DNA of 64,000 nucleotides from a virus, in the IMG/VR virus record IMGVR_UViG_3300009130_000011, positions 1 through 64,000 of that record; one strand, given 5' to 3'. The notes under the pieces are model-generated. The model was not told the origin of the DNA and did no database searches. It worked only from the letters and a program-made list of their open reading frames with translations. The position numbers were made by a program, and so were the translations under genes. Positions 1 to 64,000 of this stretch are shown here, in pieces (position 1 is the first letter of the stretch; each line of letters begins with the position of its first letter).

Positions 1-69
1 CGTCGGAGTTGGTGTCGCCGTCGGAGTTGGTGTCGGCGTCGGCGTCGGAGTTGGTGTCGGGGTAGACAT
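1..69 (-). CDS. Thr-Pro repeat protein, N-terminal fragment
   Basis: The frame starts with ATG at 69 and runs off the window edge, so only 23 codons are visible. After Met-Ser it is an almost pure alternation of Thr and Pro, with one Ala interruption. A GGAGGG ribosome-binding site lies inside the last codons of the upstream SAP-domain gene, two bases from whose stop codon it starts. Thr-Pro tracts are usually extended linkers or stalks in phage structural proteins. The function cannot be named from this fragment. Confidence 0.7.
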   Translation of the reverse strand, partial: MSTPTPTPTPTPTPTPTATPTPT

Positions 70-71
70 TC

Positions 72-455
72 TTACCCTCCAGTTATTCTTTTATACTCCT
101 CTGAGTTTCGATCTATTACAGGCCTTGACTCAGACGCGATAGTTCCTATTCTTGCGGCATGAAAAGCCTTCCTGAGCTTATTCCTGAGGATCGGACGTGT
201 ACCAGAAGGAAATACTCCAGCCCTAACAGCCAAGGCCTGCATATCCGTCAGATTCATTTCAGCTATTTTTTGATTAAACTCTTCTTCGTCTTCCGTCCTA
301 AAAGGATTTGAACGAGTGATGCCTATTGCTTTTTCTAACCTGCGAAGCTCCTCTATTTTATCTTCCTTAGTTTGCACTTTTCCATCTGCAAACTCCATAG
401 GCTTCTTGGTTTTACTTGCGCGTGGTTTCTTAGTAGTTTTTGATTTCTTTGGCAT
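72..455 (-). CDS. SAP-like domain protein in capsid operon
   Basis: 127 aa. The N-terminus is Lys-rich (about 12 lysines in the first 20 residues), as in a flexible nucleic-acid-binding tail. Residues about 68-102 (LTDMQALAVRAG, then PSGTRPILRNKL) match the SAP helix-turn-helix pattern for DNA binding. It lies downstream of the major capsid gene, separated by a terminator, and has its own late-type promoter and GGAGAAAGG ribosome-binding site. A role in head completion or packaged-DNA binding is an inference from position. Confidence 0.7.
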   Translation of the reverse strand: MPKKSKTTKKPRASKTKKPMEFADGKVQTKEDKIEELRRLEKAIGITRSNPFRTEDEEEFNQKIAEMNLTDMQALAVRAGVFPSGTRPILRNKLRKAFHAARIGTIASESRPVIDRNSEEYKRITGG

Positions 456-480
456 GGTGTAACCTTTCTCCTTTTCTTAT

Positions 481-500
481 TATACCCTATATACACAAAA
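481..500 (-). promoter_or_regulatory. Putative phage late promoter for SAP gene
   Basis: The minus strand reads TTTTGTGTATATAGGGTATA, about 25 nt before the ATG at 455. It shares the TTTTGTGTATA core with sites before the protease-scaffold, portal, membrane-protein and PhoH genes. No TTGACA box lies at the usual distance. Confidence 0.55.
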
Positions 501-528
501 AATCCACTCAAGAAGAGTGGATTTTTTG
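496..528. terminator. Bidirectional terminator after major capsid gene
   Basis: A 14-bp perfect stem (496-509 with 515-528) and 5-nt loop AAGAA; the stem base is A6/T6, so it gives a U-tract on either strand. It follows the capsid stop at 550 on the minus strand. Confidence 0.85.
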
Positions 529-549
529 AGAAAGAATGTCTTAACCGAA

Positions 550-1692
550 TTAAGCGGCGTCAACATGCATACCGTACAGTACGCGGTTGTCGAGGATCAT
601 ACGACCTTCTTCAACCGAACCGTAGTAACCAACTTTTTGCTGGCGGCTAACGAACTGATCATCTGGTACCAAGGAAAGCTCGGCTCCATTGTCAGCGTCG
701 CTGGCAACTGCGCGGACCATCATGTCTGCACGGCTACGATCAATACCAAGGATGAGGTCATCTTTGGTGGCATCAAAATCACCTTGAGCAACAGTCGTTA
801 ATCCACCTCCAGAACCATCAAGAAGACCATGATAGATCTTGGTGTACTTGGCTCCGGGACCAAACTCAAGAGATTCTTGAATGTTGATTCCGTAGAACTC
901 AGGAATTCCGCCGTTAGCATAGATGGACTCACGCATGGAATCTGTAGCAGCAATGCCATCTTCAGTATTAGCTGGAGCACCTCCATCAGCAGCTCTTGTA
1001 TTTACTGGATTGTATGCCATCTCGCGAAGGTTTTCAACAACCTCTGGAGAAACGATAAGGTCAGTAATTCCGCTTACTCCACCTACTGGTGTTCCGCCTG
1101 TCCAAGAAGTGTGAATTCTCTTGGAAACGGTAAGCATTTTATTAAAGTCGTGAAGAAGAACGCGGCCTTTTTGCGTGTTTGATAGTGTGTGACTAACGCT
1201 ATTTGTTTTAGCCTTAGAAAGCACCGACAAGATCATATTGGCAGAAGTCGACTCCATTTTAAGGAGAAGTTCTTGAGCCATACGAGTGAATGTCTTACTT
1301 AAAACATCCATCCGAGAGCGTGCGACATACTTCTTATCGAAGCTAAGTGCGCTGTCCAGACGATAAGTCGTGAACTTGAGCTCTTGAGTTGTTGGAGCAA
1401 CTTGATTGCTGGGAAGACCACCGGGGGCATTTTGGCTCCAGATTTCGATGTAATCTTCGTCAGTAATGTCGAAGTACAAATCCAGAGGAATGCTGGGGTT
1501 GTCGTCAGCAGTGAAGCTTAGCGTTTTAAACATGTTGCTCAAAGTAGGAGCTTGCTGGATTACCTCAGCGAGCACAGGCGCAATGAATTCTGCAAGGGCG
1601 GCTTGTGCTTCATAAGCAACGTCCCTGTCCTTGGAGGCCATTGCCTTTACGAGTTCGAGCTGTTCTTCTGTTCTTTTGAGTGTGATATTCAT
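550..1692 (-). CDS. Major capsid protein (HK97-fold type)
   Basis: 380 aa, the usual size for a phage major capsid protein. It follows the portal, the protease-scaffold fusion and a decoration-like gene, the canonical head-gene order, and is followed by a strong terminator as highly expressed capsid genes often are. The N-terminal about 60 residues are helical and charged, resembling a delta-type region removed by the prohead protease; the remainder is rich in beta/turn residues with a short C-terminal MHVDAA tail. Start chosen at the ATG with upstream AGGGA. Assignment rests on size, context and general character, not on a motif. Confidence 0.82.
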   Translation of the reverse strand: MNITLKRTEEQLELVKAMASKDRDVAYEAQAALAEFIAPVLAEVIQQAPTLSNMFKTLSFTADDNPSIPLDLYFDITDEDYIEIWSQNAPGGLPSNQVAPTTQELKFTTYRLDSALSFDKKYVARSRMDVLSKTFTRMAQELLLKMESTSANMILSVLSKAKTNSVSHTLSNTQKGRVLLHDFNKMLTVSKRIHTSWTGGTPVGGVSGITDLIVSPEVVENLREMAYNPVNTRAADGGAPANTEDGIAATDSMRESIYANGGIPEFYGINIQESLEFGPGAKYTKIYHGLLDGSGGGLTTVAQGDFDATKDDLILGIDRSRADMMVRAVASDADNGAELSLVPDDQFVSRQQKVGYYGSVEEGRMILDNRVLYGMHVDAA

Positions 1693-1723
1693 TGTTATAG
1701 TGTCCCTGAGTTAAAGTTTGAAA

Positions 1724-2398
1724 TTAAAGTTCGATCTTAACCAAGGCAAAAGTACCTTCGTGAATGTCAATATTGGATGGGCCTTGCTTGGTGCGAGAAC
1801 CAATAGCGAGTACTGTTCCGATTCTAACGCCGGTAGAAACTTTCGTTGACATGCATCCGTCGGCCAATGCGTAAATCGCTGCACCAGCTTTTAACGAATT
1901 GTCAGCTTTAGAATCGGCAATTGCCTTGCTATCAACCATGATTAGACCTTTAGTAAGAACTGGAACTACTTGGCCGGGAGATACTGCCATGTACTCATCT
2001 TTCTTTACGGGGTAACGAAGTAAGCTCTCTCCGTTTTCGTCGTACTTAGCAGTTTGGCGAAGGGTGACCCCAAATACAGATTCTCCAGCACTGCCTGCAG
2101 ATGCAGCCATTTCAAGAGAAGCAGATGGGTATCCATTTGATCCCAAGTGGGGGATCGTATGATTGCCCATCATGTAGTTATTGGTATCTGCGCCGTAGGT
2201 TACTGGAGCCTTATTAAGGTCCCAACCTTCGGGGGCGGCGTCCGCAGCATGAGCGGTTGACGTTAATTTTACAACTACTCCGGCGTCACCTTTACCTATT
2301 GTGGTAAGTTTATCGTTTACGTCGGCAGCAGCAAGCGCGAATAAATTAATGACGTCGTGTTCGTCATAATCTCTGAATGGTAGAAGTCGATTAGCCAT
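1724..2398 (-). CDS. Putative head decoration / structural protein
   Basis: 224 aa, acidic to neutral, rich in Ala, Gly, Thr and Val with no membrane segment. It sits between the protease-scaffold and the major capsid gene, where phages often encode a head decoration (cement) protein. The N-terminal motif ANRLLPFRDYDEHDVINLF is typical of virion proteins that begin with a short anchor. No family-specific motif is recognised, so the role is inferred from position. Confidence 0.6.
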   Translation of the reverse strand: MANRLLPFRDYDEHDVINLFALAAADVNDKLTTIGKGDAGVVVKLTSTAHAADAAPEGWDLNKAPVTYGADTNNYMMGNHTIPHLGSNGYPSASLEMAASAGSAGESVFGVTLRQTAKYDENGESLLRYPVKKDEYMAVSPGQVVPVLTKGLIMVDSKAIADSKADNSLKAGAAIYALADGCMSTKVSTGVRIGTVLAIGSRTKQGPSNIDIHEGTFALVKIEL

Positions 2399-2404
2399 TG
2401 TAGT

Positions 2405-4021
2405 TTAGTAGTTAACAGTTACGTGTTCTTTAGTGAAAGCTTGTTTGAATTTTTGCTTTAGTGTGAGTTCTTCTTCAGAAGCTTCTGCATTGTTATTAGC
2501 AACAACTTCGTCAGTTTCTTCTGCATTTTCCAATGCGGAGTCAACGACTTCTTCTGTTACTTCTTCTGTTGCAGGCTCTTCTGAAGCTGTCGAAAGTTCG
2601 GCGAGACGTTTTTCAACTTCTTCGTCGATTTTTTCTTTCAAAGATTCTTCTTGCTTAGCGATGTGCTCCTTATTCTTATGGGCCCAGACTACAGCAAGTT
2701 TTTCTTGGTATTCCGAAAATGATTCTTCGGACTCGTCAAGCGACTTGATTTCAGCAACAAGAATTTTGCTGTCATCTTCGCTTAGTTCATAAATTTCATT
2801 CACAGCAGCCATGCGGACTTGAAACCTTTCAGCAGCTTCGCGAACCTTGTTATCCTCTTCGAGCTGACTAAGGGACTCTTTCGTGTCCTTCAGTTGGCCT
2901 TCGAGATCAGAAACTTTGGTTTCGAAATCTGCTTGAGCTTTTAATAGATTTTCCTTTTCAGCCTTAGCTTGGTCAATTTCTTGGACGTACTGTTCGTTCT
3001 TTTCCTTAATGGCGTCACGAAAGATTTGTCCGAGATTGGCAACTGCTTCGTCCGAAAAGCTCTTTTCTGACTTTACGTCTTTAAGCGCTTTGGTGAATTC
3101 TTCGATGAGTTGAGAGTTTTCCATAACTTTTTTGGTGTTTGTTGTTTTTACATGCTCTTCGGAGCATTGGGAAATTATTTCTTTATTATTTTTAATTTTT
3201 TTTAAAAATTCTAAATTATTTATATAAAAACTTTTATATTCTGCATAGTCCTCTTCTTTTTCTTCTTGTTTTTCGGGACTGGATTTTTCTACATGAATTC
3301 CTTTTACATCTGCAGCGGGGTTAGTAGTAAAGCCGATACCTAAAGGATAAACGTCTCCACTAAGCAATCTATAAACTGGCGATCCGTCTTTTGTTTGACC
3401 CTCGCCCTGATTGCATTTTAAAAATTTTGAATATTCTTTTATTCCATTTGCTTCTGTAATGATTTCACATTCAGATAGATTCTTGCTTCCTACTGCAATT
3501 ACGTAATCATTGAAGCCTACTTCCCAGCTCGCTGAAATATATTCATTATAGCTACCCTCTGTATTAGCCATCATCTCGATCATTTGAGCGAAAGGCCCGC
3601 CAGCCATTTTATATAAAACAGCGGCCAAAGAAATATTAAAAGGTTGAAAAGTTCCAGAAGCTTCGGTCTTTGATAAAATCTTACTATCTCCATATGTAGA
3701 AAAAGAGCTAGATACAATATGTCCAACTATATTATCTCTTTCGTGTTCTACATTGGTTGGCTTATGATTAAAGTAGTCTACTACGGCAAGAGCTGTTTCA
3801 GTATCTATGCCGTCACCGTTTTTATTAAACATATTTACCACGGCAGCGTTGAATGCAACTGCCACTAAATCAACGTTCTGCTCGAAGTCGATATCATCAG
3901 GGATCAGCGGTCTAAGAGACTCAAGTGAAGCTTCGGTAATATTCATCTGCGGATCATCCACAGAAGAAGAAGCTGTTATTTCCCCAGTAAATTTTGTAAT
4001 ATATTTAAAAGGCCTTTTCAT
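2405..4021 (-). CDS. Prohead protease fused to scaffold domain
   Basis: 538 aa in two parts. Residues 1-240 resemble a prohead maturation protease: a VEHERDNIVGHIV segment (about 94-106) could carry the catalytic His, and YISASWEVGF (about 160-169) a candidate nucleophilic Ser. Residues about 290-520 are a highly charged Glu/Lys-rich coiled coil with an acidic Glu/Val/Ala tail, typical of a scaffold core. It lies between portal and capsid genes, as expected. A late-type promoter is just upstream. An alternative is separate products from an internal start: Met-Glu-Asn-Ser at codon 300 follows a coding break in character. Catalytic residues are proposals. Confidence 0.72.
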   Translation of the reverse strand: MKRPFKYITKFTGEITASSSVDDPQMNITEASLESLRPLIPDDIDFEQNVDLVAVAFNAAVVNMFNKNGDGIDTETALAVVDYFNHKPTNVEHERDNIVGHIVSSSFSTYGDSKILSKTEASGTFQPFNISLAAVLYKMAGGPFAQMIEMMANTEGSYNEYISASWEVGFNDYVIAVGSKNLSECEIITEANGIKEYSKFLKCNQGEGQTKDGSPVYRLLSGDVYPLGIGFTTNPAADVKGIHVEKSSPEKQEEKEEDYAEYKSFYINNLEFLKKIKNNKEIISQCSEEHVKTTNTKKVMENSQLIEEFTKALKDVKSEKSFSDEAVANLGQIFRDAIKEKNEQYVQEIDQAKAEKENLLKAQADFETKVSDLEGQLKDTKESLSQLEEDNKVREAAERFQVRMAAVNEIYELSEDDSKILVAEIKSLDESEESFSEYQEKLAVVWAHKNKEHIAKQEESLKEKIDEEVEKRLAELSTASEEPATEEVTEEVVDSALENAEETDEVVANNNAEASEEELTLKQKFKQAFTKEHVTVNY

Positions 4022-4030
4022 GCATTCTAG

Positions 4031-4046
4031 GTATTATACACAAAAA
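4031..4046 (-). promoter_or_regulatory. Putative phage late promoter for protease-scaffold
   Basis: The minus strand reads TTTTTGTGTATAATAC, ending 10 nt before the ATG at 4021. Same core as the sites at 481, 6115, 12506 and 14419. Confidence 0.6.
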
Positions 4047-4065
4047 GATTGTAATTTACAAAAGT

Positions 4066-6108
4066 TTATTCTTCAGAGTGATATAGAATTGCCGAAGGGT
4101 ACTGCTCTAACTCATGGGTAGCAGAAATATCAAGGACTCCTTGTATTGAGGATAGCTTTTCCAGTTCATCAATATTTTTTATGCACGCATCAACAGAAGA
4201 TTCCCATTCATCTTTTTCTTTTGCGCACACAACAGCTTCAACAAAGCTATCAAGCATTTCGCTCTGCTGCTTGTTAAGCCTCTTTACTGAAAATTTATCT
4301 TTAATACTCTTTGTAGCGTGAGATCTCAAAGACTCTATTTTATATACAGTTTCTTGAATATTCTTTCTGCTATAATTTGGCCTACCAGATTCAGACGCAG
4401 TTGCACCCGGCGGACGCCCGTTTTGATTGGGAGTTACCTGCTGATTAAGATTTTGAGGTGCAGCTGGAGCGGGTTTAGACTTTATTGCTTTCTCTTTAAT
4501 CTCTCTTTCTTCTTCAGCGCCAGCAGCTTCAACAGCGGGCACTCCGCCAACCAGAGGATTATAATAACCCTTCTCCCTTTCCTTTGTATATTGTTCTTGA
4601 GCAGGAGACAGCTCTTCTGGCTTCGGATAAATTCCGGTTTTTATTACGTCTACCCCTTGCTGAGGAGTAAGTATACCAATTTCCATAAGTCTCGTAGCCA
4701 CTCTTTGAAGCTGAACTTCGTCCTTTATATCTAGTTGCTCAAATCTTGCTGCAGGAAATTTTCTGAATCCCAGATTTCTACATATTAGTTTTATTTGTGG
4801 CTGAATAAAATCATGAATAAAAGCGTGTCTAGCTTCTTTTAATCTTTCTAAGAATATCTCTGCCTTAACCTGAGTGTTTGCAAATTTTTCATTACCAACT
4901 ACTACATTCTGTAGGCCTTCCCTAATATCATTGTTAACAATTTCATACTTGTCGGGGCCAATTATTTTTGATATATCAGGTATAATAAATTCTGCTTCTG
5001 TAGTATAGTCACTAACCAGCACCCTGCCCACGCTTTCGTTTTGGAAGAGCGCTTGCATCGCATGTAAGTTGTTTGCATTAATACCTCCTTTATCAGGCTC
5101 GGCGCCCATTGTTATAAGGAGTATTACATTTTCAATTGTTCTGCTTACTGCTTGATCAATCTTTTTAAGTTCTAGCTTCCAGTTAATATCATCTAATACA
5201 GGAAACCCAAAAGGCACGGCAAAAGGCTCGTAGTCTTGTTTTTTATAAAAACTATAAGAAAGTTTCTCAGGTTCTAAATCTATATAAATTCCTGTGTCTA
5301 GAAATTGACCCTTTTTAATTTCAGCTTTCTTTTCTTCTGGAAGCGCGTCAAATATTGCCTTATCTTCTTCTGTCGTTGGGTTTCTTAATCGCTCGAGATC
5401 ATACTTCGACAAAACCTTCCTAAAGTTAGACCCAGAAAATGAGGTCTTTGGCTTCATGGCAATATCAAAAGGATTCAAAAGAATATATTTTATTGGAATA
5501 TGATTTGCCTTAAGCTGTCCGGCTGCGCCGTACACTTTAGTCAATTTAGCAAAGTCTTCTGTGCTGAATTTTCCATCAATTCTATATAGAAAAATATTCC
5601 CCGTTTTATAGTATTCCCTAAAATACTGATCTTTTAAGCTCCAGATATTTATTTTCTCAAACCACTTCTCCACAAAAGCTCGAGCTTTTTCTGAGCCTCC
5701 TTCCAACTTTATTTCAGAGTTAGTCAACTCCGACATAATGTCAATAGCGTTCTTGAATATAGAGATATTTGCGTAAGCTTTTTGACATAAATCTATTGTA
5801 TCTTTTATGTTTATTCCATCTGCTCCATACTCATAAGGAAGCATTCCTTTTCTTATGTTAGCGAATCGCCGCTCCTTATCCCCAGATGTAATTGCATTGC
5901 GCCTGCCAAGTGTTCTAGTGCCTTCACTAGTTTTCCTGACATATGATGAGGCATCAGCTTCTATATAATAAGGTTGCCCTGCGGACTGAGGCTCAGTATC
6001 TTCCGCTTTTGTTTTAAAGAAGTCCTCTACAGACCCTACTCCTTCACCCTTGTCTTGATCGAACTTATCCCAATAAGAAGACTTTTTATTATACTTTCTT
6101 TTTGCCAT
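4066..6108 (-). CDS. Portal protein
   Basis: 680 aa, in the size range of large-phage portals. It follows the large terminase gene and precedes the protease-scaffold. Central residues (about 100-480) alternate helix and beta with the charged, aromatic-rich composition of portal clip and stem. Residues about 540-600 are a Pro/Gln/Asn-rich linker (PAPAAPQNLNQQ), followed by a helical C-terminus. The portal forms the DNA entry ring at one capsid vertex and docks the terminase. It has its own late-type promoter. Confidence 0.85.
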   Translation of the reverse strand: MAKRKYNKKSSYWDKFDQDKGEGVGSVEDFFKTKAEDTEPQSAGQPYYIEADASSYVRKTSEGTRTLGRRNAITSGDKERRFANIRKGMLPYEYGADGINIKDTIDLCQKAYANISIFKNAIDIMSELTNSEIKLEGGSEKARAFVEKWFEKINIWSLKDQYFREYYKTGNIFLYRIDGKFSTEDFAKLTKVYGAAGQLKANHIPIKYILLNPFDIAMKPKTSFSGSNFRKVLSKYDLERLRNPTTEEDKAIFDALPEEKKAEIKKGQFLDTGIYIDLEPEKLSYSFYKKQDYEPFAVPFGFPVLDDINWKLELKKIDQAVSRTIENVILLITMGAEPDKGGINANNLHAMQALFQNESVGRVLVSDYTTEAEFIIPDISKIIGPDKYEIVNNDIREGLQNVVVGNEKFANTQVKAEIFLERLKEARHAFIHDFIQPQIKLICRNLGFRKFPAARFEQLDIKDEVQLQRVATRLMEIGILTPQQGVDVIKTGIYPKPEELSPAQEQYTKEREKGYYNPLVGGVPAVEAAGAEEEREIKEKAIKSKPAPAAPQNLNQQVTPNQNGRPPGATASESGRPNYSRKNIQETVYKIESLRSHATKSIKDKFSVKRLNKQQSEMLDSFVEAVVCAKEKDEWESSVDACIKNIDELEKLSSIQGVLDISATHELEQYPSAILYHSEE

Positions 6109-6114
6109 AATGAA

Positions 6115-6129
6115 GTATTATACACGAAA
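6115..6129 (-). promoter_or_regulatory. Putative phage late promoter for portal
   Basis: The minus strand reads TTTCGTGTATAATAC, 6-7 nt before the portal ATG. It differs from the 4031 site by one base in the core. Confidence 0.55.
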
Positions 6130-6176
6130 GAACGGGCAAAGTCAAAGTTAAAGTTAAACAAAGTTAAAGTTGACTT

Positions 6177-8054
6177 TTAACTTACGAACATTGGCGTGAA
6201 TGTAACTTGCGTCTCATCCTTGGGCGCGTGCATCATATCATAGTATACTTTTATCATCCAGTTGCCTAGCACCAAAGCAGAGTAAGAGTCTTTTCTTAGC
6301 TTGTCTGGACCCGTCTGTCTTCTTAGCTCTAGGGGTAAATCAAAAGTTTGAGTTCCTTGAGGGGAAGTGGATATCTGAATTAACGCGCATTCAGATTTGG
6401 CAAGATCTATCATATCACTTTGATGTTCTACAAAGTCTATCATTTTTGCAGATTCAGCCTGTTTATCCACATCAGCATGAACGGAAAATTTTATTTTTTT
6501 AATTGGTATTTTCTTTTTTCTTTGTGCGTGGTAGGAATCGTCTACAGCCCGACCGGCAAACTTAATTCTTTTATGGTCGAAGTTTGCTTGCAGGAGTTCG
6601 TTAGCTCTTCTTATCCAAGGGCTAGATGGTTTTTGTAAATAGCAAATTCTTTTATCGGGTAAATTATATTGTTTTTTTGCTTCTTTTATTACGGAGGGAT
6701 AATCAACGACATTTGTAAAATCTACGTCTTTTATTTGGTCGATTTTAAGTTTATCTTTTTTAAATATAGAGCTTTCGTTTGCAGCGCTAAGAAATTGAAC
6801 GCCTCCATTATAGTCTCCAACAATAGATACTATATTAAAATTAGTAAGTAGATAATGAAAGTATTTTATGTGTTCTCTTAATGTTGTCCCCGGCAAAGCA
6901 TAGCCGTGAACCATTGTGCCTATTTTCTTTTCGTCATCGAGTTTAAATACTTGCATTGCAAAATTATCTGAGCTCTCAGATTCTGCCCAGCTCGGGTCAA
7001 AAGATAAAATGTACTTTGATTCTGGCTCGCCTTTTATTTCTACATGAGTTCCTTGCCCATCTGGTATTGTGCAGGCAGCCATTGTTGATGTTTTAAAATA
7101 TCCAGAGCTGTCATCGGTAAATATTGCGCCAAATTCTCTTTCAAACTGACTTTGACTCATGCTAGATTTTGCTTGGGTAATAAGATTTTGATCGTAAAGC
7201 TGTTTTGGCGCGCAATCATAGCTAAACTTCATTATTGCTCTTCTTGCTGAGGCTGGATCCTGAGTCCCGCTCGAAATTAATTCTTCAAATTGCTCATACA
7301 GCTTATACATATACTCAAATTTGTAACACGCAGAAGACAGCATAATTAATTTATTGTTCGGCCAAATATGCTTGTCTTTTCTTTCCATTTTTCCCTGCAA
7401 TATCAACTCTTCTTCGGCTTGGTCAAGATCTTCTCTCTCGGTAGGGTTTTCTACTACGGAAAGGAAGGGCACAATAACCTCATTATAAATTCTTTCTGGC
7501 ATCAATGCAAACTCATCAATGATAATGCGATGAAATCTAAACCCACGGAGCTTATCTCCATCACCAAGTGGAAGGGCTCTTATTCTCGATGACCCAATCT
7601 CCATCAGCCACTCGTCATTGCTTTTGCTTTTCTTTGTTATGCACTGCGCCAGAAATCCAGCTTCAGGCTTTGCGGCAATGTCCTCGATTTTTTTGAAGAT
7701 CATTTTTGCCTGCCTAAAAGACTTTGATAAAATACCTATCTCGACACCTTGGTTTAAAATAGCATCTAAAAAAGCATATATTCCCGTGGTAAAAGATTTA
7801 GACATGCCTCGAGACCAAACTCCCATAAAGTAATCTGATTCAAACATGCTTTTGATTGCAAGATGCTGAAAAGGAAATAGCTTTACCCCAGAAACCAAGT
7901 CAACCGTAAAAGTCATATTGCTCCTCAAGAATTTGTAAAGCGCTATCTTGGCCTCATTCTCATCTAAATACCCTTCGAGCTCCATAAGCTCTTTATTTAA
8001 CTGCTCCGAGCCTTTCGTTACTGGAGTAGGATTGCCTCCCTCTTCCCAAGTCAT
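6177..8054 (-). CDS. terL: Terminase large subunit
   Basis: 625 aa. The packaging ATPase has a Walker A-like segment VWSRGMSKSFTT (79-90), a variant P-loop as in many large terminases, and Walker B IIIDEF (177-182). The C-terminal RNase H-like nuclease shows Asp353 in ILSFDPSW, Asp414 in IVGDYNGG and a late acidic site near DSYSALVL (about residue 600). It pumps and cuts concatemeric DNA at the portal. The ATG overlaps the stop of the ERCC4 nuclease gene by 4 bp (ATGA), implying coupled translation. Confidence 0.93.
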   Translation of the reverse strand: MTWEEGGNPTPVTKGSEQLNKELMELEGYLDENEAKIALYKFLRSNMTFTVDLVSGVKLFPFQHLAIKSMFESDYFMGVWSRGMSKSFTTGIYAFLDAILNQGVEIGILSKSFRQAKMIFKKIEDIAAKPEAGFLAQCITKKSKSNDEWLMEIGSSRIRALPLGDGDKLRGFRFHRIIIDEFALMPERIYNEVIVPFLSVVENPTEREDLDQAEEELILQGKMERKDKHIWPNNKLIMLSSACYKFEYMYKLYEQFEELISSGTQDPASARRAIMKFSYDCAPKQLYDQNLITQAKSSMSQSQFEREFGAIFTDDSSGYFKTSTMAACTIPDGQGTHVEIKGEPESKYILSFDPSWAESESSDNFAMQVFKLDDEKKIGTMVHGYALPGTTLREHIKYFHYLLTNFNIVSIVGDYNGGVQFLSAANESSIFKKDKLKIDQIKDVDFTNVVDYPSVIKEAKKQYNLPDKRICYLQKPSSPWIRRANELLQANFDHKRIKFAGRAVDDSYHAQRKKKIPIKKIKFSVHADVDKQAESAKMIDFVEHQSDMIDLAKSECALIQISTSPQGTQTFDLPLELRRQTGPDKLRKDSYSALVLGNWMIKVYYDMMHAPKDETQVTFTPMFVS

Positions 8055-8989
8055 GACTTCCTTCCTTTCAGCCAGTCACCCATGTAATGCTGTAAATCAA
8101 CGTTCCATATCTTCTCTTGATGGTGCAGAATCCTAGGGATTAAGTCCTCTGAATTTTCTCTACTTCCAGAAAAAACAAATTGGCAGCGCCCCGCGAACTC
8201 GTGCCCGATATCTATAATGTTGTGCCAAAGATACTCGAGATTACTTTTATGTTGCCACCGTTGGTTATTGTTTTTGTAAATATTTTGAATACTACTTTCT
8301 ATCACAATGAACAAATATCCATTTAGATCTACTGCTCGATTGATTTCTTTTTTAAATCTATCTAAATTCTTTTTTACCGTAAAAGTGCTCTTGAAATCGC
8401 TTTCGCTTTTCCGGTCAACGAACGTCAGCGTGCTTTCGTCAGTTAGAGCGTAGTCTCCAATGTCGAGCTTCTTTTTAACAAAGCACGGGAAATTTAAAGG
8501 TTGCTTTTCTCTCGTGTCTACTATAATTTCCATCTCTCTTGAGATCTCTACATCGAAAAAGTCTGCAGGCAGCCTTTCGCTAAATAGAGGTTCGACATTT
8601 ACTAATTCACAAACACGAGTAAAGCTTCCGTAATGCTTTTGGTATTCCTCTATTTCTGGCAGCATTCTTAACTGTAATTCTAGATGGCTTGGCCCGTGAG
8701 ATAAATTCTTTTCTTCTACTCGTGCCCTCAAAAGTTTTAATATATAAGACTTTACAGTTTCATCGGGGTTTGTTTTGCACCATTTTTTAAGTTGAGTTCT
8801 AGTGGTAAAATCTCTGGAGAAATAGTCTTTTTTATTTTTATATGGTAGTCTTTCTCCAGTAAGTAAATTATATCTTGGATGAAAAGTTGTATAGTACTCG
8901 GCCAAGGTTACAGAATGCACCTTAATATGTTTTGTTAAAGCTTCTTCGGAATCGAACTCTTCCTTGCAAATTTTGCATTGAAATTTCAT
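8051..8989 (-). CDS. C2H2 zinc finger plus ERCC4-type nuclease
   Basis: 312 aa. Residues 5-25 form a C2H2 finger (Cys5, Cys8, His21, His25). Residues 155-260 match the ERCC4/XPF nuclease core: VDTREKQPL (Asp158, Arg160, Glu161), LDIGDYAL (176-182) and VDRKSESDF (191-199), the metal-binding VDxRE...GDY...DRK set of structure-selective endonucleases. It is coupled to terL (ATGA overlap) and to the upstream gene (TAATG), so it is made with the packaging motor. Possible roles are resolving branched replicative DNA before packaging or end-processing; this is inference. Confidence 0.8.
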   Translation of the reverse strand: MKFQCKICKEEFDSEEALTKHIKVHSVTLAEYYTTFHPRYNLLTGERLPYKNKKDYFSRDFTTRTQLKKWCKTNPDETVKSYILKLLRARVEEKNLSHGPSHLELQLRMLPEIEEYQKHYGSFTRVCELVNVEPLFSERLPADFFDVEISREMEIIVDTREKQPLNFPCFVKKKLDIGDYALTDESTLTFVDRKSESDFKSTFTVKKNLDRFKKEINRAVDLNGYLFIVIESSIQNIYKNNNQRWQHKSNLEYLWHNIIDIGHEFAGRCQFVFSGSRENSEDLIPRILHHQEKIWNVDLQHYMGDWLKGRKS

Positions 8990-10035
8990 TAAACCGCATC
9001 GTTCTTAGTTATCCCTAATACCCTAGCTTTCCATTCAGGCATTTTTTCAAGTTCCTCGACCTCTTCTTCGACAGCTTTGCGCTGCAGCTCTGCGATCTTT
9101 ATCATAATCTTTCTCTCCTCTTCGGATTGAAAAACTTGCACTAAATTAAGCAGACTTGCATTCTGTTTTTGCTTTGCTAAAATTCTTTTTGATCTATCTC
9201 CTTGCAATTTTTGAATCAATGACTCCATTCTTTTTTCGCATTGATTGTATTCTTCGCTTTTTGTTTTTAAAAGCTCCGCCAACCTTACGGTCATTTCTTG
9301 CTGAGTTTCTGCATTATCAAACATAGCGTTCAGCTTATCCATCGCCTTGGAAATATGCTTAATATTAATGTATTCCATGCATACATTTATATATAAATTA
9401 ATTTCGTCTGAGGTGAGGTCGGGCTTATCCCATGTTGCTCTAATAAATTCTGATTCAAATAGTTCTCTGTCTAAATCATTTGAGTATCCACTGACCACCT
9501 GAACAAATCTAGGAGATTGCAAATAATTCATCAATTGCTCTATACAGAGCCTTTGCTGCATATTAATCTCTTCTTTTTCTAGAGAAGTTCCTGCGCAGAT
9601 ATTAATTTTACTTAAAACTCCCTCAAAAGCTTTTTCGGGGATATATTTTTTACTTTTTTCTGCGTCGCTAAGACGGTCTTTATTAGATTCTTTTATGTAT
9701 TTCTGAACAACTAAAGTGGGCTTACTTAGAGGCGTTATCTCTCTGCTCGGGAAAACCATCGTCGCAATCTGATAAGAGTTTAGCCCCTCTTCTGAGTAAG
9801 TATCAATTATAGCTTTATCATCGTCGGATAGCTCAATATCTTCGACAAGGTCTACCTTACTTGTTTTATACTCAATGCCTTCCAGCCTCATGAATTCTCT
9901 AACAGCTCTTCCTTCTTTTGTTCTTCCGTCTAGATATGGATCCTCAAAAACATTTCTAGTCATGTCGGTAAGGTTCGGGTATTTTTTAACATTTTCCCGT
10001 ATAAACTTTTTTTGCTCTTCTGATAAATCGCTCAT
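8989..10035 (-). CDS. Terminase-operon protein, candidate small terminase
   Basis: 348 aa. Two related helix-turn-helix-like units begin LSEEQKKFIRENVKKYP (about 4-20) and LSDDDKAIIDTYSEEG (about 69-84); residues about 225-335 form a long charged coiled coil. DNA-binding HTH modules plus oligomerising coiled coil next to terL fit a small terminase, but the length is greater than usual and no family motif was recognised. It overlaps its upstream and downstream neighbours by 4 bp and 1 bp. Confidence 0.45.
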   Translation of the reverse strand: MSDLSEEQKKFIRENVKKYPNLTDMTRNVFEDPYLDGRTKEGRAVREFMRLEGIEYKTSKVDLVEDIELSDDDKAIIDTYSEEGLNSYQIATMVFPSREITPLSKPTLVVQKYIKESNKDRLSDAEKSKKYIPEKAFEGVLSKINICAGTSLEKEEINMQQRLCIEQLMNYLQSPRFVQVVSGYSNDLDRELFESEFIRATWDKPDLTSDEINLYINVCMEYINIKHISKAMDKLNAMFDNAETQQEMTVRLAELLKTKSEEYNQCEKRMESLIQKLQGDRSKRILAKQKQNASLLNLVQVFQSEEERKIMIKIAELQRKAVEEEVEELEKMPEWKARVLGITKNDAV

Positions 10036-10751
10036 AAGATTATATCTTGAGTTTGTAGTATATGCTCAGCTTTTTTAGCAAATAATTTTTTAAGGTTTTT
10101 TATTTGTTTGTAGCCTGCTTTTCTTCCTTTTTCAGTAGTTTTAAATCCTAGTATTTCTGCGACCTCTTCTTCGCTTCTGTTTTGGATGAAGAGAAGTTCG
10201 TAAACTAAATATTGCCGATCTGAAAGAACTTCTTTAATTGCTCTATTAAGTCTTCCTCTCGCGGTGTCCATATCGTAAAAGCTTTCTTCTATGTGGTGCG
10301 CTTCATGAACATGATGTTCCAAGGCGACGGGCATTTTTATGTCATATGCATGCTTTTTTGTTTTCTCCCACTTCGCAAATAAGGGGCATTCAGAGTCCTG
10401 AAGCCCGCTACTAGTAAAACCACATAAGCTATCAACTTGCTCTGATTTTGTCGGCCCTGCTTGATTAAAAGGGCAGCTTAAGCATGGGCGTACAAAATTA
10501 CTATAATAATTACGTAGGATGTTCTTCAGTTGATTTGTGATAATTTTATTTATCCACGGAAGAAGGGGCCTTTCTTGATCCCATTGATGCCATTTGTTAT
10601 AGATGTGGGTTCTTATGATTTGAGATACATCGTCATAATCCACCCAAGCCAAAGAGCTTAGAGACCACTTACCCCTCCTTTTTTTGATCTCTTGATCAAT
10701 GGCGGGGAACATTTCCTCGTAGGAAACTTTGCCTTTCTTTTTTTTAGCCAA
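10032..10751 (-). CDS. Phage sigma-70-like transcription factor
   Basis: 239 aa. Residues about 38-80 (YDDVSQIIRTHIYNKWHQW, then PWINKIITNQL) match sigma region 2, which binds core polymerase and melts the -10. Residues about 165-230 (SDRQYLVYELLF, EEEVAEILGF) match the region 4 helix-turn-helix. An insertion carries a Cys cluster (PCLSCPF, then CGF and ECPLF), possibly zinc-binding. Divergent late sigma factors of this kind sit in structural blocks of T4-like phages. It probably reads the TTTTGTGTATA motif here. The frame opens with TTG, overlapping the zinc-ribbon stop by 8 bp; a later Met15 is the alternative start. Confidence 0.78.
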   Translation of the reverse strand: MAKKKKGKVSYEEMFPAIDQEIKKRRGKWSLSSLAWVDYDDVSQIIRTHIYNKWHQWDQERPLLPWINKIITNQLKNILRNYYSNFVRPCLSCPFNQAGPTKSEQVDSLCGFTSSGLQDSECPLFAKWEKTKKHAYDIKMPVALEHHVHEAHHIEESFYDMDTARGRLNRAIKEVLSDRQYLVYELLFIQNRSEEEVAEILGFKTTEKGRKAGYKQIKNLKKLFAKKAEHILQTQDIIL

Positions 10752-11094
10752 CGTCGGTAGTTCCTCTAGCTGGCCTGCATTCTTTCATGGCTCTCTCTAG
10801 AGGGTCACCGTCCACCGTTTTTCTTGGGATATTCCCAAGCCCCAGCTTCTTTTCTTTCATTATCTCATTCATAGGCTTAGGTCCTTCGGCGTAAGAAACT
10901 TCGTAATCGATTTTAAAGTTTCTGGGTATCCTGACTGTTTTATTTTCTGTAATTTCCTCTTGCTCAACTTCTTCGGTATTTCTAGATGCTTTTGATGTTC
11001 CGTCAAGTGGGGAACCACAAGATGAGCAAAATTTTGGAGGTCTATTAGCGGAAAACTCAATTTTAGAGCCACAATCTGTGCAGAATTTATTCAT
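10744..11094 (-). CDS. Zinc-ribbon protein
   Basis: 116 aa. The N-terminus holds a double CxxC zinc ribbon (Cys5, Cys8, Cys23, Cys26: FCTDCG...FCSSCG). The rest is charged and probably disordered, apart from a short basic patch. Such small ribbons often bind nucleic acid or a polymerase subunit. It directly precedes the sigma-like gene and overlaps it by 8 bp, so a role in the same transcription complex is possible, but this is only inferred. Confidence 0.72.
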   Translation of the reverse strand: MNKFCTDCGSKIEFSANRPPKFCSSCGSPLDGTSKASRNTEEVEQEEITENKTVRIPRNFKIDYEVSYAEGPKPMNEIMKEKKLGLGNIPRKTVDGDPLERAMKECRPARGTTDVG

Positions 11095-11133
11095 TTATTT
11101 ATTTTAATTCTTTTTAATTAAATTTCAAATAAA

Positions 11134-11727
11134 TTATATTAGGTATCCACTTACTATTCTGGCCTGCCTTCTCATGAATTTATGGACGTCATCTTCCGGG
11201 CAATTCTCGCATCCTTTAAAATCATTTTTTACATAGTCTACCCCGAGTATCCCTATCACTTTTCCATTAAGAGTTGTAATCGGTACATTGTATATGTATT
11301 TTACTCCTTTGTCTCTAAGCAAAGACTTAAAGCCTTCGTCTGCAATATCATTCGCAGATTTTTCATAATAACCATCTTTAATAAGCTTATGAAGATATTT
11401 ACTATATCTTGATACTTTATAATCTTGAGAATTGTCGGACTCGGCGCTAACGCCGGGCTCAACAAGTTCATATGTAGAACTGAACTTTTGCTGACCTCTT
11501 CCCGAGAAGAAGTGTCCTCCATTGTGAAATTCAAAAACATAAGTTCGGTCAGACCCCATAACTGATTGGATGTACTCCAAGGCAGTGTATACATTCACTC
11601 CGATGCGAGCCTGATTGGCGACGCAAGTTTTTTTTCTATAAGATACTTTATTTCTTAACCAAATGCCCATGAGCGTGGTTACTGCGGATAATATAGCCGC
11701 GATTACTGTTGCTGTTGATGTTTCCAT
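11134..11727 (-). CDS. Membrane-anchored GAF-like sensor protein
   Basis: 197 aa. Residues 4-24 are a transmembrane helix, followed by a short basic stretch (positive-inside). Residues about 45-195 have a GAF-like pattern: YVFEFHNGGHFF near residue 64, a central variable loop, then VPITTLNGKVIGILGVDY, the typical GAF beta-hairpin. GAF domains bind small ligands such as cyclic nucleotides. It forms a small envelope cluster with the EF-hand lipoprotein (shared TAATG) and the following membrane protein. Role unknown. Confidence 0.65.
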   Translation of the reverse strand: METSTATVIAAILSAVTTLMGIWLRNKVSYRKKTCVANQARIGVNVYTALEYIQSVMGSDRTYVFEFHNGGHFFSGRGQQKFSSTYELVEPGVSAESDNSQDYKVSRYSKYLHKLIKDGYYEKSANDIADEGFKSLLRDKGVKYIYNVPITTLNGKVIGILGVDYVKNDFKGCENCPEDDVHKFMRRQARIVSGYLI

Positions 11728-12059
11728 TAATCTTTCTTTTTGCCCTCCTTTTTAACTTTAAATAATTCATAAACCATGCTACCTGCGCACAAAACAATAA
11801 CGGCAAACATTATATAAGAAAATGTAGTTGTTGGCTCGTTATATTTTAAATTAGATGTGCCTTCTATTTTATTATACTCTTCTATTTCTTTGCGAGTGAC
11901 GTTGCCGTCATTATTGGCATCTATCTCTGCGAAGGATATAGAAGGTCTTAAAGACGGTTGATCAACGCTAGGAGAGGTAATATGCCTATTCATAGATATA
12001 CAGCCTCCTAGAGCCGTCAGGATCGCGGCAAATAAAAAGGGGTTGATTGAGTATTTCAT
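11727..12059 (-). CDS. EF-hand lipoprotein with C-terminal membrane helix
   Basis: 110 aa. The first 20 residues are a signal peptide ending in a lipobox (LGGC, Cys20), so a lipid-anchored envelope protein is predicted. Residues about 46-57 form a canonical 12-residue EF-hand loop, DANNDGNVTRKE, with Asp/Asn ligands at 1, 3, 5 and Glu at 12. A hydrophobic helix (FSYIMFAVIVLCAGSMVYEL) lies near the C-terminus. A calcium-binding lipoprotein in the late block suggests lysis, superinfection exclusion or host-envelope modification; none is proven. Confidence 0.7.
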   Translation of the reverse strand: MKYSINPFLFAAILTALGGCISMNRHITSPSVDQPSLRPSISFAEIDANNDGNVTRKEIEEYNKIEGTSNLKYNEPTTTFSYIMFAVIVLCAGSMVYELFKVKKEGKKKD

Positions 12060-12063
12060 TTAT

Positions 12064-12498
12064 TTATCTTTTTTTGCTGGGGATAGCATAAAACCCTACA
12101 ACCATAAAACATAAATCCATAAAAGATGTAAGCAACAAACCGCCAGTTAATTTTACTATAACCCAGTCAGTTCCTCCGAACAGCCATCCGAAGAATCCCC
12201 ATTTTGCATTATCCCCTTTGGGAACAATGACATCATAGGATATATTTGGATTCATAGCATAGTACAACATTAAATAACAAAGCGTTAAAGTAATAGATAA
12301 AAATAGTATTCTTCTTGTTACCTTAACAAACGAATCTCCTGCTTGAGTTTTCTGATTATCTATAATGGCTAGCGTAAGCTCTCTGTCCCTTGCGGCAAGC
12401 ATCATTTGGTCCTGCCGTTTTTGCTCTAGCCAGTGATTTATGAGGTTGCAAAGAATCTTGATCCCTGCGCCCATCACTGTGTATAATATAGGTCCCAT
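12064..12498 (-). CDS. Multi-pass membrane protein
   Basis: 144 aa. It has two clear hydrophobic segments, about residues 65-83 (ILFLSITLTLCYLMLYYAM) and 118-138 (GGLLLTSFMDLCFMVVGFY), preceded by a charged amphipathic N-terminus (LEQKRQDQMMLAARDREL). Size, two or three membrane segments and late promoter control would suit a holin-like lysis protein, but no endolysin is adjacent and no family is recognised. Confidence 0.6.
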   Translation of the reverse strand: MGPILYTVMGAGIKILCNLINHWLEQKRQDQMMLAARDRELTLAIIDNQKTQAGDSFVKVTRRILFLSITLTLCYLMLYYAMNPNISYDVIVPKGDNAKWGFFGWLFGGTDWVIVKLTGGLLLTSFMDLCFMVVGFYAIPSKKR

Positions 12499-12505
12499 GG
12501 TAATT

Positions 12506-12519
12506 CTATATACACAAAA
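12506..12519 (-). promoter_or_regulatory. Putative phage late promoter for envelope cluster
   Basis: The minus strand reads ATTTTGTGTATATAG, 8 nt before the ATG at 12498. Same core as the sites at 481 and 4031. Confidence 0.55.
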
Positions 12520-12571
12520 TACAAAAAAAATGTAATTTAGAATTTGATAGCCCCAAAATTAATATATTTAT

Positions 12572-13678
12572 ATGAGCAACTCTATTCCCGAAATTCATGG
12601 ATCAGTAATATTGATCGGCAACGGACCATCTTCTGCGATGTTTGAGCTTGGAGATCAAATAGATCAATTTGACGAAGTTATTAGATTTAACAGATTTAAA
12701 ATAAATGGCTTTGAGAAAAATCTTGGAACAAAAGTTACATTCTGGGCGACCTTCGGAAGGGGAGAAAGACCTCAAGAAACAGATCCGCCAAAAAAGGTAA
12801 TATTAACTCATGAGGGCGCACGAATAAAAGATATCGAAAATCATGATGTTTTTAGGATTCCATATCATTACCATCAAGAAAAAAGAAAAATTATTCAAGA
12901 TATTGTAAAATCAAAAGGAAGAAATGAAGTGCCAATCTTACCTTCAAGTGGATTTCTTACCACATGTTGGTTGCTGGAAAAGGTTGGAGTTGAACAAGTT
13001 ACGCTGTTAGGTTTTGATCACTTTTCTAAAGAACAAAGCTCGCAACATCATTATTGGTTAAAACAATCATTTGGCAAACCTCAAGAGCACGACGGAGAAG
13101 TAGAGCATCTGCTTCTTTCTGAGTTTGGATCTAGAGTTATGTACTTATCAGGAGAAGACAAAAATGAAAAACAAAAATATGAAGGACTTTATTCTGATCC
13201 AAAAACAAAAAATAGATATGGCCGGACAAATCACGGCAAACATGCAATTCCTTACGTCCTCGAGTCTGGATGCAAATCTTTACTCGATGTAGGTTGCGGA
13301 CATAATAACTTTGTAAATAACTTAAAAATACAATCCCCCGAAATTAAAGGTGTTGGCGTCGACTTTGCTGGTGAATGGGCTGATATTACATGTTGCGCTA
13401 CAAAAATGCCTTTTGTGGACAAAGAATTTGATATGCTTACTGCTTTTGACATGATGGAGCACTTAACTCCAGTTCAAGTTGATTCTGTCTTGAAAGAAAT
13501 GAATAGGGTTTCTAAAAACTTTATATTCTCCATATCTTATGTTCCTAGCGTCTGGAAGTGGCAGGGCAAAACTCTACACCCCACTGTTCGATCCGAAGAG
13601 TGGTGGGTAGATAGAATCAAGAAGCATGGAGGCAAAAATATAATAAAAAAGAGAAACTATATAACAGGAAATTGGTGA
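12572..13678 (+). CDS. GT29-like glycosyltransferase fused to methyltransferase
   Basis: 368 aa, the only plus-strand gene in the late block. The N-terminal half resembles family GT29 (sialyltransferase-type): VILIGNGPSSAMFELG (11-26), then VIRFNRFKI and a later LGFDHF segment. The C-terminal half (from about residue 228) is a class I SAM-dependent methyltransferase: motif I LLDVGCGHNNF (about 237-247) and FDMLTAFDMMEHL (about 286-298), the Methyltransf_11 pattern. The fused enzyme could add and methylate a sugar on virion or host surface glycans. It starts 73 bp from the divergent membrane-protein gene, with AT-rich sequence and no clear SD. Opposite orientation and self-contained fusion suggest a cargo insertion. 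Confidence 0.75.
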   Translation: MSNSIPEIHGSVILIGNGPSSAMFELGDQIDQFDEVIRFNRFKINGFEKNLGTKVTFWATFGRGERPQETDPPKKVILTHEGARIKDIENHDVFRIPYHYHQEKRKIIQDIVKSKGRNEVPILPSSGFLTTCWLLEKVGVEQVTLLGFDHFSKEQSSQHHYWLKQSFGKPQEHDGEVEHLLLSEFGSRVMYLSGEDKNEKQKYEGLYSDPKTKNRYGRTNHGKHAIPYVLESGCKSLLDVGCGHNNFVNNLKIQSPEIKGVGVDFAGEWADITCCATKMPFVDKEFDMLTAFDMMEHLTPVQVDSVLKEMNRVSKNFIFSISYVPSVWKWQGKTLHPTVRSEEWWVDRIKKHGGKNIIKKRNYITGNW

Positions 13679-13692
13679 GCCCCAAAAATATG

Positions 13693-14409
13693 CTAACTTG
13701 CCTTTCCTTCTAGCTTTGATATAATAAATTTCAATATCTCGCTTCTTAAAATATCTTCTTTCCCGAATTTAAAGGCATGTATTCCTCTGTCTTTACTCTC
13801 TGGATCATTAAATAAATCAAACATTGGGCCAAATCCGCTTTTGCCATTAATGTCGCTCTGCATAAAATCGCCGCAGATAAAAAGCTTACAATTCTCTCCG
13901 ACTCTTGTGAGCAATGTAGTAAGTTCCTTATATGTAAAGTTTTGCGCCTCGTCGGCTACAACGACTTTATCAGTCCAGCTTGCTCCTCTTAAATAGTTTA
14001 TAGGCATAGCTGAAATTCTACCGCTCTCTAAAAGTTCTTTTTTGCAAGTATTTGTTTTGGGGAGCATTTCGGTTAGCTTATCTTCTAGAGGCGAAATATA
14101 AGGATTAAACTTATCATCTATATCGCCGGGCAATGCGCCGAGACCTTTATCTGCACTTTCAATTACAGTTCTTATATACAGCAAATCTAATTCTTCTTTA
14201 GCGCTCAATAATCTTAGCGCCGCGTATACTGCCATATAAGTTTTCGTCGACCCTGCCGGCCCAGCAATAAACATTATATTTGTATCTTCATTAAACGCAA
14301 GCGAAATGAATTTTTTTTGCTTCTCTGTTAACTTCAGAGAATTGACGTGAATAGTTTGGGGGAGCTGAGGAATATGTATCTCAGAATGGGTGTTAGACTT
14401 TTTAGCCAT
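13693..14409 (-). CDS. phoH: PhoH-like ATPase
   Basis: 238 aa. Residues 27-235 are a PhoH-type P-loop ATPase: LTEKQKKFISLA lead-in, Walker A GPAGSTKT (50-57), Walker B VVVADEAQNF (about 148-157) and a downstream ICGDFMQ sensor segment. PhoH-like genes are common in phages; RNA-helicase or phosphate-stress roles are proposed but not settled. It has a late-type promoter and ends 14 bp from the convergent glycosyltransferase gene. Confidence 0.88.
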   Translation of the reverse strand: MAKKSNTHSEIHIPQLPQTIHVNSLKLTEKQKKFISLAFNEDTNIMFIAGPAGSTKTYMAVYAALRLLSAKEELDLLYIRTVIESADKGLGALPGDIDDKFNPYISPLEDKLTEMLPKTNTCKKELLESGRISAMPINYLRGASWTDKVVVADEAQNFTYKELTTLLTRVGENCKLFICGDFMQSDINGKSGFGPMFDLFNDPESKDRGIHAFKFGKEDILRSEILKFIISKLEGKAS

Positions 14410-14418
14410 TACTACAAG

Positions 14419-14432
14419 TAATATACACTATA
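14419..14432 (-). promoter_or_regulatory. Putative phage late promoter for phoH
   Basis: The minus strand reads ATAGTGTATATTA, 10 nt before the ATG. The GTGTATA core matches the other late sites, but the leading T-run is weaker. Confidence 0.45.
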
Positions 14433-14469
14433 AATTGAAATAAATTAAAAATAACATAATATAAAATAG

Positions 14470-14661
14470 ATGACTAAAGCCAAGATCATGGAAACTCTAT
14501 CGCAAGTAGCGCCTCCGTACGAAGCGACAGTTTGGTTGAAAACTGAAAATAAAAAACTCAATAATGAGACTCCCGCTAAGCTTATCTTAGAGAATAGAGA
14601 TATAGACAAAGTGCAAGTTGCTATTGAATTTGACTTTCAGAAAAAACTAAATAAAAAGTAG
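14470..14661 (+). CDS. Small protein resembling antitoxin DUF2384 domain
   Basis: 63 aa. The C-terminal half, with TVWLKTENKKLNNETPAKLI followed by an acidic helix, follows the pattern of the MbcA/ParS/Xre (DUF2384) toxin-binding domain, in which a conserved W-L and a P-x-x-L-L motif are spaced this way. No toxin partner lies next to it. It is divergent from phoH, preceded by a very AT-rich stretch with TATAAAAT. If real, it could neutralise a host toxin or regulate transcription. The family match is by eye. Confidence 0.5.
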   Translation: MTKAKIMETLSQVAPPYEATVWLKTENKKLNNETPAKLILENRDIDKVQVAIEFDFQKKLNKK

Positions 14662-14928
14662 AACAAGCCGCCGAGCTGTTTATTCTGTAGAAAGTGGGTC
14701 GTCGATTTTTTTTGACCCCCATGATTCTATAATATCGTTTTGTGTTTTCATATTGAAGAAAACCACCCCCCGCCGGTTGTCAAGTGATTTGTCAAGCTTT
14801 TTTTTCAAAAAACCGGGGCGGGGGGGTAAGTAGTAGAGCTACTAATGAGTCCATTAGCTGAGCTACAAACGCATCTGATACCGGTTTTTGTTCTCGCTTT
14901 TTTGGGTTTTTCTTGCTATGTTATACTT
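14662..14928. other. Non-coding segment with three stem-loops
   Basis: No gene seen. It holds a GGGTC/GACCC hairpin around 14695-14717; a long GC-rich inverted repeat (C-run arm near 14765-14778, G-run arm near 14811-14826) whose loop contains two TGTCAAG copies; and a CTAATG/CATTAG hairpin at about 14839-14855. It separates the minus late block from the plus small-gene block and could insulate transcription or be a control site. Confidence 0.5.
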
Positions 14929-14979
14929 ATGAATCAATCAGTTAGCCTCACCTTAAAACAAGTTGGCAATGATAAATAA
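14929..14979 (+). CDS. 16-residue mini-ORF with leaderless layout
   Basis: ATG to TAA encodes 16 residues beginning MNQSVSL. The ATG follows TATGTT and a 6-nt ATACTT, the same geometry as the other leaderless starts, although no good TTGACA box lies 17 bp upstream. It may be a true microprotein, a leader peptide or chance. Confidence 0.35.
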   Translation: MNQSVSLTLKQVGNDK

Positions 14980-14993
14980 TTGCAAAAAATAAT

Positions 14994-15028
14994 TTGACTT
15001 TTAACCTCAACCGTGCTACTTTATACAT
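14994..15028 (+). promoter_or_regulatory. Leaderless promoter
   Basis: TTGACT, 17-bp spacer, TACTTT, then ATACAT and the ATG at 15029. The predicted +1 is the A of the start codon. Confidence 0.75.
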
Positions 15029-15214
15029 ATGAATAACAAAAACAAATTCCAAAAGGGCGATGTCCTTCTCTCACGGGACGGCAAAGTCTTCCAATTCATC
15101 CAAGCCACCAAGCATGATACGCTTGGCACTATCGCCATGGTTCGCCCATACCGCACCAATCGCAAGGTTGGCATCCGTTTTCAGGATGTAAAACTTCATC
15201 CCATTTTTAACTAA
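15029..15214 (+). CDS. Small basic protein, unknown
   Basis: 61 aa, basic, with beta-rich character (GDVLLSRDGKVFQFIQ) suggesting a small SH3-like barrel. The leaderless promoter fixes the ATG. The stop lies 4 bp before the next start, so the two genes form one unit. No family recognised. Confidence 0.75.
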   Translation: MNNKNKFQKGDVLLSRDGKVFQFIQATKHDTLGTIAMVRPYRTNRKVGIRFQDVKLHPIFN

Positions 15215-15218
15215 TACT

Positions 15219-15527
15219 ATGAGAAAAGTAACTGAACAAATCAAGCGTGCCTTTGAGCAAGGCACATCCTTAAAAGTCGGCAACACCGAGACAGACGGCA
15301 ACACCGTTTGGCTACATGGCAACGCCATTGTCAAGCGAGATCCTGACGGGCTTGTTCGTTGGAGCTTGGCGGGTTGGAATACGCCCACCACACGCGAACG
15401 CGTCAACGGCATAGTGAACGCGGGCGTTCACCAAGTCGCTTTTGAGCCTGTACTAAACGGGCAAGTCATTAACTCATCTGATTGGTTCGCAAGCAACACA
15501 AAGTTGCCCAATCCTCTTGTGTTCTAA
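15219..15527 (+). CDS. Small protein, unknown
   Basis: 102 aa, mixed alpha/beta with a central NGxx-turn and WxxxGW segment (RWSLAGWNTPTTRERVNG) reminiscent of small phage proteins that mark repeated codes in cyanophage-like genomes. Cotranscribed with 15029-15214. The first palindromic repeat copy lies 30 bp downstream. Function unknown. Confidence 0.75.
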   Translation: MRKVTEQIKRAFEQGTSLKVGNTETDGNTVWLHGNAIVKRDPDGLVRWSLAGWNTPTTRERVNGIVNAGVHQVAFEPVLNGQVINSSDWFASNTKLPNPLVF

Positions 15528-15556
15528 GTTGGCACGACATCTGAACGGCCCTTTCA

Positions 15557-15624
15557 TAAGTCGTTGACTATCAGCCGGTTAGCCGGCGCAGGGCGGCGTA
15601 AGTCCTTCATTGCCAATGACTTAC
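15557..15624. repeat. Tripartite palindromic repeat, copy 1
   Basis: Layout: hairpin AAGTCGTTGA...(imperfect partner), GC core ending GGGCGGCG, then AAGTCCTTCA...CAATGACTTA. It is preceded by a TTGGCACG...TGAACGGCC leader also found before copies 3 and 5. Confidence 0.8.
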
Positions 15625-15660
15625 AACATACAAAAAAACGAAAAAAAAATAACTTTTTTC

Positions 15661-15695
15661 TTGCAATTCCACGAAAAATTCTTTAAGTTTATAGT
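15661..15695 (+). promoter_or_regulatory. Leaderless promoter
   Basis: TTGCAA, 17-bp spacer, TAAGTT, 6-nt TATAGT, then ATG at 15696. Confidence 0.7.
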
Positions 15696-15893
15696 ATGTT
15701 AAACAAGAAAATACAAGTAAGAATCCAAGAGTGGTCAACTCATTGGGCAGTTAAAATCTTTGACACAGGAACGGACTACCCTCGTGTTCGGACTGCGTCA
15801 AGCCTTTCCCACCTTCGCACCATAAAGCAAGAGGAAAAGCTTAACTCTCCACGCTTTCAAGTTGTAATGCAACGCAGGCATTTTAATGCTTGA
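15696..15893 (+). CDS. Small basic protein, unknown
   Basis: 65 aa, strongly basic, with WSTHWAVKIFDTG and a C-terminal RFQVVMQRRHF beta strand. Start set by the promoter. The TTGACT box of the next gene overlaps its last codon. No family recognised. Confidence 0.72.
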   Translation: MLNKKIQVRIQEWSTHWAVKIFDTGTDYPRVRTASSLSHLRTIKQEEKLNSPRFQVVMQRRHFNA

Positions 15894-15924
15894 CTTTTAT
15901 AAAAAAATCCTTTAGTTTATACTT
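15890..15924 (+). promoter_or_regulatory. Leaderless promoter
   Basis: TTGACT, 17-bp spacer, TAGTTT, 6-nt ATACTT, then ATG at 15925. The -35 box overlaps the upstream stop codon. Confidence 0.75.
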
Positions 15925-16179
15925 ATGAATTACTCAAACAGAAATGTCCCAACTCGGAGAGTCGAGTTTCAGAATGTAACGATGGAGCTTACCAAAAGAT
16001 TCCAAGATGACCCTAGCGTGGTCAAGACCCAACGCTTGCGGTTTTCTGCTGACCTAGACCAAGAGCTAGACAATGCCTTCCTAAAGTCTCACGCAGAGAG
16101 TGTTTTCAAGTTTTGGGACATCCTAGATGTCGAGCTTGTCCACTCCTTCGTTGACTCAACCGATCAATACATATACTAA
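15925..16179 (+). CDS. Small acidic protein, unknown
   Basis: 84 aa. Basic N-terminus, then an acidic alpha-helical region (DLDQELDNAFLKSHAESVF). Its TAA ends 1 bp before the ATG of the next gene, so the pair are probably coupled. No family recognised. Confidence 0.72.
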   Translation: MNYSNRNVPTRRVEFQNVTMELTKRFQDDPSVVKTQRLRFSADLDQELDNAFLKSHAESVFKFWDILDVELVHSFVDSTDQYIY

Positions 16180-16180
16180 G

Positions 16181-16357
16181 ATGATAACAATAAAACAAAA
16201 CCCTAACTTCACCAAGTTCTTCCAAGTCTTTGCCTTTGGGCAGTACATCGACGAGGTCGAGCGTCGCAGTAAAGCCTTGCGTATAGCTACCAAGCTCGCC
16301 AAGCAACACAAGCAAGACTTTATAAATGTTGACGGCTTGATGCAAGAAGTGTCCTAA
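16181..16357 (+). CDS. FQVFAFG-family small protein, copy A
   Basis: 58 aa, starting MITIKQNPNF with FFQVFAFGQYIDEV and a basic helix (RSKALRIATKLAKQHK). It is a clear paralogue of 21163-21348 on the other strand (MITIKK...QVFAFGNLIDEV...KALRLAKTIAKQ). The shared start shows that the longer open frame is wrong. The TAA stop is the first three bases of palindromic repeat copy 2. Function unknown. Confidence 0.78.
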   Translation: MITIKQNPNFTKFFQVFAFGQYIDEVERRSKALRIATKLAKQHKQDFINVDGLMQEVS

Positions 16358-16422
16358 GTCGTTGATAATCAGGGCCTTAGGCCGCCCTGCGCCGGCTAAC
16401 CGGCTGATAATCAAGGACTTAC
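16355..16422. repeat. Tripartite palindromic repeat, copy 2
   Basis: AAGTCGTTGATAATCAGGG, core CCGCCCTGCGCCGG, then GATAATCAAGGACTTAC. It begins with the stop codon of the preceding gene. The shared leader (GTTGGCACG on the minus strand) lies on its right side, so this copy is inverted relative to copies 1, 3 and 5. Confidence 0.8.
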
Positions 16423-16531
16423 GAAACCGGCGTTCACATAGCGTGCCAACTTAATAGCTTGCGGCAAGTATAAGCCCGGGTGTAATAAGCTATAAGCTAA
16501 GCTAAAAAGAAGCTAATAGTAAAAAAAAATC

Positions 16532-16566
16532 TTGTAAATATGCGTTTTATGTGCTACCTTATAGGT
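16532..16566 (+). promoter_or_regulatory. Leaderless promoter
   Basis: TTGTAA, 17-bp spacer, TACCTT, 6-nt ATAGGT, then ATG at 16567. Confidence 0.7.
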
Positions 16567-16758
16567 ATGAATGATAAAGATAAGAAAGTAAACGGCTTCA
16601 TCGCCAAAGTTAACATCGTCGACCGCAAGTCGGGCGACATCATCGCACGGAATCAAATCCTCAAGTGTGAGCATCACACCACCATTGATGCCTTGAATCG
16701 TGACCTCGCCAAGTTTGGCTTGCCACGCAAGTTTGAGTTTGTCGATTGGATTGCATAA
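16567..16758 (+). CDS. Small basic protein, unknown
   Basis: 63 aa, starting MNDKDKKVNGF. The promoter fixes this ATG; an in-frame ATG 27 bp upstream lies inside the spacer and cannot be used by this transcript. Sequence suggests a small beta-rich fold followed by a helix. Function unknown. Confidence 0.75.
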   Translation: MNDKDKKVNGFIAKVNIVDRKSGDIIARNQILKCEHHTTIDALNRDLAKFGLPRKFEFVDWIA

Positions 16759-16765
16759 AAAAAGC

Positions 16766-16800
16766 TTGCAATAAAACTTTAAATCCTTAGTCTTATACAT
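16766..16800 (+). promoter_or_regulatory. Leaderless promoter
   Basis: TTGCAA, 17-bp spacer, AGTCTT, 6-nt ATACAT, then ATG at 16801. Confidence 0.65.
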
Positions 16801-17034
16801 ATGAATATAATTGAACAAACCCGCAAAGAATGCAACCGCGAGCTTGACCTCGGTCTTGCTCTTTCCAAAGCTGAGGGAAATCTGAATTTCCTCGCAGGAC
16901 AATCCCACGAGAATAAGCTCGGACTAAATGCCATAACTCAAGACATGGCAATCCTTGACGCCCTTAATGCGGTACAAATCGCCCGCAAAGCTTTTCAAGA
17001 AATACTTTCAGAAAAGCGAAAAAAAAGCTTGTAA
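16801..17034 (+). CDS. Small helical protein, unknown
   Basis: 77 aa, predicted all-helical with heptad-like Leu/Ala spacing (LALSKAEGNLNFLAGQ, MAILDALNAVQIARKAFQE). The stop overlaps the -35 box of the next promoter. Function unknown. Confidence 0.72.
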   Translation: MNIIEQTRKECNRELDLGLALSKAEGNLNFLAGQSHENKLGLNAITQDMAILDALNAVQIARKAFQEILSEKRKKSL

Positions 17035-17063
17035 TAAACTAAAAAATCCTTACTCTTATACTT
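17029..17063 (+). promoter_or_regulatory. Leaderless promoter
   Basis: TTGTAA, 17-bp spacer, ACTCTT, 6-nt ATACTT, then ATG at 17064. Confidence 0.65.
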
Positions 17064-17264
17064 ATGGAAAATACTGATTCACTCGACCGCACCGCCCACG
17101 CCTTCGGCATGACCGATCTCGAATTTGAGGAACGCTCTCAAGTCGAGGCTGAGATTGCCGCCCAACAAGTCATCCGTAGATGGCAAGAAGAGGAGCAGAT
17201 CCTCAGAGAGTCCTTTGAAGCTCTCAGCCTCTTTGACGAAGAGGAAAACCCCCATCTCTTCTGA
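17064..17264 (+). CDS. RTAHAFGMTD-family small protein, copy A
   Basis: 66 aa, acidic. Its N-terminus (DSLDRTAHAFGMTDLEFEE) is almost identical to that of 19849-20073, while the rest differs: here a Gln/Glu-rich helix. The conserved N-terminal module with variable tails suggests a targeting or partner-binding segment. Function unknown. Confidence 0.75.
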   Translation: MENTDSLDRTAHAFGMTDLEFEERSQVEAEIAAQQVIRRWQEEEQILRESFEALSLFDEEENPHLF

Positions 17265-17296
17265 CGGGTTGGCACGCTTCTTGAACGGCCCTTTTA

Positions 17297-17364
17297 TAAG
17301 TCGTTCATAATCAAGGGCTTAGGCCGCCCTGAGCGAGCTAAGTAGCTGATAGCCAAGGACTTAC
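17297..17364. repeat. Tripartite palindromic repeat, copy 3
   Basis: AAGTCGTTCATAATCAAGGGCTTA, core GGCCGCCCTGAGCGAGC, then AAGTAGCTGATAGCCAAGGACTTAC. Preceded by the shared GGCACGCTTCTTGAACGGCC leader. Confidence 0.8.
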
Positions 17365-17389
17365 GACGCAAAAAAAGTTAAAAAAGTTC

Positions 17390-17424
17390 TTGACTTTTCG
17401 GGGTTGCTGTGCTATGTTATAGGT
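17390..17424 (+). promoter_or_regulatory. Leaderless promoter for mini-ORF 1
   Basis: TTGACT, 17-bp spacer, TATGTT, 6-nt ATAGGT, then ATG at 17425. Confidence 0.75.
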
Positions 17425-17448
17425 ATGATTAAGAAAATCCCAAACTAA
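17425..17448 (+). CDS. 7-residue leader peptide 1
   Basis: ATG-to-TAA frame encoding MIKKIPN, directly under a full leaderless promoter. The TAA is followed at once by a structured RNA motif. Two further copies (MKMKIPN, MKMKTPN) lie at 17545 and 17605. Ending in Pro-Asn-stop suggests slow termination, as in attenuator peptides, but no downstream gene is obviously controlled. Confidence 0.5.
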   Translation: MIKKIPN

Positions 17449-17449
17449 G

Positions 17450-17483
17450 AGCCGTAGAATGGCGGGACGTGGCTCCCCGCAGA
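17450..17483 (+). ncRNA. Alternative-pairing RNA motif, copy 1
   Basis: Order of segments: GAGCC, GTAGAAT, GCGGG, ACGT, GGCTC, CCCGC. The first and third pair-partners (GAGCC/GGCTC) and second set (GCGGG/CCCGC) interlock, giving either a pseudoknot or two mutually exclusive hairpins. Copy 2 preserves both pairings with different bases. Confidence 0.55.
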
Positions 17484-17509
17484 TCACCAAAAAAAACTTA
17501 AAATAATCC

Positions 17510-17544
17510 TTGACTTTTAGCCCAAACTCCGTTAACTTATAAGT
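17510..17544 (+). promoter_or_regulatory. Leaderless promoter for mini-ORF 2
   Basis: TTGACT, 17-bp spacer, TAACTT, 6-nt ATAAGT, then ATG at 17545. Confidence 0.75.
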
Positions 17545-17568
17545 ATGAAAATGAAAATCCCCAACTAA
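17545..17568 (+). CDS. 7-residue leader peptide 2
   Basis: Encodes MKMKIPN under its own leaderless promoter. It is the first half of a 60-bp unit repeated in tandem at 17605, in the same frame. Confidence 0.5.
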   Translation: MKMKIPN

Positions 17569-17599
17569 GCGCCGTATAAGTCGGGACGTGGCGCCCCGA
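17569..17599 (+). ncRNA. Alternative-pairing RNA motif, copy 2
   Basis: Segments: GCGCC, GTATAAG, TCGGG, ACGT, GGCGC, CCCGA. Relative to copies 1 and 3, A-T became C-G in the first helix and G-C became T-A in the second: compensatory changes in both helices. Confidence 0.6.
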
Positions 17600-17604
17600 A
17601 GATT

Positions 17605-17628
17605 ATGAAAATGAAAACCCCCAACTAA
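17605..17628 (+). CDS. 7-residue leader peptide 3
   Basis: Encodes MKMKTPN, in frame with and 60 bp after peptide 2. It has no promoter of its own, so it is probably on the same transcript. Confidence 0.45.
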   Translation: MKMKTPN

Positions 17629-17663
17629 GAGCCGTAGAACGGCGGGACGTGGCTCCCCGCAGA
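17629..17663 (+). ncRNA. Alternative-pairing RNA motif, copy 3
   Basis: Segments: GAGCC, GTAGAAC, GCGGG, ACGT, GGCTC, CCCGC, nearly identical to copy 1. A truncated palindromic repeat follows. Confidence 0.55.
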
Positions 17664-17676
17664 GTTTGGTAACCCT

Positions 17677-17737
17677 CTTATAATCAAGGACTTACGCCGC
17701 CCCTGTCCGCGTAAGCGGTTGAATACCAAAGACTTAT
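17677..17737. repeat. Tripartite palindromic repeat, copy 4 (truncated)
   Basis: The left arm is shortened to TTATAATCAAGGACTTAC; the core CGCCGCCCCTGTCCGCG and the right arm ending AAAGACTTAT are kept. Confidence 0.7.
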
Positions 17738-17807
17738 GAAACATAAGTACAGAAATCATGCCAATTCATGCGATAGGATAGTGCAAAAAATTAGTTGAAA
17801 GTTTTTC

Positions 17808-17842
17808 TTGACTTTTGGCGTTTTTTGGGTTATGTTGTAGAC
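17808..17842 (+). promoter_or_regulatory. Leaderless promoter
   Basis: TTGACT, 17-bp spacer, TATGTT, 6-nt GTAGAC, then ATG at 17843. Confidence 0.75.
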
Positions 17843-17938
17843 ATGAAATTAACTGAAAGAGAAAAAATCCTCCTCGCAATCGTCCTTCCTAAAAAGGAAA
17901 AAAAAGCAAAAAAAAGTTTGCAATTCCGCCAAAACTAG
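17843..17938 (+). CDS. 31-residue basic peptide
   Basis: Encodes a Lys-rich peptide (MKLTEREKILLAIVLPKKEK start) with a short hydrophobic stretch ILLAIVL after an acidic turn. Strong promoter and matched start support it despite its size. The -35 box of the next promoter lies inside it. Function unknown. Confidence 0.6.
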   Translation: MKLTEREKILLAIVLPKKEKKAKKSLQFRQN

Positions 17939-17946
17939 TTTAGCTT
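17918..17946 (+). promoter_or_regulatory. Sigma-70-type promoter with 32-nt leader
   Basis: TTGCAA, 17-bp spacer, TAGCTT. Here the ATG (17985) is about 38 nt beyond the -10, so this unit is an exception to the leaderless rule. Confidence 0.65.
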
Positions 17947-17984
17947 ATATACATACAACAAAGATAACCTAACTCAAAAAAATT

Positions 17985-18173
17985 ATGACCAAGTCCGAAA
18001 TGCTCAAAGAAATCTCCATCCTCCACGAAACGCTGAAAGATTGCGTTCTCACCATCGCTGACCGCGTTGCGATCCGCAACGAGATCGGTGACCTGCAGGA
18101 CAGGGTCGCCCTCCTCGACTTCCAAAACGAAGGCGAGGACTTCGACTTCGGTCATCACTCCGAATGGGAGTAA
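17985..18173 (+). CDS. Small acidic helical protein, unknown
   Basis: 62 aa, helical with a coiled-coil-like pattern (MLKEISILHETLKDCV, RNEIGDLQDRVALLDF) and a very acidic C-terminus. No SD is evident in its A-rich leader. Function unknown. Confidence 0.72.
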   Translation: MTKSEMLKEISILHETLKDCVLTIADRVAIRNEIGDLQDRVALLDFQNEGEDFDFGHHSEWE

Positions 18174-18188
18174 AAAGCAAAAAAAAGT

Positions 18189-18223
18189 TTGCAATCACCT
18201 AAAAAATCGTTTAAATTATACTC
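18189..18223 (+). promoter_or_regulatory. Leaderless promoter
   Basis: TTGCAA, 17-bp spacer, TAAATT, 6-nt ATACTC, then ATG at 18224. Confidence 0.72.
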
Positions 18224-18445
18224 ATGAATAAAGCAGAATTAAATCAAAAATTCGAGCTTCTCAATCGAGAAGTAAATGCCCTTTGGGATTCTTCAAAGTC
18301 TTTGCAAGATCAATCTGCCGAGTACAGCCAAGCTTGGCAAGCTCGTTTCGAGGTTTCTCGTGAACTTCGCAACTTTCGGGAGCTTGGCGGTTCTCGCTCT
18401 CGTTGCCATGATATGGCTTTTAAGATCCGCGAGCAAAACGCTTAA
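18224..18445 (+). CDS. Small helical protein, unknown
   Basis: 73 aa, helical, with an N-terminal amphipathic segment (LNQKFELLNREVNALWDSS) and an Arg-rich middle (EVSRELRNFRELGGSRSR). Followed 26 bp later by a gene with a classical SD. Function unknown. Confidence 0.72.
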   Translation: MNKAELNQKFELLNREVNALWDSSKSLQDQSAEYSQAWQARFEVSRELRNFRELGGSRSRCHDMAFKIREQNA

Positions 18446-18471
18446 AGTCTAACCTCAACAGAAAGGAAAAT

Positions 18472-18624
18472 ATGTTCATCCTCAAATCTATTCTCAACCA
18501 AGCGGGCGCCGTTTGGAAAGTTGAAAGCATCGCAATGCGCGAGCGTGACGCAAGGCGTCTCCTCCGTAGGCGTCAAGCACAAAATGACGGCAGTCGCCGT
18601 TACGGGCTTTTCCCTGCCAAGTAA
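18472..18624 (+). CDS. 50-residue Arg-rich protein
   Basis: Encodes MFILKSILNQAGAVWKVES followed by an Arg-rich stretch (RERDARRLLRRRQAQNDGSRR). A GAAAGGAAAA ribosome-binding site sits 5-14 nt upstream, so it is translated from the mRNA of the preceding gene rather than leaderless. Function unknown; nucleic-acid binding is plausible. Confidence 0.6.
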   Translation: MFILKSILNQAGAVWKVESIAMRERDARRLLRRRQAQNDGSRRYGLFPAK

Positions 18625-18652
18625 TTGGCACGCTTCTTGAACGGCTGTTTCA

Positions 18653-18720
18653 TAAGTCGTTGACTGTCAGGCGGTTAGGCCGACAGGGGCGGCGTAAGTC
18701 ATTGATAGTGTGACACTTAC
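18653..18720. repeat. Tripartite palindromic repeat, copy 5
   Basis: AAGTCGTTGACTGTCAGGCGG, core CGACAGGGGCGGCG, then AAGTCATTGATAGTGTGACACTTAC. It has the shared GGCACGCTTCTTGAACGGC leader. Confidence 0.78.
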
Positions 18721-18763
18721 GACACGCAAGAGAATAGTGTAAGAAAATAGTTGAAAGTTTTTC

Positions 18764-18798
18764 TTGACTTTTCGCATTTTTTGGCTTATGTTATAGGC
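18764..18798 (+). promoter_or_regulatory. Leaderless promoter
   Basis: TTGACT, 17-bp spacer, TATGTT, 6-nt ATAGGC, then ATG at 18799. Confidence 0.75.
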
Positions 18799-18906
18799 AT
18801 GAAAGTTAAAGTGAGAAAGACAATCCTTATGCCCAAAAGCATTCCGCACAAGCGGAAAAACAAAGTCTTGCCACGCAAGGCAAAGCACAAGGGAATTGTG
18901 CAATAA
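18799..18906 (+). CDS. 35-residue highly basic peptide, copy A
   Basis: Starts MKVKVRKTILMPKSIPHKRK and has 15 or so Lys/Arg. It is similar to 25918-26037 on the minus strand (MKAREIKIRKPILFTKARPF...), also leaderless. The charge suggests RNA or DNA binding. Function unknown. Confidence 0.62.
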   Translation: MKVKVRKTILMPKSIPHKRKNKVLPRKAKHKGIVQ

Positions 18907-18924
18907 AATAGTTGAACATTTTTC

Positions 18925-18959
18925 TTGCAATTTTACAAAAAATCCTTTATATTCTTAAT
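18925..18959 (+). promoter_or_regulatory. Leaderless promoter
   Basis: TTGCAA, 17-bp spacer, TATATT, 6-nt CTTAAT, then ATG at 18960. Confidence 0.7.
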
Positions 18960-19103
18960 ATGAAAACAAAAGAACAACTTCTTAAAGACCTTGCCTTTTG
19001 GCAGGATAAGGTCAATCGTTCACGCAAGGAGTCTCTCCGCTCCATCAGAGTTCTGCACCTTCAGCATGTGCAGGATGAACTCAAGAAACTTCAAGAAAGT
19101 TAA
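18960..19103 (+). CDS. 47-residue helical protein
   Basis: Starts MKTKEQLLKDLAFWQDKVNR; fully helical and amphipathic. The longer in-frame opening at 18912 overlaps the promoter and is rejected. Function unknown. Confidence 0.65.
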   Translation: MKTKEQLLKDLAFWQDKVNRSRKESLRSIRVLHLQHVQDELKKLQES

Positions 19104-19112
19104 GTTTCGGGG

Positions 19113-19149
19113 TTGACTTTATCGCTACAAACTGACAAAATATAATCTT
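19113..19149 (+). promoter_or_regulatory. Promoter with near-leaderless start
   Basis: TTGACT, 17-bp spacer, CAAAAT, then 8 nt (ATAATCTT) before the ATG at 19150. Confidence 0.6.
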
Positions 19150-19341
19150 ATGAAAATCACTAACGGAAAACTATACTTCTCAAAATCTAACGCTTGTGTT
19201 GTCCGAGTCTTGCGGGCAGACCAAACCCAAAAGGTTGCAACGCTGAAGCATCACGCTTCTGATATGGTGGAATCCGAGGTCTTGTTTAAGGACTTGACTC
19301 CCGCCACTTCCGAGCAAGTAAAATCCTACTTGGGCAAATAA
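19150..19341 (+). CDS. Small basic protein, unknown
   Basis: 63 aa, beta-rich N-terminus (ITNGKLYFSKSNACVVRVLR) then a polar helix. It has the general look of the 15029-15214 protein, a compact barrel that starts with a turn and two strands, but no real alignment. The next mini-ORF starts 1 bp after its stop. Confidence 0.72.
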   Translation: MKITNGKLYFSKSNACVVRVLRADQTQKVATLKHHASDMVESEVLFKDLTPATSEQVKSYLGK

Positions 19342-19342
19342 G

Positions 19343-19414
19343 ATGATTGAAATGATTCTTATAATCGCCTTCGCTCTAGTAATCCCAACGCTTGCAAAAG
19401 CGAACGCACAATGA
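19343..19414 (+). CDS. 23-residue hydrophobic peptide
   Basis: Encodes MIEMILIIAFALVIPTLAKA plus NAQ: a single membrane helix or a bare signal-peptide-like sequence with an AKA motif. The stop overlaps the next ATG (ATGA), so all three genes are coupled. One of several one-helix micro-proteins in this window. Confidence 0.55.
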   Translation: MIEMILIIAFALVIPTLAKANAQ

Positions 19415-19671
19415 GCGAAGCAGAAGTTGCACGATACAACGAAACACTTGCAGATCTCTCTCAAAGCATTGATCTGGGTTGGAAAAAGTTTTGGCAAGAG
19501 CGAGGAATAAACGCGGCTCTTGCTTGTAAGGATATAAATACGGGCGGACCTTGGTACTCCCGAGGCTATGGCGAGCAGGACGCCACAGGCGTTTTCGCCC
19601 ACATGCTAGAACCCGCCGAGCTTATCACCCGAGCAGTCACCCGCAAGAAAACCTTAAAGCAGTTTCATTAA
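19411..19671 (+). CDS. Small protein, unknown
   Basis: 86 aa, mixed helix with SQSIDLGWKKFWQERGINAA and an aromatic-glycine middle (GGPWYSRGYGEQ). Its TAA stop coincides with the first bases of repeat copy 6. Function unknown. Confidence 0.72.
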   Translation: MSEAEVARYNETLADLSQSIDLGWKKFWQERGINAALACKDINTGGPWYSRGYGEQDATGVFAHMLEPAELITRAVTRKKTLKQFH

Positions 19672-19735
19672 TCCTTGATAATCAAGGGTTTACGCCGCCC
19701 TGAGCGACATAAGTCGTTGAACACCAAGACCTTAC
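19669..19735. repeat. Tripartite palindromic repeat, copy 6
   Basis: TAATCCTTGATAATCAAGGGTTTA, core CGCCGCCCTGAGCGACA, then AAGTCGTTGAACACCAAGACCTTAC. Begins with the preceding gene's stop codon. Confidence 0.8.
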
Positions 19736-19813
19736 GGAAACATAGTTAAAATCAAAATTCTGCCCGGGGTAGTTATTTGGTATTGTATTTGTTAAAATTT
19801 GTTTAAAAATCTC
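19736..19813. other. Intergenic spacer
   Basis: AT-rich with a CCCGGG patch; no gene seen. It joins repeat copy 6 to the next promoter. Confidence 0.5.
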
Positions 19814-19848
19814 TTGACTTTTCCCCGTTTCCCCCTTATGTTGTTCTT
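19814..19848 (+). promoter_or_regulatory. Leaderless promoter
   Basis: TTGACT, 17-bp spacer, TATGTT, 6-nt GTTCTT, then ATG at 19849. Confidence 0.75.
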
Positions 19849-20073
19849 ATGATTAACGAAAACGATTCCCTCGCCCGCACCGCCCACGCCTTCGGCATGA
19901 CTGATGTCGAATTTACCGCCCGCCACGGGTTCGCCCCCGTGGACGATCTCCCGCTCCCGCCTCCTCCTGCGGGCTTCACGGTCTCGCCCAGCGGAGCCAT
20001 CCGCGAGGCTAGCCCCGAGGAACTCAGCGACTGGGTCGCTGAGGATATCCTCAACGGAGAGTTTGACGACTAG
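19849..20073 (+). CDS. RTAHAFGMTD-family small protein, copy B
   Basis: 74 aa, acidic. N-terminus DSLARTAHAFGMTDVEF matches 17064-17264. The tail is Pro-rich (LPLPPPPAGFTVSP) and ends in an acidic helix. The codon use is much more GC-rich than its neighbours. Last gene of the plus-strand block. Function unknown. Confidence 0.75.
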   Translation: MINENDSLARTAHAFGMTDVEFTARHGFAPVDDLPLPPPPAGFTVSPSGAIREASPEELSDWVAEDILNGEFDD

Positions 20074-20077
20074 GCCC

Positions 20078-20145
20078 TAAGTCGTTGACAATCAAAGGGT
20101 TAGCCCGCCCTGAGCGGCGTAAGTAGCTAATGATCAACGACTTAC
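20078..20145. repeat. Tripartite palindromic repeat, copy 7
   Basis: AAGTCGTTGACAATCAAAGGGTTA, core GCCCGCCCTGAGCGGCG, then AAGTAGCTAATGATCAACGACTTAC. Confidence 0.8.
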
Positions 20146-20201
20146 AAAAAGTATTGTTCTGTCGCCCGCCCGCCCGCAAAATTGTTATTTAGCTATTTGC
20201 G

Positions 20202-20241
20202 AAAAACCCCCCATCCGCCTTTCCGAAGGGCGAATGAGGGG
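20202..20241 (-). terminator. Terminator of the minus small-gene block
   Basis: An imperfect GC-rich stem (CCCCCCATCCGCC with GGCGAATGAGGGG) with loop TTTCCGAAG, followed on the minus strand by TTTTT. It lies between convergent gene blocks and stops transcripts from 20.9 kb. Confidence 0.75.
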
Positions 20242-20355
20242 CTTCAATAACTAATAACCTAACCAATAATAACTAACCACTAAAAATTTTCATTGCAATG
20301 CCACATAAAAGCGAAAGCTAAAGCCCACGGCAAGAAAATAAAAAGATCTGCCCAC

Positions 20356-20607
20356 TCACCCATTGCCCAAGATTCCTTCAACAACGGGTTTTGCCACAAG
20401 GTTTCTGATGGCAACACCATCTCCGTACTGACTACCCCTAACGGCAGACTTGAACTTGCGAGTGCTATACTCATAAAAAGCATTGACCACTACGCCCGCC
20501 TTGTTGACATAAGAGAAACAAAGCTTGTCCCCTTGCTTGTTTACATTTTGCGGTTGGTACTTTGCCACCGCATTAGCTTTTTCTATGAATGAGAATTCTG
20601 ATTGCAT
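20356..20607 (-). CDS. Small phage protein, unknown
   Basis: 83 aa, beta-rich with QGDKLCFSYVNKAGVVVNAF followed by EYSTRKFKSA. A strong AAGGAGG sits 8 nt before the ATG, which decides strand and start over the overlapping frames. Last gene of its operon. Function unknown. Confidence 0.72.
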   Translation of the reverse strand: MQSEFSFIEKANAVAKYQPQNVNKQGDKLCFSYVNKAGVVVNAFYEYSTRKFKSAVRGSQYGDGVAIRNLVAKPVVEGILGNG

Positions 20608-20621
20608 AATATGTTTCCTCC

Positions 20622-20909
20622 TTAGTTGTTGTTGTTGTAAACTTCACGCATCTCGGAGCTTACTCCGAAAGATTCGTCTTCCTCGTCAATGTCTTCAGCA
20701 GAGTCGCTGAACAAAAACTGAGACTCGTCCTCCAAGTCTTCTTTTTGACTATCGAGCAAACCATGCTCGACAACCAATTCTTCGGTCTTCACATCCTCGA
20801 CAAACTCTTGGGCTTGATCGCTAAGTGCGACTCCCTTGGCTTGCTCGAAAGCTTGACGGATGATCTCGATGCGTTCTTCTTGAGTGAGTTGTTCTTGTGT
20901 TAATTCCAT
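20622..20909 (-). CDS. Acidic protein, unknown
   Basis: 95 aa, extremely acidic (over a third Asp/Glu) with helical N-terminus LTQEQLTQEERIEIIRQAFE and a C-terminal Asn run. Acidic phage proteins of this sort are sometimes DNA mimics, but nothing more supports that here. Starts 7 nt after a TATATT box. Confidence 0.72.
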   Translation of the reverse strand: MELTQEQLTQEERIEIIRQAFEQAKGVALSDQAQEFVEDVKTEELVVEHGLLDSQKEDLEDESQFLFSDSAEDIDEEDESFGVSSEMREVYNNNN

Positions 20910-20945
20910 AGTGTTTAATATAGTTTAGTTTGAGAATAAAGTCAA
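20910..20945 (-). promoter_or_regulatory. Near-leaderless promoter
   Basis: Minus strand: TTGACT, 17-bp spacer, TATATT, 7-nt AAACACT, then ATG at 20909. The 3' half of the spacer and the -10 are the same as in the next promoter at 21123. Confidence 0.72.
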
Positions 20946-21122
20946 GCTTTCGTTTTCTAATTGTATGCGAATATATGGCTCAGAATATTCGTCTGTGTCC
21001 ATGTCTGCATAATTACAATCAACAAAATCGGAAACTTCGTTTACTCCGTTGTTGTTTTCTGATTCATTAACTACGAATGAGCAAATGTCATTTCCAAAGT
21101 AATCTTCAATTTTTATCTTCAT
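20925..21122 (-). CDS. Small acidic protein, unknown
   Basis: 65 aa, acidic and Asn-rich (VNESENNNGVNEVSDFVD), beta-like ends. Its last codons overlap the promoter of the next gene. Function unknown. Confidence 0.68.
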   Translation of the reverse strand: MKIKIEDYFGNDICSFVVNESENNNGVNEVSDFVDCNYADMDTDEYSEPYIRIQLENESLTLFSN

Positions 21123-21157
21123 GTGTTTAATATAGTTTAGTTGTGATCAGTAGTCAA
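21123..21157 (-). promoter_or_regulatory. Leaderless promoter
   Basis: Minus strand: TTGACT, 17-bp spacer, TATATT, 6-nt AAACAC, then ATG at 21122. Confidence 0.75.
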
Positions 21158-21162
21158 GCCCA

Positions 21163-21348
21163 TTAGGCATTTTCTTGAACTTTTTTTACTTCGCCAAAAG
21201 CGTGAATGTGGGCGACTCCGTTTTGTTTTGCAATGGTCTTTGCTAGACGCAATGCCTTTGCGTTACTTTGCACCTCGTCAATTAAATTACCGAAGGCGAA
21301 GACTTGAATCCACTTGGGAAAGTTAGCGTTTTTCTTAATAGTTATCAT
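21163..21348 (-). CDS. FQVFAFG-family small protein, copy B
   Basis: 61 aa, paralogue of 16181-16357 on the other strand: MITIKKNANF, WIQVFAFGNLIDEV, KALRLAKTIAKQ. Both the paralogue and a leaderless promoter fix this ATG; the first 11 codons of the longer frame are promoter. Function unknown. Confidence 0.8.
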   Translation of the reverse strand: MITIKKNANFPKWIQVFAFGNLIDEVQSNAKALRLAKTIAKQNGVAHIHAFGEVKKVQENA

Positions 21349-21383
21349 ACATAAGATACTAAGGACTTTTGAGTAAACCACAA
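21349..21383 (-). promoter_or_regulatory. Leaderless promoter (weak -35)
   Basis: Minus strand: TTGTGG, 17-bp spacer, AGTATC, 6-nt TTATGT, then ATG at 21348. Confidence 0.55.
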
Positions 21384-21452
21384 CAAAAAAAAATGTAAAA
21401 TAATCACTTTATCCGCCCGCTTATATCCTTCATAAGTTTCTCTAATAATACG

Positions 21453-21519
21453 TAAGTCTTTGTCTTTCAATGACTTGCGCCGCCCAGAGCGCCCTAAGTG
21501 CCTGAGTATCAATGACTTA
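21453..21519. repeat. Tripartite palindromic repeat, copy 8
   Basis: AAGTCTTTGTCTTTCAATGACTTG, core GCCGCCCAGAGCGCC, then AAGTGCCTGAGTATCAATGACTTA. Its right end supplies the stop codon of 21517-21681. Confidence 0.8.
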
Positions 21520-21681
21520 GTAGCCTAACCAAACCAAAACCTCTTGTGCTTCATACTCTTCCCTGTCTCCCAAGTCATCAAAGAATTGCTCGATATCTTC
21601 GCAATGATGCCTTGCCAATTCAAGCAAAGCTCTTTCTCTCGTTATAGTTAAACCTTCGGCTGAATCGTAATAGTCCATCAT
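21517..21681 (-). CDS. 54-residue acidic protein
   Basis: Starts MMDYYDSAEGLTITRERALL and is helical and acidic. It overlaps the end of the upstream GP88-like gene by 4 bp (coupled) and ends inside repeat copy 8. Function unknown. Confidence 0.62.
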   Translation of the reverse strand: MMDYYDSAEGLTITRERALLELARHHCEDIEQFFDDLGDREEYEAQEVLVWLGY

Positions 21682-22394
21682 GAATTTATACCTTCTTTAA
21701 CGAATCCTGTCAAATCTTTTTTGGCAAGACCTTTTTCGATAAGCCCGACGACCACGCCTTGCTTGTCAAGAAATCGCAAGTCCGATTCGTCGCCATTGAT
21801 AACCTCGACACCATTCCAAGTTTCAGGTAATTGGTTACGAAAGACAACGGCAACATTACCGCCCATTTCCAAAACTAGCTTGGCGATCTTTTCATTCGTT
21901 TCGGAGCATGAAAAAGTCAAGTGGTAGTTGCTTGGCAACTCGCCATTGAGAAAGCGTTGCATCCTCTTAAATGACTTGGTATAATCATAAAATTGAGTCT
22001 TGCCGTGCTTTTCAAAGAGGGTTACCCCATCTTCGTTTATAATGTTTTCCCATGCAATATCGCTTGTAAGGTTAGGACGGAAAACCGCTTGCAAACCTTT
22101 CTTGCTTGCCGACTTAATAGTTGAAGTAATTTCCTTTGATAGCTTGGCAAGGAAATCGAACCTTTGCTCGAAAAAGAGCTTAGTCTTTGCAATTCGTGAA
22201 TCTTGAACAGAATTCATTTGCCCACGACCTGCCGTATTCAAACAAGCCATGGTGCAACCTTTGGAACGCCATTGGCAAACTTCATAACCCGACAAATTAG
22301 CGGGAGCTAAGTGGATGCCTTTAGTTAAATATCCGAACGCCTCGCCTTTTGTGATCTTGGCGTTCCCTGCGGTGAGTAGAGTTGTTTTAATCAT
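21678..22394 (-). CDS. GP88-like phage protein
   Basis: 238 aa. The N-terminal pattern LLTAGNAKITKGEAFGYLT, then IHLAPANLSGYEVCQW and GCTMACLNTAGRG with closely spaced Cys, matches a conserved phage family (gene product 88 / DUF7227-type, seen in mycobacteriophages and marine phages). The biochemical role is unknown; the Cys cluster suggests a metal or Fe-S site. A leaderless promoter fixes the start. Confidence 0.72.
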   Translation of the reverse strand: MIKTTLLTAGNAKITKGEAFGYLTKGIHLAPANLSGYEVCQWRSKGCTMACLNTAGRGQMNSVQDSRIAKTKLFFEQRFDFLAKLSKEITSTIKSASKKGLQAVFRPNLTSDIAWENIINEDGVTLFEKHGKTQFYDYTKSFKRMQRFLNGELPSNYHLTFSCSETNEKIAKLVLEMGGNVAVVFRNQLPETWNGVEVINGDESDLRFLDKQGVVVGLIEKGLAKKDLTGFVKEGINS

Positions 22395-22429
22395 AATAGA
22401 ATACTAATTGAATTAGTTTGACTATGCAA
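22395..22429 (-). promoter_or_regulatory. Leaderless promoter
   Basis: Minus strand: TTGCAT, 17-bp spacer, TAGTAT, 6-nt TCTATT, then ATG at 22394. Confidence 0.65.
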
Positions 22430-22622
22430 GCCTAAAAATAAAATCTTCAAAGTAATCGGGTTCAAGCCCGAACTCACTCATAAAGGTATGCTCCCATTCG
22501 GAAAGGTCGCCGCCGGCTTCCCAATCAGCTTTCATTTCGTTGAAGAATTGGATAACTTGCTTGACCGCCTCGGCTTGCGTTAAGCCGTCGCGGGACATTA
22601 GGACTTTTACTGTTTCTTTCAT
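22422..22622 (-). CDS. Small acidic helical protein
   Basis: 66 aa, start MKETVKVLMSRDGLTQAEAV, with helix-turn-helix-like pattern at residues 9-30 and acidic C-terminus. The 16 upstream codons of the longer frame are promoter sequence. Function unknown. Confidence 0.7.
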   Translation of the reverse strand: MKETVKVLMSRDGLTQAEAVKQVIQFFNEMKADWEAGGDLSEWEHTFMSEFGLEPDYFEDFIFRLA

Positions 22623-22656
22623 TCCTATATACTGACAGATTCTCAGTAAAACACAA
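22623..22656 (-). promoter_or_regulatory. Near-leaderless promoter, CTGTCAG class
   Basis: Minus strand: TTGTGT, 17-bp spacer ending CTGTC, AGTATA, 5-nt TAGGA, then ATG. The CTGTCA motif recurs at 26038, 29292, 30199, 31407, 32206 and 38206. Confidence 0.6.
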
Positions 22657-22687
22657 GAAAAAAATTGCAACTAAGTGAAAATAGTTG

Positions 22688-22754
22688 TAAGTCCTTGAAT
22701 ACCAACGCTTTCCGGCGCCCAGAGCGACGCAAGTCGCTGATTGTCAACGACTTA
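22688..22754. repeat. Tripartite palindromic repeat, copy 9
   Basis: AAGTCCTTGAATACCAACGCTTT, core CCGGCGCCCAGAGCGACGC, then AAGTCGCTGATTGTCAACGACTTA. Its right end supplies the stop codon of the 22752-22982 gene. Confidence 0.8.
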
Positions 22755-22982
22755 GTCGTCTTCTCTTAGCTCATCGAAATACTCTTCGAGCCTTGGGAGG
22801 TCAAGACTGCTGTCGTTGTAAGCTACCCTGTCGGGAGTCTCGGTATAGCCCACCTCTCGCATTTGCTCAACAAAGTTTGCGTAAGTTCCGCACTCTTTGG
22901 CGAAACTATACATTCCCTCGTCGTTGCCGATCCAAAGAGCGATATTCCAAGTTTCTCTGTTTTTCCATCCGTTGTAGCTCAT
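22752..22982 (-). CDS. Conserved phage protein (NRETWN family)
   Basis: 76 aa. The opening SYNGWKNRETWNIALWIGND is a widespread motif of small proteins in marine phages and plasmids (DUF7249-like), function unknown. The C-terminus is acidic. It overlaps the upstream gene's stop by 4 bp and ends inside repeat copy 9. Confidence 0.78.
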   Translation of the reverse strand: MSYNGWKNRETWNIALWIGNDEGMYSFAKECGTYANFVEQMREVGYTETPDRVAYNDSSLDLPRLEEYFDELREDD

Positions 22983-23128
22983 GAGTTTGCCTTTCCAATT
23001 GTGTAGGGTGAATGTTGGGTGAACTTGTCGATGTGAGATTCAAGCTGTCTTATGATCCAAACTGCACGCTCGATGGAGCAAGGATCAAAGCCTTCCATGG
23101 GTTGTCCGTTTTTTAATATAATATACAT
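22979..23128 (-). CDS. 49-residue protein, unknown
   Basis: Starts MYIILKNGQPMEGFDPCSIE, with a helical middle. A clean ATG-to-TGA frame coupled by ATGA to 22752-22982 and 3 bp after the previous stop. Function unknown. Confidence 0.6.
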   Translation of the reverse strand: MYIILKNGQPMEGFDPCSIERAVWIIRQLESHIDKFTQHSPYTIGKANS

Positions 23129-23131
23129 ATC

Positions 23132-23260
23132 TTATAGGTTCTCCGTGTTATGTCCTGCTCTCCTCATTGAGTGCAAGGCTTCTTGCTTTGTCATGTTGAA
23201 TCGGGACATGAGATACATGAGCAAGTCATGCCCTGTGAGTTGTTGGTTTCGATCTGTCAT
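23132..23260 (-). CDS. 42-residue helical protein
   Basis: Starts MTDRNQQLTGHDLLMYLMSR, with MTKQEALHSMRRAG helix. It lies directly under a leaderless promoter and begins a three-gene set with 22979 and 22752. Function unknown. Confidence 0.62.
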   Translation of the reverse strand: MTDRNQQLTGHDLLMYLMSRFNMTKQEALHSMRRAGHNTENL

Positions 23261-23295
23261 GGTAGTATTCTCTCAGTATTGGTCTAAGTTGTCAA
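23261..23295 (-). promoter_or_regulatory. Leaderless promoter, CTGAGAGAATA class
   Basis: Minus strand: TTGACA, 17-bp spacer ending ACTGA, GAGAAT, 6-nt ACTACC, then ATG. The same ACTGAGAGAATA block occurs at 25645 and 26540. Confidence 0.75.
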
Positions 23296-23710
23296 GACCT
23301 AATTCTTTGTTATGTTGTTGTCTTGCGTCAGTAAGAAGGCAGACCCAAGCGAAGTCGTTAAGATGTGCTTGATGCATTAGCTTAGTGATCTGCGTGGGAG
23401 TTTGCCACGCAAGAACATCATCACCAATAGACAAGGGAAGCATGGTGTCTCTACCATCATACCACATTGCGACCTCGTAAGTGTTGTCTGAATGGTCGCC
23501 ATACAATCCAGTACCATCTGCAATGTTTTGCACGGCTGAGATGGTGAATTGATTCCTTGAACCAAAATCAAGCATGGCTTGAATAGCTTTGCCATCGGCA
23601 AATCCCGCGTGAGACTTGAAAACTAAATCATCAAACCCCTTGAGGTTGCTCCTTGGGGCAGAGGCTTGATAATCTGAAATGTAGTTTGGTATATCGTAGT
23701 TAATAATCAT
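23273..23710 (-). CDS. Conserved phage-like protein, unknown
   Basis: 145 aa, mixed alpha/beta (MIINYDIPNYISDY start, a GDDVLAWQTPTQITKLM segment near the C-terminus). Its last 20 bp include the -35 region of the next promoter. No family recognised. Confidence 0.72.
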   Translation of the reverse strand: MIINYDIPNYISDYQASAPRSNLKGFDDLVFKSHAGFADGKAIQAMLDFGSRNQFTISAVQNIADGTGLYGDHSDNTYEVAMWYDGRDTMLPLSIGDDVLAWQTPTQITKLMHQAHLNDFAWVCLLTDARQQHNKELGLDNLDQY

Positions 23711-23745
23711 AAATAGATACTAAGCCCGTTTTGTCTTAATTGCAA
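23711..23745 (-). promoter_or_regulatory. Leaderless promoter
   Basis: Minus strand: TTGCAA, 17-bp spacer, TAGTAT, 6-nt CTATTT, then ATG at 23710. Confidence 0.72.
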
Positions 23746-23787
23746 GAAAAAAGATGCTAAATCGCAAAAAAGGTTTGCTTAATGCTG

Positions 23788-23855
23788 TAAGTCATTGTCT
23801 GGCAAGGACTTGTGCCGCTCAGGGCGGCATAAACCCTTGAGTCGCAAAGGCTTAT
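23788..23855. repeat. Tripartite palindromic repeat, copy 10
   Basis: AAGTCATTGTCTGGCAAGGACTTG, core TGCCGCTCAGGGCGGCA, then AAACCCTTGAGTCGCAAAGGCTTA. The core is a perfect GCCGC/GCGGC-type hairpin. Confidence 0.8.
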
Positions 23856-23859
23856 GAAA

Positions 23860-24066
23860 TTAGAACTTCAATGCCTTTAGGCTCGTGTTGTTCTTTAGCC
23901 ACCTGCGAAGCGGGTGAAATGCTTTGGCAGACATATGAGCCAAGTATTGCTCTCCGTTCTTTGCCATGATCATATACCCATTTGCAGTTGCCCGAATCTC
24001 CTGAATATCGGGGCATTTCTTTATTTGCTTTAGAACTTTGCGATTACCGCTCTCTGAATGTTTCAT
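23860..24066 (-). CDS. Small basic protein, unknown
   Basis: 68 aa, strongly basic (KHSESGNRKVLKQIKKCPDI start and RRWLKNNTS near the end), alpha/beta pattern with a central ATANGYMIMAKNGEQYL hairpin, like a small RNA-binding fold. A leaderless promoter fixes the ATG. Confidence 0.72.
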   Translation of the reverse strand: MKHSESGNRKVLKQIKKCPDIQEIRATANGYMIMAKNGEQYLAHMSAKAFHPLRRWLKNNTSLKALKF

Positions 24067-24101
24067 GATATAAATCTAAACAATTTTTTATTGATTGTCA
24101 A
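24067..24101 (-). promoter_or_regulatory. Leaderless promoter
   Basis: Minus strand: TTGACA, 17-bp spacer, TAGATT, 6-nt TATATC, then ATG at 24066. The -35 overlaps the upstream mini-ORF stop. Confidence 0.78.
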
Positions 24102-24184
24102 CCACTAAGCCCAAGAAAATGAACTATTGCGATGGCAATCATGATGATTAAGAATGCTAGTGAGAATGTTTGTTGTTGCGTCAT
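24098..24184 (-). CDS. 28-residue single-helix membrane peptide
   Basis: Encodes MTQQQTFSLAFLIIMIAIAI then VHFLGLSG: polar head plus one membrane helix. Clean ATG-to-TGA frame whose stop overlaps the next promoter. Micro-membrane proteins recur at 29453, 43341, 44534, 52928 and 56786. Confidence 0.5.
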   Translation of the reverse strand: MTQQQTFSLAFLIIMIAIAIVHFLGLSG

Positions 24185-24195
24185 AATAAAGTGAA

Positions 24196-24288
24196 TTGAG
24201 AGCCACGGAGCCGCCCGTGGTAAATGCTACCCCGTCTTACCGAGGATGTGACACTAGGTGCCTATAAGGCTTGGTACTGCACTCTCAA
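24196..24288. ncRNA. Structured element closed by 7-bp stem
   Basis: TTGAGAG (196-202) pairs with CTCTCAA (282-288). Inside are a perfect CCACGG/CCGTGG hairpin (203-220), GGTA/TACC, and GCCT/AGGC with an ATA loop. The 93-nt size and closing stem are tRNA-like, but there is no T-loop. Strand is unclear. Confidence 0.45.
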
Positions 24289-24295
24289 AATTGTG

Positions 24296-24366
24296 AACCT
24301 TTTTCTCTCTCCCGAAGGTTGTAGGCGTGTGCTGACGCCTCGTTGTTCAATGCTTTCGCATCTACA
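24296..24366. ncRNA. Three-way-junction element
   Basis: TGTAG (320-324) pairs with CTACA (362-366), enclosing a GGCGT/ACGCC hairpin and an ATGC/GCAT hairpin with TTTC loop; an AACC/GGTT stem lies just before. No coding frame fits. Strand is unclear. Confidence 0.42.
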
Positions 24367-24375
24367 GAAAAAGCA

Positions 24376-24491
24376 GCCCTCTGTGAGATTCGAACTCACC
24401 TCTTTGACTCTAAAACGATGATCGGTCGCTCGCAGGCTTAACTAGTATACTGCCGAGAGCCATTGTTTTCACCAATGTAAACTAAGAGGGC
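24376..24491 (-). tRNA. tRNA-like element with enlarged centre (possible pseudo-tRNA)
   Basis: The acceptor arms GCCCTCT and AGAGGGC are perfectly paired. A D-arm (GTTT...AAAC with GG in the loop) and a canonical T-arm (GTGAG, TTCGAAT, CTCAC) are present. The middle is about 64 nt instead of 22-35 nt. A possible anticodon stem GGCTC/GAGTC encloses a 46-nt loop containing its own GCAG/CTGC hairpin. No 3' CCA is encoded (TGC follows), unlike the other two tRNAs here. No anticodon can be assigned. It could be a decayed tRNA, an insertion-bearing tRNA or a mimic. Confidence 0.55.
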
Positions 24492-24574
24492 ACAAATGAA
24501 ATTGATTATCAAAAGAACTAAATACAATTGTGACAGAATACCGAGCGAAGTCAATACTTTTTTTCTTTTTGTCA

Positions 24575-24642
24575 TAAGTGTCTGTTAATCAATGGTTTGC
24601 GCCGCTCAGAGCGCCATAAGCCCTTGACCATCAATGACTTAC
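24575..24642. repeat. Tripartite palindromic repeat, copy 11
   Basis: AAGTGTCTGTTAATCAATGGTTTG, core GCCGCTCAGAGCGCC, then AAGCCCTTGACCATCAATGACTTAC. Confidence 0.8.
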
Positions 24643-24660
24643 AGAAAGTAAATGCCCAAT

Positions 24661-24689
24661 AAAAAAGCCCCCTCGGGGTGAGGGGGCTT
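24661..24689 (-). terminator. Terminator of the DUF932 gene
   Basis: A perfect 10-bp stem AAGCCCCCTC/GAGGGGGCTT with loop GGGGT, followed on the minus strand by a T-run. Confidence 0.9.
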
Positions 24690-24714
24690 ATTTGCCTATT
24701 TGGCGACTGACCCT

Positions 24715-25644
24715 TTAGAAGGGGTAGTCATCCTCTGCATCATATAGATCGGCAGGAACTTCGCCATCTATGTTTCCTGCTACCTCAAGAACTTGAGGGG
24801 CAGGGGCATGAGCAACTTCGACAAGTTCAGCTTCCTCGACTTGAGAATCGAAAGCTGAAAGATCGAAACCGACCTCAGAGTCAAGAACAGAGTGCAATGC
24901 CTCAGAGCGTTGAGGCAAGGCAACAAGATTGCCCTTGTATACCTCGGTAAAGGCATTATAAAGGGAGTTCATGTTTCTGTCCCAAAACTCGGTGTGGTCA
25001 GACTTTTCCCATTGGTCAACCACATCAGCAATCTTAGTCTTGCTGACTGCACCTGCTTTGTAGGCACGAATCACAAGATCGTTGACTTGAGCGTTGGTCA
25101 AATCAAAATCCTTGTAGGATACGATGCGTTGATCTTGACCCATCCAAAAATTGAACAACTTGCCCAAAGTGCGAGAGATCACATGATCTAGCTCGGAAAG
25201 GATGTTCTTAGTGTGCCTGCGAGCCAACTTGACCGAATTGGTAAAGATGAGGTTGTCGCAAACAAATGGAGCGTCACCTGCACACAATCCTGCAGGGAAG
25301 CACTTGTCGTGAGCATTACGCAATCCAACGATTGTGCCTCTCTCGGTGTTTTCCCTGTTTGGGTGAGTGACCTCAAACAATCCAAAGTAGCGTTTGCCAC
25401 CTCTTGCGAGGTTGTGGCACTCGTCTACAACTTCAAACCCACCTTGCTCAAGATGGTTACGAGTCTTGTCAATCAAGAGATTGTGCGAAATAGGCTGATA
25501 AGAAACGGAGTGCGTTCCGTCCTTGTTCGCCTCTTTGCGATACTCGATATCGGGAGTCACTACATCAGCGACTTCCCCTAGCGTTACTACCTTATGCTCG
25601 CCTCCGCAGATGGCGAGATTAATTTTGTTTTTCGTGTTAGACAT
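24715..25644 (-). CDS. DUF932-like phage/plasmid protein
   Basis: 309 aa. The central block HNLARGGKRYFGLFEVTHPN, then GTIVGLRNAHDKCFPAGLCAG and FVCDNLIF, is the DUF932 (phage/plasmid-like protein) signature: charged R-N-S/A-H-D then a cys-asn strand. An acidic C-terminal tail follows (DLYDAEDDYPF). It is the largest gene between 14.5 and 34 kb, with its own leaderless promoter and terminator. DUF932 proteins often travel with replication or recombination genes; their biochemical role is unsettled. Confidence 0.78.
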   Translation of the reverse strand: MSNTKNKINLAICGGEHKVVTLGEVADVVTPDIEYRKEANKDGTHSVSYQPISHNLLIDKTRNHLEQGGFEVVDECHNLARGGKRYFGLFEVTHPNRENTERGTIVGLRNAHDKCFPAGLCAGDAPFVCDNLIFTNSVKLARRHTKNILSELDHVISRTLGKLFNFWMGQDQRIVSYKDFDLTNAQVNDLVIRAYKAGAVSKTKIADVVDQWEKSDHTEFWDRNMNSLYNAFTEVYKGNLVALPQRSEALHSVLDSEVGFDLSAFDSQVEEAELVEVAHAPAPQVLEVAGNIDGEVPADLYDAEDDYPF

Positions 25645-25679
25645 GATTATATTCTCTCAGTTTTTTTGTTAATTGTCAA
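25645..25679 (-). promoter_or_regulatory. Leaderless promoter, CTGAGAGAATA class
   Basis: Minus strand: TTGACA, 17-bp spacer ending ACTGA, GAGAAT, 6-nt ATAATC, then ATG at 25644. Confidence 0.78.
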
Positions 25680-25682
25680 GGG

Positions 25683-25928
25683 TTAATTTCTGTAAAAGTC
25701 TTGTGTGGTATCTTCTGACATCAACTTTTCGTAAAGTGATGCTTGTTCCGAAACGATCTTGAAGCTTATGCCGATAAGGCTAATCATTGCTAAGTCTTCC
25801 TCGTTGAGCTTGCCCATTTCATTCATGGGGTTGATGAGCTTCTCGAATATGAAATCCATACCCGAAGACATTACCTCTTCTGCTTGGGGGCATTCAAATT
25901 CGTTTGTGAAATCTTCATTAATATTCAT
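25683..25928 (-). CDS. Small acidic helical protein
   Basis: 81 aa, acidic, helical (FIFEKLINPMNEMGKLNEED). Its ATG lies within the last codons of the upstream basic peptide, in another frame. Function unknown. Confidence 0.7.
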   Translation of the reverse strand: MNINEDFTNEFECPQAEEVMSSGMDFIFEKLINPMNEMGKLNEEDLAMISLIGISFKIVSEQASLYEKLMSEDTTQDFYRN

Positions 25929-26037
25929 AGCGTTTTTTATGTTTGAGTTTTCTGTCTAAGGTTTTGTTCTTCATCTTGAAGGGGCGAGCCTTAGTGAAAA
26001 GGATCGGCTTTCTAATCTTAATTTCCCTTGCTTTCAT
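25918..26037 (-). CDS. 39-residue highly basic peptide, copy B
   Basis: Starts MKAREIKIRKPILFTKARPF and has about 16 Lys/Arg. Similar to 18799-18906. Leaderless promoter fixes the start; it overlaps the next gene by 11 bp. Possibly RNA- or ribosome-binding, by charge only. Confidence 0.6.
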   Translation of the reverse strand: MKAREIKIRKPILFTKARPFKMKNKTLDRKLKHKKRYEY

Positions 26038-26072
26038 AATATATATTCTGACAGATTTTGAGTAAACCGCAA
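26038..26072 (-). promoter_or_regulatory. Leaderless promoter, CTGTCAG class
   Basis: Minus strand: TTGCGG, 17-bp spacer ending CTGTC, AGAATA, 6-nt TATATT, then ATG at 26037. Confidence 0.65.
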
Positions 26073-26142
26073 GAAAAAAAAAGTTTTTAAGTGAAGTTTT
26101 TTTTGTCGCTTATAGCTAGAATAAGCTGAGCTTATGATTCCG

Positions 26143-26210
26143 TAAGTCGTTGGGTCGCAAGGACTTACGCCGCCCAGAGCGCCCTAACTCGTTGGTATGG
26201 AGCGACTTAT
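26143..26210. repeat. Tripartite palindromic repeat, copy 12
   Basis: AAGTCGTTGGGTCGCAAGGACTTA, core CGCCGCCCAGAGCGCC, then TAACTCGTTGGTATGGAGCGACTTAT. It ends with the stop codon of the next gene. Confidence 0.8.
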
Positions 26211-26539
26211 GCCATCGCGTTGTGCATAGATTCGTAGAAACCTTTGTCTGCCGTCCCATCGTCTTTGCGAACTTGAAGCTCCTCCGTTTCAGCAGGGAAG
26301 ACATGGCAAGGTTCGTCAGCACCATTTTGCTTAATGTACCAAGCGGGTGGATCGAAAGGTTGAACAAGCATTCCAATGAAGCCATACTCCACAAAATACT
26401 TCAAAACTTTTGATCGACCAATGCCATTGATCTTTACATTAACTTCTGATCCTACAGCAGGTATGGGTTGATCTGATCCCCATGCTAGTTTCTCAAACTC
26501 GGTGTAGGAGTTTACGGGTTGTTCGATTTTTTCGTGCAT
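26207..26539 (-). CDS. Small protein, unknown
   Basis: 110 aa with a beta-rich centre: IPAVGSEVNVKINGIGRSKV then YFVEYGFIGMLVQP. This resembles a small OB or SH3-like barrel, as in phage modulators that bind a partner. Leaderless start. Its stop codon lies in repeat copy 12. Function unknown. Confidence 0.75.
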   Translation of the reverse strand: MHEKIEQPVNSYTEFEKLAWGSDQPIPAVGSEVNVKINGIGRSKVLKYFVEYGFIGMLVQPFDPPAWYIKQNGADEPCHVFPAETEELQVRKDDGTADKGFYESMHNAMA

Positions 26540-26574
26540 AATAGTATTCTCTCAGTTTTTGTTGTGATTGTCAA
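26540..26574 (-). promoter_or_regulatory. Leaderless promoter, CTGAGAGAATA class
   Basis: Minus strand: TTGACA, 17-bp spacer ending ACTGA, GAGAAT, 6-nt ACTATT, then ATG at 26539. Confidence 0.78.
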
Positions 26575-26792
26575 TTACAAAATGGATCGGGTTTCCCAAG
26601 AGTATAATCCCATGAGATAGTTGGGTCGCAGTCTAGCATCTCTAATACTTTCTGCCAAGTTTCAGCTACCTGCGTAGTAAATTCACTCTCTCCCATTTCG
26701 GGGTAGACATGACTTATGTCGTTTGGATCGTAGACATTAAGGACATCAAAGATTACCTCAAGGTCGGCTCGGTTTAGGCTAACTTTATCCAT
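26571..26792 (-). CDS. Small acidic protein, unknown
   Basis: 73 aa, acidic, starting MDKVSLNRADLEVIFDVLNV. The ATG overlaps the stop of the upstream gene by 8 bp, the usual coupling here. The longer frame from 26915 runs through the upstream gene and is rejected. Function unknown. Confidence 0.65.
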   Translation of the reverse strand: MDKVSLNRADLEVIFDVLNVYDPNDISHVYPEMGESEFTTQVAETWQKVLEMLDCDPTISWDYTLGKPDPFCN

Positions 26793-26967
26793 TTTGCTTT
26801 GCTTCTTCATTTTTAACTTTGCTAAGTTGGTCAATAGTCTTCGCAAGAAATATAAGTTCTTCCCTTGCAGTCCTCTTCCCCTCAAATGAGGCGTTTTCGT
26901 TTTCGAGAACCGCAATGTAAATCTTTACTGCGGATTCCCAAGTCGGAGTCATATCAATCGTTTTCAT
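26785..26967 (-). CDS. Small helical protein, unknown
   Basis: 60 aa, helical: WESAVKIYIAVLENENASFE, then REELIFLAKTIDQLSKVK. The promoter fixes the start. Function unknown. Confidence 0.7.
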   Translation of the reverse strand: MKTIDMTPTWESAVKIYIAVLENENASFEGKRTAREELIFLAKTIDQLSKVKNEEAKQNG

Positions 26968-27003
26968 AGTATAAATCTTAAAAAATTTTCGTTAAGTTGT
27001 CAA
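26968..27003 (-). promoter_or_regulatory. Near-leaderless promoter
   Basis: Minus strand: TTGACA, 17-bp spacer, TAAGAT, 7-nt TTATACT, then ATG at 26967. Confidence 0.72.
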
Positions 27004-27007
27004 GCGT

Positions 27008-27427
27008 TTACCACCAAGAAGAGTAAAATACTTTCTTGCCTTGTGCTATGGCTTTGTACGCATCAGATATAAACTGCAAGTCAGTTTCCTTGTAATAGTA
27101 ATCACCATCTTCGTAGGGCGTTCCATCCTCCTTCTCCCAAGAGTAAGAATCACTACCAAAGAAGAAACCGCCTGTTTCGGGCATATGCTTTTGATTGATA
27201 ACTGCCTCAAGTTGCTCAAGGTCAGTAAGCGTTAGCTCGACAGGAACACAATTAAATTCTCCCATGCCCCCGCTATCTAAATCATCTAAATTACCTTCGT
27301 ATGGTCTGCCCTTGTCCTCCCAAAGTTGCTCCATGTATCCTTGGAGGCGGTTGTGCTTTCTCCAATCAACGAGATGCTCGGTTTCTCCGTTCTTGTCTTT
27401 TGCGTATGCGTATTGATCTAGTCCCAT
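27008..27427 (-). CDS. Conserved phage protein (MGLDxY family)
   Basis: 139 aa. The start MGLDQYAYAKDKNG, then WRKHNRLQGYMEQLW, and TGGFFFGSDSY followed by a C-terminal SDAYKAIAQGKKVFYSSWW, match a phage protein family of unknown function that is common in cyanophages and other marine myoviruses. An AAGGAG motif precedes the ATG. Its promoter is a few tens of bases further upstream (TTGCGT, 17 bp, ATACTC), so this is an SD-led gene. Confidence 0.8.
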   Translation of the reverse strand: MGLDQYAYAKDKNGETEHLVDWRKHNRLQGYMEQLWEDKGRPYEGNLDDLDSGGMGEFNCVPVELTLTDLEQLEAVINQKHMPETGGFFFGSDSYSWEKEDGTPYEDGDYYYKETDLQFISDAYKAIAQGKKVFYSSWW

Positions 27428-27523
27428 GATTTTCTCCTTATGTTTAAGTTAATTTGTATATATGAGTATGACAGGTCATAAGTAAAACGCAAGAAAAAAA
27501 ATCAAATAAAGTTAAAATAGTCA

Positions 27524-27591
27524 TAACCCGTTAGCTATCAAGCACTTACGCCGCTCAGGGCGACGCAAGCCGCTGATAGTCAACGACTTGC
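27524..27591. repeat. Tripartite palindromic repeat, copy 13
   Basis: TAACCCGTTAGCTATCAAGCACTTAC, core GCCGCTCAGGGCGACGC, then AAGCCGCTGATAGTCAACGACTTGC. Confidence 0.78.
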
Positions 27592-27641
27592 GAAGTTTCT
27601 CATTAACCCTACAACACGAACATACTCAAAGGCTTATTTGG

Positions 27642-27875
27642 TTAGGCTCTATTTAGTGATACGATTCTATCATATCGAAAAGAGCGAATGCCATTCTTGT
27701 TATGGCAGTATGCCCTGAAGCCCGCAGTAACAAGCTTCTCACTTACATTGCCAAACTCATTGACATGCAAAGGCTTCTCAATGGTGTACATTTCGGTGCG
27801 TCCATCCTTAGTGGTATAGACCAAGCTATACAATGGGTTGAACATTCTTTTAATTTTATTAATTATCTTCTTCAT
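27642..27875 (-). CDS. Small basic protein with WYL-like tail
   Basis: 77 aa, basic N-terminus. The C-terminal FRAYCHNKNGIRSFRYDRI has the F-x-x-YC...R-x-F-R-x-D-R-I pattern of WYL domains, which bind nucleic acids or ligands in phage and CRISPR regulators. Only the C-terminal third of such a domain is present, so either a mini-WYL or chance. It overlaps the preceding gene's stop by 17 bp. Confidence 0.62.
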   Translation of the reverse strand: MKKIINKIKRMFNPLYSLVYTTKDGRTEMYTIEKPLHVNEFGNVSEKLVTAGFRAYCHNKNGIRSFRYDRIVSLNRA

Positions 27876-28098
27876 TTGTATTATCCTCCGTTATTGGGTT
27901 TGCGTTATAAAAATTGTAAACATCACACGCTTCTTGAGAGTTATCACATGTCACGCCTATGACATCCCTTGGCTCTTCAATGGGACTCCAAGGTGTCTCC
28001 GACTCTTCAAAATATACTGCCCACAATTCTGCGTCTTCATCATATTCGGGAAGACCAAGAGGTTTGCCGACACATACTGCTTCTACATGTTTATTCAT
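27859..28098 (-). CDS. Small acidic protein, unknown
   Basis: 79 aa, acidic, starting MNKHVEAVCVGKPLGLPEYD. The ATG overlaps the upstream stop (ATGA); a GTG three codons earlier is less likely. The C-terminus ends in an Asn/Glu/Asp tail. Function unknown. Confidence 0.68.
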   Translation of the reverse strand: MNKHVEAVCVGKPLGLPEYDEDAELWAVYFEESETPWSPIEEPRDVIGVTCDNSQEACDVYNFYNANPITEDNTNEEDN

Positions 28099-28277
28099 AA
28101 ATCCCACTCTCCCGCTTTTACATTGTCAATATCTTGCATCGCCTTATCATAGGCGGTGCTTTCGCTAGTGTCTTGAATCTCGTCATCGTATAGTTCAAGT
28201 ATATCATTTGCATACTGAATGTTAAAATTTTCTTCTTTAACTAATCGTTCTAGTTCTGTTTTTAATTGTTTTCTCAT
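28095..28277 (-). CDS. Small acidic helical protein
   Basis: 60 aa, helical, acidic (LERLVKEENFNIQYANDILE). Coupled at both ends by ATGA overlaps. Function unknown. Confidence 0.65.
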   Translation of the reverse strand: MRKQLKTELERLVKEENFNIQYANDILELYDDEIQDTSESTAYDKAMQDIDNVKAGEWDL

Positions 28278-28501
28278 AGTGCTAGTCTCGTAAGTTTTGG
28301 TTCGTAGTTATGAAGGGTTACTCCGAAGTGAGATGCAAGCTCGGCAATCAAATCGTTGTAGTGCCAAGTGTCGTAGGCATGATTAAGCAAGGCTTCTTGT
28401 TCGTCTGCGGTGTGACCATCTCTAAGTTCGTCATAAATCTCGAATATGTTCATGTTGCCATCCCACATATTCACTTGCCATTCGATGTCTGCTTTATCCA
28501 T
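28274..28501 (-). CDS. Small acidic helical protein
   Basis: 75 aa, helical (EIYDELRDGHTADEQEALLN). Overlaps the upstream stop by 8 bp. Function unknown. Confidence 0.68.
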   Translation of the reverse strand: MDKADIEWQVNMWDGNMNIFEIYDELRDGHTADEQEALLNHAYDTWHYNDLIAELASHFGVTLHNYEPKLTRLAL

Positions 28502-28697
28502 TTTTAACCTCCTTGATAATTTTTTCCATTTGTTCTAAGACGGACTTCTTGTTACCTTTTAATCCGTACTCGGCTTTTACGATTGAATATGCTGATTGAC
28601 CTCTTCTGCTCATTCCAAGGCACTCCAACTTGAGAGCGGATCTGAGACTGAGGAATCGAAACATATCGATTTGTTCGGGTGTGTCTAATGTAATCAT
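28494..28697 (-). CDS. Conserved cyanophage-type small protein
   Basis: 67 aa. The segment LRSALKLECLGMSRRGQSAY then SIVKAEYGLKG is a short conserved phage family pattern in large marine phages (function unknown); basic and helical, plausibly nucleic-acid binding. A near-leaderless promoter fixes the start and opens a five-gene set. Confidence 0.75.
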   Translation of the reverse strand: MITLDTPEQIDMFRFLSLRSALKLECLGMSRRGQSAYSIVKAEYGLKGNKKSVLEQMEKIIKEVKNG

Positions 28698-28733
28698 GGT
28701 TAAAATACTATTGAATTAATGCGTCTGTGTCAA
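28698..28733 (-). promoter_or_regulatory. Near-leaderless promoter
   Basis: Minus strand: TTGACA, 17-bp spacer, TAGTAT, 7-nt TTTAACC, then ATG at 28697. The -35 overlaps the end of the previous gene. Confidence 0.72.
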
Positions 28734-28956
28734 CACTTTTCTCATTGTTTTTCTTTAATTCCCAACTAATATCATAGAGGTACTGACTGATGAAGTCGAG
28801 CGATCCCGCTATGTTTTTTAATTGAAACAAAGTTTCATCGTTGTTCTTTCTCATCTCGTAGAGTTCGTCTGCAATTCCATTGATTGCTACGACATCTTCG
28901 GATAGTTCGTGTCCTCTTTTAAGGATCTGCTTTGCTTTTTCCATAGTCTTATTCAT
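28708..28956 (-). CDS. Small helical protein, unknown
   Basis: 82 aa, helical with coiled-coil heptads (QLKNIAGSLDFISQYLYDIS). Overlaps the upstream gene by 8 bp. Function unknown. Confidence 0.68.
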   Translation of the reverse strand: MNKTMEKAKQILKRGHELSEDVVAINGIADELYEMRKNNDETLFQLKNIAGSLDFISQYLYDISWELKKNNEKSVDTDALIQ

Positions 28957-29128
28957 TTGACATTTCCTCCTCGTCTAGTACTTTTTGTTTTAGCTCCTCT
29001 AGCAATTCAAAGGTTGAGTACCAAGGATCTGTCTTGTCTACCTCACCCTCCATTTCACTATATAAAATATAATCTTTAACTTCCTCAATACATTGGGAAA
29101 CAGGAATCTTAATCCTAAGCATTCTCAT
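28949..29128 (-). CDS. 59-residue acidic protein
   Basis: Starts MRMLRIKIPVSQCIEEVKDY; later WYSTFELLEELKQKVLDEEE. It overlaps both neighbours (14 and 8 bp) as part of the packed operon. Function unknown. Confidence 0.62.
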   Translation of the reverse strand: MRMLRIKIPVSQCIEEVKDYILYSEMEGEVDKTDPWYSTFELLEELKQKVLDEEEMSNE

Positions 29129-29291
29129 TTTGCTCCTCCTCTTCTCTGACTTTCATTAATAGCACGGCAAGCGTGGCAAATGTTTCTCCCCAAGGACTAT
29201 CGTCATTAGTCGCTCCAAGGCGTTGTAGTTTCATCATCACTTGTTCAACGGCAAGTGAGAGATGGTATTCGTTGTCTTGTTCAATCTTCAT
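29115..29291 (-). CDS. Small acidic helical protein
   Basis: 58 aa, starting MKIEQDNEYHLSLAVEQVMM. A leaderless promoter fixes this ATG; the first 16 codons of the longer frame are promoter. It opens a set that runs through 28708. Function unknown. Confidence 0.7.
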   Translation of the reverse strand: MKIEQDNEYHLSLAVEQVMMKLQRLGATNDDSPWGETFATLAVLLMKVREEEEQNENA

Positions 29292-29326
29292 ACCTATTAG
29301 TTTGACAGATTCTTGGGTTAAGTCAA
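29292..29326 (-). promoter_or_regulatory. Leaderless promoter, CTGTCA class
   Basis: Minus strand: TTGACT, 17-bp spacer ending CTGTC, AAACTA, 6-nt ATAGGT, then ATG at 29291. Confidence 0.75.
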
Positions 29327-29346
29327 CACCTTTTTTCAAATAAACG

Positions 29347-29414
29347 TAACTTACTGAATACCAACAACTTGCGCCGCCCAGAGCGCCGTAACCCCTTGAC
29401 CTTCAGTGACTTAG
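29347..29414. repeat. Tripartite palindromic repeat, copy 14
   Basis: TAACTTACTGAATACCAACAACTTG, core GCCGCCCAGAGCGCCG, then TAACCCCTTGACCTTCAGTGACTTA. Last copy; none is seen between here and 64 kb. Confidence 0.78.
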
Positions 29415-29452
29415 GCCAAAAAGCTACGCGCTTGATTATAGTATTGCAAATT

Positions 29453-29524
29453 TTAATTCATAAGATTATTTGTTCTAATATACATTGCTATTCCAATTGC
29501 TATAGATATTAAGATTATTTCCAT
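29453..29524 (-). CDS. 23-residue single-helix membrane peptide
   Basis: Encodes MEIILISIAIGIAMYIRTNN then LMN: one membrane helix followed by a basic residue. It follows 29549-29947 by 24 bp. No SD seen; low certainty. Confidence 0.45.
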   Translation of the reverse strand: MEIILISIAIGIAMYIRTNNLMN

Positions 29525-29548
29525 ATATTTGGTTTGTTGTTTAGATTG

Positions 29549-29947
29549 TTATCGCTCGGGCCCATAGTCTACCAAGACTTTGTTGTGCGATAGTTTGACT
29601 GAGTGGGAGGCGTAGATTGGGTTCTCTGAGCTCTTGTATACGAAAGTCTCATACTTGTAGGGGTTGTATGTTACTTCAATGCCATTATCGTACGATGCGA
29701 TAGGGTCTTCATCGATGTAACCCTTGATTCCTGCGTGAACATTCTTACGCTTCTCCTCTAGAACTTTTTTCCTGCCGCGTGAGTTTACCTGAAACGCGCA
29801 ATCCCAAAGCTCCACTTCTGCGGTATGAGCTTTTACTAAACCGGCTTGTTTTATAGACCAACAGTCTCTATGTAAATTCTTATAAACAAAGACCTTTTTA
29901 TTATAATCAATTTTGTATCTAATATCGTTTTGATTTCTTAATTCCAT
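29549..29947 (-). CDS. Conserved phage protein (KNVHAGI family)
   Basis: 132 aa, basic. A KKVFVYKNLHRDCWSIKQAG opening and the LEEKRKNVHAGIKG segment match a phage family widespread in cyanophages and other marine myoviruses, function unknown; tandem beta strands follow (NPYKYETFVYKSS). It overlaps the upstream stop by 1 bp (TAATG). Confidence 0.75.
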   Translation of the reverse strand: MELRNQNDIRYKIDYNKKVFVYKNLHRDCWSIKQAGLVKAHTAEVELWDCAFQVNSRGRKKVLEEKRKNVHAGIKGYIDEDPIASYDNGIEVTYNPYKYETFVYKSSENPIYASHSVKLSHNKVLVDYGPER

Positions 29948-30198
29948 TACTCTACTCCTAATACTGATTTTAATTGGCGGAAGTTGTCCACTTGAATGAA
30001 GACTTCACGAACATAGTCGTCTGACTCGGATTCTACCTTCTCGATACGATCAGCAACATCGCAAGCTTGGCAGATCTCTCTCTGACGCATTCCCCACTTG
30101 ATAACCAATGGAGTGTTTGGAAAATACTTAACCAACTCTTTAAGTTGAATAGAATTAACAAACCCCCAACAATCTATAATTTCTTTTAATGTATTCAT
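29947..30198 (-). CDS. Small protein, unknown
   Basis: 83 aa; a helical N-terminus (ELVKYFPNTPLVIKWG), a single CxxC-like pair (EICQACDVADRIEKV) and an acidic C-terminal half. Leaderless promoter. First gene downstream of the non-coding RNA locus. Function unknown. Confidence 0.7.
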   Translation of the reverse strand: MNTLKEIIDCWGFVNSIQLKELVKYFPNTPLVIKWGMRQREICQACDVADRIEKVESESDDYVREVFIQVDNFRQLKSVLGVE

Positions 30199-30233
30199 GC
30201 TTTATATACTGACAGAATAACCCGCAAAGTCAA
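30199..30233 (-). promoter_or_regulatory. Leaderless promoter, CTGTCAG class
   Basis: Minus strand: TTGACT, 17-bp spacer ending CTGTC, AGTATA, 6-nt TAAAGC, then ATG at 30198. Confidence 0.72.
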
Positions 30234-30237
30234 CAAC

Positions 30238-30276
30238 AAAAAAACCCCCACCTGCGATAAATTAAACAGGTGAGGG
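30238..30276 (-). terminator. Terminator of the large non-coding RNA
   Basis: Stem CACCTG/CAGGTG extended by CCC/GGG across one mismatch, with a 12-nt loop, followed on the minus strand by a run of seven T. It ends transcription that comes from 30.66 kb. Confidence 0.85.
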
Positions 30277-30665
30277 TCGGAGGAGTGGGAAAGTGTTCCA
30301 CGCTTTTATGTAGTTACGGGAAAGGCGATGAAATAACCAGACTACGAAATCCGCTACAATACCTTTTACATACCCCATCAACGAAAGGAGGTCGATTTGG
30401 TCGTTTCAGTCCAAATGCAACCTATACTATGAGAATAAATAGATGTGGGGGAGGACTACTGAATACCTCCAACTTTTCGGCGTGAACATCAGTTCAATGG
30501 TGTACCTACTTCGAACTACAGACTAGACTTGGTATTTGTCTTTTGGCTCATCCGATTGGACTCTGCCATCCCCACCACAGGGGTCTGCATACCTTAACCC
30601 GCTCACGACAGGTTTATTCGAGTCACCCACAGGAAGGATTATAAGCCCTTCCAAAGTGTTTAAAA
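30277..30665 (-). ncRNA. Large structured non-coding RNA candidate
   Basis: About 390 nt with no credible coding frame, GC content above the flanks and a strong terminator at its minus-strand end. Stems on the minus strand, 5' to 3': GGAAGG/CCTTCC, AACC/GGTT, a closing GACTC/GAGTC pair, CCCC/GGGG, TGAAC/GTTCA with TGAT loop, GGAGG/CCTCC, ATTTGG/CCAAAT, GTGG/CCAC. Elements of RNase P RNA, tmRNA, SRP RNA or group I introns were not found. Large ornate phage RNAs such as GOLLD and ROOL occupy similar places, but identity is unproven. A promoter was not clearly located; the AT-rich stretch at 30661-30767 is the likely place. Confidence 0.6.
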
Positions 30666-30767
30666 TGTTAAAGATCAATTTATTTTATTTATTTGAGTTT
30701 GGTTCTCAATTTTGATTATTTATATATCATACTACATTATTTGATATTTGTCAAGTATTATTTTTTA

Positions 30768-30950
30768 TTATTTGCTTCCTCCGTTGATTGCGTCAAGTGC
30801 ATTATTTTTTTCTTGTAGTTTCCTTGCTTCCTGCTTTTGTATTTGAACCATCTTGTCGATGTGGCTCAAGTCCTCAACTTCTGTTTCAAGATACTCATCT
30901 ATTAATTGAGCAATTTTTTCTATTAAATCATTTTCTTGTGAATTATTCAT
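30768..30950 (-). CDS. Small acidic helical protein
   Basis: 60 aa, helical with a coiled-coil pattern (IEKIAQLIDEYLETEVEDLS). Ends about 100 bp before the RNA locus. Function unknown. Confidence 0.65.
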   Translation of the reverse strand: MNNSQENDLIEKIAQLIDEYLETEVEDLSHIDKMVQIQKQEARKLQEKNNALDAINGGSK

Positions 30951-30956
30951 ATTTAG

Positions 30957-31187
30957 TTATTTATTTGTTTGTTTTTCTGCAACTAGATCGCAGGTTGGCT
31001 TGAATCCATAATAATACATTTCATCAAAAATTCTCTGCATTCTCCTGTCAATCTCTTCTTTAGCCCACACAACTGATCGTGCGATACTAATGTCATCATA
31101 GTCACCTGCTAGATCATTCATGTTTACTTGCAACAAATTTTCTGCAAATTCTCTATAATATTTGTAGCCCATGTCTATTCGATTCAT
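30957..31187 (-). CDS. Small helical protein, unknown
   Basis: 76 aa, helical (GYKYYREFAENLLQVNMNDL), overlapping the upstream stop by 4 bp. Function unknown. Confidence 0.68.
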   Translation of the reverse strand: MNRIDMGYKYYREFAENLLQVNMNDLAGDYDDISIARSVVWAKEEIDRRMQRIFDEMYYYGFKPTCDLVAEKQTNK

Positions 31188-31384
31188 GCTACCCCCTTTG
31201 CCATTCTAACTGCTCTCTCAGCTTGGATTTGTTTAAGGCGAAGATCGGCTTGCCTCTGTTGGGCAAGAATACCTTCCGTTGCCTCGTTGTATCCCATGAA
31301 CCTGCGATTAAAGGCGTGAGGGTCTTTGCCCTTTACCTTGTTCATTACCGCAGTTGCTCTTGCGCATTTTGCTATGTTTGCCAT
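31184..31384 (-). CDS. Small basic helical protein
   Basis: 66 aa, basic: CARATAVMNKVKGKDPHAFN, FMGYNEATEGILAQQRQADL. Preceded by AGGAGG 8 nt before the ATG; an upstream sigma-70 promoter of the CTGTCAG class gives a roughly 30-nt leader, so it is SD-led. Function unknown. Confidence 0.72.
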   Translation of the reverse strand: MANIAKCARATAVMNKVKGKDPHAFNRRFMGYNEATEGILAQQRQADLRLKQIQAERAVRMAKGVA

Positions 31385-31406
31385 ATACTTTTTCCTCCTG
31401 TTTTAA

Positions 31407-31441
31407 TTGTTATTCTATAAGTCTGACAGATTATTCAACAA
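31407..31441 (-). promoter_or_regulatory. Promoter, CTGTCAG class, SD-led
   Basis: Minus strand: TTGACT, 17-bp spacer ending CTGTC, AGACTT, then ATAGAA; the gene's AGGAGG and ATG follow about 20 nt later. Its -35 overlaps the end of the upstream lipoprotein gene. Confidence 0.7.
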
Positions 31442-31688
31442 AGTCAACACCTTTTTTATTATTTTTTAACCACATAGAATTATTTATATAATAAGGTATT
31501 CCTATTGGTGGAAGTGGAATAAAGTCGGGCGGTGAAGGTGGAATGAAATCGGGGGCATTATTTGGTGGAGTTATATTTGGGGGTCTAGATGGCGCTTCCG
31601 CATAGTGCGGATGTTGCCCTAAATAATCAAACTGATCGGTCGAGCGACAACTACATAAAAAAAATAGTATTATTAAAACATATTTCAT
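31431..31688 (-). CDS. Proline-rich lipoprotein
   Basis: 85 aa. The first 14 residues are a short signal sequence ending in a lipobox-like FLCSC (Cys14 probable acylation site). The rest is Pro-rich (PPNNAPDFIPPSPPDFIPLP), so an extended surface or periplasmic spacer. It overlaps the upstream stop by 4 bp. Such small phage lipoproteins can block superinfection, by analogy only. Confidence 0.65.
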   Translation of the reverse strand: MKYVLIILFFLCSCRSTDQFDYLGQHPHYAEAPSRPPNITPPNNAPDFIPPSPPDFIPLPPIGIPYYINNSMWLKNNKKGVDFVE

Positions 31689-32191
31689 TCTTCTTCTCCC
31701 CTTTCTTTACGCTCATAGTATTCTCTCAATTTTTTCATGAATTCTTCTTGTGAAAGTCCCTCATATTTATTACTATCTAATTTATTTTTTAAGTCATTTA
31801 ACTTATCCGCCTGTGGTCGGGGGATTGACCTGCGGGAAGGTCTTATTTCCGAGATATTAATTTCGGGTTTTATTTTATTTGATTTTGTTTGTTTTTTACT
31901 CTTTACCCCATTGGGTCGTTCCTTATCTTGTAATAGATCATTAATATAGAAAGGATTATTAAAAATATTTCTAACATTCTGTCCTTGGTTTGTAAGTTTA
32001 TTTAGGTCGTCAGTAATGCGCTCGATAACACCTTCTGCTACCTTTATCGCATCATCACGAGACATAGTATCACCTGTTTCGGTATTTGTCAAGGACGCAT
32101 CAGAAGAAACTTCTTCCCTCAACTTATTTATTTCATCCTTAATTGACAATATTTCATCTAATTTTTTATTAATTTCTCTTGCTAAACTCAT
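31685..32191 (-). CDS. Coiled-coil protein, unknown
   Basis: 168 aa, starting MSLAREINKKLDEILSIKDE. N-terminal coiled coil, a basic middle (KSKKQTKSNKIKPE) and charged C-terminus with an EEFMKKLREYYERKERGEEE end. The TTG-initiated longer frame starts inside the -35 box of its own promoter and is rejected. Function unknown. Confidence 0.7.
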   Translation of the reverse strand: MSLAREINKKLDEILSIKDEINKLREEVSSDASLTNTETGDTMSRDDAIKVAEGVIERITDDLNKLTNQGQNVRNIFNNPFYINDLLQDKERPNGVKSKKQTKSNKIKPEINISEIRPSRRSIPRPQADKLNDLKNKLDSNKYEGLSQEEFMKKLREYYERKERGEEE

Positions 32192-32205
32192 ATTGATATT
32201 TGGGT

Positions 32206-32251
32206 TCTCATTGTTTATCCTAAAGTCTGACAGAATTATCCATAATGTCAA
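32206..32251 (-). promoter_or_regulatory. Promoter, CTGTCAG class
   Basis: Minus strand: TTGACA, 17-bp spacer ending CTGTC, AGACTT, then TAGGAT; about 28 nt further is the ATG at 32191. Confidence 0.68.
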
Positions 32252-32330
32252 ACAAAAAAATCACTATACAAAAAACACAAAAAAAATTATAAAATTAACT
32301 TGGGGCGCAGGTTCTTTATTTGATAAAATA

Positions 32331-32558
32331 TTATTTGGATTCTTTTGGTTTGAACGGAGGAAACAAACATACTATATTTGATTCAGTTAAACCATACTCC
32401 TCACACATTTCACCCATAGTTGCCATTGCTCTTATTTCGCCCTCAAACTCCCATTCTATCCAATCCACATCTAAAACTAATAATTCAGACATTATTTGAT
32501 TAAATTCAGTATCCATCATCAACTGAAGAAATTCTGCTGATTCAGTCTCGATGTCCAT
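32331..32558 (-). CDS. Small acidic protein, unknown
   Basis: 75 aa, acidic, starting MDIETESAEFLQLMMDTEFN, ending in a basic FPPFKPKESK. A TTG nine codons earlier is a less likely start; GGAAATAAG precedes the ATG. Function unknown. Confidence 0.62.
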   Translation of the reverse strand: MDIETESAEFLQLMMDTEFNQIMSELLVLDVDWIEWEFEGEIRAMATMGEMCEEYGLTESNIVCLFPPFKPKESK

Positions 32559-32786
32559 CTTATTTCCGCACAAAATCTTTTGCAATTAAATTATTTGTAC
32601 TTTATATATTTCTTTATTTAATTATTTCCGCGTTTGCATCTCATTCGGGCGATTATTTCGCAGATGCTTATTTGTGTTTATTTTAAATTATTTTAAATTT
32701 AATTAAATGCGCTCTAATCTTATGAAAATTATTATAAATCTTTATTAAGTTCTATTATTTAGCGAAAATTTGATTAGTAATTTTAT
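32559..32786. other. AT-rich intergenic segment
   Basis: Very AT-rich (long T and A runs, TTTAAATT blocks), with one nested hairpin near 32635-32670 (GCATCT/AGATGC enclosing GCGA/TCGC). No gene is seen. The composition would suit a melting region, but there are no repeated motifs to call an origin. Confidence 0.45.
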
Positions 32787-32936
32787 CTATTTAAAAATAG
32801 GAAATCCATAATCATTTCTTTGCAGTCTCTTCGGGCGCTGAGTATTTGTTTTATTTTGATTTATTTTGTTTTGCTTTCTCCTCGCTCTCAGCTTGCCCCA
32901 CAAAACCATCGAACATAACATCGGTAAAGTTTTCAT
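32787..32936 (-). CDS. 49-residue basic protein
   Basis: Starts MKTLPMLCSMVLWGKLRARR and continues with a Lys/Asn/Gln/Arg-rich stretch. A weak AAGGA precedes the ATG. Real size evidence is thin: it lies in an AT-rich gap and may be a non-coding frame. Confidence 0.35.
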   Translation of the reverse strand: MKTLPMLCSMVLWGKLRARRKQNKINQNKTNTQRPKRLQRNDYGFPIFK

Positions 32937-33009
32937 TAATTTAAAATTCCTTATTTTATCTTATTTTTTATATATTTAAAAACTCCACATCGCAAACCCA
33001 TATATTTTA

Positions 33010-33255
33010 TTACTTCTTATTTTCCTTATTATATACGCTATTAGCATTATTGTTATATTTCTTATGGGAGAAGTTGTGGATGACTCGCAAAGTCTCTGAT
33101 TCAGAGGACTTTAGCAAAATTAACCCATGAATATGCTTGGCGGTCATCTTAGCCCAATTAAGGGCATCGGCTTGACTCCAATTACGACAATCAATGTCGT
33201 ATCCTGCGTGAAAATTGCCTTTGGCATCATATACTTGGTAAGCGTTGTGACTCAT
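33010..33255 (-). CDS. Small basic protein, unknown
   Basis: 81 aa. The N-terminal AYQVYDAKGNFHAGYDIDCR followed by a helix ADALNWAKMTAKHIHG gives a small alpha/beta fold, then an Asn/Lys-rich tail. Function unknown. Confidence 0.7.
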   Translation of the reverse strand: MSHNAYQVYDAKGNFHAGYDIDCRNWSQADALNWAKMTAKHIHGLILLKSSESETLRVIHNFSHKKYNNNANSVYNKENKK

Positions 33256-33321
33256 TATAAAATTTAGTTTGAGTTATTTTAAATTATAATTAAATTATAT
33301 TAATAAATAAGAATCTTTTGT

Positions 33322-33495
33322 CTATTTGTTTTTTCTTTCTTCGGTGGATTGTCTAATCATTCCAATTTTAATTATCTTGTTTTCTTCGGCTAATTTGCTT
33401 ATTGGTTTATTGTCTTCTTTGTCTAATGATTTGGGTACTTCTGCCCTCAAGTTTTTCAAATCGTCTATTGCTTTGAATCTAACATTACTTATCAT
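33322..33495 (-). CDS. 57-residue basic protein
   Basis: Starts MISNVRFKAIDDLKNLRAEV, later SKLAEENKIIKIGMIRQSTE, which has the look of a short HTH. Clean ATG-to-TAG frame filling the gap. Function unknown. Confidence 0.6.
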   Translation of the reverse strand: MISNVRFKAIDDLKNLRAEVPKSLDKEDNKPISKLAEENKIIKIGMIRQSTEERKNK

Positions 33496-33637
33496 ATTTT
33501 TGTATTTAATTAACTAGCGCCCCGAATTTGGCTCTTCCGTTCGTCTTTCTTGTTTTCGCTCTACCACAAATGACAATTTTTTATTATGTAAAATAAATTA
33601 TATTAAATTTAAATTAATTGTCTATGTTGGTTAAAGT

Positions 33638-33880
33638 TTATTCAAAATTTGTTATAGTAAACTCTACCTTATCTGAACTCTCTTCATTGACTTTATTTGG
33701 AGTAACAGAACTTTCTTTGTACCCAAGTGCGTTAAGCCACTTTCTACTGACAGGAATTGTAACTCCATCCTTAACTAGATTCTTGAGCGTAGAGAGTTTG
33801 ATTTCAACGAAAGAAGTAGAACCTTTTGTCTTTCCACTCCCCTTCTTGCGAGGAGTACCATCTTTATTTAAAGTAACCAT
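33638..33880 (-). CDS. Small phage protein with GKTKGSTSF motif
   Basis: 80 aa. The basic start (NKDGTPRKKGSGKTKGSTSF) resembles the AT-hook-like K/R-G-x-P-K-G-S motif of a small phage family, followed by a helical VEIKLSTLKNLVKDG and strands. Minor-groove DNA binding is plausible. Function unknown. Confidence 0.68.
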   Translation of the reverse strand: MVTLNKDGTPRKKGSGKTKGSTSFVEIKLSTLKNLVKDGVTIPVSRKWLNALGYKESSVTPNKVNEESSDKVEFTITNFE

Positions 33881-33930
33881 TTTAACAAAATTAATTTATG
33901 CCCCAATCTTACGAAATAACTAGAGCAGAG

Positions 33931-34170
33931 TCAAGAATATTTTTTCAAACTCGCATCAATCATATTGCGAGTATGCTGATCGTAAATTCTACCTTCATTA
34001 CTAGATGGACATTCTTTTAGAAAAGCGTCATAATCCATGTCTAGCACAAAACTAATGCAACGAACTTTTCTTAGAATACCCATGTCCTTATATTTCAAGA
34101 TCGCCCAACAAGCGTCAATTTGAGTAACTGACGCTTGCTTGAGCGAACTTTCTAATAGAGAAATTGACAT
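33931..34170 (-). CDS. Small helical protein, unknown
   Basis: 79 aa, helical (LLESSLKQASVTQIDACWAI). It follows the rIIB-like gene by 1 bp, so cotranscribed. Function unknown. Confidence 0.7.
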   Translation of the reverse strand: MSISLLESSLKQASVTQIDACWAILKYKDMGILRKVRCISFVLDMDYDAFLKECPSSNEGRIYDQHTRNMIDASLKKYS

Positions 34171-34171
34171 A

Positions 34172-35302
34172 TCAGTTTCTTACAACTAACTTATCGGTAA
34201 GAGAACCATTTCCCTCTAAATTAAACCCTAATTGATCTAAAATGTCTCCAACTTGTGAAGTCCCCAATCCTGCATCACGAACAACTTGTAGAGAACGAAC
34301 TTGCTTGACAGAGGGATTGATCCCTTGTTCATGCTTATTATCTACATAATTTCGTATAGCTAAGTGAGTCAAGCTGAAATCGTTTTCTGACTCCGTTTGA
34401 TCCATGTCGTAATCGTCATCCATTCCATCATCATCATAAAGATAATCACGACCTTCATCGTCATCGTCATCATAGTCATCGGAATCGTAATCATTATCTG
34501 ACCCATAGATAGGCTTATTAGCCTCGTAGACAGGTTTATTCATCTCTTTTCTATGTTCAGTAATGTCTTCGACTACCTTGTACTTGGAAACCCTCAATTT
34601 CTGAAAATCACAATCGGTAGGAACGCTAACTGCATCAGCAGGGTCAAACTCGACTACAAGCAATCTTCCACCTTCCCCTGCCCAAGAATCTGCATAGTCG
34701 TAAGAACCGACATGAAGTCCAAAAGAACAATGATTGTCTTTGTTGTCATCCACGCATCTGCGCTGAACTTCAATGGTTGCGCCAACTTCATTCAAAATTT
34801 GATGCCTTTCGTTTGTCTCTCCTTGAAGAACGATGGTATCTGCATTACCTGTGGTTGACCAATAATCAGATTGAACTCCCTTGTATCCCAAAACCTTGCC
34901 TTCGGGGGTATTCGGAAGCATCTTATAATTCATAAAAGAATAAAGTTCAGTTACTGAATTAGCGCTTGGATTGGCTTGCAAGCGAGAAATAAAATTAGTA
35001 AGAGGAGCAGAGTCTCTCATTCCTGCACGAAGCATTTCAAGCAACTTATTGACCACAACTCCATGCAAACGATGTCCCTTGTAGTAAACTACTTCGTCAC
35101 GAACTTCGATGTCGCCTTCAACAAAGTTTTCTACTGCCTTAACGATGTCAAGATATTGTGGAATATCCTCATATCTAGCGTCAAAGATCGCTTGCTTCAA
35201 ATTTTCAAAGTTTACATTGTCTTTGCGAATGGTGTAAGGCTTGCCTTCCCAAAAGACGCAGATTGAACTTTCGCTTAATGTATATGGTACTCTTTCACTC
35301 AT
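34172..35302 (-). CDS. rIIB: rIIB-like protein
   Basis: 376 aa. It lies directly downstream of the rIIA-like gene, as in T4-like phages, and has the size and layout of rIIB-like proteins of marine phages: an N-terminal beta domain (SSICVFWEGKPYTIRKDNVN), a central vRNA-binding-like region (LEMLRAGMRDSAPLTNFISR; SFMNYKMLPNTPEGKVLGYK), a very acidic Asp/Tyr linker (about 268-315) and a helical end. rIIA and rIIB counter host exclusion systems in T4; the mechanism is not known. A strong TTGACA / TATAGT promoter precedes it. Confidence 0.78.
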   Translation of the reverse strand: MSERVPYTLSESSICVFWEGKPYTIRKDNVNFENLKQAIFDARYEDIPQYLDIVKAVENFVEGDIEVRDEVVYYKGHRLHGVVVNKLLEMLRAGMRDSAPLTNFISRLQANPSANSVTELYSFMNYKMLPNTPEGKVLGYKGVQSDYWSTTGNADTIVLQGETNERHQILNEVGATIEVQRRCVDDNKDNHCSFGLHVGSYDYADSWAGEGGRLLVVEFDPADAVSVPTDCDFQKLRVSKYKVVEDITEHRKEMNKPVYEANKPIYGSDNDYDSDDYDDDDDEGRDYLYDDDGMDDDYDMDQTESENDFSLTHLAIRNYVDNKHEQGINPSVKQVRSLQVVRDAGLGTSQVGDILDQLGFNLEGNGSLTDKLVVRN

Positions 35303-35337
35303 AATTTTTTATCTCTATTTCTTAATGTTATTGCTAT

Positions 35338-35366
35338 ACTATACTAAAAATTTTTGATTCTGTCAA
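35338..35366 (-). promoter_or_regulatory. Sigma-70 promoter of rIIB-like gene
   Basis: Minus strand: TTGACA, 17-bp spacer, TATAGT, with about 35 nt of leader before the ATG. Not leaderless. Confidence 0.75.
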
Positions 35367-35475
35367 GTTTATTTTTGGTGATTTTAAATTTTAAAAAAGT
35401 TGTTTTCTCTAAGTATTCCTATAATTATGTGGATGTATATGAACTTGTCAACAAAAAATGTGAGGGAAGGGAAAA

Positions 35476-37818
35476 TTAATTCCCAACCCCCACTTTATCG
35501 CACAAATTTATGTAGTTAATCATGTTGTCTCCAAGGTTTCCCTCTTCCATACTTCTCCATCCGTAAACCCCTTCAGAGATATTGACGAGCAATGGGTATT
35601 GCTTTGAAATTTCTAAGCATTTATTATCGAATTCATTCACATCATAATCTGACTGAATATTTTCCTTAACCCATTCTTCGTCCTGTTGCTTCAAGAAGTT
35701 TACTAAACGATAAATAGTTGTAAGTTTCTGCTCTTCTGCGCCTTCCACGATCATCAACTCAACATCTTCCATGAGTTCAGACCAAATGTGATCGGAAGGC
35801 AAATTAGCTTGGACGCATTTTCTCCAATTAGGATTATCCAATAAAGAATGAAGTAAGCGATAATTTTCCATGTTGTACTGATTATCCTTGAATGCCATTG
35901 CTTTCTCAGATTTTGCAATTACATCCTTATGGTCTACTAGATAAGACTTTGCAAAAGATTTCTTGTAATCATCCCATGATTGCCAATGCGCTTTATTAAG
36001 TTTACTGCAATCTTTTTTGCGTACACCTAGTATCAAGGGTTGACTGAATGAATCGTCTGCTTCTTTCTGCATATTGAAAACTGCTCTGACATCTCTCTCG
36101 AAAGAATCCAATCCCATGATTGCCTCTTGACCTGCTTCTTTTTCATTGACAATCTTGTAATTAGAGATAGGAACATAAATTAGCGTATCCCCACCTTCTG
36201 ATGCAATGGATTCTAATTCATCAATTTTTTCTATGCAATTAAGCCAATAGTCTGCGTTCTTGTGTTTCCACTTGTTTTTGCCATCTGCATCAAATTCAAA
36301 AAGAGGAACATCTGCTCGACTCTCTCCCGAAAAACCTCTGCCTCTCGATTGCAACTTTGCCTTATCAATAGTAGAAAGGTCGATAATCCTACTCTTCTTG
36401 ATTTTGTTAAACTGCATACCATCAATATCATAGAGATGCTCTTCTCCTACTTCAGTAGCGTAAACGCAAGTAACTTTATCAAGATTTTCGTTCTGTTGGA
36501 ACAAGGTTCTAACTCTTTGAGCGTTCCCATGAGGATGCTTGTTGAAGCAACGACAAAGTTGAGTATTCTCATGCGGAAGAATTCTGTGGACTTTTGAAGA
36601 ACGAACTCTGTAACCATCAGTCGCATCTGCATCCGAATCCTTGTAGTAATCAGTAATAGTAATTTCGTCTTGAAACTTGTAATTCCTACTGATTTCTATT
36701 CCTTTGATCTTGATACCATCCCATTCAAAAGAATTTTGAAATAAGTTTTTAAGACCATAAGGAAGAGCATTAATTACTTGGGCATACTTGGCTTTTGCGT
36801 CCCACAAATCTTCTGCATCACCAAGTTTTTTCTTTGCAATCTTCTCAATATCCTTTTGGACATCCATCAAAACAGATAGAATTTCTTTTTGAGTTTGCTT
36901 ATTGTACTCCAAGGATTCTCTGCTATGATGCAATTTGAGTTGACCAATATCAAAACGAATGTAAAGATTTTCGTGTGAAGCTAACTCTTTCAAGTTTTTA
37001 GCTAGAGATTCATCTCCATCTGTAATTGATGAGAAATTAATTGCATTTGTGTTAAGCGGATAGTGAACTCTACCCATAACTGCATGAGATTCACTATGAC
37101 TTCTTCTCCAATACTCTCTTTCATCCTCAAGAATCCACCAAGATTTATCATCTGCTTCCATTACAACCTTGTATGAGTCAAAGAACTTTTCATCTTCTCC
37201 AACACCAATAAACTTAGGCATTTCTTCTTCAGAGAAAAAGCGAAAAAATTGCTTGCAAACATCTCTAAAAGTGTCTACATCTTCATCTGCAACTGCAACT
37301 TCTATCACTAAGCCACTTGGTTCATCAGATGGTTGAGGCTTTTGCAACTCAACAATCTTGGTATCATCATCGTCATTAACAAAAATATTGTATGTAGCTT
37401 TCGTACCATTGTGATAAGATACGCAAGTGAAGTTGTCACCATAAGAAAGAGGCGCAAACTTGCCAATGCCAAAAGCACCGATATAATTATTGCTATCCCT
37501 TTTCGTTGATTTTCCATACTTGGAGTAAAGACCGAAAATATCTTCCTTACTAAGTCCACCCCCGAAATCACGAACAACAAAATGGGGGTTGAGAGTTGAT
37601 GGAATAGTAACTTCAATCCTGCGACTTGAATTTGCTTCAAGGTTTGCGTCAAGCGCATTTGCAGTAATCTCACGAACTACTGCGAGAGGTGGATTGGAGT
37701 AATTGTTTCTCAAAAGAGATGCGACATAGCGCATATCCTCTGCATCAATCGTGCAATTTACTTGCTCGAAATCATGGGATTGAATTACTTGTTTAGATTT
37801 GTCTTGTGTTATAATCAT
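35476..37818 (-). CDS. rIIA: rIIA-like protein (GHKL ATPase)
   Basis: 780 aa. N-terminal GHKL ATPase fold: VREITANALDAN (48-59: Glu50, Asn54, Asp57 in the N box), VRDFGGGLSKEDIF (G1 box) and GAFGIGKFAPLSY (G2-type). The start MIITQDKSKQVI resembles T4 rIIA, and the order rIIA then rIIB is conserved. The rIIA/rIIB pair prevents abortive infection such as by the lambda Rex system in T4; the target here is unknown. Intergenic distance 173 bp to rIIB-like, with separate promoters. Confidence 0.88.
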   Translation of the reverse strand: MIITQDKSKQVIQSHDFEQVNCTIDAEDMRYVASLLRNNYSNPPLAVVREITANALDANLEANSSRRIEVTIPSTLNPHFVVRDFGGGLSKEDIFGLYSKYGKSTKRDSNNYIGAFGIGKFAPLSYGDNFTCVSYHNGTKATYNIFVNDDDDTKIVELQKPQPSDEPSGLVIEVAVADEDVDTFRDVCKQFFRFFSEEEMPKFIGVGEDEKFFDSYKVVMEADDKSWWILEDEREYWRRSHSESHAVMGRVHYPLNTNAINFSSITDGDESLAKNLKELASHENLYIRFDIGQLKLHHSRESLEYNKQTQKEILSVLMDVQKDIEKIAKKKLGDAEDLWDAKAKYAQVINALPYGLKNLFQNSFEWDGIKIKGIEISRNYKFQDEITITDYYKDSDADATDGYRVRSSKVHRILPHENTQLCRCFNKHPHGNAQRVRTLFQQNENLDKVTCVYATEVGEEHLYDIDGMQFNKIKKSRIIDLSTIDKAKLQSRGRGFSGESRADVPLFEFDADGKNKWKHKNADYWLNCIEKIDELESIASEGGDTLIYVPISNYKIVNEKEAGQEAIMGLDSFERDVRAVFNMQKEADDSFSQPLILGVRKKDCSKLNKAHWQSWDDYKKSFAKSYLVDHKDVIAKSEKAMAFKDNQYNMENYRLLHSLLDNPNWRKCVQANLPSDHIWSELMEDVELMIVEGAEEQKLTTIYRLVNFLKQQDEEWVKENIQSDYDVNEFDNKCLEISKQYPLLVNISEGVYGWRSMEEGNLGDNMINYINLCDKVGVGN

Positions 37819-37868
37819 TTTGTGCGAATTTCTATTTTTCTTTGTGTGATAAATTTGATTGAGCCTCT

Positions 37869-37897
37869 ACTATTACATAAAGGATAATGCCTGTCAA
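37869..37897 (-). promoter_or_regulatory. Sigma-70 promoter of rIIA-like gene
   Basis: Minus strand: TTGACA, 17-bp spacer, AATAGT, followed by a roughly 50-nt leader. The -35 lies in the end of the upstream gene. Confidence 0.68.
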
Positions 37898-38205
37898 GAC
37901 TTTTTTTCCATTTTAGGAAGAAAAGTTAAAATTGTGTTTGTGGTAGGATCAAAAACAACCCTAAATCTCTTTTTCTTGTGTGGAAGAGAGACGACTTTTC
38001 TACCGCCCTTAGCTTTCCTTTTGATTGGAGCGTTGAGAGCCTTCAGACAGAGTTCTCTATAAACCTTAATATCTATCTCAATTCCATGCCTCTCTAACGC
38101 TCTTTTCTGTGCATGGCGAAAAGCTGAATAGTCTCCCCATCCACCTGTTTCTGTGCCTCTTAAAATTTTCTTTAATGTTTTCTTGTCTAAATCTTCCTTC
38201 ATCAT
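37894..38205 (-). CDS. Small basic protein, unknown
   Basis: 103 aa, basic, starting MMKEDLDKKTLKKILRGTET; then GDYSAFRHAQKRALERHGIE and a Lys/Arg C-terminus. A leaderless promoter fixes the start 13 codons into the GTG-initiated longer frame. Its centre shows a short helix-turn-helix; nucleic-acid binding is plausible. Confidence 0.7.
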   Translation of the reverse strand: MMKEDLDKKTLKKILRGTETGGWGDYSAFRHAQKRALERHGIEIDIKVYRELCLKALNAPIKRKAKGGRKVVSLPHKKKRFRVVFDPTTNTILTFLPKMEKKS

Positions 38206-38240
38206 GCTAATAAGTTTGACAAGATTTTTGGAAATGTCAA
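38206..38240 (-). promoter_or_regulatory. Leaderless promoter, inverted-repeat type
   Basis: Minus strand: TTGACA, 17-bp spacer ending TTGTC, AAACTT, 6-nt ATTAGC, then ATG. GTTTGACA and TGTCAAAC form an 8-bp inverted repeat, so an operator may cover the promoter. Confidence 0.75.
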
Positions 38241-38248
38241 ACACTTTT

Positions 38249-38407
38249 TTAACCTACCAAAAGATTTTTATCTCCCTCTAGCAAAAACTTAGTCTGAATT
38301 AGGCAATTTATCTCATGGATATATCTCTCCTCGTTCTCTTGAGTGTCTATTGCATAATTTTCAATCTCTTCAATTTTTTTGTCAATTAACTCTATTAGTT
38401 TATTCAT
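38249..38407 (-). CDS. 52-residue acidic helical protein
   Basis: Starts MNKLIELIDKKIEEIENYAI, helical and acidic. It overlaps the upstream gene by 4 bp. Function unknown. Confidence 0.6.
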   Translation of the reverse strand: MNKLIELIDKKIEEIENYAIDTQENEERYIHEINCLIQTKFLLEGDKNLLVG

Positions 38408-38583
38408 TTTCTTTTATTTGTCTCTTGCGCTTTTCTAACTTTTTGAGTAACCATGACATTATCATCATAAAGAGATTGAGTCAAGCGTAAAGCGCCTGTG
38501 TGCGACATTTTCTTTGAAACCATGTTTAGTTTTGCGCTCTGCTCTTTTGCAGTCATACCTTTTTTTGTAGCTTTCTTTCCCAT
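38404..38583 (-). CDS. 59-residue basic protein
   Basis: Starts MGKKATKKGMTAKEQSAKLN, with helical TGALRLTQSLYDDN and a Lys/Arg tail. Nucleic-acid binding is plausible by charge. Function unknown. Confidence 0.62.
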   Translation of the reverse strand: MGKKATKKGMTAKEQSAKLNMVSKKMSHTGALRLTQSLYDDNVMVTQKVRKAQETNKRK

Positions 38584-38596
38584 AATTTAATTTAAT

Positions 38597-39088
38597 TTAA
38601 TTTAATTTATTATTATTTTTAAATTTACTACCCCACTCTTCTACATCATCATCATTTAAATCGCAAGCAATTTCTATGTTAGTAATATTATGCCATGCTT
38701 CATCTGCAAAGGTGCTACCATCGGGATTGAGACTTGGTTTTTTGAAAATATAGTCTTTGTCATATCGACAAATATGGTTTTCAATAATTTCAAGATCAGC
38801 AGAAATGCAAGACAAGCGATGTTTAAGCTCAAAGTTTTCTTTAATTAATCTTTCTAAATTATCTTTAGTTATCTGTTGTTCTGCTTCTGTCATATAAGCG
38901 TAGGTTGAATCTTTCTTATTGCAAACATTATGGTTGCCATCTAAAACATTTGCTTCTGTGCAACCACATTCCATTCTCCATGTATTTGTCTCGTCCAAGT
39001 ACATTCCTTCCTTTTCTCTTTCTGCAAGCGTTTGCTTGACTGAATCTTCGTAAGTTGGGTAATCGTCTCCTATAATTTCTTTATTCAT
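38597..39088 (-). CDS. Protein with Cys cluster, unknown
   Basis: 163 aa, acidic. A short CxCx-type cluster (MECGCTEANVLDGNHNVCNK) could bind a metal; a helical RLIKENFELKHRLSCISADL follows. Starts at the ATG overlapping the upstream stop by 8 bp; the TTG six codons upstream is rejected. Function unknown. Confidence 0.68.
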   Translation of the reverse strand: MNKEIIGDDYPTYEDSVKQTLAEREKEGMYLDETNTWRMECGCTEANVLDGNHNVCNKKDSTYAYMTEAEQQITKDNLERLIKENFELKHRLSCISADLEIIENHICRYDKDYIFKKPSLNPDGSTFADEAWHNITNIEIACDLNDDDVEEWGSKFKNNNKLN

Positions 39089-39266
39089 AAACTTTTTCGT
39101 GTTCAATTATCCCTTCGATATGATCTCTAAGTATTTCGTGCATAAGTTCAACATCATAAACTCTTTTACCTTCATCTGTCAAGGAAAAAAGAACAGGAAT
39201 TAAAATCTTATCGTGATGGGGATAATCGTTATCCTTATGTATTTGAATTGTGTGTGAATTTCTCAT
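39081..39266 (-). CDS. Small acidic protein, unknown
   Basis: 61 aa (MRNSHTIQIHKDNDYPHHDK start), acidic C-terminus. It overlaps the upstream frame by 32 bp. Function unknown. Confidence 0.6.
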   Translation of the reverse strand: MRNSHTIQIHKDNDYPHHDKILIPVLFSLTDEGKRVYDVELMHEILRDHIEGIIEHEKVYE

Positions 39267-39390
39267 CGTTAATTAATTCTATTAAAATTTCTTGATTATT
39301 AAATATTTCCTCTGCTAAAGTATTTATTTGGTCATCACTTAAAATAGAGTCTATTTCATAAAGAAAGTTTTGTATTTGTACTATTGTCAT
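39235..39390 (-). CDS. 51-residue acidic helical protein
   Basis: Starts MTIVQIQNFLYEIDSILSDD. The frame is clean and fills the interval before 39387. It overlaps the upstream gene by 4 bp. Function unknown. Confidence 0.58.
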   Translation of the reverse strand: MTIVQIQNFLYEIDSILSDDQINTLAEEIFNNQEILIELINDEKFTHNSNT

Positions 39391-39572
39391 TCGCCATGCC
39401 CCTCTGTATTTATAATAATATTTATGTGATCTAGCGCCCTCTCGATAGCTAAGTCTTCGCCATGCTCTTCTGACTCTTTATCGTAATCATCAAGCATTTG
39501 TTGCGCTCTTTTGCTAGGAACGAGTTTATTTGAAACTAAATCTTTAAGTTTTGCTATGAGGTAATCTCTCAT
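39387..39572 (-). CDS. Small acidic protein, unknown
   Basis: 61 aa, starting MRDYLIAKLKDLVSNKLVPS. The ATG shares TAATG with the upstream stop; an earlier TTG is less likely. Function unknown. Confidence 0.65.
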   Translation of the reverse strand: MRDYLIAKLKDLVSNKLVPSKRAQQMLDDYDKESEEHGEDLAIERALDHINIIINTEGHGE

Positions 39573-39754
39573 TAGAATATGCTTTGATTTTGACAAAATT
39601 CATTGAGATAAATTCCTTCTTGAATTAATTCGTCTTCGGTAAACTCCATAGGTTCTTCCCATTCTTCATCATGGAGAAAGTAAGTGCCTGTGTAGGTATC
39701 GTAATAAAATTTTTCTTCAACTGAATCGTCTTCGTATATATAATTAATGTTCAT
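39572..39754 (-). CDS. Small acidic protein, unknown
   Basis: 60 aa, very acidic (Asp/Glu/Tyr-rich: IYEDDSVEEKFYYDTYTGTY). A leaderless promoter fixes the start. Function unknown. Confidence 0.68.
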   Translation of the reverse strand: MNINYIYEDDSVEEKFYYDTYTGTYFLHDEEWEEPMEFTEDELIQEGIYLNEFCQNQSIF

Positions 39755-39789
39755 ATTCGTACTCTAGTATATTAAAATGATTCTGTCAA
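39755..39789 (-). promoter_or_regulatory. Leaderless promoter
   Basis: Minus strand: TTGACA, 17-bp spacer, TAGAGT, 6-nt ACGAAT, then ATG at 39754. The box overlaps the end of the upstream gene. Confidence 0.75.
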
Positions 39790-39972
39790 CACTAAATCTC
39801 CTGCTTCCCACATATCCCAATGAGATTCATAAGCATGATGCCAATCCTCATACTCTCCATTTTCTACGGAAATGGTTGCTTCTCGTTTAATTAACTCGTC
39901 ATCAATTTCTTCCCAATTAAAATCGAGAGACATTTGATCTTTGTGGTAAACTATTTCTTCTGTATCATTCAT
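39772..39972 (-). CDS. Small acidic protein, unknown
   Basis: 66 aa, acidic (MNDTEEIVYHKDQMSLDFNW), with EDWHHAYESHWDMWEAGDL near the end. Leaderless promoter fixes the start. Function unknown. Confidence 0.68.
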   Translation of the reverse strand: MNDTEEIVYHKDQMSLDFNWEEIDDELIKREATISVENGEYEDWHHAYESHWDMWEAGDLVLTESF

Positions 39973-40007
39973 GCGTAAACTCTATTCTAATTCTGATTCT
40001 TTGTCAA
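39973..40007 (-). promoter_or_regulatory. Leaderless promoter
   Basis: Minus strand: TTGACA, 17-bp spacer, TAGAGT, 6-nt TTACGC, then ATG at 39972. Confidence 0.75.
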
Positions 40008-40161
40008 GCCCCAATTTTTTTACTTGTTCTTCAAATTCTTCACTATCTTGGTCAAATCGAAAGAAGTAATCCTCGCATACATACGCTTGCAAGTCTGCTA
40101 AAGACATATTTAAAACAACTTTTTCTGCAACTAATTGCATATTGTCATCTGTATATTCCAT
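39982..40161 (-). CDS. 59-residue acidic protein
   Basis: Starts MEYTDDNMQLVAEKVVLNMS; central ADLQAYVCEDYFFRFDQDSE. It looks like a short phage family in which L-x-x-Y-V-x-E-D recurs, function unknown. The next promoter is inside its end. Confidence 0.62.
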   Translation of the reverse strand: MEYTDDNMQLVAEKVVLNMSLADLQAYVCEDYFFRFDQDSEEFEEQVKKLGLDKESELE

Positions 40162-40388
40162 TATGCTATCTCCAATCTATAATATCCATTCTCTATTTGC
40201 TCTACTTCTGTGAGAGTTTCAAGACCATTGTAATCTTCATAAACTTCACGAATGTAATCTAAATCCTTACCAATGTAAAAAGTGGGTTGATATTCCTCTG
40301 ACGCTCTTCCATTTGCTTTGTCTGCCTCAAGAATATAATCTAACATTTTTTGTGGCTCAATATTCCAAACTTTTCTTACATATTTCAT
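40161..40388 (-). CDS. Small acidic protein, unknown
   Basis: 75 aa, helical start KYVRKVWNIEPQKMLDYILE, then acidic. TAATG coupling with its downstream neighbour (40161) and ATGA with the upstream one. Function unknown. Confidence 0.68.
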   Translation of the reverse strand: MKYVRKVWNIEPQKMLDYILEADKANGRASEEYQPTFYIGKDLDYIREVYEDYNGLETLTEVEQIENGYYRLEIA

Positions 40389-40663
40389 TGTATATATTCT
40401 CTTTCTCTTAGGTTTTCTTCAAATTCTTTGTTAAATTCATTTAGCCAATTAGGATTAGTTGCAACTTGTGCGACAATCTCCCAAGGATCGACCATCCATC
40501 CATCGGGAAAAAACTCTTCAAGGTCTACATCGTAATGAAATTTTATTTGATCTGTCAATGACATATCTTTCGTCCATTCTTTAAATGTTGGTAAGTCCAT
40601 GATTACATTATCATAATATTCGCACTCATCTTCGTTTGTGCCATCGTATATAGGTTGTTTCAT
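40385..40663 (-). CDS. Small acidic protein, unknown
   Basis: 92 aa, acidic, with IKFHYDVDLEEFFPDGWMVD then PNWLNEFNKEFEENL. First gene of a six-gene cluster (40663 to 39982). Function unknown. Confidence 0.7.
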   Translation of the reverse strand: MKQPIYDGTNEDECEYYDNVIMDLPTFKEWTKDMSLTDQIKFHYDVDLEEFFPDGWMVDPWEIVAQVATNPNWLNEFNKEFEENLREREYIQ

Positions 40664-40699
40664 ATTTTCTAAACTAGGTTAATTTGCATGGTATGTCAA
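40664..40699 (-). promoter_or_regulatory. Near-leaderless promoter
   Basis: Minus strand: TTGACA, 17-bp spacer, TAGTTT, 7-nt AGAAAAT, then ATG at 40663. Confidence 0.72.
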
Positions 40700-40839
40700 G
40701 CATTTTGTTGTGTTTTCGATAAAAAAATAGTATTTATATAGTTAAACAATTATTTTGCATCTTTTATCATGCGTTGTGAGTCATTTTTGCAACTTTTGAT
40801 TAACAATTTGATTTATTCATCATCCATGATGCACAAAAT
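40700..40839. other. Short AT-rich intergenic spacer
   Basis: 140 bp without a credible gene; low complexity with scattered GCATC/GATGC-like words. Nothing functional was recognised. Confidence 0.4.
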
Positions 40840-41073
40840 TCATTGCAATCTACCCCCTGCATCTAATACATTGCGAAGGCAACTTGATTGACCTGCTCTT
40901 GCGGTAACTTTCTTAGCATACTCAAATGAGCTTGGATCACTAAAGGTTTGCATAACCATAGTTGATTTGTCAAGATAGACATTAAGACCCTTCTTGGGAA
41001 TGGAATTTGCTATCTTCTCTGCGCTTTTGATTGATTGTTCTATATCTGCTAAAAATGCTTGTGCGGTATTCAT
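40840..41073 (-). CDS. Small basic protein, unknown
   Basis: 77 aa; helical (QAFLADIEQSIKSAEKIANS) then ARAGQSSCLRNVLDAGGR near the C-terminus. Function unknown. Confidence 0.7.
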   Translation of the reverse strand: MNTAQAFLADIEQSIKSAEKIANSIPKKGLNVYLDKSTMVMQTFSDPSSFEYAKKVTARAGQSSCLRNVLDAGGRLQ

Positions 41074-41082
41074 ATAAAGGGA

Positions 41083-41111
41083 AGACTAATTTCTTTTTCC
41101 GTATTTGTCAA
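41083..41111 (-). promoter_or_regulatory. Sigma-70 promoter
   Basis: Minus strand: TTGACA, 17-bp spacer, TAGTCT, then 9 nt before the ATG at 41073. Confidence 0.68.
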
Positions 41112-41114
41112 GAA

Positions 41115-42335
41115 TTATTTGAAAGGAGTATTGATTTTTCTCGCAATATATTTCGTGTACTCACGCTCAACAGGGTCTTCTCCGTTTTCGCCCAACACTT
41201 TAGGGTAATAATATTTCTTACCCTTCTCCATGTTCACATACCTGTCATTTTTATAGATGCGGAAATAAGGTAACTTGCCTAAAAATTTTCGTTTTTCTTT
41301 TGAAGTGTTATTTGAAGATGCGCTATTCTCATATTGGACTTTAGGTACATAAATAATTTTATTCACTTCGCCTTTTGGTCTGCCCTTTATCTTTGCTTTG
41401 CCATCTTTTAAAGTGGATTGGGGTACATCATGTCGAATATGCGTAGGATCGCAATGAGCATAAACCATAGATTTCAAACAAGTAACGACTCCACTAACTA
41501 AATGAGGAATTTCCTCTTTCGTAAGTTCTGCGCCATCTTTTGAGTTAAGCGTTAATTTGGAAGTTGTGTCGGAATTTACAACTGAAAGTAATTCATCATA
41601 ATTTCTTGAGAATAAGAATGGTAAAGTCTCATTGTCAACGCTGAATAGAACTGAGCCTAGAGTAGGAGTTTCTGCAAAAAAATGAATTCCTTCTTCTCGC
41701 TCACCAAGAAATTTATATGGGATGTTGAACTCATTTACTAATCCATCAAAAGAACCTCTGTAAACTAAAAAAGTAGGCAAATCCGAATCTTCAAAGAAAA
41801 ATTCAATAACTTTATGATGAAACCAAGGTATATCTGAAACGCTAGTTATTTGAGAACTATCACAAAACAAAGCATCTCTTGAGACTTCTTTCTGAATTTG
41901 AAATTGACAAGAGTTTCGCAAGTGCATTATTTTTGATAAAATAAAATAGAAATCAATCTCCCCCATAAACTTATTTAAATCTAAAGCAAAATTTATGAAA
42001 TCTTTTCTTGTATGCTTCTTTGAAAGATTGTCAGCAAAATTTGCAAAATAAAAATCTAAATGCTTTACTAGAGGCTCAATCCCATCGTAAGTGGAATGAG
42101 AAACATAGGTTCTGTTGTCTATTGGATAATAGTTTCCGTTTTTTTGAATGCCATAATTCTTGAAGGGCTTTTGTATTTTCCCGCACTCTTCAAAAAATTT
42201 TATGCTAATTGGATTATCTGTCATAATTTTTGTATCTCTCATCCATTGTGTTCTAGTTTTACCTTGGTATAGCGTCTTGTCTTCGTAAACAGACCTATCA
42301 AACCCAAACTCTTTGTAGAAATCTTCGTAACTCAT
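41115..42335 (-). CDS. Large protein of unknown function
   Basis: 406 aa, mixed alpha/beta, no membrane segment. The N-terminal half is aromatic and polar (FKNYGIQKNGNYYPIDNRTY; DFYFANFADNLSKKHTRKDF). The C-terminal about 90 residues are basic (GRPKGEVNKIIYVPKVQ, then KRKFLGKLPYFRIYKNDR) and look like an RNA- or DNA-binding tail. No family recognised. One of the few large unknowns of the middle region, with its own leaderless promoter. Confidence 0.75.
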   Translation of the reverse strand: MSYEDFYKEFGFDRSVYEDKTLYQGKTRTQWMRDTKIMTDNPISIKFFEECGKIQKPFKNYGIQKNGNYYPIDNRTYVSHSTYDGIEPLVKHLDFYFANFADNLSKKHTRKDFINFALDLNKFMGEIDFYFILSKIMHLRNSCQFQIQKEVSRDALFCDSSQITSVSDIPWFHHKVIEFFFEDSDLPTFLVYRGSFDGLVNEFNIPYKFLGEREEGIHFFAETPTLGSVLFSVDNETLPFLFSRNYDELLSVVNSDTTSKLTLNSKDGAELTKEEIPHLVSGVVTCLKSMVYAHCDPTHIRHDVPQSTLKDGKAKIKGRPKGEVNKIIYVPKVQYENSASSNNTSKEKRKFLGKLPYFRIYKNDRYVNMEKGKKYYYPKVLGENGEDPVEREYTKYIARKINTPFK

Positions 42336-42370
42336 AACCTTTACAATAACATTGTTTATCTAGTTGTCAA
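42336..42370 (-). promoter_or_regulatory. Leaderless promoter
   Basis: Minus strand: TTGACA, 17-bp spacer, ATTGTA, 6-nt AAGGTT, then ATG at 42335. The same AAGGTT could act as a weak SD. Confidence 0.6.
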
Positions 42371-42884
42371 GCCCAAAAAGTTCTTCCATTAAATAATCAG
42401 CAGTAACCTTTGCTGATAGCCATTCCTTTTTTCTTTTGGAATTAAAAAGAGGTTCTCTGCATTTTGGGCAACGATATTTTACCCCTTTTCTTATTCTATG
42501 CCTTTTGTAGGTAATCTTGCACCCACAAGTATCTACATATTTGTGATGATTGTCGGGGTATTCTACTATTCCCTTATGCAATCTTTCGGGAGTTGCGCCA
42601 ATCTCTATGCAAACTTGTTTCCATAGCTTGCCATGACCCTTGGCTTTTTTGCCATATCTTGTCCACGATAAAGCGTGAGCAATTTCGTGTAGGATGGTAT
42701 CCTCTACATCTTTTTCATTGTTTAACTCTACATACCACTCGGACAAAGAAATCTTTCTTTTTGTATAATGACATCGACCAAGAGAGCGTTTGCAATCTTC
42801 AAAACCAAAATGCCAAAGTTCATCAAAAAGCCCATGTTCGTCCATGTGAAGTAGGGCAAGTGCTTTTGCGTCATTTGTGTCCAT
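42360..42884 (-). CDS. SprT-like zinc metalloprotease
   Basis: 174 aa. The HEIAH motif (in TILHEIAHALSW, about 64-75) with a downstream GHGKLWKQVC is the SprT/Spartan pattern; a C-terminal zinc ribbon follows (CGCKITYKRH, then CPKC near residue 142). Spartan proteases remove DNA-protein crosslinks, and SprT-like proteins occur in several phages. A DNA-repair role here is inferred from the nearby ligase, UV endonuclease and RuvB-like genes. Confidence 0.88.
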   Translation of the reverse strand: MDTNDAKALALLHMDEHGLFDELWHFGFEDCKRSLGRCHYTKRKISLSEWYVELNNEKDVEDTILHEIAHALSWTRYGKKAKGHGKLWKQVCIEIGATPERLHKGIVEYPDNHHKYVDTCGCKITYKRHRIRKGVKYRCPKCREPLFNSKRKKEWLSAKVTADYLMEELFGLDN

Positions 42885-42920
42885 GCTTAAAACACTAGAC
42901 TAAATCTTGAATTATGTCAA
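42885..42920 (-). promoter_or_regulatory. Near-leaderless promoter
   Basis: Minus strand: TTGACA, 17-bp spacer, TAGTGT, 7-nt TTTAAGC, then ATG at 42884. Confidence 0.7.
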
Positions 42921-42926
42921 GAACTT

Positions 42927-43139
42927 TTAACCATAGCTATTGGAAATTTCTTCAAGTATAAAATCTATATGACCATTCTTCATTGGAAACCCATGCCTGT
43001 TTTTGACGACATGATATTTGTCGCCTTCAACAACAATGACTTTTTGCATAGACCAAGTTAATTTCTCAACCAAATCTTTTGGTAGATTATTGTCTTTTTC
43101 TAAGATTAATGTTGACACTCTTCTTCTAGTCTTCTTCAT
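42927..43139 (-). CDS. Small basic protein, unknown
   Basis: 70 aa, basic start (MKKTRRRVSTLILEKDNNLP), alpha/beta. Overlaps the upstream stop by 14 bp. Function unknown. Confidence 0.68.
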   Translation of the reverse strand: MKKTRRRVSTLILEKDNNLPKDLVEKLTWSMQKVIVVEGDKYHVVKNRHGFPMKNGHIDFILEEISNSYG

Positions 43140-43341
43140 GCACTTCTTCTTCCATTATTTTGTTAATTGCTCCATATATTTCATAGAGAAAATCTTTTTT
43201 AATATTATATAAATTAGATTTGCCTACTTTATATATATCTTCACCTTCGCAATCTGATAGTTGCCTATCAATATCTCTTAATGCAAGTTTTGCCATGCAG
43301 AATCCATGCCTTGCCCCACTATTAAATTCATCGTGCGCCAT
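43126..43341 (-). CDS. Small acidic protein, unknown
   Basis: 71 aa, with MAHDEFNSGARHGFCMAKLA start and acidic IMEEEVHEED end. TAATG with the upstream gene. Function unknown. Confidence 0.68.
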   Translation of the reverse strand: MAHDEFNSGARHGFCMAKLALRDIDRQLSDCEGEDIYKVGKSNLYNIKKDFLYEIYGAINKIMEEEVHEED

Positions 43342-43457
43342 TACTTCTTAAATTTATTATCTATCCAAACCTTGTAAGTATAAAGCGCCATCAACATAAA
43401 TGTCAACAATAAACCATCAGTCCAAGATAAATCCCATAACTCTTTTATTTCACTCAT
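43341..43457 (-). CDS. 38-residue membrane peptide
   Basis: Encodes MSEIKELWDLSWTDGLLLTF then MLMALYTYKVWIDNKFKK: one membrane helix with basic inside end. Overlaps both neighbours. Function unknown. Confidence 0.58.
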   Translation of the reverse strand: MSEIKELWDLSWTDGLLLTFMLMALYTYKVWIDNKFKK

Positions 43458-43623
43458 TGTTATTTGACTCTATTTTTTCTGCAATTAATTCCATTGCTTC
43501 TTTAAGGATTTCTTGTTCGCAGTCCATGTTGTTATATGCCCTCTGTAAATGCCTAATAAGGACGATAGACTTAGTGTATCCATCAAGCAAGCCTTTCTTG
43601 TAACCTGCATCATAATCATCCAT
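43450..43623 (-). CDS. Small helical protein, unknown
   Basis: 57 aa from MDDYDAGYKKGLLDGYTKSI; the Y-x-x-G-Y/L-x-x-G pattern occurs also in 56321-56551 and 58048-58251. ATGGATGA overlaps the upstream stop, so this second Met is preferred to the one three codons earlier. Function unknown. Confidence 0.62.
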   Translation of the reverse strand: MDDYDAGYKKGLLDGYTKSIVLIRHLQRAYNNMDCEQEILKEAMELIAEKIESNNNE

Positions 43624-43879
43624 TATCGGCATATTTAATTATTTCTCCATTTAAATTTAATTCTCTTTCAATTTCCTTGGCAACATTTTCACCAACAGAT
43701 ATTTCATGGTCTTTCGATAGGGTATCTAATAATTCAATTAAATTTTTTCCTGTTTTATCTCTACCTTCTTCTCCTACTAGGAATAAATTCTCAGCAGTTA
43801 TTAACATAAGATCATCTATCTTGATGATGATATGATTGATTGCATCTGTGTTTCCTCGTATTCCTAATTTTATTTTCAT
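43616..43879 (-). CDS. Small acidic protein, unknown
   Basis: 87 aa; alpha/beta with INHIIIKIDDLMLITAENLF, then acidic helix. It lies within the end of the upstream frame by 68 bp, the largest overlap here. Function unknown. Confidence 0.62.
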   Translation of the reverse strand: MKIKLGIRGNTDAINHIIIKIDDLMLITAENLFLVGEEGRDKTGKNLIELLDTLSKDHEISVGENVAKEIERELNLNGEIIKYADNG

Positions 43880-44084
43880 TTTTTACTTTTAAAATTAAAT
43901 CTGTTCTTAAACTTTCTTTAGTTTCTACATTCTCCCATACAATGTAATCTTTGTCAAGACTAATACTAACTAGCATTAACCATCTATATATCGGATAAAA
44001 AATTACCCCTGTTAAATTATACCGCAAAAGATGAGAAATTAAGTCTCCTAAAAAATAGAAAACTTTACTCAAATATGTTTTCAT
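43812..44084 (-). CDS. Small membrane-associated protein
   Basis: 90 aa. The N-terminal half is hydrophobic (YFLGDLISHLLRYNLTGVIF, YPIYRWLMLVSISLD) and resembles a small family in large phages with W/R-L-M-x-x-S-x-x-L-D; the tail is basic with several His. It overlaps the upstream and downstream genes. Function unknown. Confidence 0.58.
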   Translation of the reverse strand: MKTYLSKVFYFLGDLISHLLRYNLTGVIFYPIYRWLMLVSISLDKDYIVWENVETKESLRTDLILKVKNENKIRNTRKHRCNQSYHHQDR

Positions 44085-44167
44085 TGATTTCTTCTATCTG
44101 TCTGTTGCTTAATTAACTTAGATATATTTTTAATAAAATTAATTTGTTGTTGCATTGGTTGGCTCAT
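44081..44167 (-). CDS. 28-residue basic peptide
   Basis: Starts MSQPMQQQINFIKNISKLIK and is Gln/Lys-rich. ATGA overlap with the downstream gene supports it. Function unknown. Confidence 0.42.
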   Translation of the reverse strand: MSQPMQQQINFIKNISKLIKQQTDRRNQ

Positions 44168-44188
44168 GTCAATATTTGATTCCGATAC

Positions 44189-44359
44189 TTATACACCATG
44201 TTTACCACTAATCCTAGCAATATCTCGCAAGACTTTTTCGTGATCTTTGATGTATTGCAACATCGGAAGCAACACATTATTTATTAGATTAATAGTTTCT
44301 TCGCTATGGTCACTACTTAATCTTTCAATTTCTTTTTTAATTTTATTTTCTAAAGTCAT
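44189..44359 (-). CDS. 56-residue helical protein
   Basis: Starts MTLENKIKKEIERLSSDHSE, helical with heptads. Clean frame; ATGA overlap with the upstream gene. Function unknown. Confidence 0.58.
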   Translation of the reverse strand: MTLENKIKKEIERLSSDHSEETINLINNVLLPMLQYIKDHEKVLRDIARISGKHGV

Positions 44360-44541
44360 TCTTTCTTTTTAATTGGCGGGAATCTGCCCCAATCTCCCAT
44401 ACCATCATAATCTGCTTCGTCACCCAACTGAACCAATACATCTTTATTTATTTCAATTAACTCATCTATTTGCGCAACTGACAATTTAGATTGTTTTTCC
44501 CTGCGAAATAAACGCACTAATCTTTTTACAAAATTAATCAT
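44356..44541 (-). CDS. Small protein, unknown
   Basis: 61 aa, N-terminal basic amphipathic helix (NFVKRLVRLFRREKQSKLSV), then acidic. It could attach to membrane or nucleic acid. Function unknown. Confidence 0.65.
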   Translation of the reverse strand: MINFVKRLVRLFRREKQSKLSVAQIDELIEINKDVLVQLGDEADYDGMGDWGRFPPIKKKE

Positions 44542-44626
44542 GCGAAGAGATCATCAATAAAAAAACAACAACTAATGCAATGGTTATTGCGGTAAAATTC
44601 ATCTGCAATATGTCAAAGACATCCAT
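44534..44626 (-). CDS. 30-residue membrane peptide
   Basis: Encodes MDVFDILQMNFTAITIALVV then VFLLMISSHD: one membrane helix. Overlaps downstream gene by 8 bp and touches the upstream gene by TAATG-like spacing. Function unknown. Confidence 0.5.
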   Translation of the reverse strand: MDVFDILQMNFTAITIALVVVFLLMISSHD

Positions 44627-45246
44627 TATGCAACTAGCGCTAAATCTTGTGATAGAATACCTCTTTTGAGTGGCAAGACTCTATCTACAAGAAATTTTCT
44701 GACTGATTCAGTAATATCAGCAATCTCAATCAATTCTCTATGGGTTAGATAATTATTATCTCCTTGACCCCCATAGGCAATTCTATAACCTTCATCATCA
44801 GCAAGAGAGACTTTATTTGTCTTTTTCATGCTATAATTACCGCTTGAGTCCTTTACCCACTCATGCCTATCATGGAAAGAACCAATGTAAACTAAAGCGT
44901 CAAGAGATGCAAGGTGATTACCTTGGCTATCTTTTTTTTCTAGGTAATTAATGAAATCTAAATTCGCAGTAACATATTCTTTCTTAACATTCGTAAGTTG
45001 AACAAAAACTCCTTTGTAGCTATTTCTAGGGTAGTAAGTATAAACTTGCCCATTCCACCTCTGAGTATGGTGAGGAGTTGCGCCTGTTTTCTTTGCGATT
45101 GCCTCATGCCTACTCGTTTTGGTCGTCCAAGACAAAACATTGTCTTCGGGCAATAGCTTTTTGGTTATAGCATTGCTTTTGAAAAAGATGTCTTTAGGAC
45201 TAAATTGATTCCAATGAATTGGTTGATTTGCGAAATAATTATTCAT
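44626..45246 (-). CDS. Conserved phage-type protein, unknown
   Basis: 206 aa, mixed alpha/beta, basic mid-region. Motif-like WTTKTSRHEAIAKKTGATPH and NSYKGVFVQLTNVKKEYVTA; a C-terminal VRKFLVDRVLPLKRGILSQD. No family recognised. Its ATG overlaps the upstream stop (ATGA). Confidence 0.72.
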   Translation of the reverse strand: MNNYFANQPIHWNQFSPKDIFFKSNAITKKLLPEDNVLSWTTKTSRHEAIAKKTGATPHHTQRWNGQVYTYYPRNSYKGVFVQLTNVKKEYVTANLDFINYLEKKDSQGNHLASLDALVYIGSFHDRHEWVKDSSGNYSMKKTNKVSLADDEGYRIAYGGQGDNNYLTHRELIEIADITESVRKFLVDRVLPLKRGILSQDLALVA

Positions 45247-45419
45247 TTTTTTTCCTTTAATGTTTGATTGATATTTTCTGTAATAAGTTTCTCTATTTCA
45301 AGATCACTATACCCATCTAATACTAAATCGTAAGCATAGTCAAGAAAAATTTGCGCTTCAGAGTAAGAAAGTTTATTTTCTTCTAGTAAATCTGATATAT
45401 ATACGCTTGCTTCATTCAT
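45243..45419 (-). CDS. 58-residue acidic helical protein
   Basis: Starts MNEASVYISDLLEENKLSYS, helical, acidic. Overlaps the upstream gene by 8 bp. Function unknown. Confidence 0.6.
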   Translation of the reverse strand: MNEASVYISDLLEENKLSYSEAQIFLDYAYDLVLDGYSDLEIEKLITENINQTLKEKK

Positions 45420-45630
45420 TAGTTTCCCAATTTTTTAATTGACCAAAAGTTTGCTCCCATTCATCTTTTACTTGAAGGTCGGGACATTCATCAAGTGGCT
45501 CAACTCCATAGATTAGCATTTCAATAATATTTGAGACACTCATGTTCATCGCTTCATATTCTGCGAGGTCATATCGCATTTCATCAATGGTAGGATTGCC
45601 TTCTCTTATTTCTCTTTGTGTAGTTCTCAT
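45412..45630 (-). CDS. Small acidic protein, unknown
   Basis: 72 aa, acidic, basic start then ADYEAMNMSVSNIIEMLIYG-like helix; C-terminal WEQTFGQLKNWE. Function unknown. Confidence 0.66.
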   Translation of the reverse strand: MRTTQREIREGNPTIDEMRYDLAEYEAMNMSVSNIIEMLIYGVEPLDECPDLQVKDEWEQTFGQLKNWETNE

Positions 45631-45633
45631 ATT

Positions 45634-45939
45634 TTAAGTTCCATTGTTATGGGGATGCTTTAAAGCGAAATCCCTAACTTCTTTAAGAGCTTGACAGAAC
45701 TCATCTACTTTGTCAAGAGGAATATCAAAATTTTTCCAATAAGACTCTCCATCCCTTGAGTGAGCGGTGCATTGAACTGAGCCTTCAACTAAAGAATCAT
45801 TGTATTGCCCTAGATTTGTAATGGTAAACCCGCCAAGACGACAAGAATCCTTGCTACTACTCCAATAAGTAAAATGGGGGGCATCTGCTTTCTTGCGCCC
45901 CTTTGCCCAAGACACTTCTCTGCGAATTATTTTTGACAT
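45634..45939 (-). CDS. Small beta-rich protein, unknown
   Basis: 101 aa, SSKDSCRLGGFTITNLGQYN start then HSRDGESYWKNFDIPLDKVD; a helical tail. A small all-beta domain is likely. Function unknown. Confidence 0.68.
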   Translation of the reverse strand: MSKIIRREVSWAKGRKKADAPHFTYWSSSKDSCRLGGFTITNLGQYNDSLVEGSVQCTAHSRDGESYWKNFDIPLDKVDEFCQALKEVRDFALKHPHNNGT

Positions 45940-45941
45940 AA

Positions 45942-46265
45942 TTAATCTTCCCCTCTTTCTTTTTGTTTGCTTCTTGTCGCATTATATTCTAGTTCTGTAA
46001 GGTAAGAATAACCCGAAAGAAATTCTTCTTTACTTAAAGTATTAAAATCTTTCATTTTTTCTTCGTCATCGCAAAAGTCACCATATTCAACAGGAGCATA
46101 TCTTTTAGGAGTTTCGTCTTTAGTAAAACCTTCGGGTAAATATTTTACAAATTGATTAACTATCTCACACGCTTTTAAGATTCGCAAATGTTCGTCTGTG
46201 CGCTCACCGATAGCAGAAACTTCTGCTTCGTTTACGACTATATTCAATGCTTCTTTAAAATTCAT
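45942..46265 (-). CDS. Small acidic protein, unknown
   Basis: 107 aa, starting MNFKEALNIVVNEAEVSAIG. The ATG overlaps the upstream stop (8-11 bp); the TTG nine codons upstream is rejected. C-terminal LSGYSYLTELEYNATRSKQK. Function unknown. Confidence 0.7.
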   Translation of the reverse strand: MNFKEALNIVVNEAEVSAIGERTDEHLRILKACEIVNQFVKYLPEGFTKDETPKRYAPVEYGDFCDDEEKMKDFNTLSKEEFLSGYSYLTELEYNATRSKQKERGED

Positions 46266-46473
46266 CTTTATTATCTTCTGCGGTAGCAACAACCAATAGC
46301 TTTACATCTTTCCCATTGCCTGTCAACCCTAAAGTTTTTACAACTTCTCCAAAAATTGATCCATCTTCGGGGCGAATACTTACCCAAGCACAATTTTGCT
46401 TACCATCATCGGTAGTATAAACATCCCATTCATGTTCAAGCAATCTAGCTTTTTGATATTTAGTTAATCTCAT
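46255..46473 (-). CDS. Small protein, unknown
   Basis: 72 aa, with DVYTTDDGKQNCAWVSIRPE and a GNGKDVKLLVVATAED end: alpha/beta. TAATG with the upstream gene. Function unknown. Confidence 0.68.
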   Translation of the reverse strand: MRLTKYQKARLLEHEWDVYTTDDGKQNCAWVSIRPEDGSIFGEVVKTLGLTGNGKDVKLLVVATAEDNKDEF

Positions 46474-46700
46474 TATTCAATTTCTTTAATCGCAAGAAAT
46501 TCAACATCTAGTTTTGTAACTCTTGCATATTGTTCATCTAAAACTTTTTGTAGCCTAGCAATGTATTCTACTTCATCGGGTTCTCTTGAGTGCATCCATT
46601 CCAATTCTGCTTCCAAGTCTTTAATGTGAGAACAGGCATCTCTTATTTCGCTCTTTAAATCTTCTTCTTTCTTTAAACCTTCCATAGCTTTTTTATTCAT
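46473..46700 (-). CDS. Small coiled-coil protein
   Basis: 75 aa, acidic coiled coil (SEIRDACSHIKDLEAELEWM). TAATG at both ends. Function unknown. Confidence 0.68.
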   Translation of the reverse strand: MNKKAMEGLKKEEDLKSEIRDACSHIKDLEAELEWMHSREPDEVEYIARLQKVLDEQYARVTKLDVEFLAIKEIE

Positions 46701-46957
46701 TATGTTTCGTAAGTAGGATCATCACCATAAAGATCATCTATGCGTTTGTCAAGCCAATTACATTCATCGGCTTTTATTTTCCATGCAATCTCTCCATTTG
46801 TAGGATCAGCATATTCAATATTAAAATCACAATCGTCAAGAGTTTTGTATGGGTCATACTCTCGCACTATTTGTTCTGCCTCGTCTCGACTTTCTGCCTC
46901 GACATAAAAGCAATTAATTATTTTAATTCCAACACAATATTCTCTTTTTTTACTCAT
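46700..46957 (-). CDS. AESxDEA-family small protein, copy A
   Basis: 85 aa. The strand-helix start VGIKIINCFYVEAESRDEAE with helix EQIVREYD is shared in pattern with 47237-47443 and 53135-53359 (Y-F-x-x-D-A-E/D-S-x-D-E-A). This is a DpnD/PcfM-like small alpha/beta module. Function unknown. Confidence 0.7.
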   Translation of the reverse strand: MSKKREYCVGIKIINCFYVEAESRDEAEQIVREYDPYKTLDDCDFNIEYADPTNGEIAWKIKADECNWLDKRIDDLYGDDPTYET

Positions 46958-47240
46958 TATTAAATTGTTCTATTCTTTCTTTTAATGCTTGCTCTACAAA
47001 TTGATTAAAACTTAAATTTTGTTCGTGTGCGCACATCATGTATAATAACAACTCTTCTTCGCTAAAGTCAAGCTCAATCGTTTCATATTTAACTTTTGTT
47101 AAGAGAAATCCACCATCTTTTTCTATAAATTTAATTTCATCGCCCTCTTCCCAACCTAAGCGATTTAAAACATCATCGGGGATAGTAAAATATAAATCGC
47201 CATCCTTATTTTCTTTTATTTCTAATTGTGATAATTTCAT
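46950..47240 (-). CDS. AbrB/SpoVT-like DNA-binding protein
   Basis: 96 aa. Residues about 10-45 match the swapped-hairpin AbrB/MazE domain: DLYFTIPDDVLNRLGWEEGD then EIKFIEKDGGFLLTK. The C-terminal half is a helical, Glu-rich part (ELLLYMMCAHEQNLSFNQFV). Such proteins are antitoxins or transcription regulators; no toxin partner is visible here. It overlaps its neighbours by 4 and 8 bp. Confidence 0.75.
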   Translation of the reverse strand: MKLSQLEIKENKDGDLYFTIPDDVLNRLGWEEGDEIKFIEKDGGFLLTKVKYETIELDFSEEELLLYMMCAHEQNLSFNQFVEQALKERIEQFNNE

Positions 47241-47443
47241 TTTAATTCCATTGAATCTTCTTTAGATTCTTTTTCTTGTTCTTCTATAAAGCTAACTTCA
47301 GCATTTTGTTTCCACGCTTTACTTATTTCCCAATCGGCATCTAATTCTTCAAATGCTCTTTTCTCTGCCTCGTCTTGCGATTCTGCATCAATAAAATAAG
47401 TGCGATAAGTTGTGCTTGCTATTTCTATTTCAAATGTTTTCAT
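47237..47443 (-). CDS. AESxDEA-family small protein, copy B
   Basis: 68 aa: IEIASTTYRTYFIDAESQDE then AEKRAFEELDADW. Same fold pattern as 46700-46957 and 53135-53359. Function unknown. Confidence 0.7.
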   Translation of the reverse strand: MKTFEIEIASTTYRTYFIDAESQDEAEKRAFEELDADWEISKAWKQNAEVSFIEEQEKESKEDSMELK

Positions 47444-47446
47444 TAT

Positions 47447-47740
47447 TTATTCCTCGTACATATAAATTGGAGTGTATTCGCCAAGATAAGCGCACTCCAT
47501 ATTAAAATTAAAATAATCTATTGCTTCATCGGGAGTCATACCATCTCTATTAACAAGAGTTCCTACGATCATATCAACGGAATAAACGACTTTCCCATCA
47601 CTAGAATACCCCATAATCGACTCATCAAAACCATCAGCGAATAATGCTTCGGGATTATGCTCAGAAATAGTCTGCCTTAATCGTTCCGCACGATCAGCAC
47701 GAATTTTTCTAATTTTATCTATTGTATCTTTTTCACTCAT
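47447..47740 (-). CDS. Conserved phage protein (ADGFDxSIxGY family)
   Basis: 97 aa. The pattern EALFADGFDESIMGYSSDG, VVYSVDMIVGTLVNRDGMTP, then ECAYLGEYTPIYMYEE matches a family in many phage genomes, function unknown. The near-leaderless promoter selects the ATG two codons inside the TTG-initiated frame. Confidence 0.8.
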   Translation of the reverse strand: MSEKDTIDKIRKIRADRAERLRQTISEHNPEALFADGFDESIMGYSSDGKVVYSVDMIVGTLVNRDGMTPDEAIDYFNFNMECAYLGEYTPIYMYEE

Positions 47741-47776
47741 ATTCAAAAGACTAAAGTAAATTAATTAAAGAGTCAA
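47741..47776 (-). promoter_or_regulatory. Near-leaderless promoter
   Basis: Minus strand: TTGACT, 17-bp spacer, TAGTCT, 7-nt TTTGAAT, then ATG at 47740. Confidence 0.72.
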
Positions 47777-47783
47777 GACTTTT

Positions 47784-48782
47784 TTAGGCGAAAGCTAAGT
47801 TTTTTCTCATTAAGCGAATAGCTTTGTCTTTTTGCTTTACTTCGCACTCCCACTTGGCTTCCTTATTTGGCTCGATAGCAATAACAGGTGGAATATTACC
47901 TAGAGCAAAATACTCTGCATGAGAACGAGGTTTTTCGGGAGTGCCTTCAGACCAATGAAAGACAGGAGCAATAAAGTTATGATCTCCTTCTCCTTGGTTG
48001 ACCCATGTATAAGCGCAACGCTCTGCTTGAAATACGACATTGTGATCTTCTGATGGATTGCAAAAATCATGTAAGTTGTCGTAGCAAACAGGAATACCTA
48101 CCCCGAATGCATTAAATAAATGGTCGCTAAATTTAATACAATTATCTACATTAAAGAAACCTTTGTCTTCGTTCTCGATAGTCAAGCGTTTGTAAACACC
48201 TTTATCGCACATAGAAAGATTGCGAAAGAATCTAGTAGCAACTAACTCTAGCGTTTCATCTGCTTTTGGAGTATAGTTTATGTGAATGTTCATTGGTGCA
48301 GTATGATCTTGTGGAAGACCTAGCATATCAAGAACACTTGCTTGAAAATTTAACTCATTAATTGTGCGAGCGACCTTATCTCTATCGGGAGACGCAAGAA
48401 CATTGAACTGATCGGGGTGAGAGCCGATAGATATATTAAAATCTTTAGCGATTTTACCTGCAAATTCTAACTCTTCTTGTATAAGAGTTTTATCGGGTAA
48501 ATCATCGAAAGTAACTTCTGTCTTTTCGTCAGTAACAAGAGGAAAGAGAGCAGAACTAAGACGATAATGTAGGATGTTATTACTAATGCAATGGCGAATA
48601 ATGTAGCGAGTAGTGCGAGCATTATGCAGAATCCTTTCTGATAGTTCTTTAATAGCTTCATCTTTGCCATCTCTTACACAAAGGTCGTTAAACCTTTTGC
48701 GAGTCATAGTTTTAAAAGAATACTTTTTCTTATCCTTCTGTTTTAATTCTTCGCTAATACAAGTTAAGCCTAATATTGTCAT
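47784..48782 (-). CDS. uvsE: UV damage endonuclease
   Basis: 332 aa, full length for the UvsE/UVDE TIM-barrel family. Family pattern: RTTRYIIRHCISNNILHYRL, then FNISIGSHPDQFNVL, NIHINYTPKADE, LTIENEDKGFFN and PVCYDNLHDFCNP, with the metal-binding His/Glu/Asp residues in place. The enzyme nicks DNA 5' to UV photoproducts without glycosylase action and opens an excision-repair path. Together with the ligase, RuvB-like and SprT-like genes it forms a DNA-repair set suited to a sunlit habitat. Confidence 0.93.
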   Translation of the reverse strand: MTILGLTCISEELKQKDKKKYSFKTMTRKRFNDLCVRDGKDEAIKELSERILHNARTTRYIIRHCISNNILHYRLSSALFPLVTDEKTEVTFDDLPDKTLIQEELEFAGKIAKDFNISIGSHPDQFNVLASPDRDKVARTINELNFQASVLDMLGLPQDHTAPMNIHINYTPKADETLELVATRFFRNLSMCDKGVYKRLTIENEDKGFFNVDNCIKFSDHLFNAFGVGIPVCYDNLHDFCNPSEDHNVVFQAERCAYTWVNQGEGDHNFIAPVFHWSEGTPEKPRSHAEYFALGNIPPVIAIEPNKEAKWECEVKQKDKAIRLMRKNLAFA

Positions 48783-48790
48783 AGAGTATA

Positions 48791-48819
48791 ATTATCTTAC
48801 AAAACAAAATAAATGTCAA
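48791..48819 (-). promoter_or_regulatory. Sigma-70 promoter of uvsE
   Basis: Minus strand: TTGACA, 17-bp spacer, GATAAT, then 8 nt before the ATG at 48782. Confidence 0.75.
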
Positions 48820-48821
48820 GG

Positions 48822-49079
48822 CTAATCCCAAGATTGCCTTTCTTTTTCTGCAATAAAGTCGCATAACCAATTTGCAAAATCTTTTAAGTCGTAATAAAAT
48901 CTTTCTCGATTATCCTTGCTCATCCAAAACAAAGCATTATTTAAAAAACTTTTCATTCTTCTTTGGACTATAATTAAATCCTTCGGCTCTAATTTCTTTA
49001 GACAATTATCAACCAAATGCGAAACATTGTTTACCAACTTATTTATCTCTTCGTCATCGCTATGCCATTTTTTAAACAT
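48822..49079 (-). CDS. Small basic helical protein
   Basis: 85 aa from MFKKWHSDDEEINKLVNNVS; the ATG overlaps the upstream stop by 8 bp. Helical with FWMSKDNRERFYYDLKDFAN. Function unknown. Confidence 0.66.
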   Translation of the reverse strand: MFKKWHSDDEEINKLVNNVSHLVDNCLKKLEPKDLIIVQRRMKSFLNNALFWMSKDNRERFYYDLKDFANWLCDFIAEKERQSWD

Positions 49080-49269
49080 CTTTAGGATAAGCGTATGGCT
49101 TTTGTGGGGTGACAATCGCTTCAATTAAATCAAGAAAGTATGGTTGGAGTTTTTCTTCTACTTTATCTGCAACCATTTGCCTACCCGCTTCAGCGCCAAG
49201 ATTGATCTGCACCTCTGATAGAGACTCAAGAGACTCTAAGATTGCCTTATTTAAATCGCTCTTTTCCAT
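49072..49269 (-). CDS. Small helical protein, unknown
   Basis: 65 aa, coiled-coil character (KAILESLESLSEVQINLGAE). TAATG with the upstream gene. Function unknown. Confidence 0.66.
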   Translation of the reverse strand: MEKSDLNKAILESLESLSEVQINLGAEAGRQMVADKVEEKLQPYFLDLIEAIVTPQKPYAYPKDV

Positions 49270-49439
49270 TAATCAAAAATCCTCTCGTATTCTTCATTAA
49301 ATTCTTCGTCTGATAAACTCATCAACCATGCCTCAACCTTATCTAAGGCATATTCCATTAGAGTTTCCATGTCCCATGAGTTTACTATTTCGTTAGATAG
49401 TTTTTCTAACTTTTCTGTACTAATATTTTCGGTAATCAT
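49269..49439 (-). CDS. 56-residue acidic protein
   Basis: Starts MITENISTEKLEKLSNEIVN; acidic, helical. Clean frame, shares TAATG with 49072-49269. Function unknown. Confidence 0.6.
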   Translation of the reverse strand: MITENISTEKLEKLSNEIVNSWDMETLMEYALDKVEAWLMSLSDEEFNEEYERIFD

Positions 49440-49478
49440 TTCTATTTATATTACTATTTGTTTTTTATATAGTCAAGC

Positions 49479-50024
49479 TCAAAATGGAACTTGATGCGCA
49501 GGGTCGTCCTGCTCAGATTCTTCTGCTTTATAAGCAACACCTTGACCGCCATTAGGAAAAATTACTTTTGCTTTCTTTGTTTGAAATGGGTTTTGAGATA
49601 TGATTGTTTCATTTGTTCCGTATAAATCATCTAGCGCAAGAGTCATTGTCTCTAAAGCGTAGCGAGAATGTGTCATACTGCCATAAACACCCTTATTATC
49701 ACAAAGAGTATATATTTTCATTAGATATTCTTTTGCGTCAATATGATTGCCTATTTTTGACGCACACAAAAATTCTTTCCAAAAACGATAAGTTTCTCTT
49801 TTTCGGTAGCGTTTTTTTATTTGCTCTTCAATATTTTCTGATGGTGGATTAAAGTCTAATTCAGTTTGAACGGATTCAAAAACTTTTTTAGGAATTTTAT
49901 AATTGCCATCTTTTGTTTGCAAACAATTCATGTAAACTAATTGTAAGACATTCTCAAACCTTCTTAAAATTTTATCTTTATCTATATTGCCTTGGAGTCT
50001 TGCTCCGCTCATTGTCATACTCAT
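49479..50024 (-). CDS. Protein of unknown function
   Basis: 181 aa; basic helical middle (EEQIKKRYRKRETYRFWKEF), an Asp/Cys/Gly region (IYTLCDNKGVYGSMTHSRYA) and an acidic C-terminus. No family recognised. ATGA overlap with the upstream gene. Confidence 0.7.
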   Translation of the reverse strand: MSMTMSGARLQGNIDKDKILRRFENVLQLVYMNCLQTKDGNYKIPKKVFESVQTELDFNPPSENIEEQIKKRYRKRETYRFWKEFLCASKIGNHIDAKEYLMKIYTLCDNKGVYGSMTHSRYALETMTLALDDLYGTNETIISQNPFQTKKAKVIFPNGGQGVAYKAEESEQDDPAHQVPF

Positions 50025-50215
50025 ATTAAATTAAATATTTTTAAAAGAATAATAATTTGCAAAAACATTGTCATTGCAATCATTATAGTTTTTGCTTGCT
50101 CTGTGTCAAACTTTTTTTTGGATTCCACTACAACTTCTTTCGGCTTTGGGTTATCTAAATGCTTTCCGTTTATATCTTTCCAATTTGCTATTGCTTGATT
50201 TTTTTTGCTTGGCAT
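50021..50215 (-). CDS. Small tail-anchored membrane protein
   Basis: 64 aa from MPSKKNQAIANWKDINGKHL, basic, with a C-terminal membrane helix (IMIAMTMFLQIIILLKIFNL). The upstream gene stops 4 bp before this ATG, so the longer frame is rejected. Function unknown. Confidence 0.66.
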   Translation of the reverse strand: MPSKKNQAIANWKDINGKHLDNPKPKEVVVESKKKFDTEQAKTIMIAMTMFLQIIILLKIFNLI

Positions 50216-50219
50216 AGCA

Positions 50220-50498
50220 TTAGTTCCAATCAAAATCTGCGGATATTGCAAAAGCTAATCTATCTTTCCAAGGATTGCCGTATTTATCGAACTGAGTTGG
50301 ATCACTAATTTTTACTATAATATTTGCGCCCCAAGCGTTTAGTTCTTCTCCATCGGTGCAATAATCGCAATCAATATTTAATGAGGGAGTGTCTTCTACA
50401 TGAGTATCTTCTTGGTAATCAAGAAACCAAACAGGTACAGACAAACCTTCTTCTACTAAATCTTCTCTAATTGTTAAATGACTATCTTTTACGCTCAT
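50220..50498 (-). CDS. Small acidic protein, unknown
   Basis: 92 aa, acidic, with a Cys pair in NIDCDYCTDGEELNAWGANI that could bind metal. Function unknown. Confidence 0.68.
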   Translation of the reverse strand: MSVKDSHLTIREDLVEEGLSVPVWFLDYQEDTHVEDTPSLNIDCDYCTDGEELNAWGANIIVKISDPTQFDKYGNPWKDRLAFAISADFDWN

Positions 50499-50499
50499 A

Positions 50500-50664
50500 T
50501 TACTTTTTGTTTAAATTATTTAAGGTTAATCCAAATTCTTCTCTTACATACCTTTTACTTTCGCCATTCAAAACCAACTGCTTATTTAAATTAAATGCTT
50601 CAAATTTTGTAAGAAGAATTGGTCTTTTGGGTAGAATTGGATTTGGTTTATCCCAATTAACCAT
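50500..50664 (-). CDS. 54-residue basic protein
   Basis: Starts MVNWDKPNPILPKRPILLTK, with a helical RYVREEFGLTLNNLNKK tail. A TTG nine codons upstream (50691) would overlap the previous stop; the ATG is preferred. Function unknown. Confidence 0.55.
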   Translation of the reverse strand: MVNWDKPNPILPKRPILLTKFEAFNLNKQLVLNGESKRYVREEFGLTLNNLNKK

Positions 50665-50681
50665 GATGTAAGGTTTTAAGC

Positions 50682-50858
50682 TCAATTCCAATCTTTCTCC
50701 AACACATATTTTTTTCTTACTCCATTTAATCCGAAAGCATAGTTTTTTGTTTTAGCTTCATATTCTGTTAGCTTTGCTCTCTTGAGAAAAGCGTAGCATG
50801 ACTTTAAGTTTAAGTCGATTAAAACATAAGTGTGTAATGATGAATTATCTAAGTGCAT
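50682..50858 (-). CDS. 58-residue basic protein
   Basis: Starts MHLDNSSLHTYVLIDLNLKS, basic, alpha/beta. Clean frame between the ligase and the next gene. Function unknown. Confidence 0.58.
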   Translation of the reverse strand: MHLDNSSLHTYVLIDLNLKSCYAFLKRAKLTEYEAKTKNYAFGLNGVRKKYVLEKDWN

Positions 50859-50869
50859 AATATAAAAAA

Positions 50870-52063
50870 TTATTCATAGTTTCTAAATCCGATTGCATAC
50901 GGAAATCTAGGTATCCCATCGGGAGTAAGCTGAAAAAATTTGATAGTCGCTAACTGACCAATATAATTCTTGCGATTATCATAAATTTCTTTAAGGTAAT
51001 CGAATGAACCTTTAATATTTGAATTGAAAGTTTTTTGAGTATTCTCGCAAAAGCATACTAGGTGCTTTGCAGTCCCACTACGATTACCATTACCTACATC
51101 AATGTCGATAACTCGATATTCTGCATCAATAAATTCTTTGCGTTTAAGAAGAGTTTTACTGCGCTTGTTCTCATAGCCTTCGTCCTTGCGAACCATTTGA
51201 CCTTCGTAGCCTAAGTCGATATACTGACCATATAAATCGTCAAGCTCATCTTCACTATCAACTTTAGATGTTTCTACAAGCAACACATTATGTTGAATAA
51301 TGTTTGCACTTTTGTTGAAAGCGTTTTTAAGTTGATTAAAGCGCATATCGAATGTAGTATTCTCTGTGCAGTAATGATTAAGATAAGGTGCATCATACAC
51401 ATGGTACTCAATAGTCTCTTCTGCCTCTGCAAGCCTCTCTTCATAATCAACGACTTTTTTTGCAAAAACATTGTCGCTCATCTTATCTGATTGAGTTGGT
51501 TTTTGTTTGCGAACAAGCGAAGTAATCTTATTGAAATTATCCCTCAAATCGTGATTATACAACTCTCCATCAAGAATGGCATTTGGGTAGTCAAGAAAGA
51601 AGCTATTGAGGCTTTTGAGAATATGAGGAATACACTCTATCTCCTTGCCGTTACGAGTGCGTCCTACGAGCGCATCATCTTCCATACGAACAACGCAACG
51701 AATACCATCAAGCTTTGGTTGGGAGTATATTGGATACTCAAGTTCACCCTTGCGATCTTTATAATTATGCGCAAGCATTGGTTCATAAAACTTCTTCTCT
51801 TGCGCATCTATTTCATTGAACGCATAGCCCGAATCTAATTTCTTCTGAAACTTTGCTTGAGCCTCAAGCTCCGCTTGCTCTTCGGGGGTTGTTTCATTTG
51901 ACCTACCGACATTTTTAGCGATTGTAGTCGTAGCCTTGTCTTGAGTCTTTTTGCCTTCGACAAGACCTTTGACTGCATAGAATGAATTGCCATCAATGTG
52001 CATAGTCCACTCACGCAACTTGCCTGTTGAATCTACTTTATATAGTGTGTCTAGTTTTTTCAT
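50870..52063 (-). CDS. ATP-dependent DNA ligase
   Basis: 397 aa. Motif I KLDGIR (117-122, catalytic Lys117), then GRTRNGKEI (motif Ia region), LDGELYNHDL (motif III) and YEGQMVRKDEGY (IV) with LLKRKEFIDAEY (V). It seals nicks during replication and repair. Residues 1-60 (LYKVDSTGKLREWTMHIDGN) are a WGR-like module also found in other phage ligases. Confidence 0.92.
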   Translation of the reverse strand: MKKLDTLYKVDSTGKLREWTMHIDGNSFYAVKGLVEGKKTQDKATTTIAKNVGRSNETTPEEQAELEAQAKFQKKLDSGYAFNEIDAQEKKFYEPMLAHNYKDRKGELEYPIYSQPKLDGIRCVVRMEDDALVGRTRNGKEIECIPHILKSLNSFFLDYPNAILDGELYNHDLRDNFNKITSLVRKQKPTQSDKMSDNVFAKKVVDYEERLAEAEETIEYHVYDAPYLNHYCTENTTFDMRFNQLKNAFNKSANIIQHNVLLVETSKVDSEDELDDLYGQYIDLGYEGQMVRKDEGYENKRSKTLLKRKEFIDAEYRVIDIDVGNGNRSGTAKHLVCFCENTQKTFNSNIKGSFDYLKEIYDNRKNYIGQLATIKFFQLTPDGIPRFPYAIGFRNYE

Positions 52064-52072
52064 TACTCAATA

Positions 52073-52101
52073 ATATTGACATAGATTTAAGGTGATGTCA
52101 A
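52073..52101 (-). promoter_or_regulatory. Sigma-70 promoter of the ligase
   Basis: Minus strand: TTGACA, 17-bp spacer, CAATAT, then 9 nt (TATTGAGTA) before the ATG. Confidence 0.68.
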
Positions 52102-52105
52102 GATA

Positions 52106-52354
52106 TTATTTAAAATAATCAAACCTCTCAAGCTCATCTTCAGCCTCTTTCCCAAGATGAAAGAGCGCAACTGAAATTCTGTTATCATGGTTACTAATCA
52201 TTAAAGAATATCCATCTATTCTAAGCCAAGCGTTGTGACCTGTCAAGACAAAATCTTCTCCACCAAAAGAACCATCATCGTTCCCTACCGAATCATGTTT
52301 AATGTCGGGTTGGATGTTCATTTCAAAATTTACTGATTCAGATACAACACTCAT
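52106..52354 (-). CDS. Small beta-rich protein, unknown
   Basis: 82 aa. Beta-rich (GEDFVLTGHNAWLRIDGYSL, then DNRISVALFHLGKEAEDE). Overlaps the upstream stop by 17 bp. Function unknown. Confidence 0.68.
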   Translation of the reverse strand: MSVVSESVNFEMNIQPDIKHDSVGNDDGSFGGEDFVLTGHNAWLRIDGYSLMISNHDNRISVALFHLGKEAEDELERFDYFK

Positions 52355-52931
52355 TTTTATGCTCCATTATTTTTTTAATTTCATCTCTAGCTTGCTCCCA
52401 ATAGAAGCGTTTCATTTCATCGGTTTGACCAAATTGCTCGGCTCTAACCATGCACATTCCATAATGATGCCATATTTTGCATATCTTGTCAATGTTTTTA
52501 TCATCGGGTTTGACATTAAAATGATTCCAACAATTTTCTCCATCAATAGTTTCTGTTTCTATCCATTCAGCAGGAAAACCTTTAGCAAAATACATAAGAC
52601 CATTGTGGTCTGCAAACTTTCTAGCAAGAGAAACAAAACTATCTTCTACTTCATGTGACTCGTACAAGTTTGCATCCTCATACCAAGACTCGTAGACACT
52701 AATTTCAAATTGAAAAGTATCTTTAATTGCAACATATTCTTGTTGAAATTTTGGTCGATTGTCGTCACCATGCTCTAGTATGTCAACACTATGAAGTTTG
52801 CCATACCATTTCATGTGCTTCATTACTCGACTACTATAAATAATCTTTTGGAACTCTTCAAGGAGTTCGCTATTAGACTTCGTAGTCGCTTGCGTTCTTC
52901 TAAAACTTACTGATAAACCTTCTCCACTCAT
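52338..52931 (-). CDS. Protein of unknown function
   Basis: 197 aa, mixed, aromatic-rich (FEISVYESWYEDANLYESHE; MYFAKGFPAEWIETETIDGE). Repeated WxxxG-type turns suggest a beta/alpha domain; Cys/His residues near the C-terminus (HNECCI) could bind metal. No family recognised. Confidence 0.7.
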   Translation of the reverse strand: MSGEGLSVSFRRTQATTKSNSELLEEFQKIIYSSRVMKHMKWYGKLHSVDILEHGDDNRPKFQQEYVAIKDTFQFEISVYESWYEDANLYESHEVEDSFVSLARKFADHNGLMYFAKGFPAEWIETETIDGENCWNHFNVKPDDKNIDKICKIWHHYGMCMVRAEQFGQTDEMKRFYWEQARDEIKKIMEHKNECCI

Positions 52932-53047
52932 AATATAATATATAATAAAAAACTAAGGGTGAGTATATTGATAACAATAGCGTATGTCAACAAAAAAATA
53001 TCTTTTTTGCTCCAAGAGTTATCTTTTGGATCGTGAAATTGATTCAT
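52928..53047 (-). CDS. 39-residue membrane peptide
   Basis: Encodes MNQFHDPKDNSWSKKDIFLL then TYAIVINILTLSFLLYIIL: polar head plus one long membrane helix. ATGA overlap with the downstream gene. Function unknown. Confidence 0.6.
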   Translation of the reverse strand: MNQFHDPKDNSWSKKDIFLLTYAIVINILTLSFLLYIIL

Positions 53048-53115
53048 CAAAATGCTGAACACCACAAGGTAATGGTGATTGTTGCAATGATGAGTAATTC
53101 AATAAAAAAATTCAC
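53047..53115 (-). CDS. 22-residue membrane peptide (GTG start)
   Basis: GTG-initiated frame with sequence NFFIELLIIATITITLWCSA: a single membrane helix, ending in the TGATG overlap of the next peptide. Unusual start codon; may be spurious. Confidence 0.32.
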   Translation of the reverse strand: MNFFIELLIIATITITLWCSAF

Positions 53116-53134
53116 ATCATTATGTACACTATAT

Positions 53135-53359
53135 TTATTCACTTGTCCAAGTTTCTTCAAGGGTAGCGTTCATATAATCTTTATGAGTGATTTCTCCAAG
53201 AGTACCCATAATGTCCATACCGCCCTCTTCTTCCAATAGCTTCCTTGCTTCATCTTCGGAATCTGCATCTATTTCATAAAAATAAGTTGCAGGGACGCTG
53301 AATACATAAGTATTTTTTTTGGTTAAATCCATTCTATCGTAATAATTGCCATGACTCAT
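53135..53359 (-). CDS. AESxDEA-family small protein, copy C
   Basis: 74 aa. FSVPATYFYEIDADSEDEAR then KLLEEEGG matches the pattern of 46700-46957 and 47237-47443. The ATG overlaps the upstream stop (ATGA). Function unknown. Confidence 0.7.
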   Translation of the reverse strand: MSHGNYYDRMDLTKKNTYVFSVPATYFYEIDADSEDEARKLLEEEGGMDIMGTLGEITHKDYMNATLEETWTSE

Positions 53360-53745
53360 TTTTCAAATTCTACCTCTTTATTTCCTTTTTTATTATAACT
53401 AAATAAATATTGTTCTCTATCTGTATCAATCTGATGATAGGGATTATCTTTAGTTGGTGGATCAACTGCATAAGCACAAACATCCCAAGACCATGTACTA
53501 GGGTCAGTATATTCATACTCTCCCGAACCATCTTGCTTAACTACGCACCACTCGTCTCCACAATGAATATTATAATCTATATAATTACCATCTCCTAAAT
53601 CATAGCTATTCCAATAGTCAAAGTTATCTCCTTCGGTTTCAATTTCGGGATTAAGCTCAACTTTTTTAATGTGAGTTAATGCTAAATCAATAATCGCTAG
53701 AGCGACTTCTTGAGGCGCTTTCCAAGTTTCTATTGTATTAATCAT
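53356..53745 (-). CDS. Small acidic protein, unknown
   Basis: 129 aa, helical start (TWKAPQEVALAIIDLALTHI) and aromatic/Asp-rich middle (GDEWCVVKQDGSGEYEYTDP). It is coupled to the RuvB-like gene by ATGA. Function unknown. Confidence 0.7.
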   Translation of the reverse strand: MINTIETWKAPQEVALAIIDLALTHIKKVELNPEIETEGDNFDYWNSYDLGDGNYIDYNIHCGDEWCVVKQDGSGEYEYTDPSTWSWDVCAYAVDPPTKDNPYHQIDTDREQYLFSYNKKGNKEVEFEK

Positions 53746-54695
53746 TTTGTTTCTCCTTCTAATATTCTTGCTATTAATTTTCTGCCATTTGGGGTTAGCT
53801 TTCTTTTGCCATCAATCTCAATAAAAGACTTTCTCAATAAGTACATTTCGTGATCTTGCATTAGCGCAGTCTTGCTTAAACCTGTTTTTGCTGATAAAGA
53901 TGTTAATGTGCAACACCCATCTTTGTGTAATATTTCTAAGATTTCCTTTTCTGTTCTTGATATTCCAAATGGAAGAATATCTAAAGTATCTCTTAAATCT
54001 TCTAAATCGTCAAGAGAAAAATTATCTTTTCCTTTAGCTTCGCAATAAAGATGGACTTCTTTAGCTCTCTTTACCGCATTTCTCGCGTTGCCCCTAGTCG
54101 TCTTACTAAGTTTTTCTAAAACCTCGTCATCAATATTAATGTCATCACTAATATTCAAAGCCATAATATTTGAAAGCTCATTGTAAGAATAAGGCTCAAA
54201 GTCTATTGGGGTCAACCTGTCTTTTAAAGGTGGAAACAACTTATCTGTTTCAGTCGTTGCAAACATATAGGTTTGTCTTGTAAAATCAAAATGACAAACA
54301 GACTCTTGCCAAATAAATTCTTTATTAGCGCTACTTTCAGTATTAAAAATAGTCAAAAAAGCATTGGTTAAATCTTTAGGTAATTCATGCGCCTCGTCAA
54401 ACAAAATTGAAACTTCATTATTATTAATAACAGGCAAGAAGACTTGCTCAAAGAATGTGTCCACATTAGACAATGTAGAACAATTCAATTCTAGTAATGG
54501 TCTTTTGCTCCCACTTTGATTGTGAAGCTCATTAGCAAACGCTTTAGCAAACTCTGTCTTGCCCAAGCCTTTCGCACCTGCAAAAAGCAAAAATGGGCAT
54601 AAGCTAGTTTGATTGAAAGCCGATTTGTAAAAAGCTAATTTTCTTTTGACGCTTGATTGTCCTACCAAGCCACGAAACATTGTATCTGATTCCAT
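53742..54695 (-). CDS. RuvB-like Holliday junction ATPase
   Basis: 317 aa, near RuvB length. AAA+ domain: Walker A GAKGLGKT (40-47), Walker B SILFDEAHEL (96-105), then a sensor/lid region (DRLTPIDFEPYS, NARNAVKRA). The C-terminal winged-helix domain (GISRTEKEILEILHKDGCCT, then GLSKTALMQDHEMYLLRK) matches RuvB C-terminal domain order. It would drive branch migration of recombination intermediates; no ruvA or ruvC is seen here. Confidence 0.88.
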   Translation of the reverse strand: MESDTMFRGLVGQSSVKRKLAFYKSAFNQTSLCPFLLFAGAKGLGKTEFAKAFANELHNQSGSKRPLLELNCSTLSNVDTFFEQVFLPVINNNEVSILFDEAHELPKDLTNAFLTIFNTESSANKEFIWQESVCHFDFTRQTYMFATTETDKLFPPLKDRLTPIDFEPYSYNELSNIMALNISDDINIDDEVLEKLSKTTRGNARNAVKRAKEVHLYCEAKGKDNFSLDDLEDLRDTLDILPFGISRTEKEILEILHKDGCCTLTSLSAKTGLSKTALMQDHEMYLLRKSFIEIDGKRKLTPNGRKLIARILEGETK

Positions 54696-54705
54696 AATAC
54701 CTTTC

Positions 54706-54734
54706 TATATTGAGCGAAAAAAAATAATTGTCAA
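54706..54734 (-). promoter_or_regulatory. Sigma-70 promoter of RuvB-like gene
   Basis: Minus strand: TTGACA, 17-bp spacer, AATATA, then 10 nt before the ATG at 54695. The -35 lies over the end of the upstream gene. Confidence 0.7.
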
Positions 54735-55000
54735 GAACTTTCGTCTCCAAATAAATCGTCCATGACATTTATGCTAAAATCTTCTACGGAGTGACCTTTG
54801 GGCATGAGGGATTGTATGTACGCTACAACTTTCTTGCCTACTTCGTCATGTATAGTAGAAAAAGTATAAGTAGTCATATCTTTATCACTACCATAACCAA
54901 ACTCTATTACGATATGACAATCATCAAGCACATCTTTATTTGTTATTGGGCAAGTCAAATTTAAATCCTCATCGTAGAATGGATCATTTTTTTTACTCAT
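54731..55000 (-). CDS. Small acidic protein, unknown
   Basis: 89 aa; a possible Cys site in DLNLTCPITNKDVLDDCHIV, then beta-rich, acidic C-terminus. ATGA overlap with the upstream gene. Function unknown. Confidence 0.68.
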   Translation of the reverse strand: MSKKNDPFYDEDLNLTCPITNKDVLDDCHIVIEFGYGSDKDMTTYTFSTIHDEVGKKVVAYIQSLMPKGHSVEDFSINVMDDLFGDESS

Positions 55001-55242
55001 TTTATAATTTTATTTTTAATTAAATCTTCAAAAACATGAAAAAGTTTTTCTTGCCTAGATTTATGCAACTCTTTCGCCCCAATTAACATATTTAGTATTT
55101 TGTCTTCAGAGGGATGCCCCACAAAAGCCGTAGGCGAGTCGGAAAAAGAATACATTATTGTATCTATATCATCCTCTACCATAGCCATTTTCTGAATTGC
55201 TTCCTCTAAATCAAACCTGTCATATAATCCATTTTCTTTCAT
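54997..55242 (-). CDS. Conserved helical phage protein
   Basis: 81 aa from MKENGLYDRFDLEEAIQKMA, the ATGA start. The VEDDIDTIMYSFSDSPTAFV then LIGAKELHKSRQEKLFHVFE pattern is a short family found in several large phages, function unknown. Confidence 0.72.
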   Translation of the reverse strand: MKENGLYDRFDLEEAIQKMAMVEDDIDTIMYSFSDSPTAFVGHPSEDKILNMLIGAKELHKSRQEKLFHVFEDLIKNKIIK

Positions 55243-55622
55243 TTTAAATAAGACTCCCATCTATTTTTCATTAAGTTAATTGTTTCTTGTGGTACTCCAT
55301 GTATATTTTGAAAAGAGTTTTGACACTCAATAACAAAAGGGGAATAATTAAATTCTTTAGCTAAAATAAAATATGGCTCTGCTTCCCACGCTTGAGAAAA
55401 AGTATTTGCTACTGCAATCACATTAGCTTTTTGGGTCATAGCATATTTAACATTTCTTTGGCAATTCTCATGTGCTATCTTTAATTTGCTTGCATCAAAG
55501 TTGTAGTTACCTGCTTGATCTGTAAACCAATCATCCGCAGAGTAAACCACAGGAGATAGCTTGTGGGCAAGGGTAGTTTTACCACTCCCCGAAAGACCTC
55601 TGATTATGTATAAAATGTTCAT
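55239..55622 (-). CDS. P-loop kinase (AAA_33 / polynucleotide-kinase-like)
   Basis: 127 aa from MNILYIIRGLSGSGKTTLAH. Walker A GLSGSGKTT (9-17) plus lid region ANTFSQAWEAEPYF fits the AAA_33 kinase family, as in N4BP2-like 5' polynucleotide kinases and small phage kinases. The first 13 codons of the longer frame overlap the promoter. Location next to tRNA-Leu makes RNA-end repair a reasonable, unproven idea. Confidence 0.82.
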   Translation of the reverse strand: MNILYIIRGLSGSGKTTLAHKLSPVVYSADDWFTDQAGNYNFDASKLKIAHENCQRNVKYAMTQKANVIAVANTFSQAWEAEPYFILAKEFNYSPFVIECQNSFQNIHGVPQETINLMKNRWESYLK

Positions 55623-55632
55623 TACGCTATAT

Positions 55633-55661
55633 AAACTAAGAAAAAAAAATTTAAATGTCAA
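55633..55661 (-). promoter_or_regulatory. Sigma-70 promoter of P-loop kinase
   Basis: Minus strand: TTGACA, 17-bp spacer, TAGTTT, then 10 nt before the ATG at 55622. It lies between the tRNA-Leu gene and the kinase. Confidence 0.7.
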
Positions 55662-55668
55662 GCAAAAA

Positions 55669-55753
55669 TGGTGCGGATGGTGGGAATCGAACCCACACTC
55701 CCAAGGGAAACGGATTTTAAGTCCGTAGCGTCTACCAATTCCGCCACATCCGC
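55669..55753 (-). tRNA. tRNA-Leu (UAA)
   Basis: 85 nt with encoded CCA. Acceptor GCGGATG/CATCCGC, T-arm GTGGG TTCGATT CCCAC, long class II variable arm, anticodon loop CTTAAAA with anticodon TAA. It reads UUA and could support the AT-rich codon use. Confidence 0.93.
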
Positions 55754-56275
55754 CTACGCTAAATCAAACTTAACTATATAGCATTGTATCGGAGAGTCAA
55801 GAAAAATATCTTCAATCATTGCTTTTATAATGCCCCAATTTCCCCCCGCTAAACCGCAAGAAATTCCGTATGGCAATCCAAGAACAGGGGGTGGACTTCC
55901 ATCGTATTCATGTTTATTTACATTCATCTCAAAAAGGTCTTGCTCTACTTTTTTTAATGCTTGCCAAAACTTTTCGTAATGAACTTGTCTTGAGCCATCT
56001 CCAATACTTGCTTGGTTATACATATTGTATATATATTTGTCGCCATTTATTTTGGCTTTTGAGAATTTTCCGAGCCAATGAACATATTGTCCATTGTGGT
56101 CGTACTCTTGGTTAAATGCCTTCCAATCTGCTTCGTATGCTTCGGGATAGCGATCTTTAATCTGTTTAGCTATACCTGCTCCCATGATGTGCATAGTATT
56201 GCAGGAATGGGCGATAGTATTAATATCGTTTGGAAAATCGAGGAGATTGCCTTCTATCTGTGTTACTTCTGCCAT
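55754..56275 (-). CDS. Macro-domain protein
   Basis: 173 aa from MAEVTQIEGNLLDF. Macro-domain layout: INTIAHSCNTMHIMGAGIAK (adenine-ribose loop), PEAYEADW, then PPVLGLPYGISCGLAGGNWG and IEDIF. Such domains bind or hydrolyse ADP-ribose derivatives; one subclass removes the 1''-phosphate of ADP-ribose made in tRNA splicing. In a phage this may counter NAD+/ADPR-based defence. The promoter overlaps the first six codons of the longer frame, so this ATG is chosen. Confidence 0.85.
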   Translation of the reverse strand: MAEVTQIEGNLLDFPNDINTIAHSCNTMHIMGAGIAKQIKDRYPEAYEADWKAFNQEYDHNGQYVHWLGKFSKAKINGDKYIYNMYNQASIGDGSRQVHYEKFWQALKKVEQDLFEMNVNKHEYDGSPPPVLGLPYGISCGLAGGNWGIIKAMIEDIFLDSPIQCYIVKFDLA

Positions 56276-56284
56276 AATTGCTCG

Positions 56285-56313
56285 ACTATACATGAAGAAG
56301 CAAAGGATGTCAA
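56285..56313 (-). promoter_or_regulatory. Sigma-70 promoter of macro-domain gene
   Basis: Minus strand: TTGACA, 17-bp spacer, TATAGT, then 9 nt before the ATG at 56275. Confidence 0.75.
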
Positions 56314-56320
56314 GAACTAT

Positions 56321-56551
56321 TTACCAACTATTTATTGAGATGTTTTCTCTGTTGTCCTTATCTCTCTCCATTTTATTCAAGAGTCTTTTGAGAGTTCCTT
56401 CCCCCGACTTTAAGTAGTCTTTGCTATTAAGCATATCTCTAATCATCTGTCGGTAATATCTCCCTTTATAAGACCAACCTAAATCAAAGCCTCTATGCAA
56501 GCCTTTCTGATGAGCTTCTTCAAACTCATTACTTATACCGCTATCAAACAT
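56321..56551 (-). CDS. Small basic helical protein
   Basis: 76 aa (MFDSGISNEFEEAHQKGLHR start, with G-x-x-x-G/YKGRYYRQMI) helical, basic. Function unknown. Confidence 0.66.
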   Translation of the reverse strand: MFDSGISNEFEEAHQKGLHRGFDLGWSYKGRYYRQMIRDMLNSKDYLKSGEGTLKRLLNKMERDKDNRENISINSW

Positions 56552-56583
56552 AATAAATTTATTTAAATTAATTTTTCTACATA

Positions 56584-56793
56584 TTAATCTTTTTCAAATT
56601 GTTTTAAAACTTCTAATCTCCCCTGCGCATCATCGAGCAAACATAGGGCTTCTTTGGCATTGTTGTAAAAATCTTCTGTCGAATGATCTCCTATGCCAAC
56701 TGCTTTTTCTCCGAGTAAATGGAGACTTAACTTCGCTTTATCTACATCTGCTTGCGCAGAGTTTTTTAACATATTGTATAATAATTTATTCAT
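56584..56793 (-). CDS. Small helical protein, unknown
   Basis: 69 aa from MNKLLYNMLKNSAQADVDKA, helical. The hydrophobic N-terminal extension of the longer frame is really the shifted frame of the membrane peptide at 56786. Function unknown. Confidence 0.64.
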   Translation of the reverse strand: MNKLLYNMLKNSAQADVDKAKLSLHLLGEKAVGIGDHSTEDFYNNAKEALCLLDDAQGRLEVLKQFEKD

Positions 56794-56887
56794 CGTTTGT
56801 AAATAATAATATAAAACTAGCAAAAATGCAATAACAAAATACCCCAATCACACAAATAGTATCCCATGCCCATTCTAAAAATTTCAT
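56786..56887 (-). CDS. 33-residue membrane peptide
   Basis: Encodes MKFLEWAWDTICVIGVFCYC then IFASFILLFTNDE: one membrane helix. ATG overlaps the stop of the nucleotidyltransferase gene (ATGA). Function unknown. Confidence 0.55.
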   Translation of the reverse strand: MKFLEWAWDTICVIGVFCYCIFASFILLFTNDE

Positions 56888-57303
56888 AAGTTGCTTTGTG
56901 CCTCAGCGATTCTTTGCCTTAATTCTGTGCTTGAGAACTCATGTGATCTTTCGTTGTAATAAATCTCAATGCCTTTTGATTGACAAATGTCAAGCCCCGA
57001 AAAATTATCACCTTTATAGTCAGCGCCAATAATTCTCACATCAATAGGGTAAGCCCATAAAATATCATGCAAATCTTTTTCAAGATTATATGGTATAACT
57101 TCATCAACATATTCTACTGAAGATAATTGAATATAGCGCTCAACCACACTTTGAATAGGTTTATTTTTCTGAGGGCGCTCGATCTGAGGGTCAATGTGAA
57201 GACCACAAATAAGATAATCGCAAACAGATTTTGCTTCTTTTAGCATTAAGATATGACCTGCATGAAGAAGATCAAAGGTTGAAAATGTAATTCCTGTTTT
57301 CAT
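56884..57303 (-). CDS. Cytidylyltransferase-like nucleotidyltransferase
   Basis: 139 aa. HxGH motif LLHAGHIL (12-19; His14, His17) and C-terminal RSHEFSSTELR (the RTxGISTT-like signature) define the TagD/RfaE type nucleotidyltransferase family. Enzymes of this type activate glycerol-3-phosphate or sugar phosphates (CDP- or ADP- derivatives) for surface polymers. It is the same length as TagD. It may supply activated donors for the glycosyltransferases at 60-63 kb. Confidence 0.88.
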   Translation of the reverse strand: MKTGITFSTFDLLHAGHILMLKEAKSVCDYLICGLHIDPQIERPQKNKPIQSVVERYIQLSSVEYVDEVIPYNLEKDLHDILWAYPIDVRIIGADYKGDNFSGLDICQSKGIEIYYNERSHEFSSTELRQRIAEAQSNL

Positions 57304-57581
57304 CGCTTAATTTTTTTTATGCACTCTATATTTGATTTGTACATTTCTTTTTGTCTTCTTAGTTCGTTCCCTGCTCCTTGCAAGGTGCTAATGGCTTTAT
57401 TTTCGGTCATTCTACCATCAAGCACCATGCCGACACAAATTGTCACCTCTCTTGCATTAACTCGATAAGGGAAATTCCTGCAAAGAAATTTATAAAAGCG
57501 ACCGCTTATTTTCCCATGCTTTAATTTTTTATGCAAAAATCTTCTGTAATTGCAATTTTTAGTATTATGTAATGTTTTCAT
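57300..57581 (-). CDS. Small basic protein, unknown
   Basis: 93 aa, Lys/Arg-rich (NCNYRRFLHKKLKHGKISGR; FYKFLCRNFPYRVNAREVTI) with helical C-terminus. Possibly RNA-binding. It overlaps the upstream gene by 17 bp. Confidence 0.66.
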   Translation of the reverse strand: MKTLHNTKNCNYRRFLHKKLKHGKISGRFYKFLCRNFPYRVNAREVTICVGMVLDGRMTENKAISTLQGAGNELRRQKEMYKSNIECIKKIKR

Positions 57582-57876
57582 AACTTATAGGCTTTTTTAA
57601 TTTATTTATTTGAAGTTTAGTTTCTTCAAAAAATTCTCTATCTGCGTCAACTCTCCACTCTGCACCTTCACCTTCGGGGTAATCAATATAGCAATAATGA
57701 GTGACATCTCCTGTTAAGAACCCTGCATCGCTACCAAATACATGGTTATTTGAATCGTGATAATCTTCGTCTCTACCATAGTAAAAACCTGTCCACACTC
57801 CTGTTCCCTCAAAGAAGTAAAGCAATCTTACACCTTCTTCGGGAATCTCGTCTTCAATTTTAATCCAATTTATCAT
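57565..57876 (-). CDS. DUF551-like protein
   Basis: 103 aa. NWIKIEDEIPEEGVRLLYFF then GFYYGRDEDYHD, with VTHYCYIDYPEG, match the DUF551 pattern (W-I-x-x-x-D-x-x-P-x-x-G ... T-H-W), a family common in phages with no known function. Confidence 0.7.
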   Translation of the reverse strand: MINWIKIEDEIPEEGVRLLYFFEGTGVWTGFYYGRDEDYHDSNNHVFGSDAGFLTGDVTHYCYIDYPEGEGAEWRVDADREFFEETKLQINKLKKPISYENIT

Positions 57877-58051
57877 TTTCTTCTTCTGAGAACCATTCGT
57901 ATTCTGTGTTAAATAATTCGTCTACATTTTTAGGATGAAAGCCCATGCTTACCATTAAGCCCTTAAACATATCTGCCAAGCCTTCTGCATCTACATCTTC
58001 ATTGGATTCAACGCTATAAGTTTTATTATAATTAGTAATTGATATTTTCAT
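57860..58051 (-). CDS. Conserved small phage protein (NYNKTYSVE)
   Basis: 63 aa from MKISITNYNKTYSVESNEDV, with LADMFKGLMVSMGFHPKNVD. A frequent phage ORF family; function unknown. ATGA start fixes it against the longer frame. Confidence 0.72.
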   Translation of the reverse strand: MKISITNYNKTYSVESNEDVDAEGLADMFKGLMVSMGFHPKNVDELFNTEYEWFSEEENDKLD

Positions 58052-58251
58052 TTTTTCTGCCCCCAAAATCCGCAAAGACAGGGTTGGTTATCTTTCTGAT
58101 TTGCGCCTTCTTTGTAGCCCTTATCGTACGCCTCTGTTTGATTTTTTAGCATACTTTTTTCAAAATTTTTAGCAAGATATTCTTGTGCATCTGCCCACCC
58201 TTTATCGTAGCCTTTTTGATAGTTTATTTCTTCGCTTATTTGTTCAATCAT
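58048..58251 (-). CDS. Small protein with repeated YxxGY pattern
   Basis: 67 aa from MIEQISEEINYQKGYDKGWA; later DKGYKEGANQ and a CLCGF Cys pair near the C-terminus. The same YxxGY helix motif occurs in 43450-43623. Function unknown. Confidence 0.66.
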   Translation of the reverse strand: MIEQISEEINYQKGYDKGWADAQEYLAKNFEKSMLKNQTEAYDKGYKEGANQKDNQPCLCGFWGQKK

Positions 58252-58261
58252 TTTTTTCAAA

Positions 58262-58453
58262 TTATTTTTTTATAGAGCGTATAATTTGCTCTATTCCATG
58301 TGAATTTTTTGTAACAATAGATTCCCCATTTGATAAAGCTATTCTGTAGAAAATAGAGTCTCCATGCGCTTTTTCTTTTACATACATAACCTGCTTTGGA
58401 TTTATATGGTACTTTTCATTATTTGAATCTTCAACTTGAATAATATTTTTCAT
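58262..58453 (-). CDS. Small beta-rich protein, unknown
   Basis: 63 aa, beta-rich (INPKQVMYVKEKAHGDSIFY; RIALSNGESIVTKNSHGIEQ) like a short LytTR-type fold. Function unknown. Confidence 0.64.
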   Translation of the reverse strand: MKNIIQVEDSNNEKYHINPKQVMYVKEKAHGDSIFYRIALSNGESIVTKNSHGIEQIIRSIKK

Positions 58454-58470
58454 AATATTTTTTATTTAAA

Positions 58471-58659
58471 TTAATTTTTAAGTTCTTTAAATTTTAAAAT
58501 CCATTTCTCAACATCTTTAATTTCTGAAAATATTTCATTTAAATTTTCTTTCTTTGGCTTATTTACGCAATGTAAAACTTCTACCGATAGCTCGTTCAAT
58601 TCTTCCGCAAGTTTAAGTAGGATATGCCTTTCTCTGCGCCTGTTTTCAATTTCTCTCAT
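58471..58659 (-). CDS. Small helical protein, unknown
   Basis: 62 aa, basic start then helical (LAEELNELSVEVLHCVNKPK). Overlaps the upstream gene by 14 bp. Function unknown. Confidence 0.64.
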   Translation of the reverse strand: MREIENRRRERHILLKLAEELNELSVEVLHCVNKPKKENLNEIFSEIKDVEKWILKFKELKN

Positions 58660-59029
58660 TTAAATCGTTAATTAGTTGTTTGATTTCTTCGCCTGTAACC
58701 CTGTGGTTTTCTAATAAATCGATAGTAGCAACCCTCAAAGCGTAAAGTGTATTAATGTCAATTTCTCTTTCTGGTGGAATGTCTATATTTTCTTCATGCA
58801 AGGGGATTATGTCATCCAAGCAAACTAATTGCTTGCCGTAGAATAAATCTAAATCTTTGTTTATTTGCAAAAATGCCGTTAGTAATTTATGTGGATTGTT
58901 TACTTCCTTTTTTAATTGTTTAATGTTCTCGTAAAGTATTTCGTTTTCTTGCTCAAGAGGATATATTTTCTCTAGTAAAAAATCATGGGTCATCCATAGC
59001 AGTTCTATCTGTTCCTTTCTGCTCACCAT
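58646..59029 (-). CDS. Coiled-coil protein, unknown
   Basis: 127 aa, coiled coil (IYPLEQENEILYENIKQLKK) then LDDIIPLHEENIDIPPEREI and helices. TAATG with the upstream gene. Function unknown. Confidence 0.68.
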   Translation of the reverse strand: MVSRKEQIELLWMTHDFLLEKIYPLEQENEILYENIKQLKKEVNNPHKLLTAFLQINKDLDLFYGKQLVCLDDIIPLHEENIDIPPEREIDINTLYALRVATIDLLENHRVTGEEIKQLINDLNERN

Positions 59030-59280
59030 TAAAAAGCTCCGTACACCTCTTGTCGATCTTCTTCTGTAAAGCCAAAATCATTTTCATGCAAATTATTGTG
59101 GGCTTGATATGCCTTTTGAAGCTTTACGCGGAAATCGTCTAATGTTTCATTATTTATGTAATGCTTATTTGTAAATTCAGCAATCGCTTCCGCAACCAAC
59201 TTCATTTCAAATGGGCTGGATATGAAATTGGCTTCCATGGTTTGGTGCGCAGAATTTATATAAATAACTTCGGTTTTCAT
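59029..59280 (-). CDS. Small helical protein, unknown
   Basis: 83 aa, helical (VAEAIAEFTNKHYINNETLD), TAATG start. It shares an end with its upstream neighbour at 59280. Function unknown. Confidence 0.68.
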   Translation of the reverse strand: MKTEVIYINSAHQTMEANFISSPFEMKLVAEAIAEFTNKHYINNETLDDFRVKLQKAYQAHNNLHENDFGFTEEDRQEVYGAF

Positions 59281-59456
59281 TATAAAAATTTATATAGTAT
59301 ATTTAGCTGAGAAGTACCAAGATACCTTGTAACATAAGCGCAAAATTCTGCGACCCTAGAAGCGCTCCACTTCTCTTCGTTAATAATATTTCCGACTTCA
59401 GAAAAGCCGCCGTCTTGCCATAGTTCTGTAAGTTGTACAAACGATGTATTATCCAT
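59280..59456 (-). CDS. 58-residue protein, unknown
   Basis: Starts MDNTSFVQLTELWQDGGFSE, helical. Upstream, TTGACT near 59550 with 17 bp to ATTATT gives a possible promoter. Clean frame; overlaps the next gene by 1 bp. Function unknown. Confidence 0.62.
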   Translation of the reverse strand: MDNTSFVQLTELWQDGGFSEVGNIINEEKWSASRVAEFCAYVTRYLGTSQLNILYKFL

Positions 59457-59608
59457 TTTTTTATATATTTGAGTTTTTATTGTTTTGCTTTTGAGACTTT
59501 TATCTCATTGACTAAGAACAATAATGCATATTCGGCAGGCAAAGTCAAGCTTTTTGTGTATTTTTTTATATGAGGAACAGGATAATCGATTATTTGACTG
59601 TGGAAATT

Positions 59609-59746
59609 ATGGCTGACAAAAGCTTTAAAGTCCATTACGCGGTAAGGGTTAGAGCTGCTTGGGCGCTTGCTGAAAAAAAATATGAGACGCTGACTGAAGA
59701 AGAAAAGGAGGAAATTATAAAAAAAATAAAACAACAGGGCGGTTAA
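59609..59746 (+). CDS. 45-residue plus-strand protein
   Basis: Starts MADKSFKVHYAVRVRAAWAL and ends with a Lys/Glu helix. Sensible amphipathic composition on the plus strand, unlike the overlapping hydrophobic minus frame. A TTTTTGTGTAT sequence like the late motif lies about 50 bp upstream, and no SD is clear. It ends 1 bp before the tRNA-Thr gene. Confidence 0.55.
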   Translation: MADKSFKVHYAVRVRAAWALAEKKYETLTEEEKEEIIKKIKQQGG

Positions 59747-59747
59747 A

Positions 59748-59823
59748 TGGAGCCACCTGTCAGGATCGAACTGACGACATCCTCATTACAAGTGAGGTGC
59801 TCTACCATCTGAGCTAAGGTGGC
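59748..59823 (-). tRNA. tRNA-Thr (UGU)
   Basis: 76 nt with encoded CCA. Acceptor GCCACCT/AGGTGGC, D-arm AGCTCAGATGGTAGAGC, anticodon loop CTTGTAA with anticodon TGT, T-arm GTCAG TTCGATC CTGAC. Confidence 0.94.
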
Positions 59824-59829
59824 AATATA

Positions 59830-60075
59830 TTAATCCAAAACTTGCTGGACATCTTCTAGAACCCATTTATCTGCATAGGGATCTTTTCTTTCCACGCTAA
59901 TGGTTTGGCTAATGAAATTCTTTCTTTCCATCATTGCAAAATGAAATTCTAAGGCTTGCTCGGCATTTATTGCTTGAAAATAATGAAACGAATCATTCGC
60001 TTCATGACCTGCACCTGCGTTATATTTGACGCGAAAGGTGTAGAGCTTTGGTTGTTCATATTTCTTTTTTTTCAC
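59830..60075 (-). CDS. Small protein, unknown (GTG start)
   Basis: 81 aa starting at GTG 60075 (no ATG is available in frame nearby). Lys-rich start, then strands LYTFRVKYNAGAGHEANDSF and a helix AEQALEFHFAMM: alpha/beta fold. Function unknown. Confidence 0.66.
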   Translation of the reverse strand: MKKKKYEQPKLYTFRVKYNAGAGHEANDSFHYFQAINAEQALEFHFAMMERKNFISQTISVERKDPYADKWVLEDVQQVLD

Positions 60076-60106
60076 ACTATATTATAAAATTTTTAAGAGA
60101 AAATTT

Positions 60107-60292
60107 CTAAGTAAATGACTCGTCTTTATGCCCTTTATTAGGGCAAGTTGCATCATGAAACCAAACTGAAGCCACACTAGCTTTTGTGGAATTAAACGGA
60201 AGAATCACCCAATAAAGCATTTCTGAGACAGGATGCCCGATGACATTATGAATAAACCAATTTCTGAATATCTTGTTTGTTATAGTTTTCAT
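60107..60292 (-). CDS. Conserved small phage protein (HNVIGHP family)
   Basis: 61 aa. The FRNWFIHNVIGHPVSEMLYW segment is a recurrent motif of large-phage ORFs with unknown function; the tail has His and Cys (FHDATCPNKGH). It overlaps the upstream gene by 47 bp. Confidence 0.72.
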   Translation of the reverse strand: MKTITNKIFRNWFIHNVIGHPVSEMLYWVILPFNSTKASVASVWFHDATCPNKGHKDESFT

Positions 60293-60911
60293 GTTTGTTT
60301 AATAATTTAATTATATTTACTAAAGCTTTGTCTGCAATTTCGTCTTTTTGTTGGCGATTGCAATTTGGAAAAGCGCAATTATATATTAAAATATTTTTTG
60401 AATTGTAAGTTTTACTAAGCTTAAAGCAGAGAGAGCATAGCAAAATTAATACGATCTTAAATTTTAATTTAGGGTGTTTTATTTTCAGGTAAGCACTTAA
60501 CTCTTCGCATTCATGTATATCATTTTTTATCGACCAATCATGTTTTGTCGCATATTCTGCATTATGATGAGATTCTAGATGACCCCGTTTAAGGAAAATT
60601 AATTGATCATCTTTCAGTTCAAGCAATTCCATAAAACGGACAATTCTTCTTTTCATGGCTTGTTCGTCCTTAGGAAACGTATTATGAGGAAAAATTAATT
60701 TAGACTCTAAATTCATCGGATGCTCATCTCCGTGTGAATTTATAAATTTATCTTGAGGTAAAAAATTTTTAAAATTATTTTTAATTATGTTTGAAACTCC
60801 TCCGTGTGGTATTACCCAGTCGAAGGGCAAAGAAAAATTCCTTAAGTTTAAATCTCGAAGTTTTTCAGCTATTTGACATCCATAGCCCAAAGAAATGTAG
60901 ATATTTTGCAT
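60246..60911 (-). CDS. DUF1796-like putative cysteine peptidase
   Basis: 221 aa. The start NIYISLGYGCQIAEKLRDLN then LRNFSLPFDWVIP is the DUF1796 pattern (S-L-G-x-x-C-x-x-A ... P-F-D-W); Cys12 would be the nucleophile. A later CAFPNC segment may hold Zn. Genes like this travel in surface-polysaccharide clusters, here with FkbM and GT32 neighbours. Confidence 0.75.
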   Translation of the reverse strand: MQNIYISLGYGCQIAEKLRDLNLRNFSLPFDWVIPHGGVSNIIKNNFKNFLPQDKFINSHGDEHPMNLESKLIFPHNTFPKDEQAMKRRIVRFMELLELKDDQLIFLKRGHLESHHNAEYATKHDWSIKNDIHECEELSAYLKIKHPKLKFKIVLILLCSLCFKLSKTYNSKNILIYNCAFPNCNRQQKDEIADKALVNIIKLLNKHENYNKQDIQKLVYS

Positions 60912-60913
60912 AC

Positions 60914-61705
60914 TTATATTGAGTAGGGAAACCCCTGATAGTTAATAACTCTCCTATTTGGGTCGTTAGGTTTATCTAATTTTGTTGGAAATGTTGATTT
61001 ATTAAGATTCGGCTCGCCTTTTATGTCTGCCTTCCTTATGTATGTCATTTCAAAACACTCGGCAACTCTTGTGGAAACTTCATCATTAACATGATAGCAA
61101 ACAGAACCACAATTATTGGGGTTAAAATGAATTGCCCAATGGCTTGAAGATAATCTTTCTAAGCACCTCCATTTGTATCGCTCATATGGCTCATGGAACT
61201 CAATGGCGATTTGCTTGAATTTAGATAGCTGGTCATCATCAAGGCTATTTAGCCAAATATATTCGTCTCCTTCTATGTCCATCTTTAAAAAAATGTCATC
61301 ATAGTCTTTCAACAAGTTAGATAAATTATCTTCTTTTTTAGAGTTTTTATCTGAGATATTCTTGCTGTAGAATTTTATTCTTCTATCTTTTGTAGGCATC
61401 TTCTCTATAGAGCCATCAAAAGCGTAAGCTGGAACATCATTGAGAGATAGAAAATCTTGCTCAAAAGAGTCATCGTCATTGACTCCTGCACTAATTAAGC
61501 AATCGTAAGTCAAACCCTCTGCAATTACATAGCCTCCATCTCCATCTCTGCCAACACGAATTTTATTGAAAGGTGATTCATGTATTAAAATAGAAGCTAA
61601 TGGAAAATCTTTATTAATGAACTTAAACTTGTCTAGCCTAACAATATCTGCCACATCTATACCCATTTGTTGAGCAAAAGATAGATAATAACTTGGTAGA
61701 TTCAT
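60914..61705 (-). CDS. FkbM-type methyltransferase
   Basis: 263 aa. The GRDGDGGYVIAEGLTYDCLI region, ISAGVNDDDSFEQDF and FLKMDIEGDEYIWL (Asp-Glu SAM site) match FkbM (Methyltransf_21), O-methyltransferases common in polysaccharide and glycan modification. It sits between the DUF1796 and nuclease-fold genes in one packed operon. Confidence 0.8.
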   Translation of the reverse strand: MNLPSYYLSFAQQMGIDVADIVRLDKFKFINKDFPLASILIHESPFNKIRVGRDGDGGYVIAEGLTYDCLISAGVNDDDSFEQDFLSLNDVPAYAFDGSIEKMPTKDRRIKFYSKNISDKNSKKEDNLSNLLKDYDDIFLKMDIEGDEYIWLNSLDDDQLSKFKQIAIEFHEPYERYKWRCLERLSSSHWAIHFNPNNCGSVCYHVNDEVSTRVAECFEMTYIRKADIKGEPNLNKSTFPTKLDKPNDPNRRVINYQGFPYSI

Positions 61706-61707
61706 AT

Positions 61708-62268
61708 TTATTTAAATATATTAAAAAATTCTTTTGGATGAATTAATTCTGAATAAGGAAGGTTATACATGTCAACTTTTGTGGTAAAGTCATTGCTATT
61801 GTCCACATCTCCTTTCTTCCATAGTTTAGCTTTTTTAAAATACTCGTCTCTTTCCATGAAGCCACAAAACCATACGCTTAATGGGTTGTAATACTGCCTA
61901 GGATGTTCTTTTGTTGAGCGTTGAAAGGTTATACTTAAAAATAAGTAATAATTAGGTTGTTGGTGCTTGCTTGTGTCTGCTATAGAAGCATCGTAATAAG
62001 ACTTAGGATTGGCAGTCCTGCGCTTAGTCTTTACTTCAAGATCAATCTCTGTAGAGCCTTTGTATTTTATTAAATCTCTGTCATATTTGGATCTACCAAG
62101 TTCGCAACTAACATTATTTGCCTTAATATGTTTTGCAATTGAAAACTCCCCTAAATATCCAGCCCTATTACCCCCACCTTTAGTTATTGAATTATTTATT
62201 TCTCCAAGTTCTTCAGCCTTTTTTTTGGCTTCTGCGATCATTGCGTGAGTAAATGGTATTTCAATCAT
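61708..62268 (-). CDS. PD-(D/E)XK nuclease-fold protein
   Basis: 186 aa. GYLGEFSIAKHI supplies the first Glu, YDRDLI the Asp, and TEIDLEVKTKRR the E-x-K pair, spaced as in restriction-endonuclease-fold nucleases. A small helical N-terminus precedes. Why it lies in a glycan operon is unclear; it may be a DNA- or RNA-degrading weapon or a repair nuclease. ATGA overlap with the GT gene. Confidence 0.68.
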   Translation of the reverse strand: MIEIPFTHAMIAEAKKKAEELGEINNSITKGGGNRAGYLGEFSIAKHIKANNVSCELGRSKYDRDLIKYKGSTEIDLEVKTKRRTANPKSYYDASIADTSKHQQPNYYLFLSITFQRSTKEHPRQYYNPLSVWFCGFMERDEYFKKAKLWKKGDVDNSNDFTTKVDMYNLPYSELIHPKEFFNIFK

Positions 62269-63125
62269 AAATCTTTATGCCATGTCTGTAGGCTTTGGTG
62301 AATGAAGAAAGTATTCGGATGGTCTTCTGCTTTAACAGTAAAGGGTAGAAATCTTGACCAAGCTGCAGAAGCTGGGTTGTCATTATCAACTTTACTTAGA
62401 TTTTTTGGATGAAAACTATCATAAACCACCCAAGGGTTTTCTTTGTCAATACTTGGAACTCTAGGCAGATTAACGCAGAACCAAGGAAATACATTAACTC
62501 CGTTTCCTGTTGCTAAATTTTCTGTTGCGTTTTTATACTTTATGTACGCTTCTCTTAGAAATCTTGGGCCAGTACTCCTTAATACGTTTTGGGTTTTAGG
62601 GTTCACATGAGGATTTGCTTTTAATTTTTTTTCTTGCTGAAATTGATAAGCTTGCAAACAAAAATGAACGAAAGGCCAAAACGGATCGCCTTTTGAAGAA
62701 ACCATAATCCCGTTAAAAATTGTTTTTTGCAGGAAGAAAGCATTAGGGTATTCTTCAAAAAGAAATACTGATTTAGCACCTGCCCCAGATCTGTCGAGCG
62801 GCTGAATGACCCCTTTGTCTAGAAAATTAATCATTCTAGCAATGGGCTGAACTGCCTCCATGTCTAAGTCTAAATAAATGCCTCCATAGCGGTGCAAATA
62901 AAAATATCTGCAAGCATCAGCTTTTTGCACTGGCCATTTATAAGAATCATATGTGGGGAGAAACCAATTATAATGATCTTTAATTAAATTGTAATTATCT
63001 TCGTCGGACCAAAACTTATATTCAAAATTAGGATTAATTTTTAACAAGCGTTCGCGGTAAAGGCTTTCTTCTTTAGTTATTGAGTCTTCATCCTTCTGAC
63101 TCTGGTGAATAATTTTTGGAATCAT
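62265..63125 (-). CDS. GT32-like glycosyltransferase
   Basis: 286 aa from MIPKIIHQSQKDEDSITKEE. IPKIIHQ is the usual start of capsular/mannosyl GT32-type enzymes; KADACRYFYLHRYGGIYLDL holds the D-A-x-R-Y...G-G-x-Y-x-D-x-D motif for metal and sugar-nucleotide binding. The seven extra codons of the longer frame overlap the infA stop region and lack an SD. Probably decorates virion or host surface. Confidence 0.85.
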   Translation of the reverse strand: MIPKIIHQSQKDEDSITKEESLYRERLLKINPNFEYKFWSDEDNYNLIKDHYNWFLPTYDSYKWPVQKADACRYFYLHRYGGIYLDLDMEAVQPIARMINFLDKGVIQPLDRSGAGAKSVFLFEEYPNAFFLQKTIFNGIMVSSKGDPFWPFVHFCLQAYQFQQEKKLKANPHVNPKTQNVLRSTGPRFLREAYIKYKNATENLATGNGVNVFPWFCVNLPRVPSIDKENPWVVYDSFHPKNLSKVDNDNPASAAWSRFLPFTVKAEDHPNTFFIHQSLQTWHKDL

Positions 63126-63126
63126 C

Positions 63127-63411
63127 TTATCTTTTTCTCGGGCCAAAACTTCTTTTTGGAGATTGTTTGTTTGAGACGGGGTTTCTGAGTCGATATATGA
63201 TTCTGGCTTTGTCCAGATCTAAGGGGCTCATCTCCATCTTAACAAGATCGCCAACAGTAATCTTAATAAAATGTTTTCTAAGTTTTCCAGATATGTGAGC
63301 TAAGACCTCATGACCATTTGAAAGCTCTGCGCGGAACATGGTGCTCGGTAGAACTGCAGTTATTTTTCCCTCAACCTCCACCATCCCTTGACTTTTTTTA
63401 TTCGGACTCAT
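63127..63411 (-). CDS. infA: Translation initiation factor IF-1
   Basis: 94 aa. Residues 11-76 are the IF-1 OB fold: [60 protein letters not shown]. Only the Lys/Arg tail ([10 protein letters not shown]) is longer than usual. IF-1 binds the ribosomal A site with IF-2 and IF-3. A phage-encoded infA is rare. It is coupled to the sigma-factor gene (14-bp overlap), so both are made together. Confidence 0.93.
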
Positions 63412-63928
63412 TGTATTTATTTAAAATTTTTTTAGCTTTATGAATGGTTCTTCGTCGATAGCTGTATATATTGCGCATTGAATACCCTGTTTCGTGAGAC
63501 ATTTGTTTTGGACTCTTGCCTTCCAGCATTTTATCAAACATAATTAAAGACTTTGAAGAAAGATTTGACCTAATTACTTCTATCAAGCGCATTCTCTCCA
63601 TTTTTATTTCATGCAAAATTTTCTCTTCAAGTTTTTCATCCGCCAAGAATTCATATAGAGGCTCTGCTCCATACGAAACTCTTTTCAATTCTCTAGCCCT
63701 CTTTTTTTTAAAAGCCATGAGAGTGAAACGAGCTACAGAAAAAGCCCAAGGCAAAAAGTCTCTAGAATCGTCAAAGTTATCCCGTTTTTTGATGAGAGTC
63801 AAATTAGTCTCTTGTAAGATGTCATTAACTTCGTCAGCATAATAATGCATTGAAGATAGAAAGCTTTTTAGCTTAGTCTGGCTGTCAGACATATTTTTGA
63901 AATAAGCGTCTTTAACTAACTTGGACAT
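63398..63928 (-). CDS. ECF-type sigma factor
   Basis: 176 aa. Region 2 ([20 protein letters not shown], then [20 protein letters not shown]) matches the sigma-70 ECF subfamily of Verrucomicrobia/Planctomycetes (D-D-I-L-Q-E-x-N-L ... F-R-x-W-A-F-x-I-A-R-F). Region 4 ([38 protein letters not shown]) is the HTH. It could redirect host RNA polymerase, and marks the likely host phylum. It is the second sigma-like gene after 10032-10751. Confidence 0.88.
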
Positions 63929-63931
63929 AAA

Positions 63932-64000
63932 TTAATGGATGCAAGCTCCTCCTTTTTTTAGAAAAGCCATAAAATCCGATAAAAAAGTTTTGTTACCGCT
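63932..64000 (-). CDS. Unidentified protein, C-terminal fragment
   Basis: Open from the window edge, 22 residues ending FMAFLKKGGACIH and TAA, 4 bp before the sigma ATG. Too short to identify; GGAGGA inside it may be the SD for the sigma gene. Confidence 0.5.
   Translation of the reverse strand, partial: SGNKTFLSDFMAFLKKGGACIH

Follow-up and report, generated by a model that had tools for sequence, protein, structure and literature searches.

A two-armed palindromic element at gene-module borders in a family of uncultured phages

In the phage studied here, the accessory genes upstream of the packaging genes are grouped into self-contained expression modules, and an array of two-armed palindromic elements lies at the borders of these modules. 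The window analyzed is a stretch of 64,000 nucleotides, positions 1 to 64,000 of IMG/VR virus record IMGVR_UViG_3300009130_000011. The anatomy of the element, its conservation across a whole lineage, its grouping in one cluster per genome, its behavior at the DNA level and its position at borders where genes are rearranged are directly supported by the data. We favor, with a probability of roughly 0.4, an explanation in which the elements are protein-bound DNA sites that delimit the modules and act as their exchange junctions. On this view a sequence-specific protein, probably a dimer, would bind each element as double-stranded DNA, its target being two 25-bp palindromic sites (half-site TAAGTnnTTGA) that flank a palindromic spacer whose length depends on the phage. 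Gene order would be exchanged at the module borders that the array marks, with the element as the junction for module exchange at the DNA level. Exchange could proceed by recombination between elements, either homologous or site-specific.

A preliminary description of this DNA had listed several candidate functions for the repeat, and a protein-bound DNA site fits best among them. Its view that the repeat is genuine, occurs in many copies and differs from an ordinary terminator also stands, but its suggestion of an RNA 3'-end device is not supported.

Anatomy and distribution of the element

The repeat unit consists of a 25-bp palindromic arm, a 17-bp GC-rich core and a second 25-bp arm. The 14 copies in the window are ungapped (Table 1), and the core is exactly 17 nt long in every one of them. 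The number and positions of the copies are as first described; the unit is 67 bp long, and not 68 bp as stated then. Searching the whole 102,754-base record for the arm, with up to 3 mismatches allowed, gave 24 matches, all at 15,557-29,413, and the reversed pattern used as a control gave 2. In this phage and its relatives, one short two-armed palindrome lies between nearly every pair of small gene blocks in a single region. Nearly all copies in the window come after the 3' end of a gene and before the following promoter, and several provide the TAA stop codon of the neighboring gene, both in keeping with the preliminary description. The stronger claim that copies always have this position does not extend to the relatives, in which some lie between divergent promoters. 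The orientation of the copies in the window is mixed.

Table 1. Copies of the element in the window.
Element	Position	Strand	Context
1	15557..15623	.	in 104-nt unit repeated inverted at 16350-16453
2	16355..16421	.	gives TAA stop to gene 16127-16357(+)
3	17297..17363	.	32 nt past gene 17064-17264(+)
4	17670..17736	.	
5	18653..18719	.	28 nt past gene 18472-18624(+)
6	19668..19734	.	gives TAA stop to gene 19411-19671(+)
7	20078..20144	.	convergent junction: plus-strand genes left, minus-strand genes right
8	21453..21519	.	
9	22688..22754	.	gives stop to gene 22752-22982(-)
10	23788..23854	.	adjoins end of gene 23860-24066(-)
11	24575..24641	.	beyond genuine intrinsic terminator 24661-24691 (minus), which lies between it and the end of DUF932 gene 24715-25644(-)
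12	26143..26209	.	gives stop to gene 26207-26539(-)
13	27524..27590	.	
14	29347..29413	.	final copy of cluster

The element is also common among the uncultured relatives of this phage, which make up a large family. Nine related large phages (records of 98-170 kb) each contain one cluster of 7-15 copies that is 8-15 kb long and always within about 3-16 kb of the terminase gene. Because this single cluster is present in all nine records even though their terminases are only 23-65% identical to that of the window, we favor a conserved DNA site. Despite the deep divergence of the viruses, the arm sequence persists: the half-site TAAGTnnTTGA is kept across phages, and its positions A2, A3 and T9 are 98-100% conserved among 1,100 half-sites. 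The core differs between phages in length (15-33 nt) but is constant or within 1-2 nt inside nearly all of them, and core identity is 0.72 within phages versus 0.54 between phages. The cores are 82% GC and palindromic (0.54 versus 0.37 in shuffled sequences, z 20). Near-constant length, higher identity within phages and palindromy of the cores also argue for a DNA site. Spacing between copies is irregular (0.3-2.5 kb). Random placement in relatives, which the preliminary description had named as evidence against its interpretation, was not seen, and positions were strongly non-random.

The close relatives L014-L016 lack the standard array, and a core-specific pattern search for further phages of the window type found the contig of L017 only. 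BLAST of the element and the consensus arm against cultured phages gave no credible match, and a search of the literature on the element sequence and on palindromic intergenic phage repeats found nothing on this element. The same arms occur in some bacterial chromosomes. Planctomycetota genome G028 contains dispersed two-arm repeats (30 arm sites, versus 0 in the control), and Verrucomicrobiota genome G278 contains single arms of the same sequence, mostly in upstream regions and several of them between divergent genes. The planctomycete arms, some next to a REP transposase, and the Verrucomicrobiota single sites suggest a possible link to host DNA biology.

Module borders and proposed gene exchange

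Several properties indicate action at the level of DNA. Among 316 family copies, at least 46 have a textbook intrinsic terminator pointing at them, so that the element lies beyond the terminator, and copy 10964 of L008 sits between two convergent terminators. Other copies are located between two divergent promoters (9641 and 14004 in L011; 8174 in L012) or at convergent junctions where neither side has a promoter (20078 in the window; 9147 in L011). Array polarity is uniform in L008, L011, L012, G007 and G010. In the phages L008, L011 and L012 the orientation of the copies is unchanged across a switch in the direction of transcription, and thus follows the chromosome and not transcription. The most conserved half-site positions are kept without covariation, so the half-site appears to be a recognized sequence and not a paired stem, and we infer that a protein binds the arms.

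The modules between elements consist of a promoter, one to a few small genes and often a terminator. Elements flank them on both sides, divergent junctions included, which together with the indifference of orientation to transcription favors a DNA site over a signal in the transcript. Gene order changes at these borders. Immediate gene adjacency was kept in 37% of comparisons across an element, versus 89% across element-free gaps of at least 60 nt and 80% across shorter gaps (800-odd comparisons, which are not independent and use ORF-based gene calls). Where adjacency was conserved, the presence or absence of the element was conserved too (94 of 100 and 403 of 412 cases). The low adjacency across elements supports the proposal that they are exchange junctions, with recombination presumably occurring at the element itself.

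Other results weaken the case for exchange at the element. In the closest pair, the window and L017 (about 88-92% DNA identity), the alignment breaks 88-422 nt from elements and never inside one; this was the sole usable pair of close strains, the others being identical fragments. Modules present in two phages carry the core type of the resident phage, and the gene-side arm tended only weakly to travel with its gene (a level reached by 16 of 500 shuffles). The phage records searched also yielded no tyrosine recombinase, integron integrase or Y1 transposase (see below). Rearrangement at module borders could also simply reflect the location of elements between transcription units.

Phages reshuffle small accessory genes very fast, and the physical junctions can seldom be seen. 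In this case a whole lineage marks module junctions with a recognizable site that has outlived deep viral divergence. The element offers a defined bait for the cognate protein and a means to ask if exchange is site-specific, and it lets module borders be read in uncultured genomes. Arbiol et al. reportedly described in 2010 the PeSLs, mobile regulatory cassettes of T4-type phages with stem-loops between genes that are tied to module shuffling. Our element is likewise repeated between genes and linked to module shuffling in a plastic region. However, PeSLs contain the promoter itself, whereas the promoters next to our element lie outside it, and its two-arm site persists throughout a highly diverse lineage.

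Alternative explanations and known systems

The arms might instead be operators, bound by a regulator from the phage or the host that controls the early promoters of the small genes. We consider this possible but less likely than a role as module junctions. There is a precedent in temperate phage SPbeta, in which the repressor MrpR binds SPBRE, a 15-bp motif in promoter regions (PMC10516654). Like SPBRE, our element is a repeated intergenic site in one phage and is suited to a dedicated DNA-binding protein. It often ends a few tens of nucleotides upstream of the -35 box where a promoter was recognized (median 41 nt, 25th-75th percentile 28-82 nt), and the single arms in G278 lie mostly in upstream regions. 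However, a promoter was recognized within 220 nt, on one side or both, for only 68 of 180 elements, the gap to the -35 box is highly variable with no fixed spacing to the next promoter, and some copies are at promoterless convergent junctions. Unlike SPBRE, the element has two 25-bp arms and a core and lies at module borders of every type, in phages in which no integrase or repressor pointing to lysogeny was found. No DNA-binding regulator common to all nine phages was found, and the sole non-virion candidate that they share is a weak sigma-like protein. Because the phages offered no candidate, the protein that we postulate to bind the module junctions could be a host factor.

The architecture of the element resembles that of REPINs and of integron attC sites. 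A selfish or domesticated REPIN-like repeat, in which a host RAYT (a Y1 transposase) copies a REP doublet by way of hairpins in single-stranded DNA, seems unlikely. The element is an extragenic palindromic doublet with a fixed spacer that can fold as one long hairpin, as in REPINs (PMC3116915), and G028 encodes a REP-associated tyrosine transposase (above the NCBIfam cut-off) flanked by doublets with the same arms as the phage element. However, these repeats flank only 1 of the 8 Y1 matches in G028, and Y1 transposase PF01797 was absent from 15 phage records, so a phage-encoded RAYT was rejected. REPs are defined by a conserved GTAG or GTGG head followed by a palindrome (PMC3686654); the aligned copies of our element have no such head, and its arms are nearly direct repeats of a single 25-bp palindrome. 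Confinement to one cluster in one region of each phage, maintained across a deep lineage, is also unlike a recent invader.

A genome-organizing array, with the copies serving as a centromere-like partition site or a site for DNA condensation, replication or packaging, is improbable. It would account for the single polar cluster near the terminase gene and for an orientation fixed along the chromosome. It would not account for copies that lie exactly at module borders and follow module rearrangement, for their irregular spacing or for the close relatives without a standard array. Pfam scans covering most of the window record found neither ParA nor ParB.

We also doubt that the array is a cassette system of its own kind, with attC-like sites and an undescribed recombinase, of phage or host origin and not recognizable as a tyrosine or Y1 enzyme, that reshuffles ready-to-express accessory modules. 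Integron attC sites have a variable, imperfectly palindromic center between two simple sites of roughly 25 bp, each built of inverted half-sites. They are found at the ends of small mobile gene modules with uniform polarity along the array, and in superintegrons they are array-specific and homogeneous. Our elements likewise have two simple sites around a variable palindromic center, lie at the ends of small gene modules and are homogeneous within each phage array, and several arrays have uniform polarity, although that of the window is mixed. In contrast to attC, the half-site does not match the GTTRRRY and RYYYAAC core boxes, and the modules have their own promoters and copies at both ends. 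Tyrosine recombinase PF00589 was absent from 21 phage records (that of the window and 20 element-bearing ones) and integron integrase TIGR02249 from the 5 tested, any of which may be incomplete. G022 and G028 do encode integron integrases, but no such repeats lie within 1.5 kb of them. On these negative searches a cassette array served by a tyrosine recombinase was rejected.

Folding and transcript ends

An RNA 3'-end element (terminator, stabilizer or processing site), as the preliminary description had proposed, is very improbable: the window copies lie mostly at gene 3' ends, the element folded as RNA exceeds mononucleotide shuffles in stability (mean z -3.6) and six loci with 33-nt cores have GACCCC-UNCG-GGGTC hairpins, but the copies lack covariation and strand bias and are found at divergent junctions and beyond genuine terminators. 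An intrinsic terminator was rejected, since in the window the core is not followed by a U-tract or T-run, at least five T's within 12 nt of either end occur in only 27 of 316 family copies, and real terminators adjoin at least 46.

Base changes between copies had appeared compensatory at first reading, and alignment did not bear this out. In the 14 window copies, 72.7% of cells were paired in the local hairpins versus 74.9% in shuffles, and 73.5% versus 75.9% in the long fold, and covariation scores of both folds were below shuffles. Across 275 copies from 45 phage loci, covariation of the local arms had a z of about 0, and that of the long fold (h2:h3) a z of -4.5, a negative value that residual mis-orientation of near-symmetric copies could cause and that carries no weight here. 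Neither fold showed covariation above shuffles in either set, and this absence in the arms is one of the two outcomes that the preliminary description had named as refuting its interpretation. Folding had no sense-strand bias (45 versus 33, p=0.30), and none of the elements matched an Rfam family above the gathering score. A structured RNA was rejected on the lack of covariation and strand bias and the copies beyond terminators; a 3'-end stabilizer is further at odds with the divergent-junction copies and with the orientation kept across transcription switches. In the 5' arm, G-U pairs exceeded A-C pairs on the sense strand (80 versus 37), and in the 3' arm the sign was opposite (55 versus 75).

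The element in the window and its relatives

The 14-copy family was the best-ranked repeat in an unbiased repeat search of the window, and its copies align without gaps, each with a geometry of 25 + 17 + 25 bp. These results bear out the coordinates and copy number in the preliminary description, which was also right about the palindromic arms, the GC core and the absence of a U-tract. Across the 102,754-base virus record, of which the window is bases 1-64,000, all arm matches lie within 15,557-29,413.

Relatives were retrieved by protein search with a GP88-like gene (see table), and a profile built from the 14 window copies found 6-15 copies in each of the related loci L008-L012, L017 and L032. 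The one-arm pattern TAAGTnnTTGnnnnnCAAnnACTTA had at least 120 matches in an IMG/VR scan, with paired-arm families at 59 loci among the matches listed; cultured phages gave no credible match to the element. Within a phage, core length and sequence are constant or nearly so. Among phages, core lengths are 15, 16, 17, 21-25, 27, 28 or 33 nt, and core sequence changes while the arms are kept (core identity, 0.72 within phages versus 0.54 between; arm identity, 0.75 versus 0.68). The cores are 82% GC and palindromic (0.54 paired versus 0.37 shuffled, z 20).

Three lineage members (G527, G530 and G535) have the inner half-site altered to CAATTATATGA; at one such locus (L424, G527:140000-152000) the variant elements have AT-richer cores, and two lie directly 3' of intrinsic terminators. 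Throughout loci L015 and L016, close relatives, there is instead a different, unrelated GC-rich palindromic repeat with a GCGGGGGGGCCCCGC core, adjoining promoters. Elements with a core nearly that of the window (CCGCCCAGAGCGGC) occur in PBIO01000012.1 (L211), labelled a Halobacteriovorax MAG and possibly a phage contig binned together with a host.

The window record codes for terminase, PhoH, rIIA/rIIB, DNA ligase and a clamp-loader-like ATPase. Nine large element-bearing records have virion genes and a weak sigma-like protein in common, with terminase identities to the window of 23-65%. Recognisable arrays occur in about 7 of 14 terminase relatives with the region covered, as read from record coordinates.

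Gene order and the role of the element

With ORF-based gene families from seven related phages, immediate adjacency was kept across the element in 43 of 117 comparisons, across element-free gaps of at least 60 nt in 73 of 82, and across shorter gaps in 287 of 359; these comparisons are interdependent, genes were called mechanically, and the elements sit at borders of transcription units. In an earlier tally over common genes the figures were 100/325 versus 412/513, with the element retained in 94 of the 100 conserved adjacencies and its absence in 403 of the 412. Modules, among them the block of families 13-21, lie in either strand orientation depending on the phage, still bounded by elements. 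In the closest phage pair, breaks fall near elements and none inside, and there is a weak tendency for the gene-side arm to travel with the gene 3' end (reached in 16 of 500 shuffles).

This two-arm DNA element of fixed geometry occurs in clusters across the lineage, at module borders with changing gene order, and its behaviour comes closest to that of a boundary or exchange site. We infer, with a probability of about 0.4, that a dimeric protein would recognise its arms and that the element would serve as an exchange junction between gene modules. That the copies form an operator array is rather unlikely, given a chance well short of that for the exchange junction.

No tyrosine recombinase was found in 21 phage records, no Y1 transposase in 15 and no integron integrase in 5. 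Between the window record and G011, the array-bearing phage that has diverged most, shared genes are limited to the virion, sigma-like, rII, clamp-loader-like and UvdE-like ones. The putative binding protein would therefore be either host-encoded or a phage protein that is small or evolves fast. A host link is supported by a Planctomycetota genome (G028), in which two-arm repeats are dispersed and one pair flanks a REP-associated tyrosine transposase, and by a Verrucomicrobiota genome (G278) with single arms upstream of genes. We consider a REPIN-like repeat improbable. The element was assigned to none of the attC, REP/REPIN or terminator classes, since it lacks defining features of each.

All nine large records have a single cluster of 7-15 copies spanning 8-15 kb, with the terminase gene about 3-16 kb away. 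That such clusters organise the genome seems slightly less probable than a REPIN-like repeat.

DNA or transcript

The base changes between copies had looked compensatory, yet in the 14 window copies paired cells and covariation fell under the shuffled mean for the local-hairpin and long folds alike. Among 275 distinct elements, from 45 distinct loci that each hold three or more copies, potentially pairing hairpin arms show no covariation (z about 0), and conservation reaches 98-100% at positions A2, A3 and T9 of the half-site (n=1,100 half-sites). Folding of the sense strand has no advantage over the antisense (45 versus 33, p=0.30). At least 46 of 316 elements are situated outside a textbook terminator aimed at the element, and one (L008 10964) is sandwiched by two convergent terminators. 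Some copies in L011 and L012 sit between divergent promoters. Element orientation is unchanged past the strand switch of transcription in L008, L011 and L012, and the strand that folds more stably in L012 is mostly the same DNA strand on either side; the window shows less uniformity, for which the near symmetry of its core is partly responsible. The half-site conservation, the lack of covariation and of sense bias, the placement by terminators and divergent promoters, and the constant orientation point away from a transcript and towards action as double-stranded DNA or as one fixed strand of it; an RNA element is very improbable.

Host and other features

DUF1501 and PSCyt2-PSD1 families are known mainly from planctomycetes and related bacteria. 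Adjacent genes of both, possibly host-derived, lie in the phage record, and a planctomycete or related bacterium is therefore a plausible host. Exact arms are rare in sampled genomes (16 of 199 Planctomycetota, 20 of 289 Verrucomicrobiota), and many single matches are probably chance. One Verrucomicrobiota genome (G460) has 13 exact arm matches dispersed over several contigs (reversed-pattern control, 0), most of those inspected falling within coding regions.

Features of the window and its record (window coordinates unless marked G000, the whole record)
Feature	Position	Strand	Remarks
Sigma-70-like protein, weak	10032-10751	-	PF04542, TIGR02937; in all nine large records
Apparently leaderless promoters, run	15.0-19.9 kb	+	TTGACT-like box, about 17 nt, TAnnTT, 6 nt, ATG
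104-nt extended unit	15525-15628		
104-nt extended unit	16350-16453		
Family D20 copy	17424-17459		repeat search
Family D20 copy	17544-17579		repeat search
Family D20 copy	17604-17639		repeat search
GP88-like gene	21678-22394		search query
tRNA-like match, 117 nt	24375-24491	-	RF00005, 38.6 bits
manA RNA motif	30440-30652	-	RF01745, 85.9 bits
DUF1501 gene	G000 86,449-87,720	-	L257:2449-5759, with next
PSCyt2-PSD1 gene	G000 87,732-89,759	-	

The tRNA-like match, within the element cluster, was uncalled by ARAGORN and may contain an insertion. In each of the three D20 copies, a conserved GC hairpin-like stretch comes after a very small repeated reading frame. The two 104-nt units are inverted and 83% complementary, enclose genes 15696-16357, and have a 30-nt flank in common with the elements starting at 17297 and 18653.
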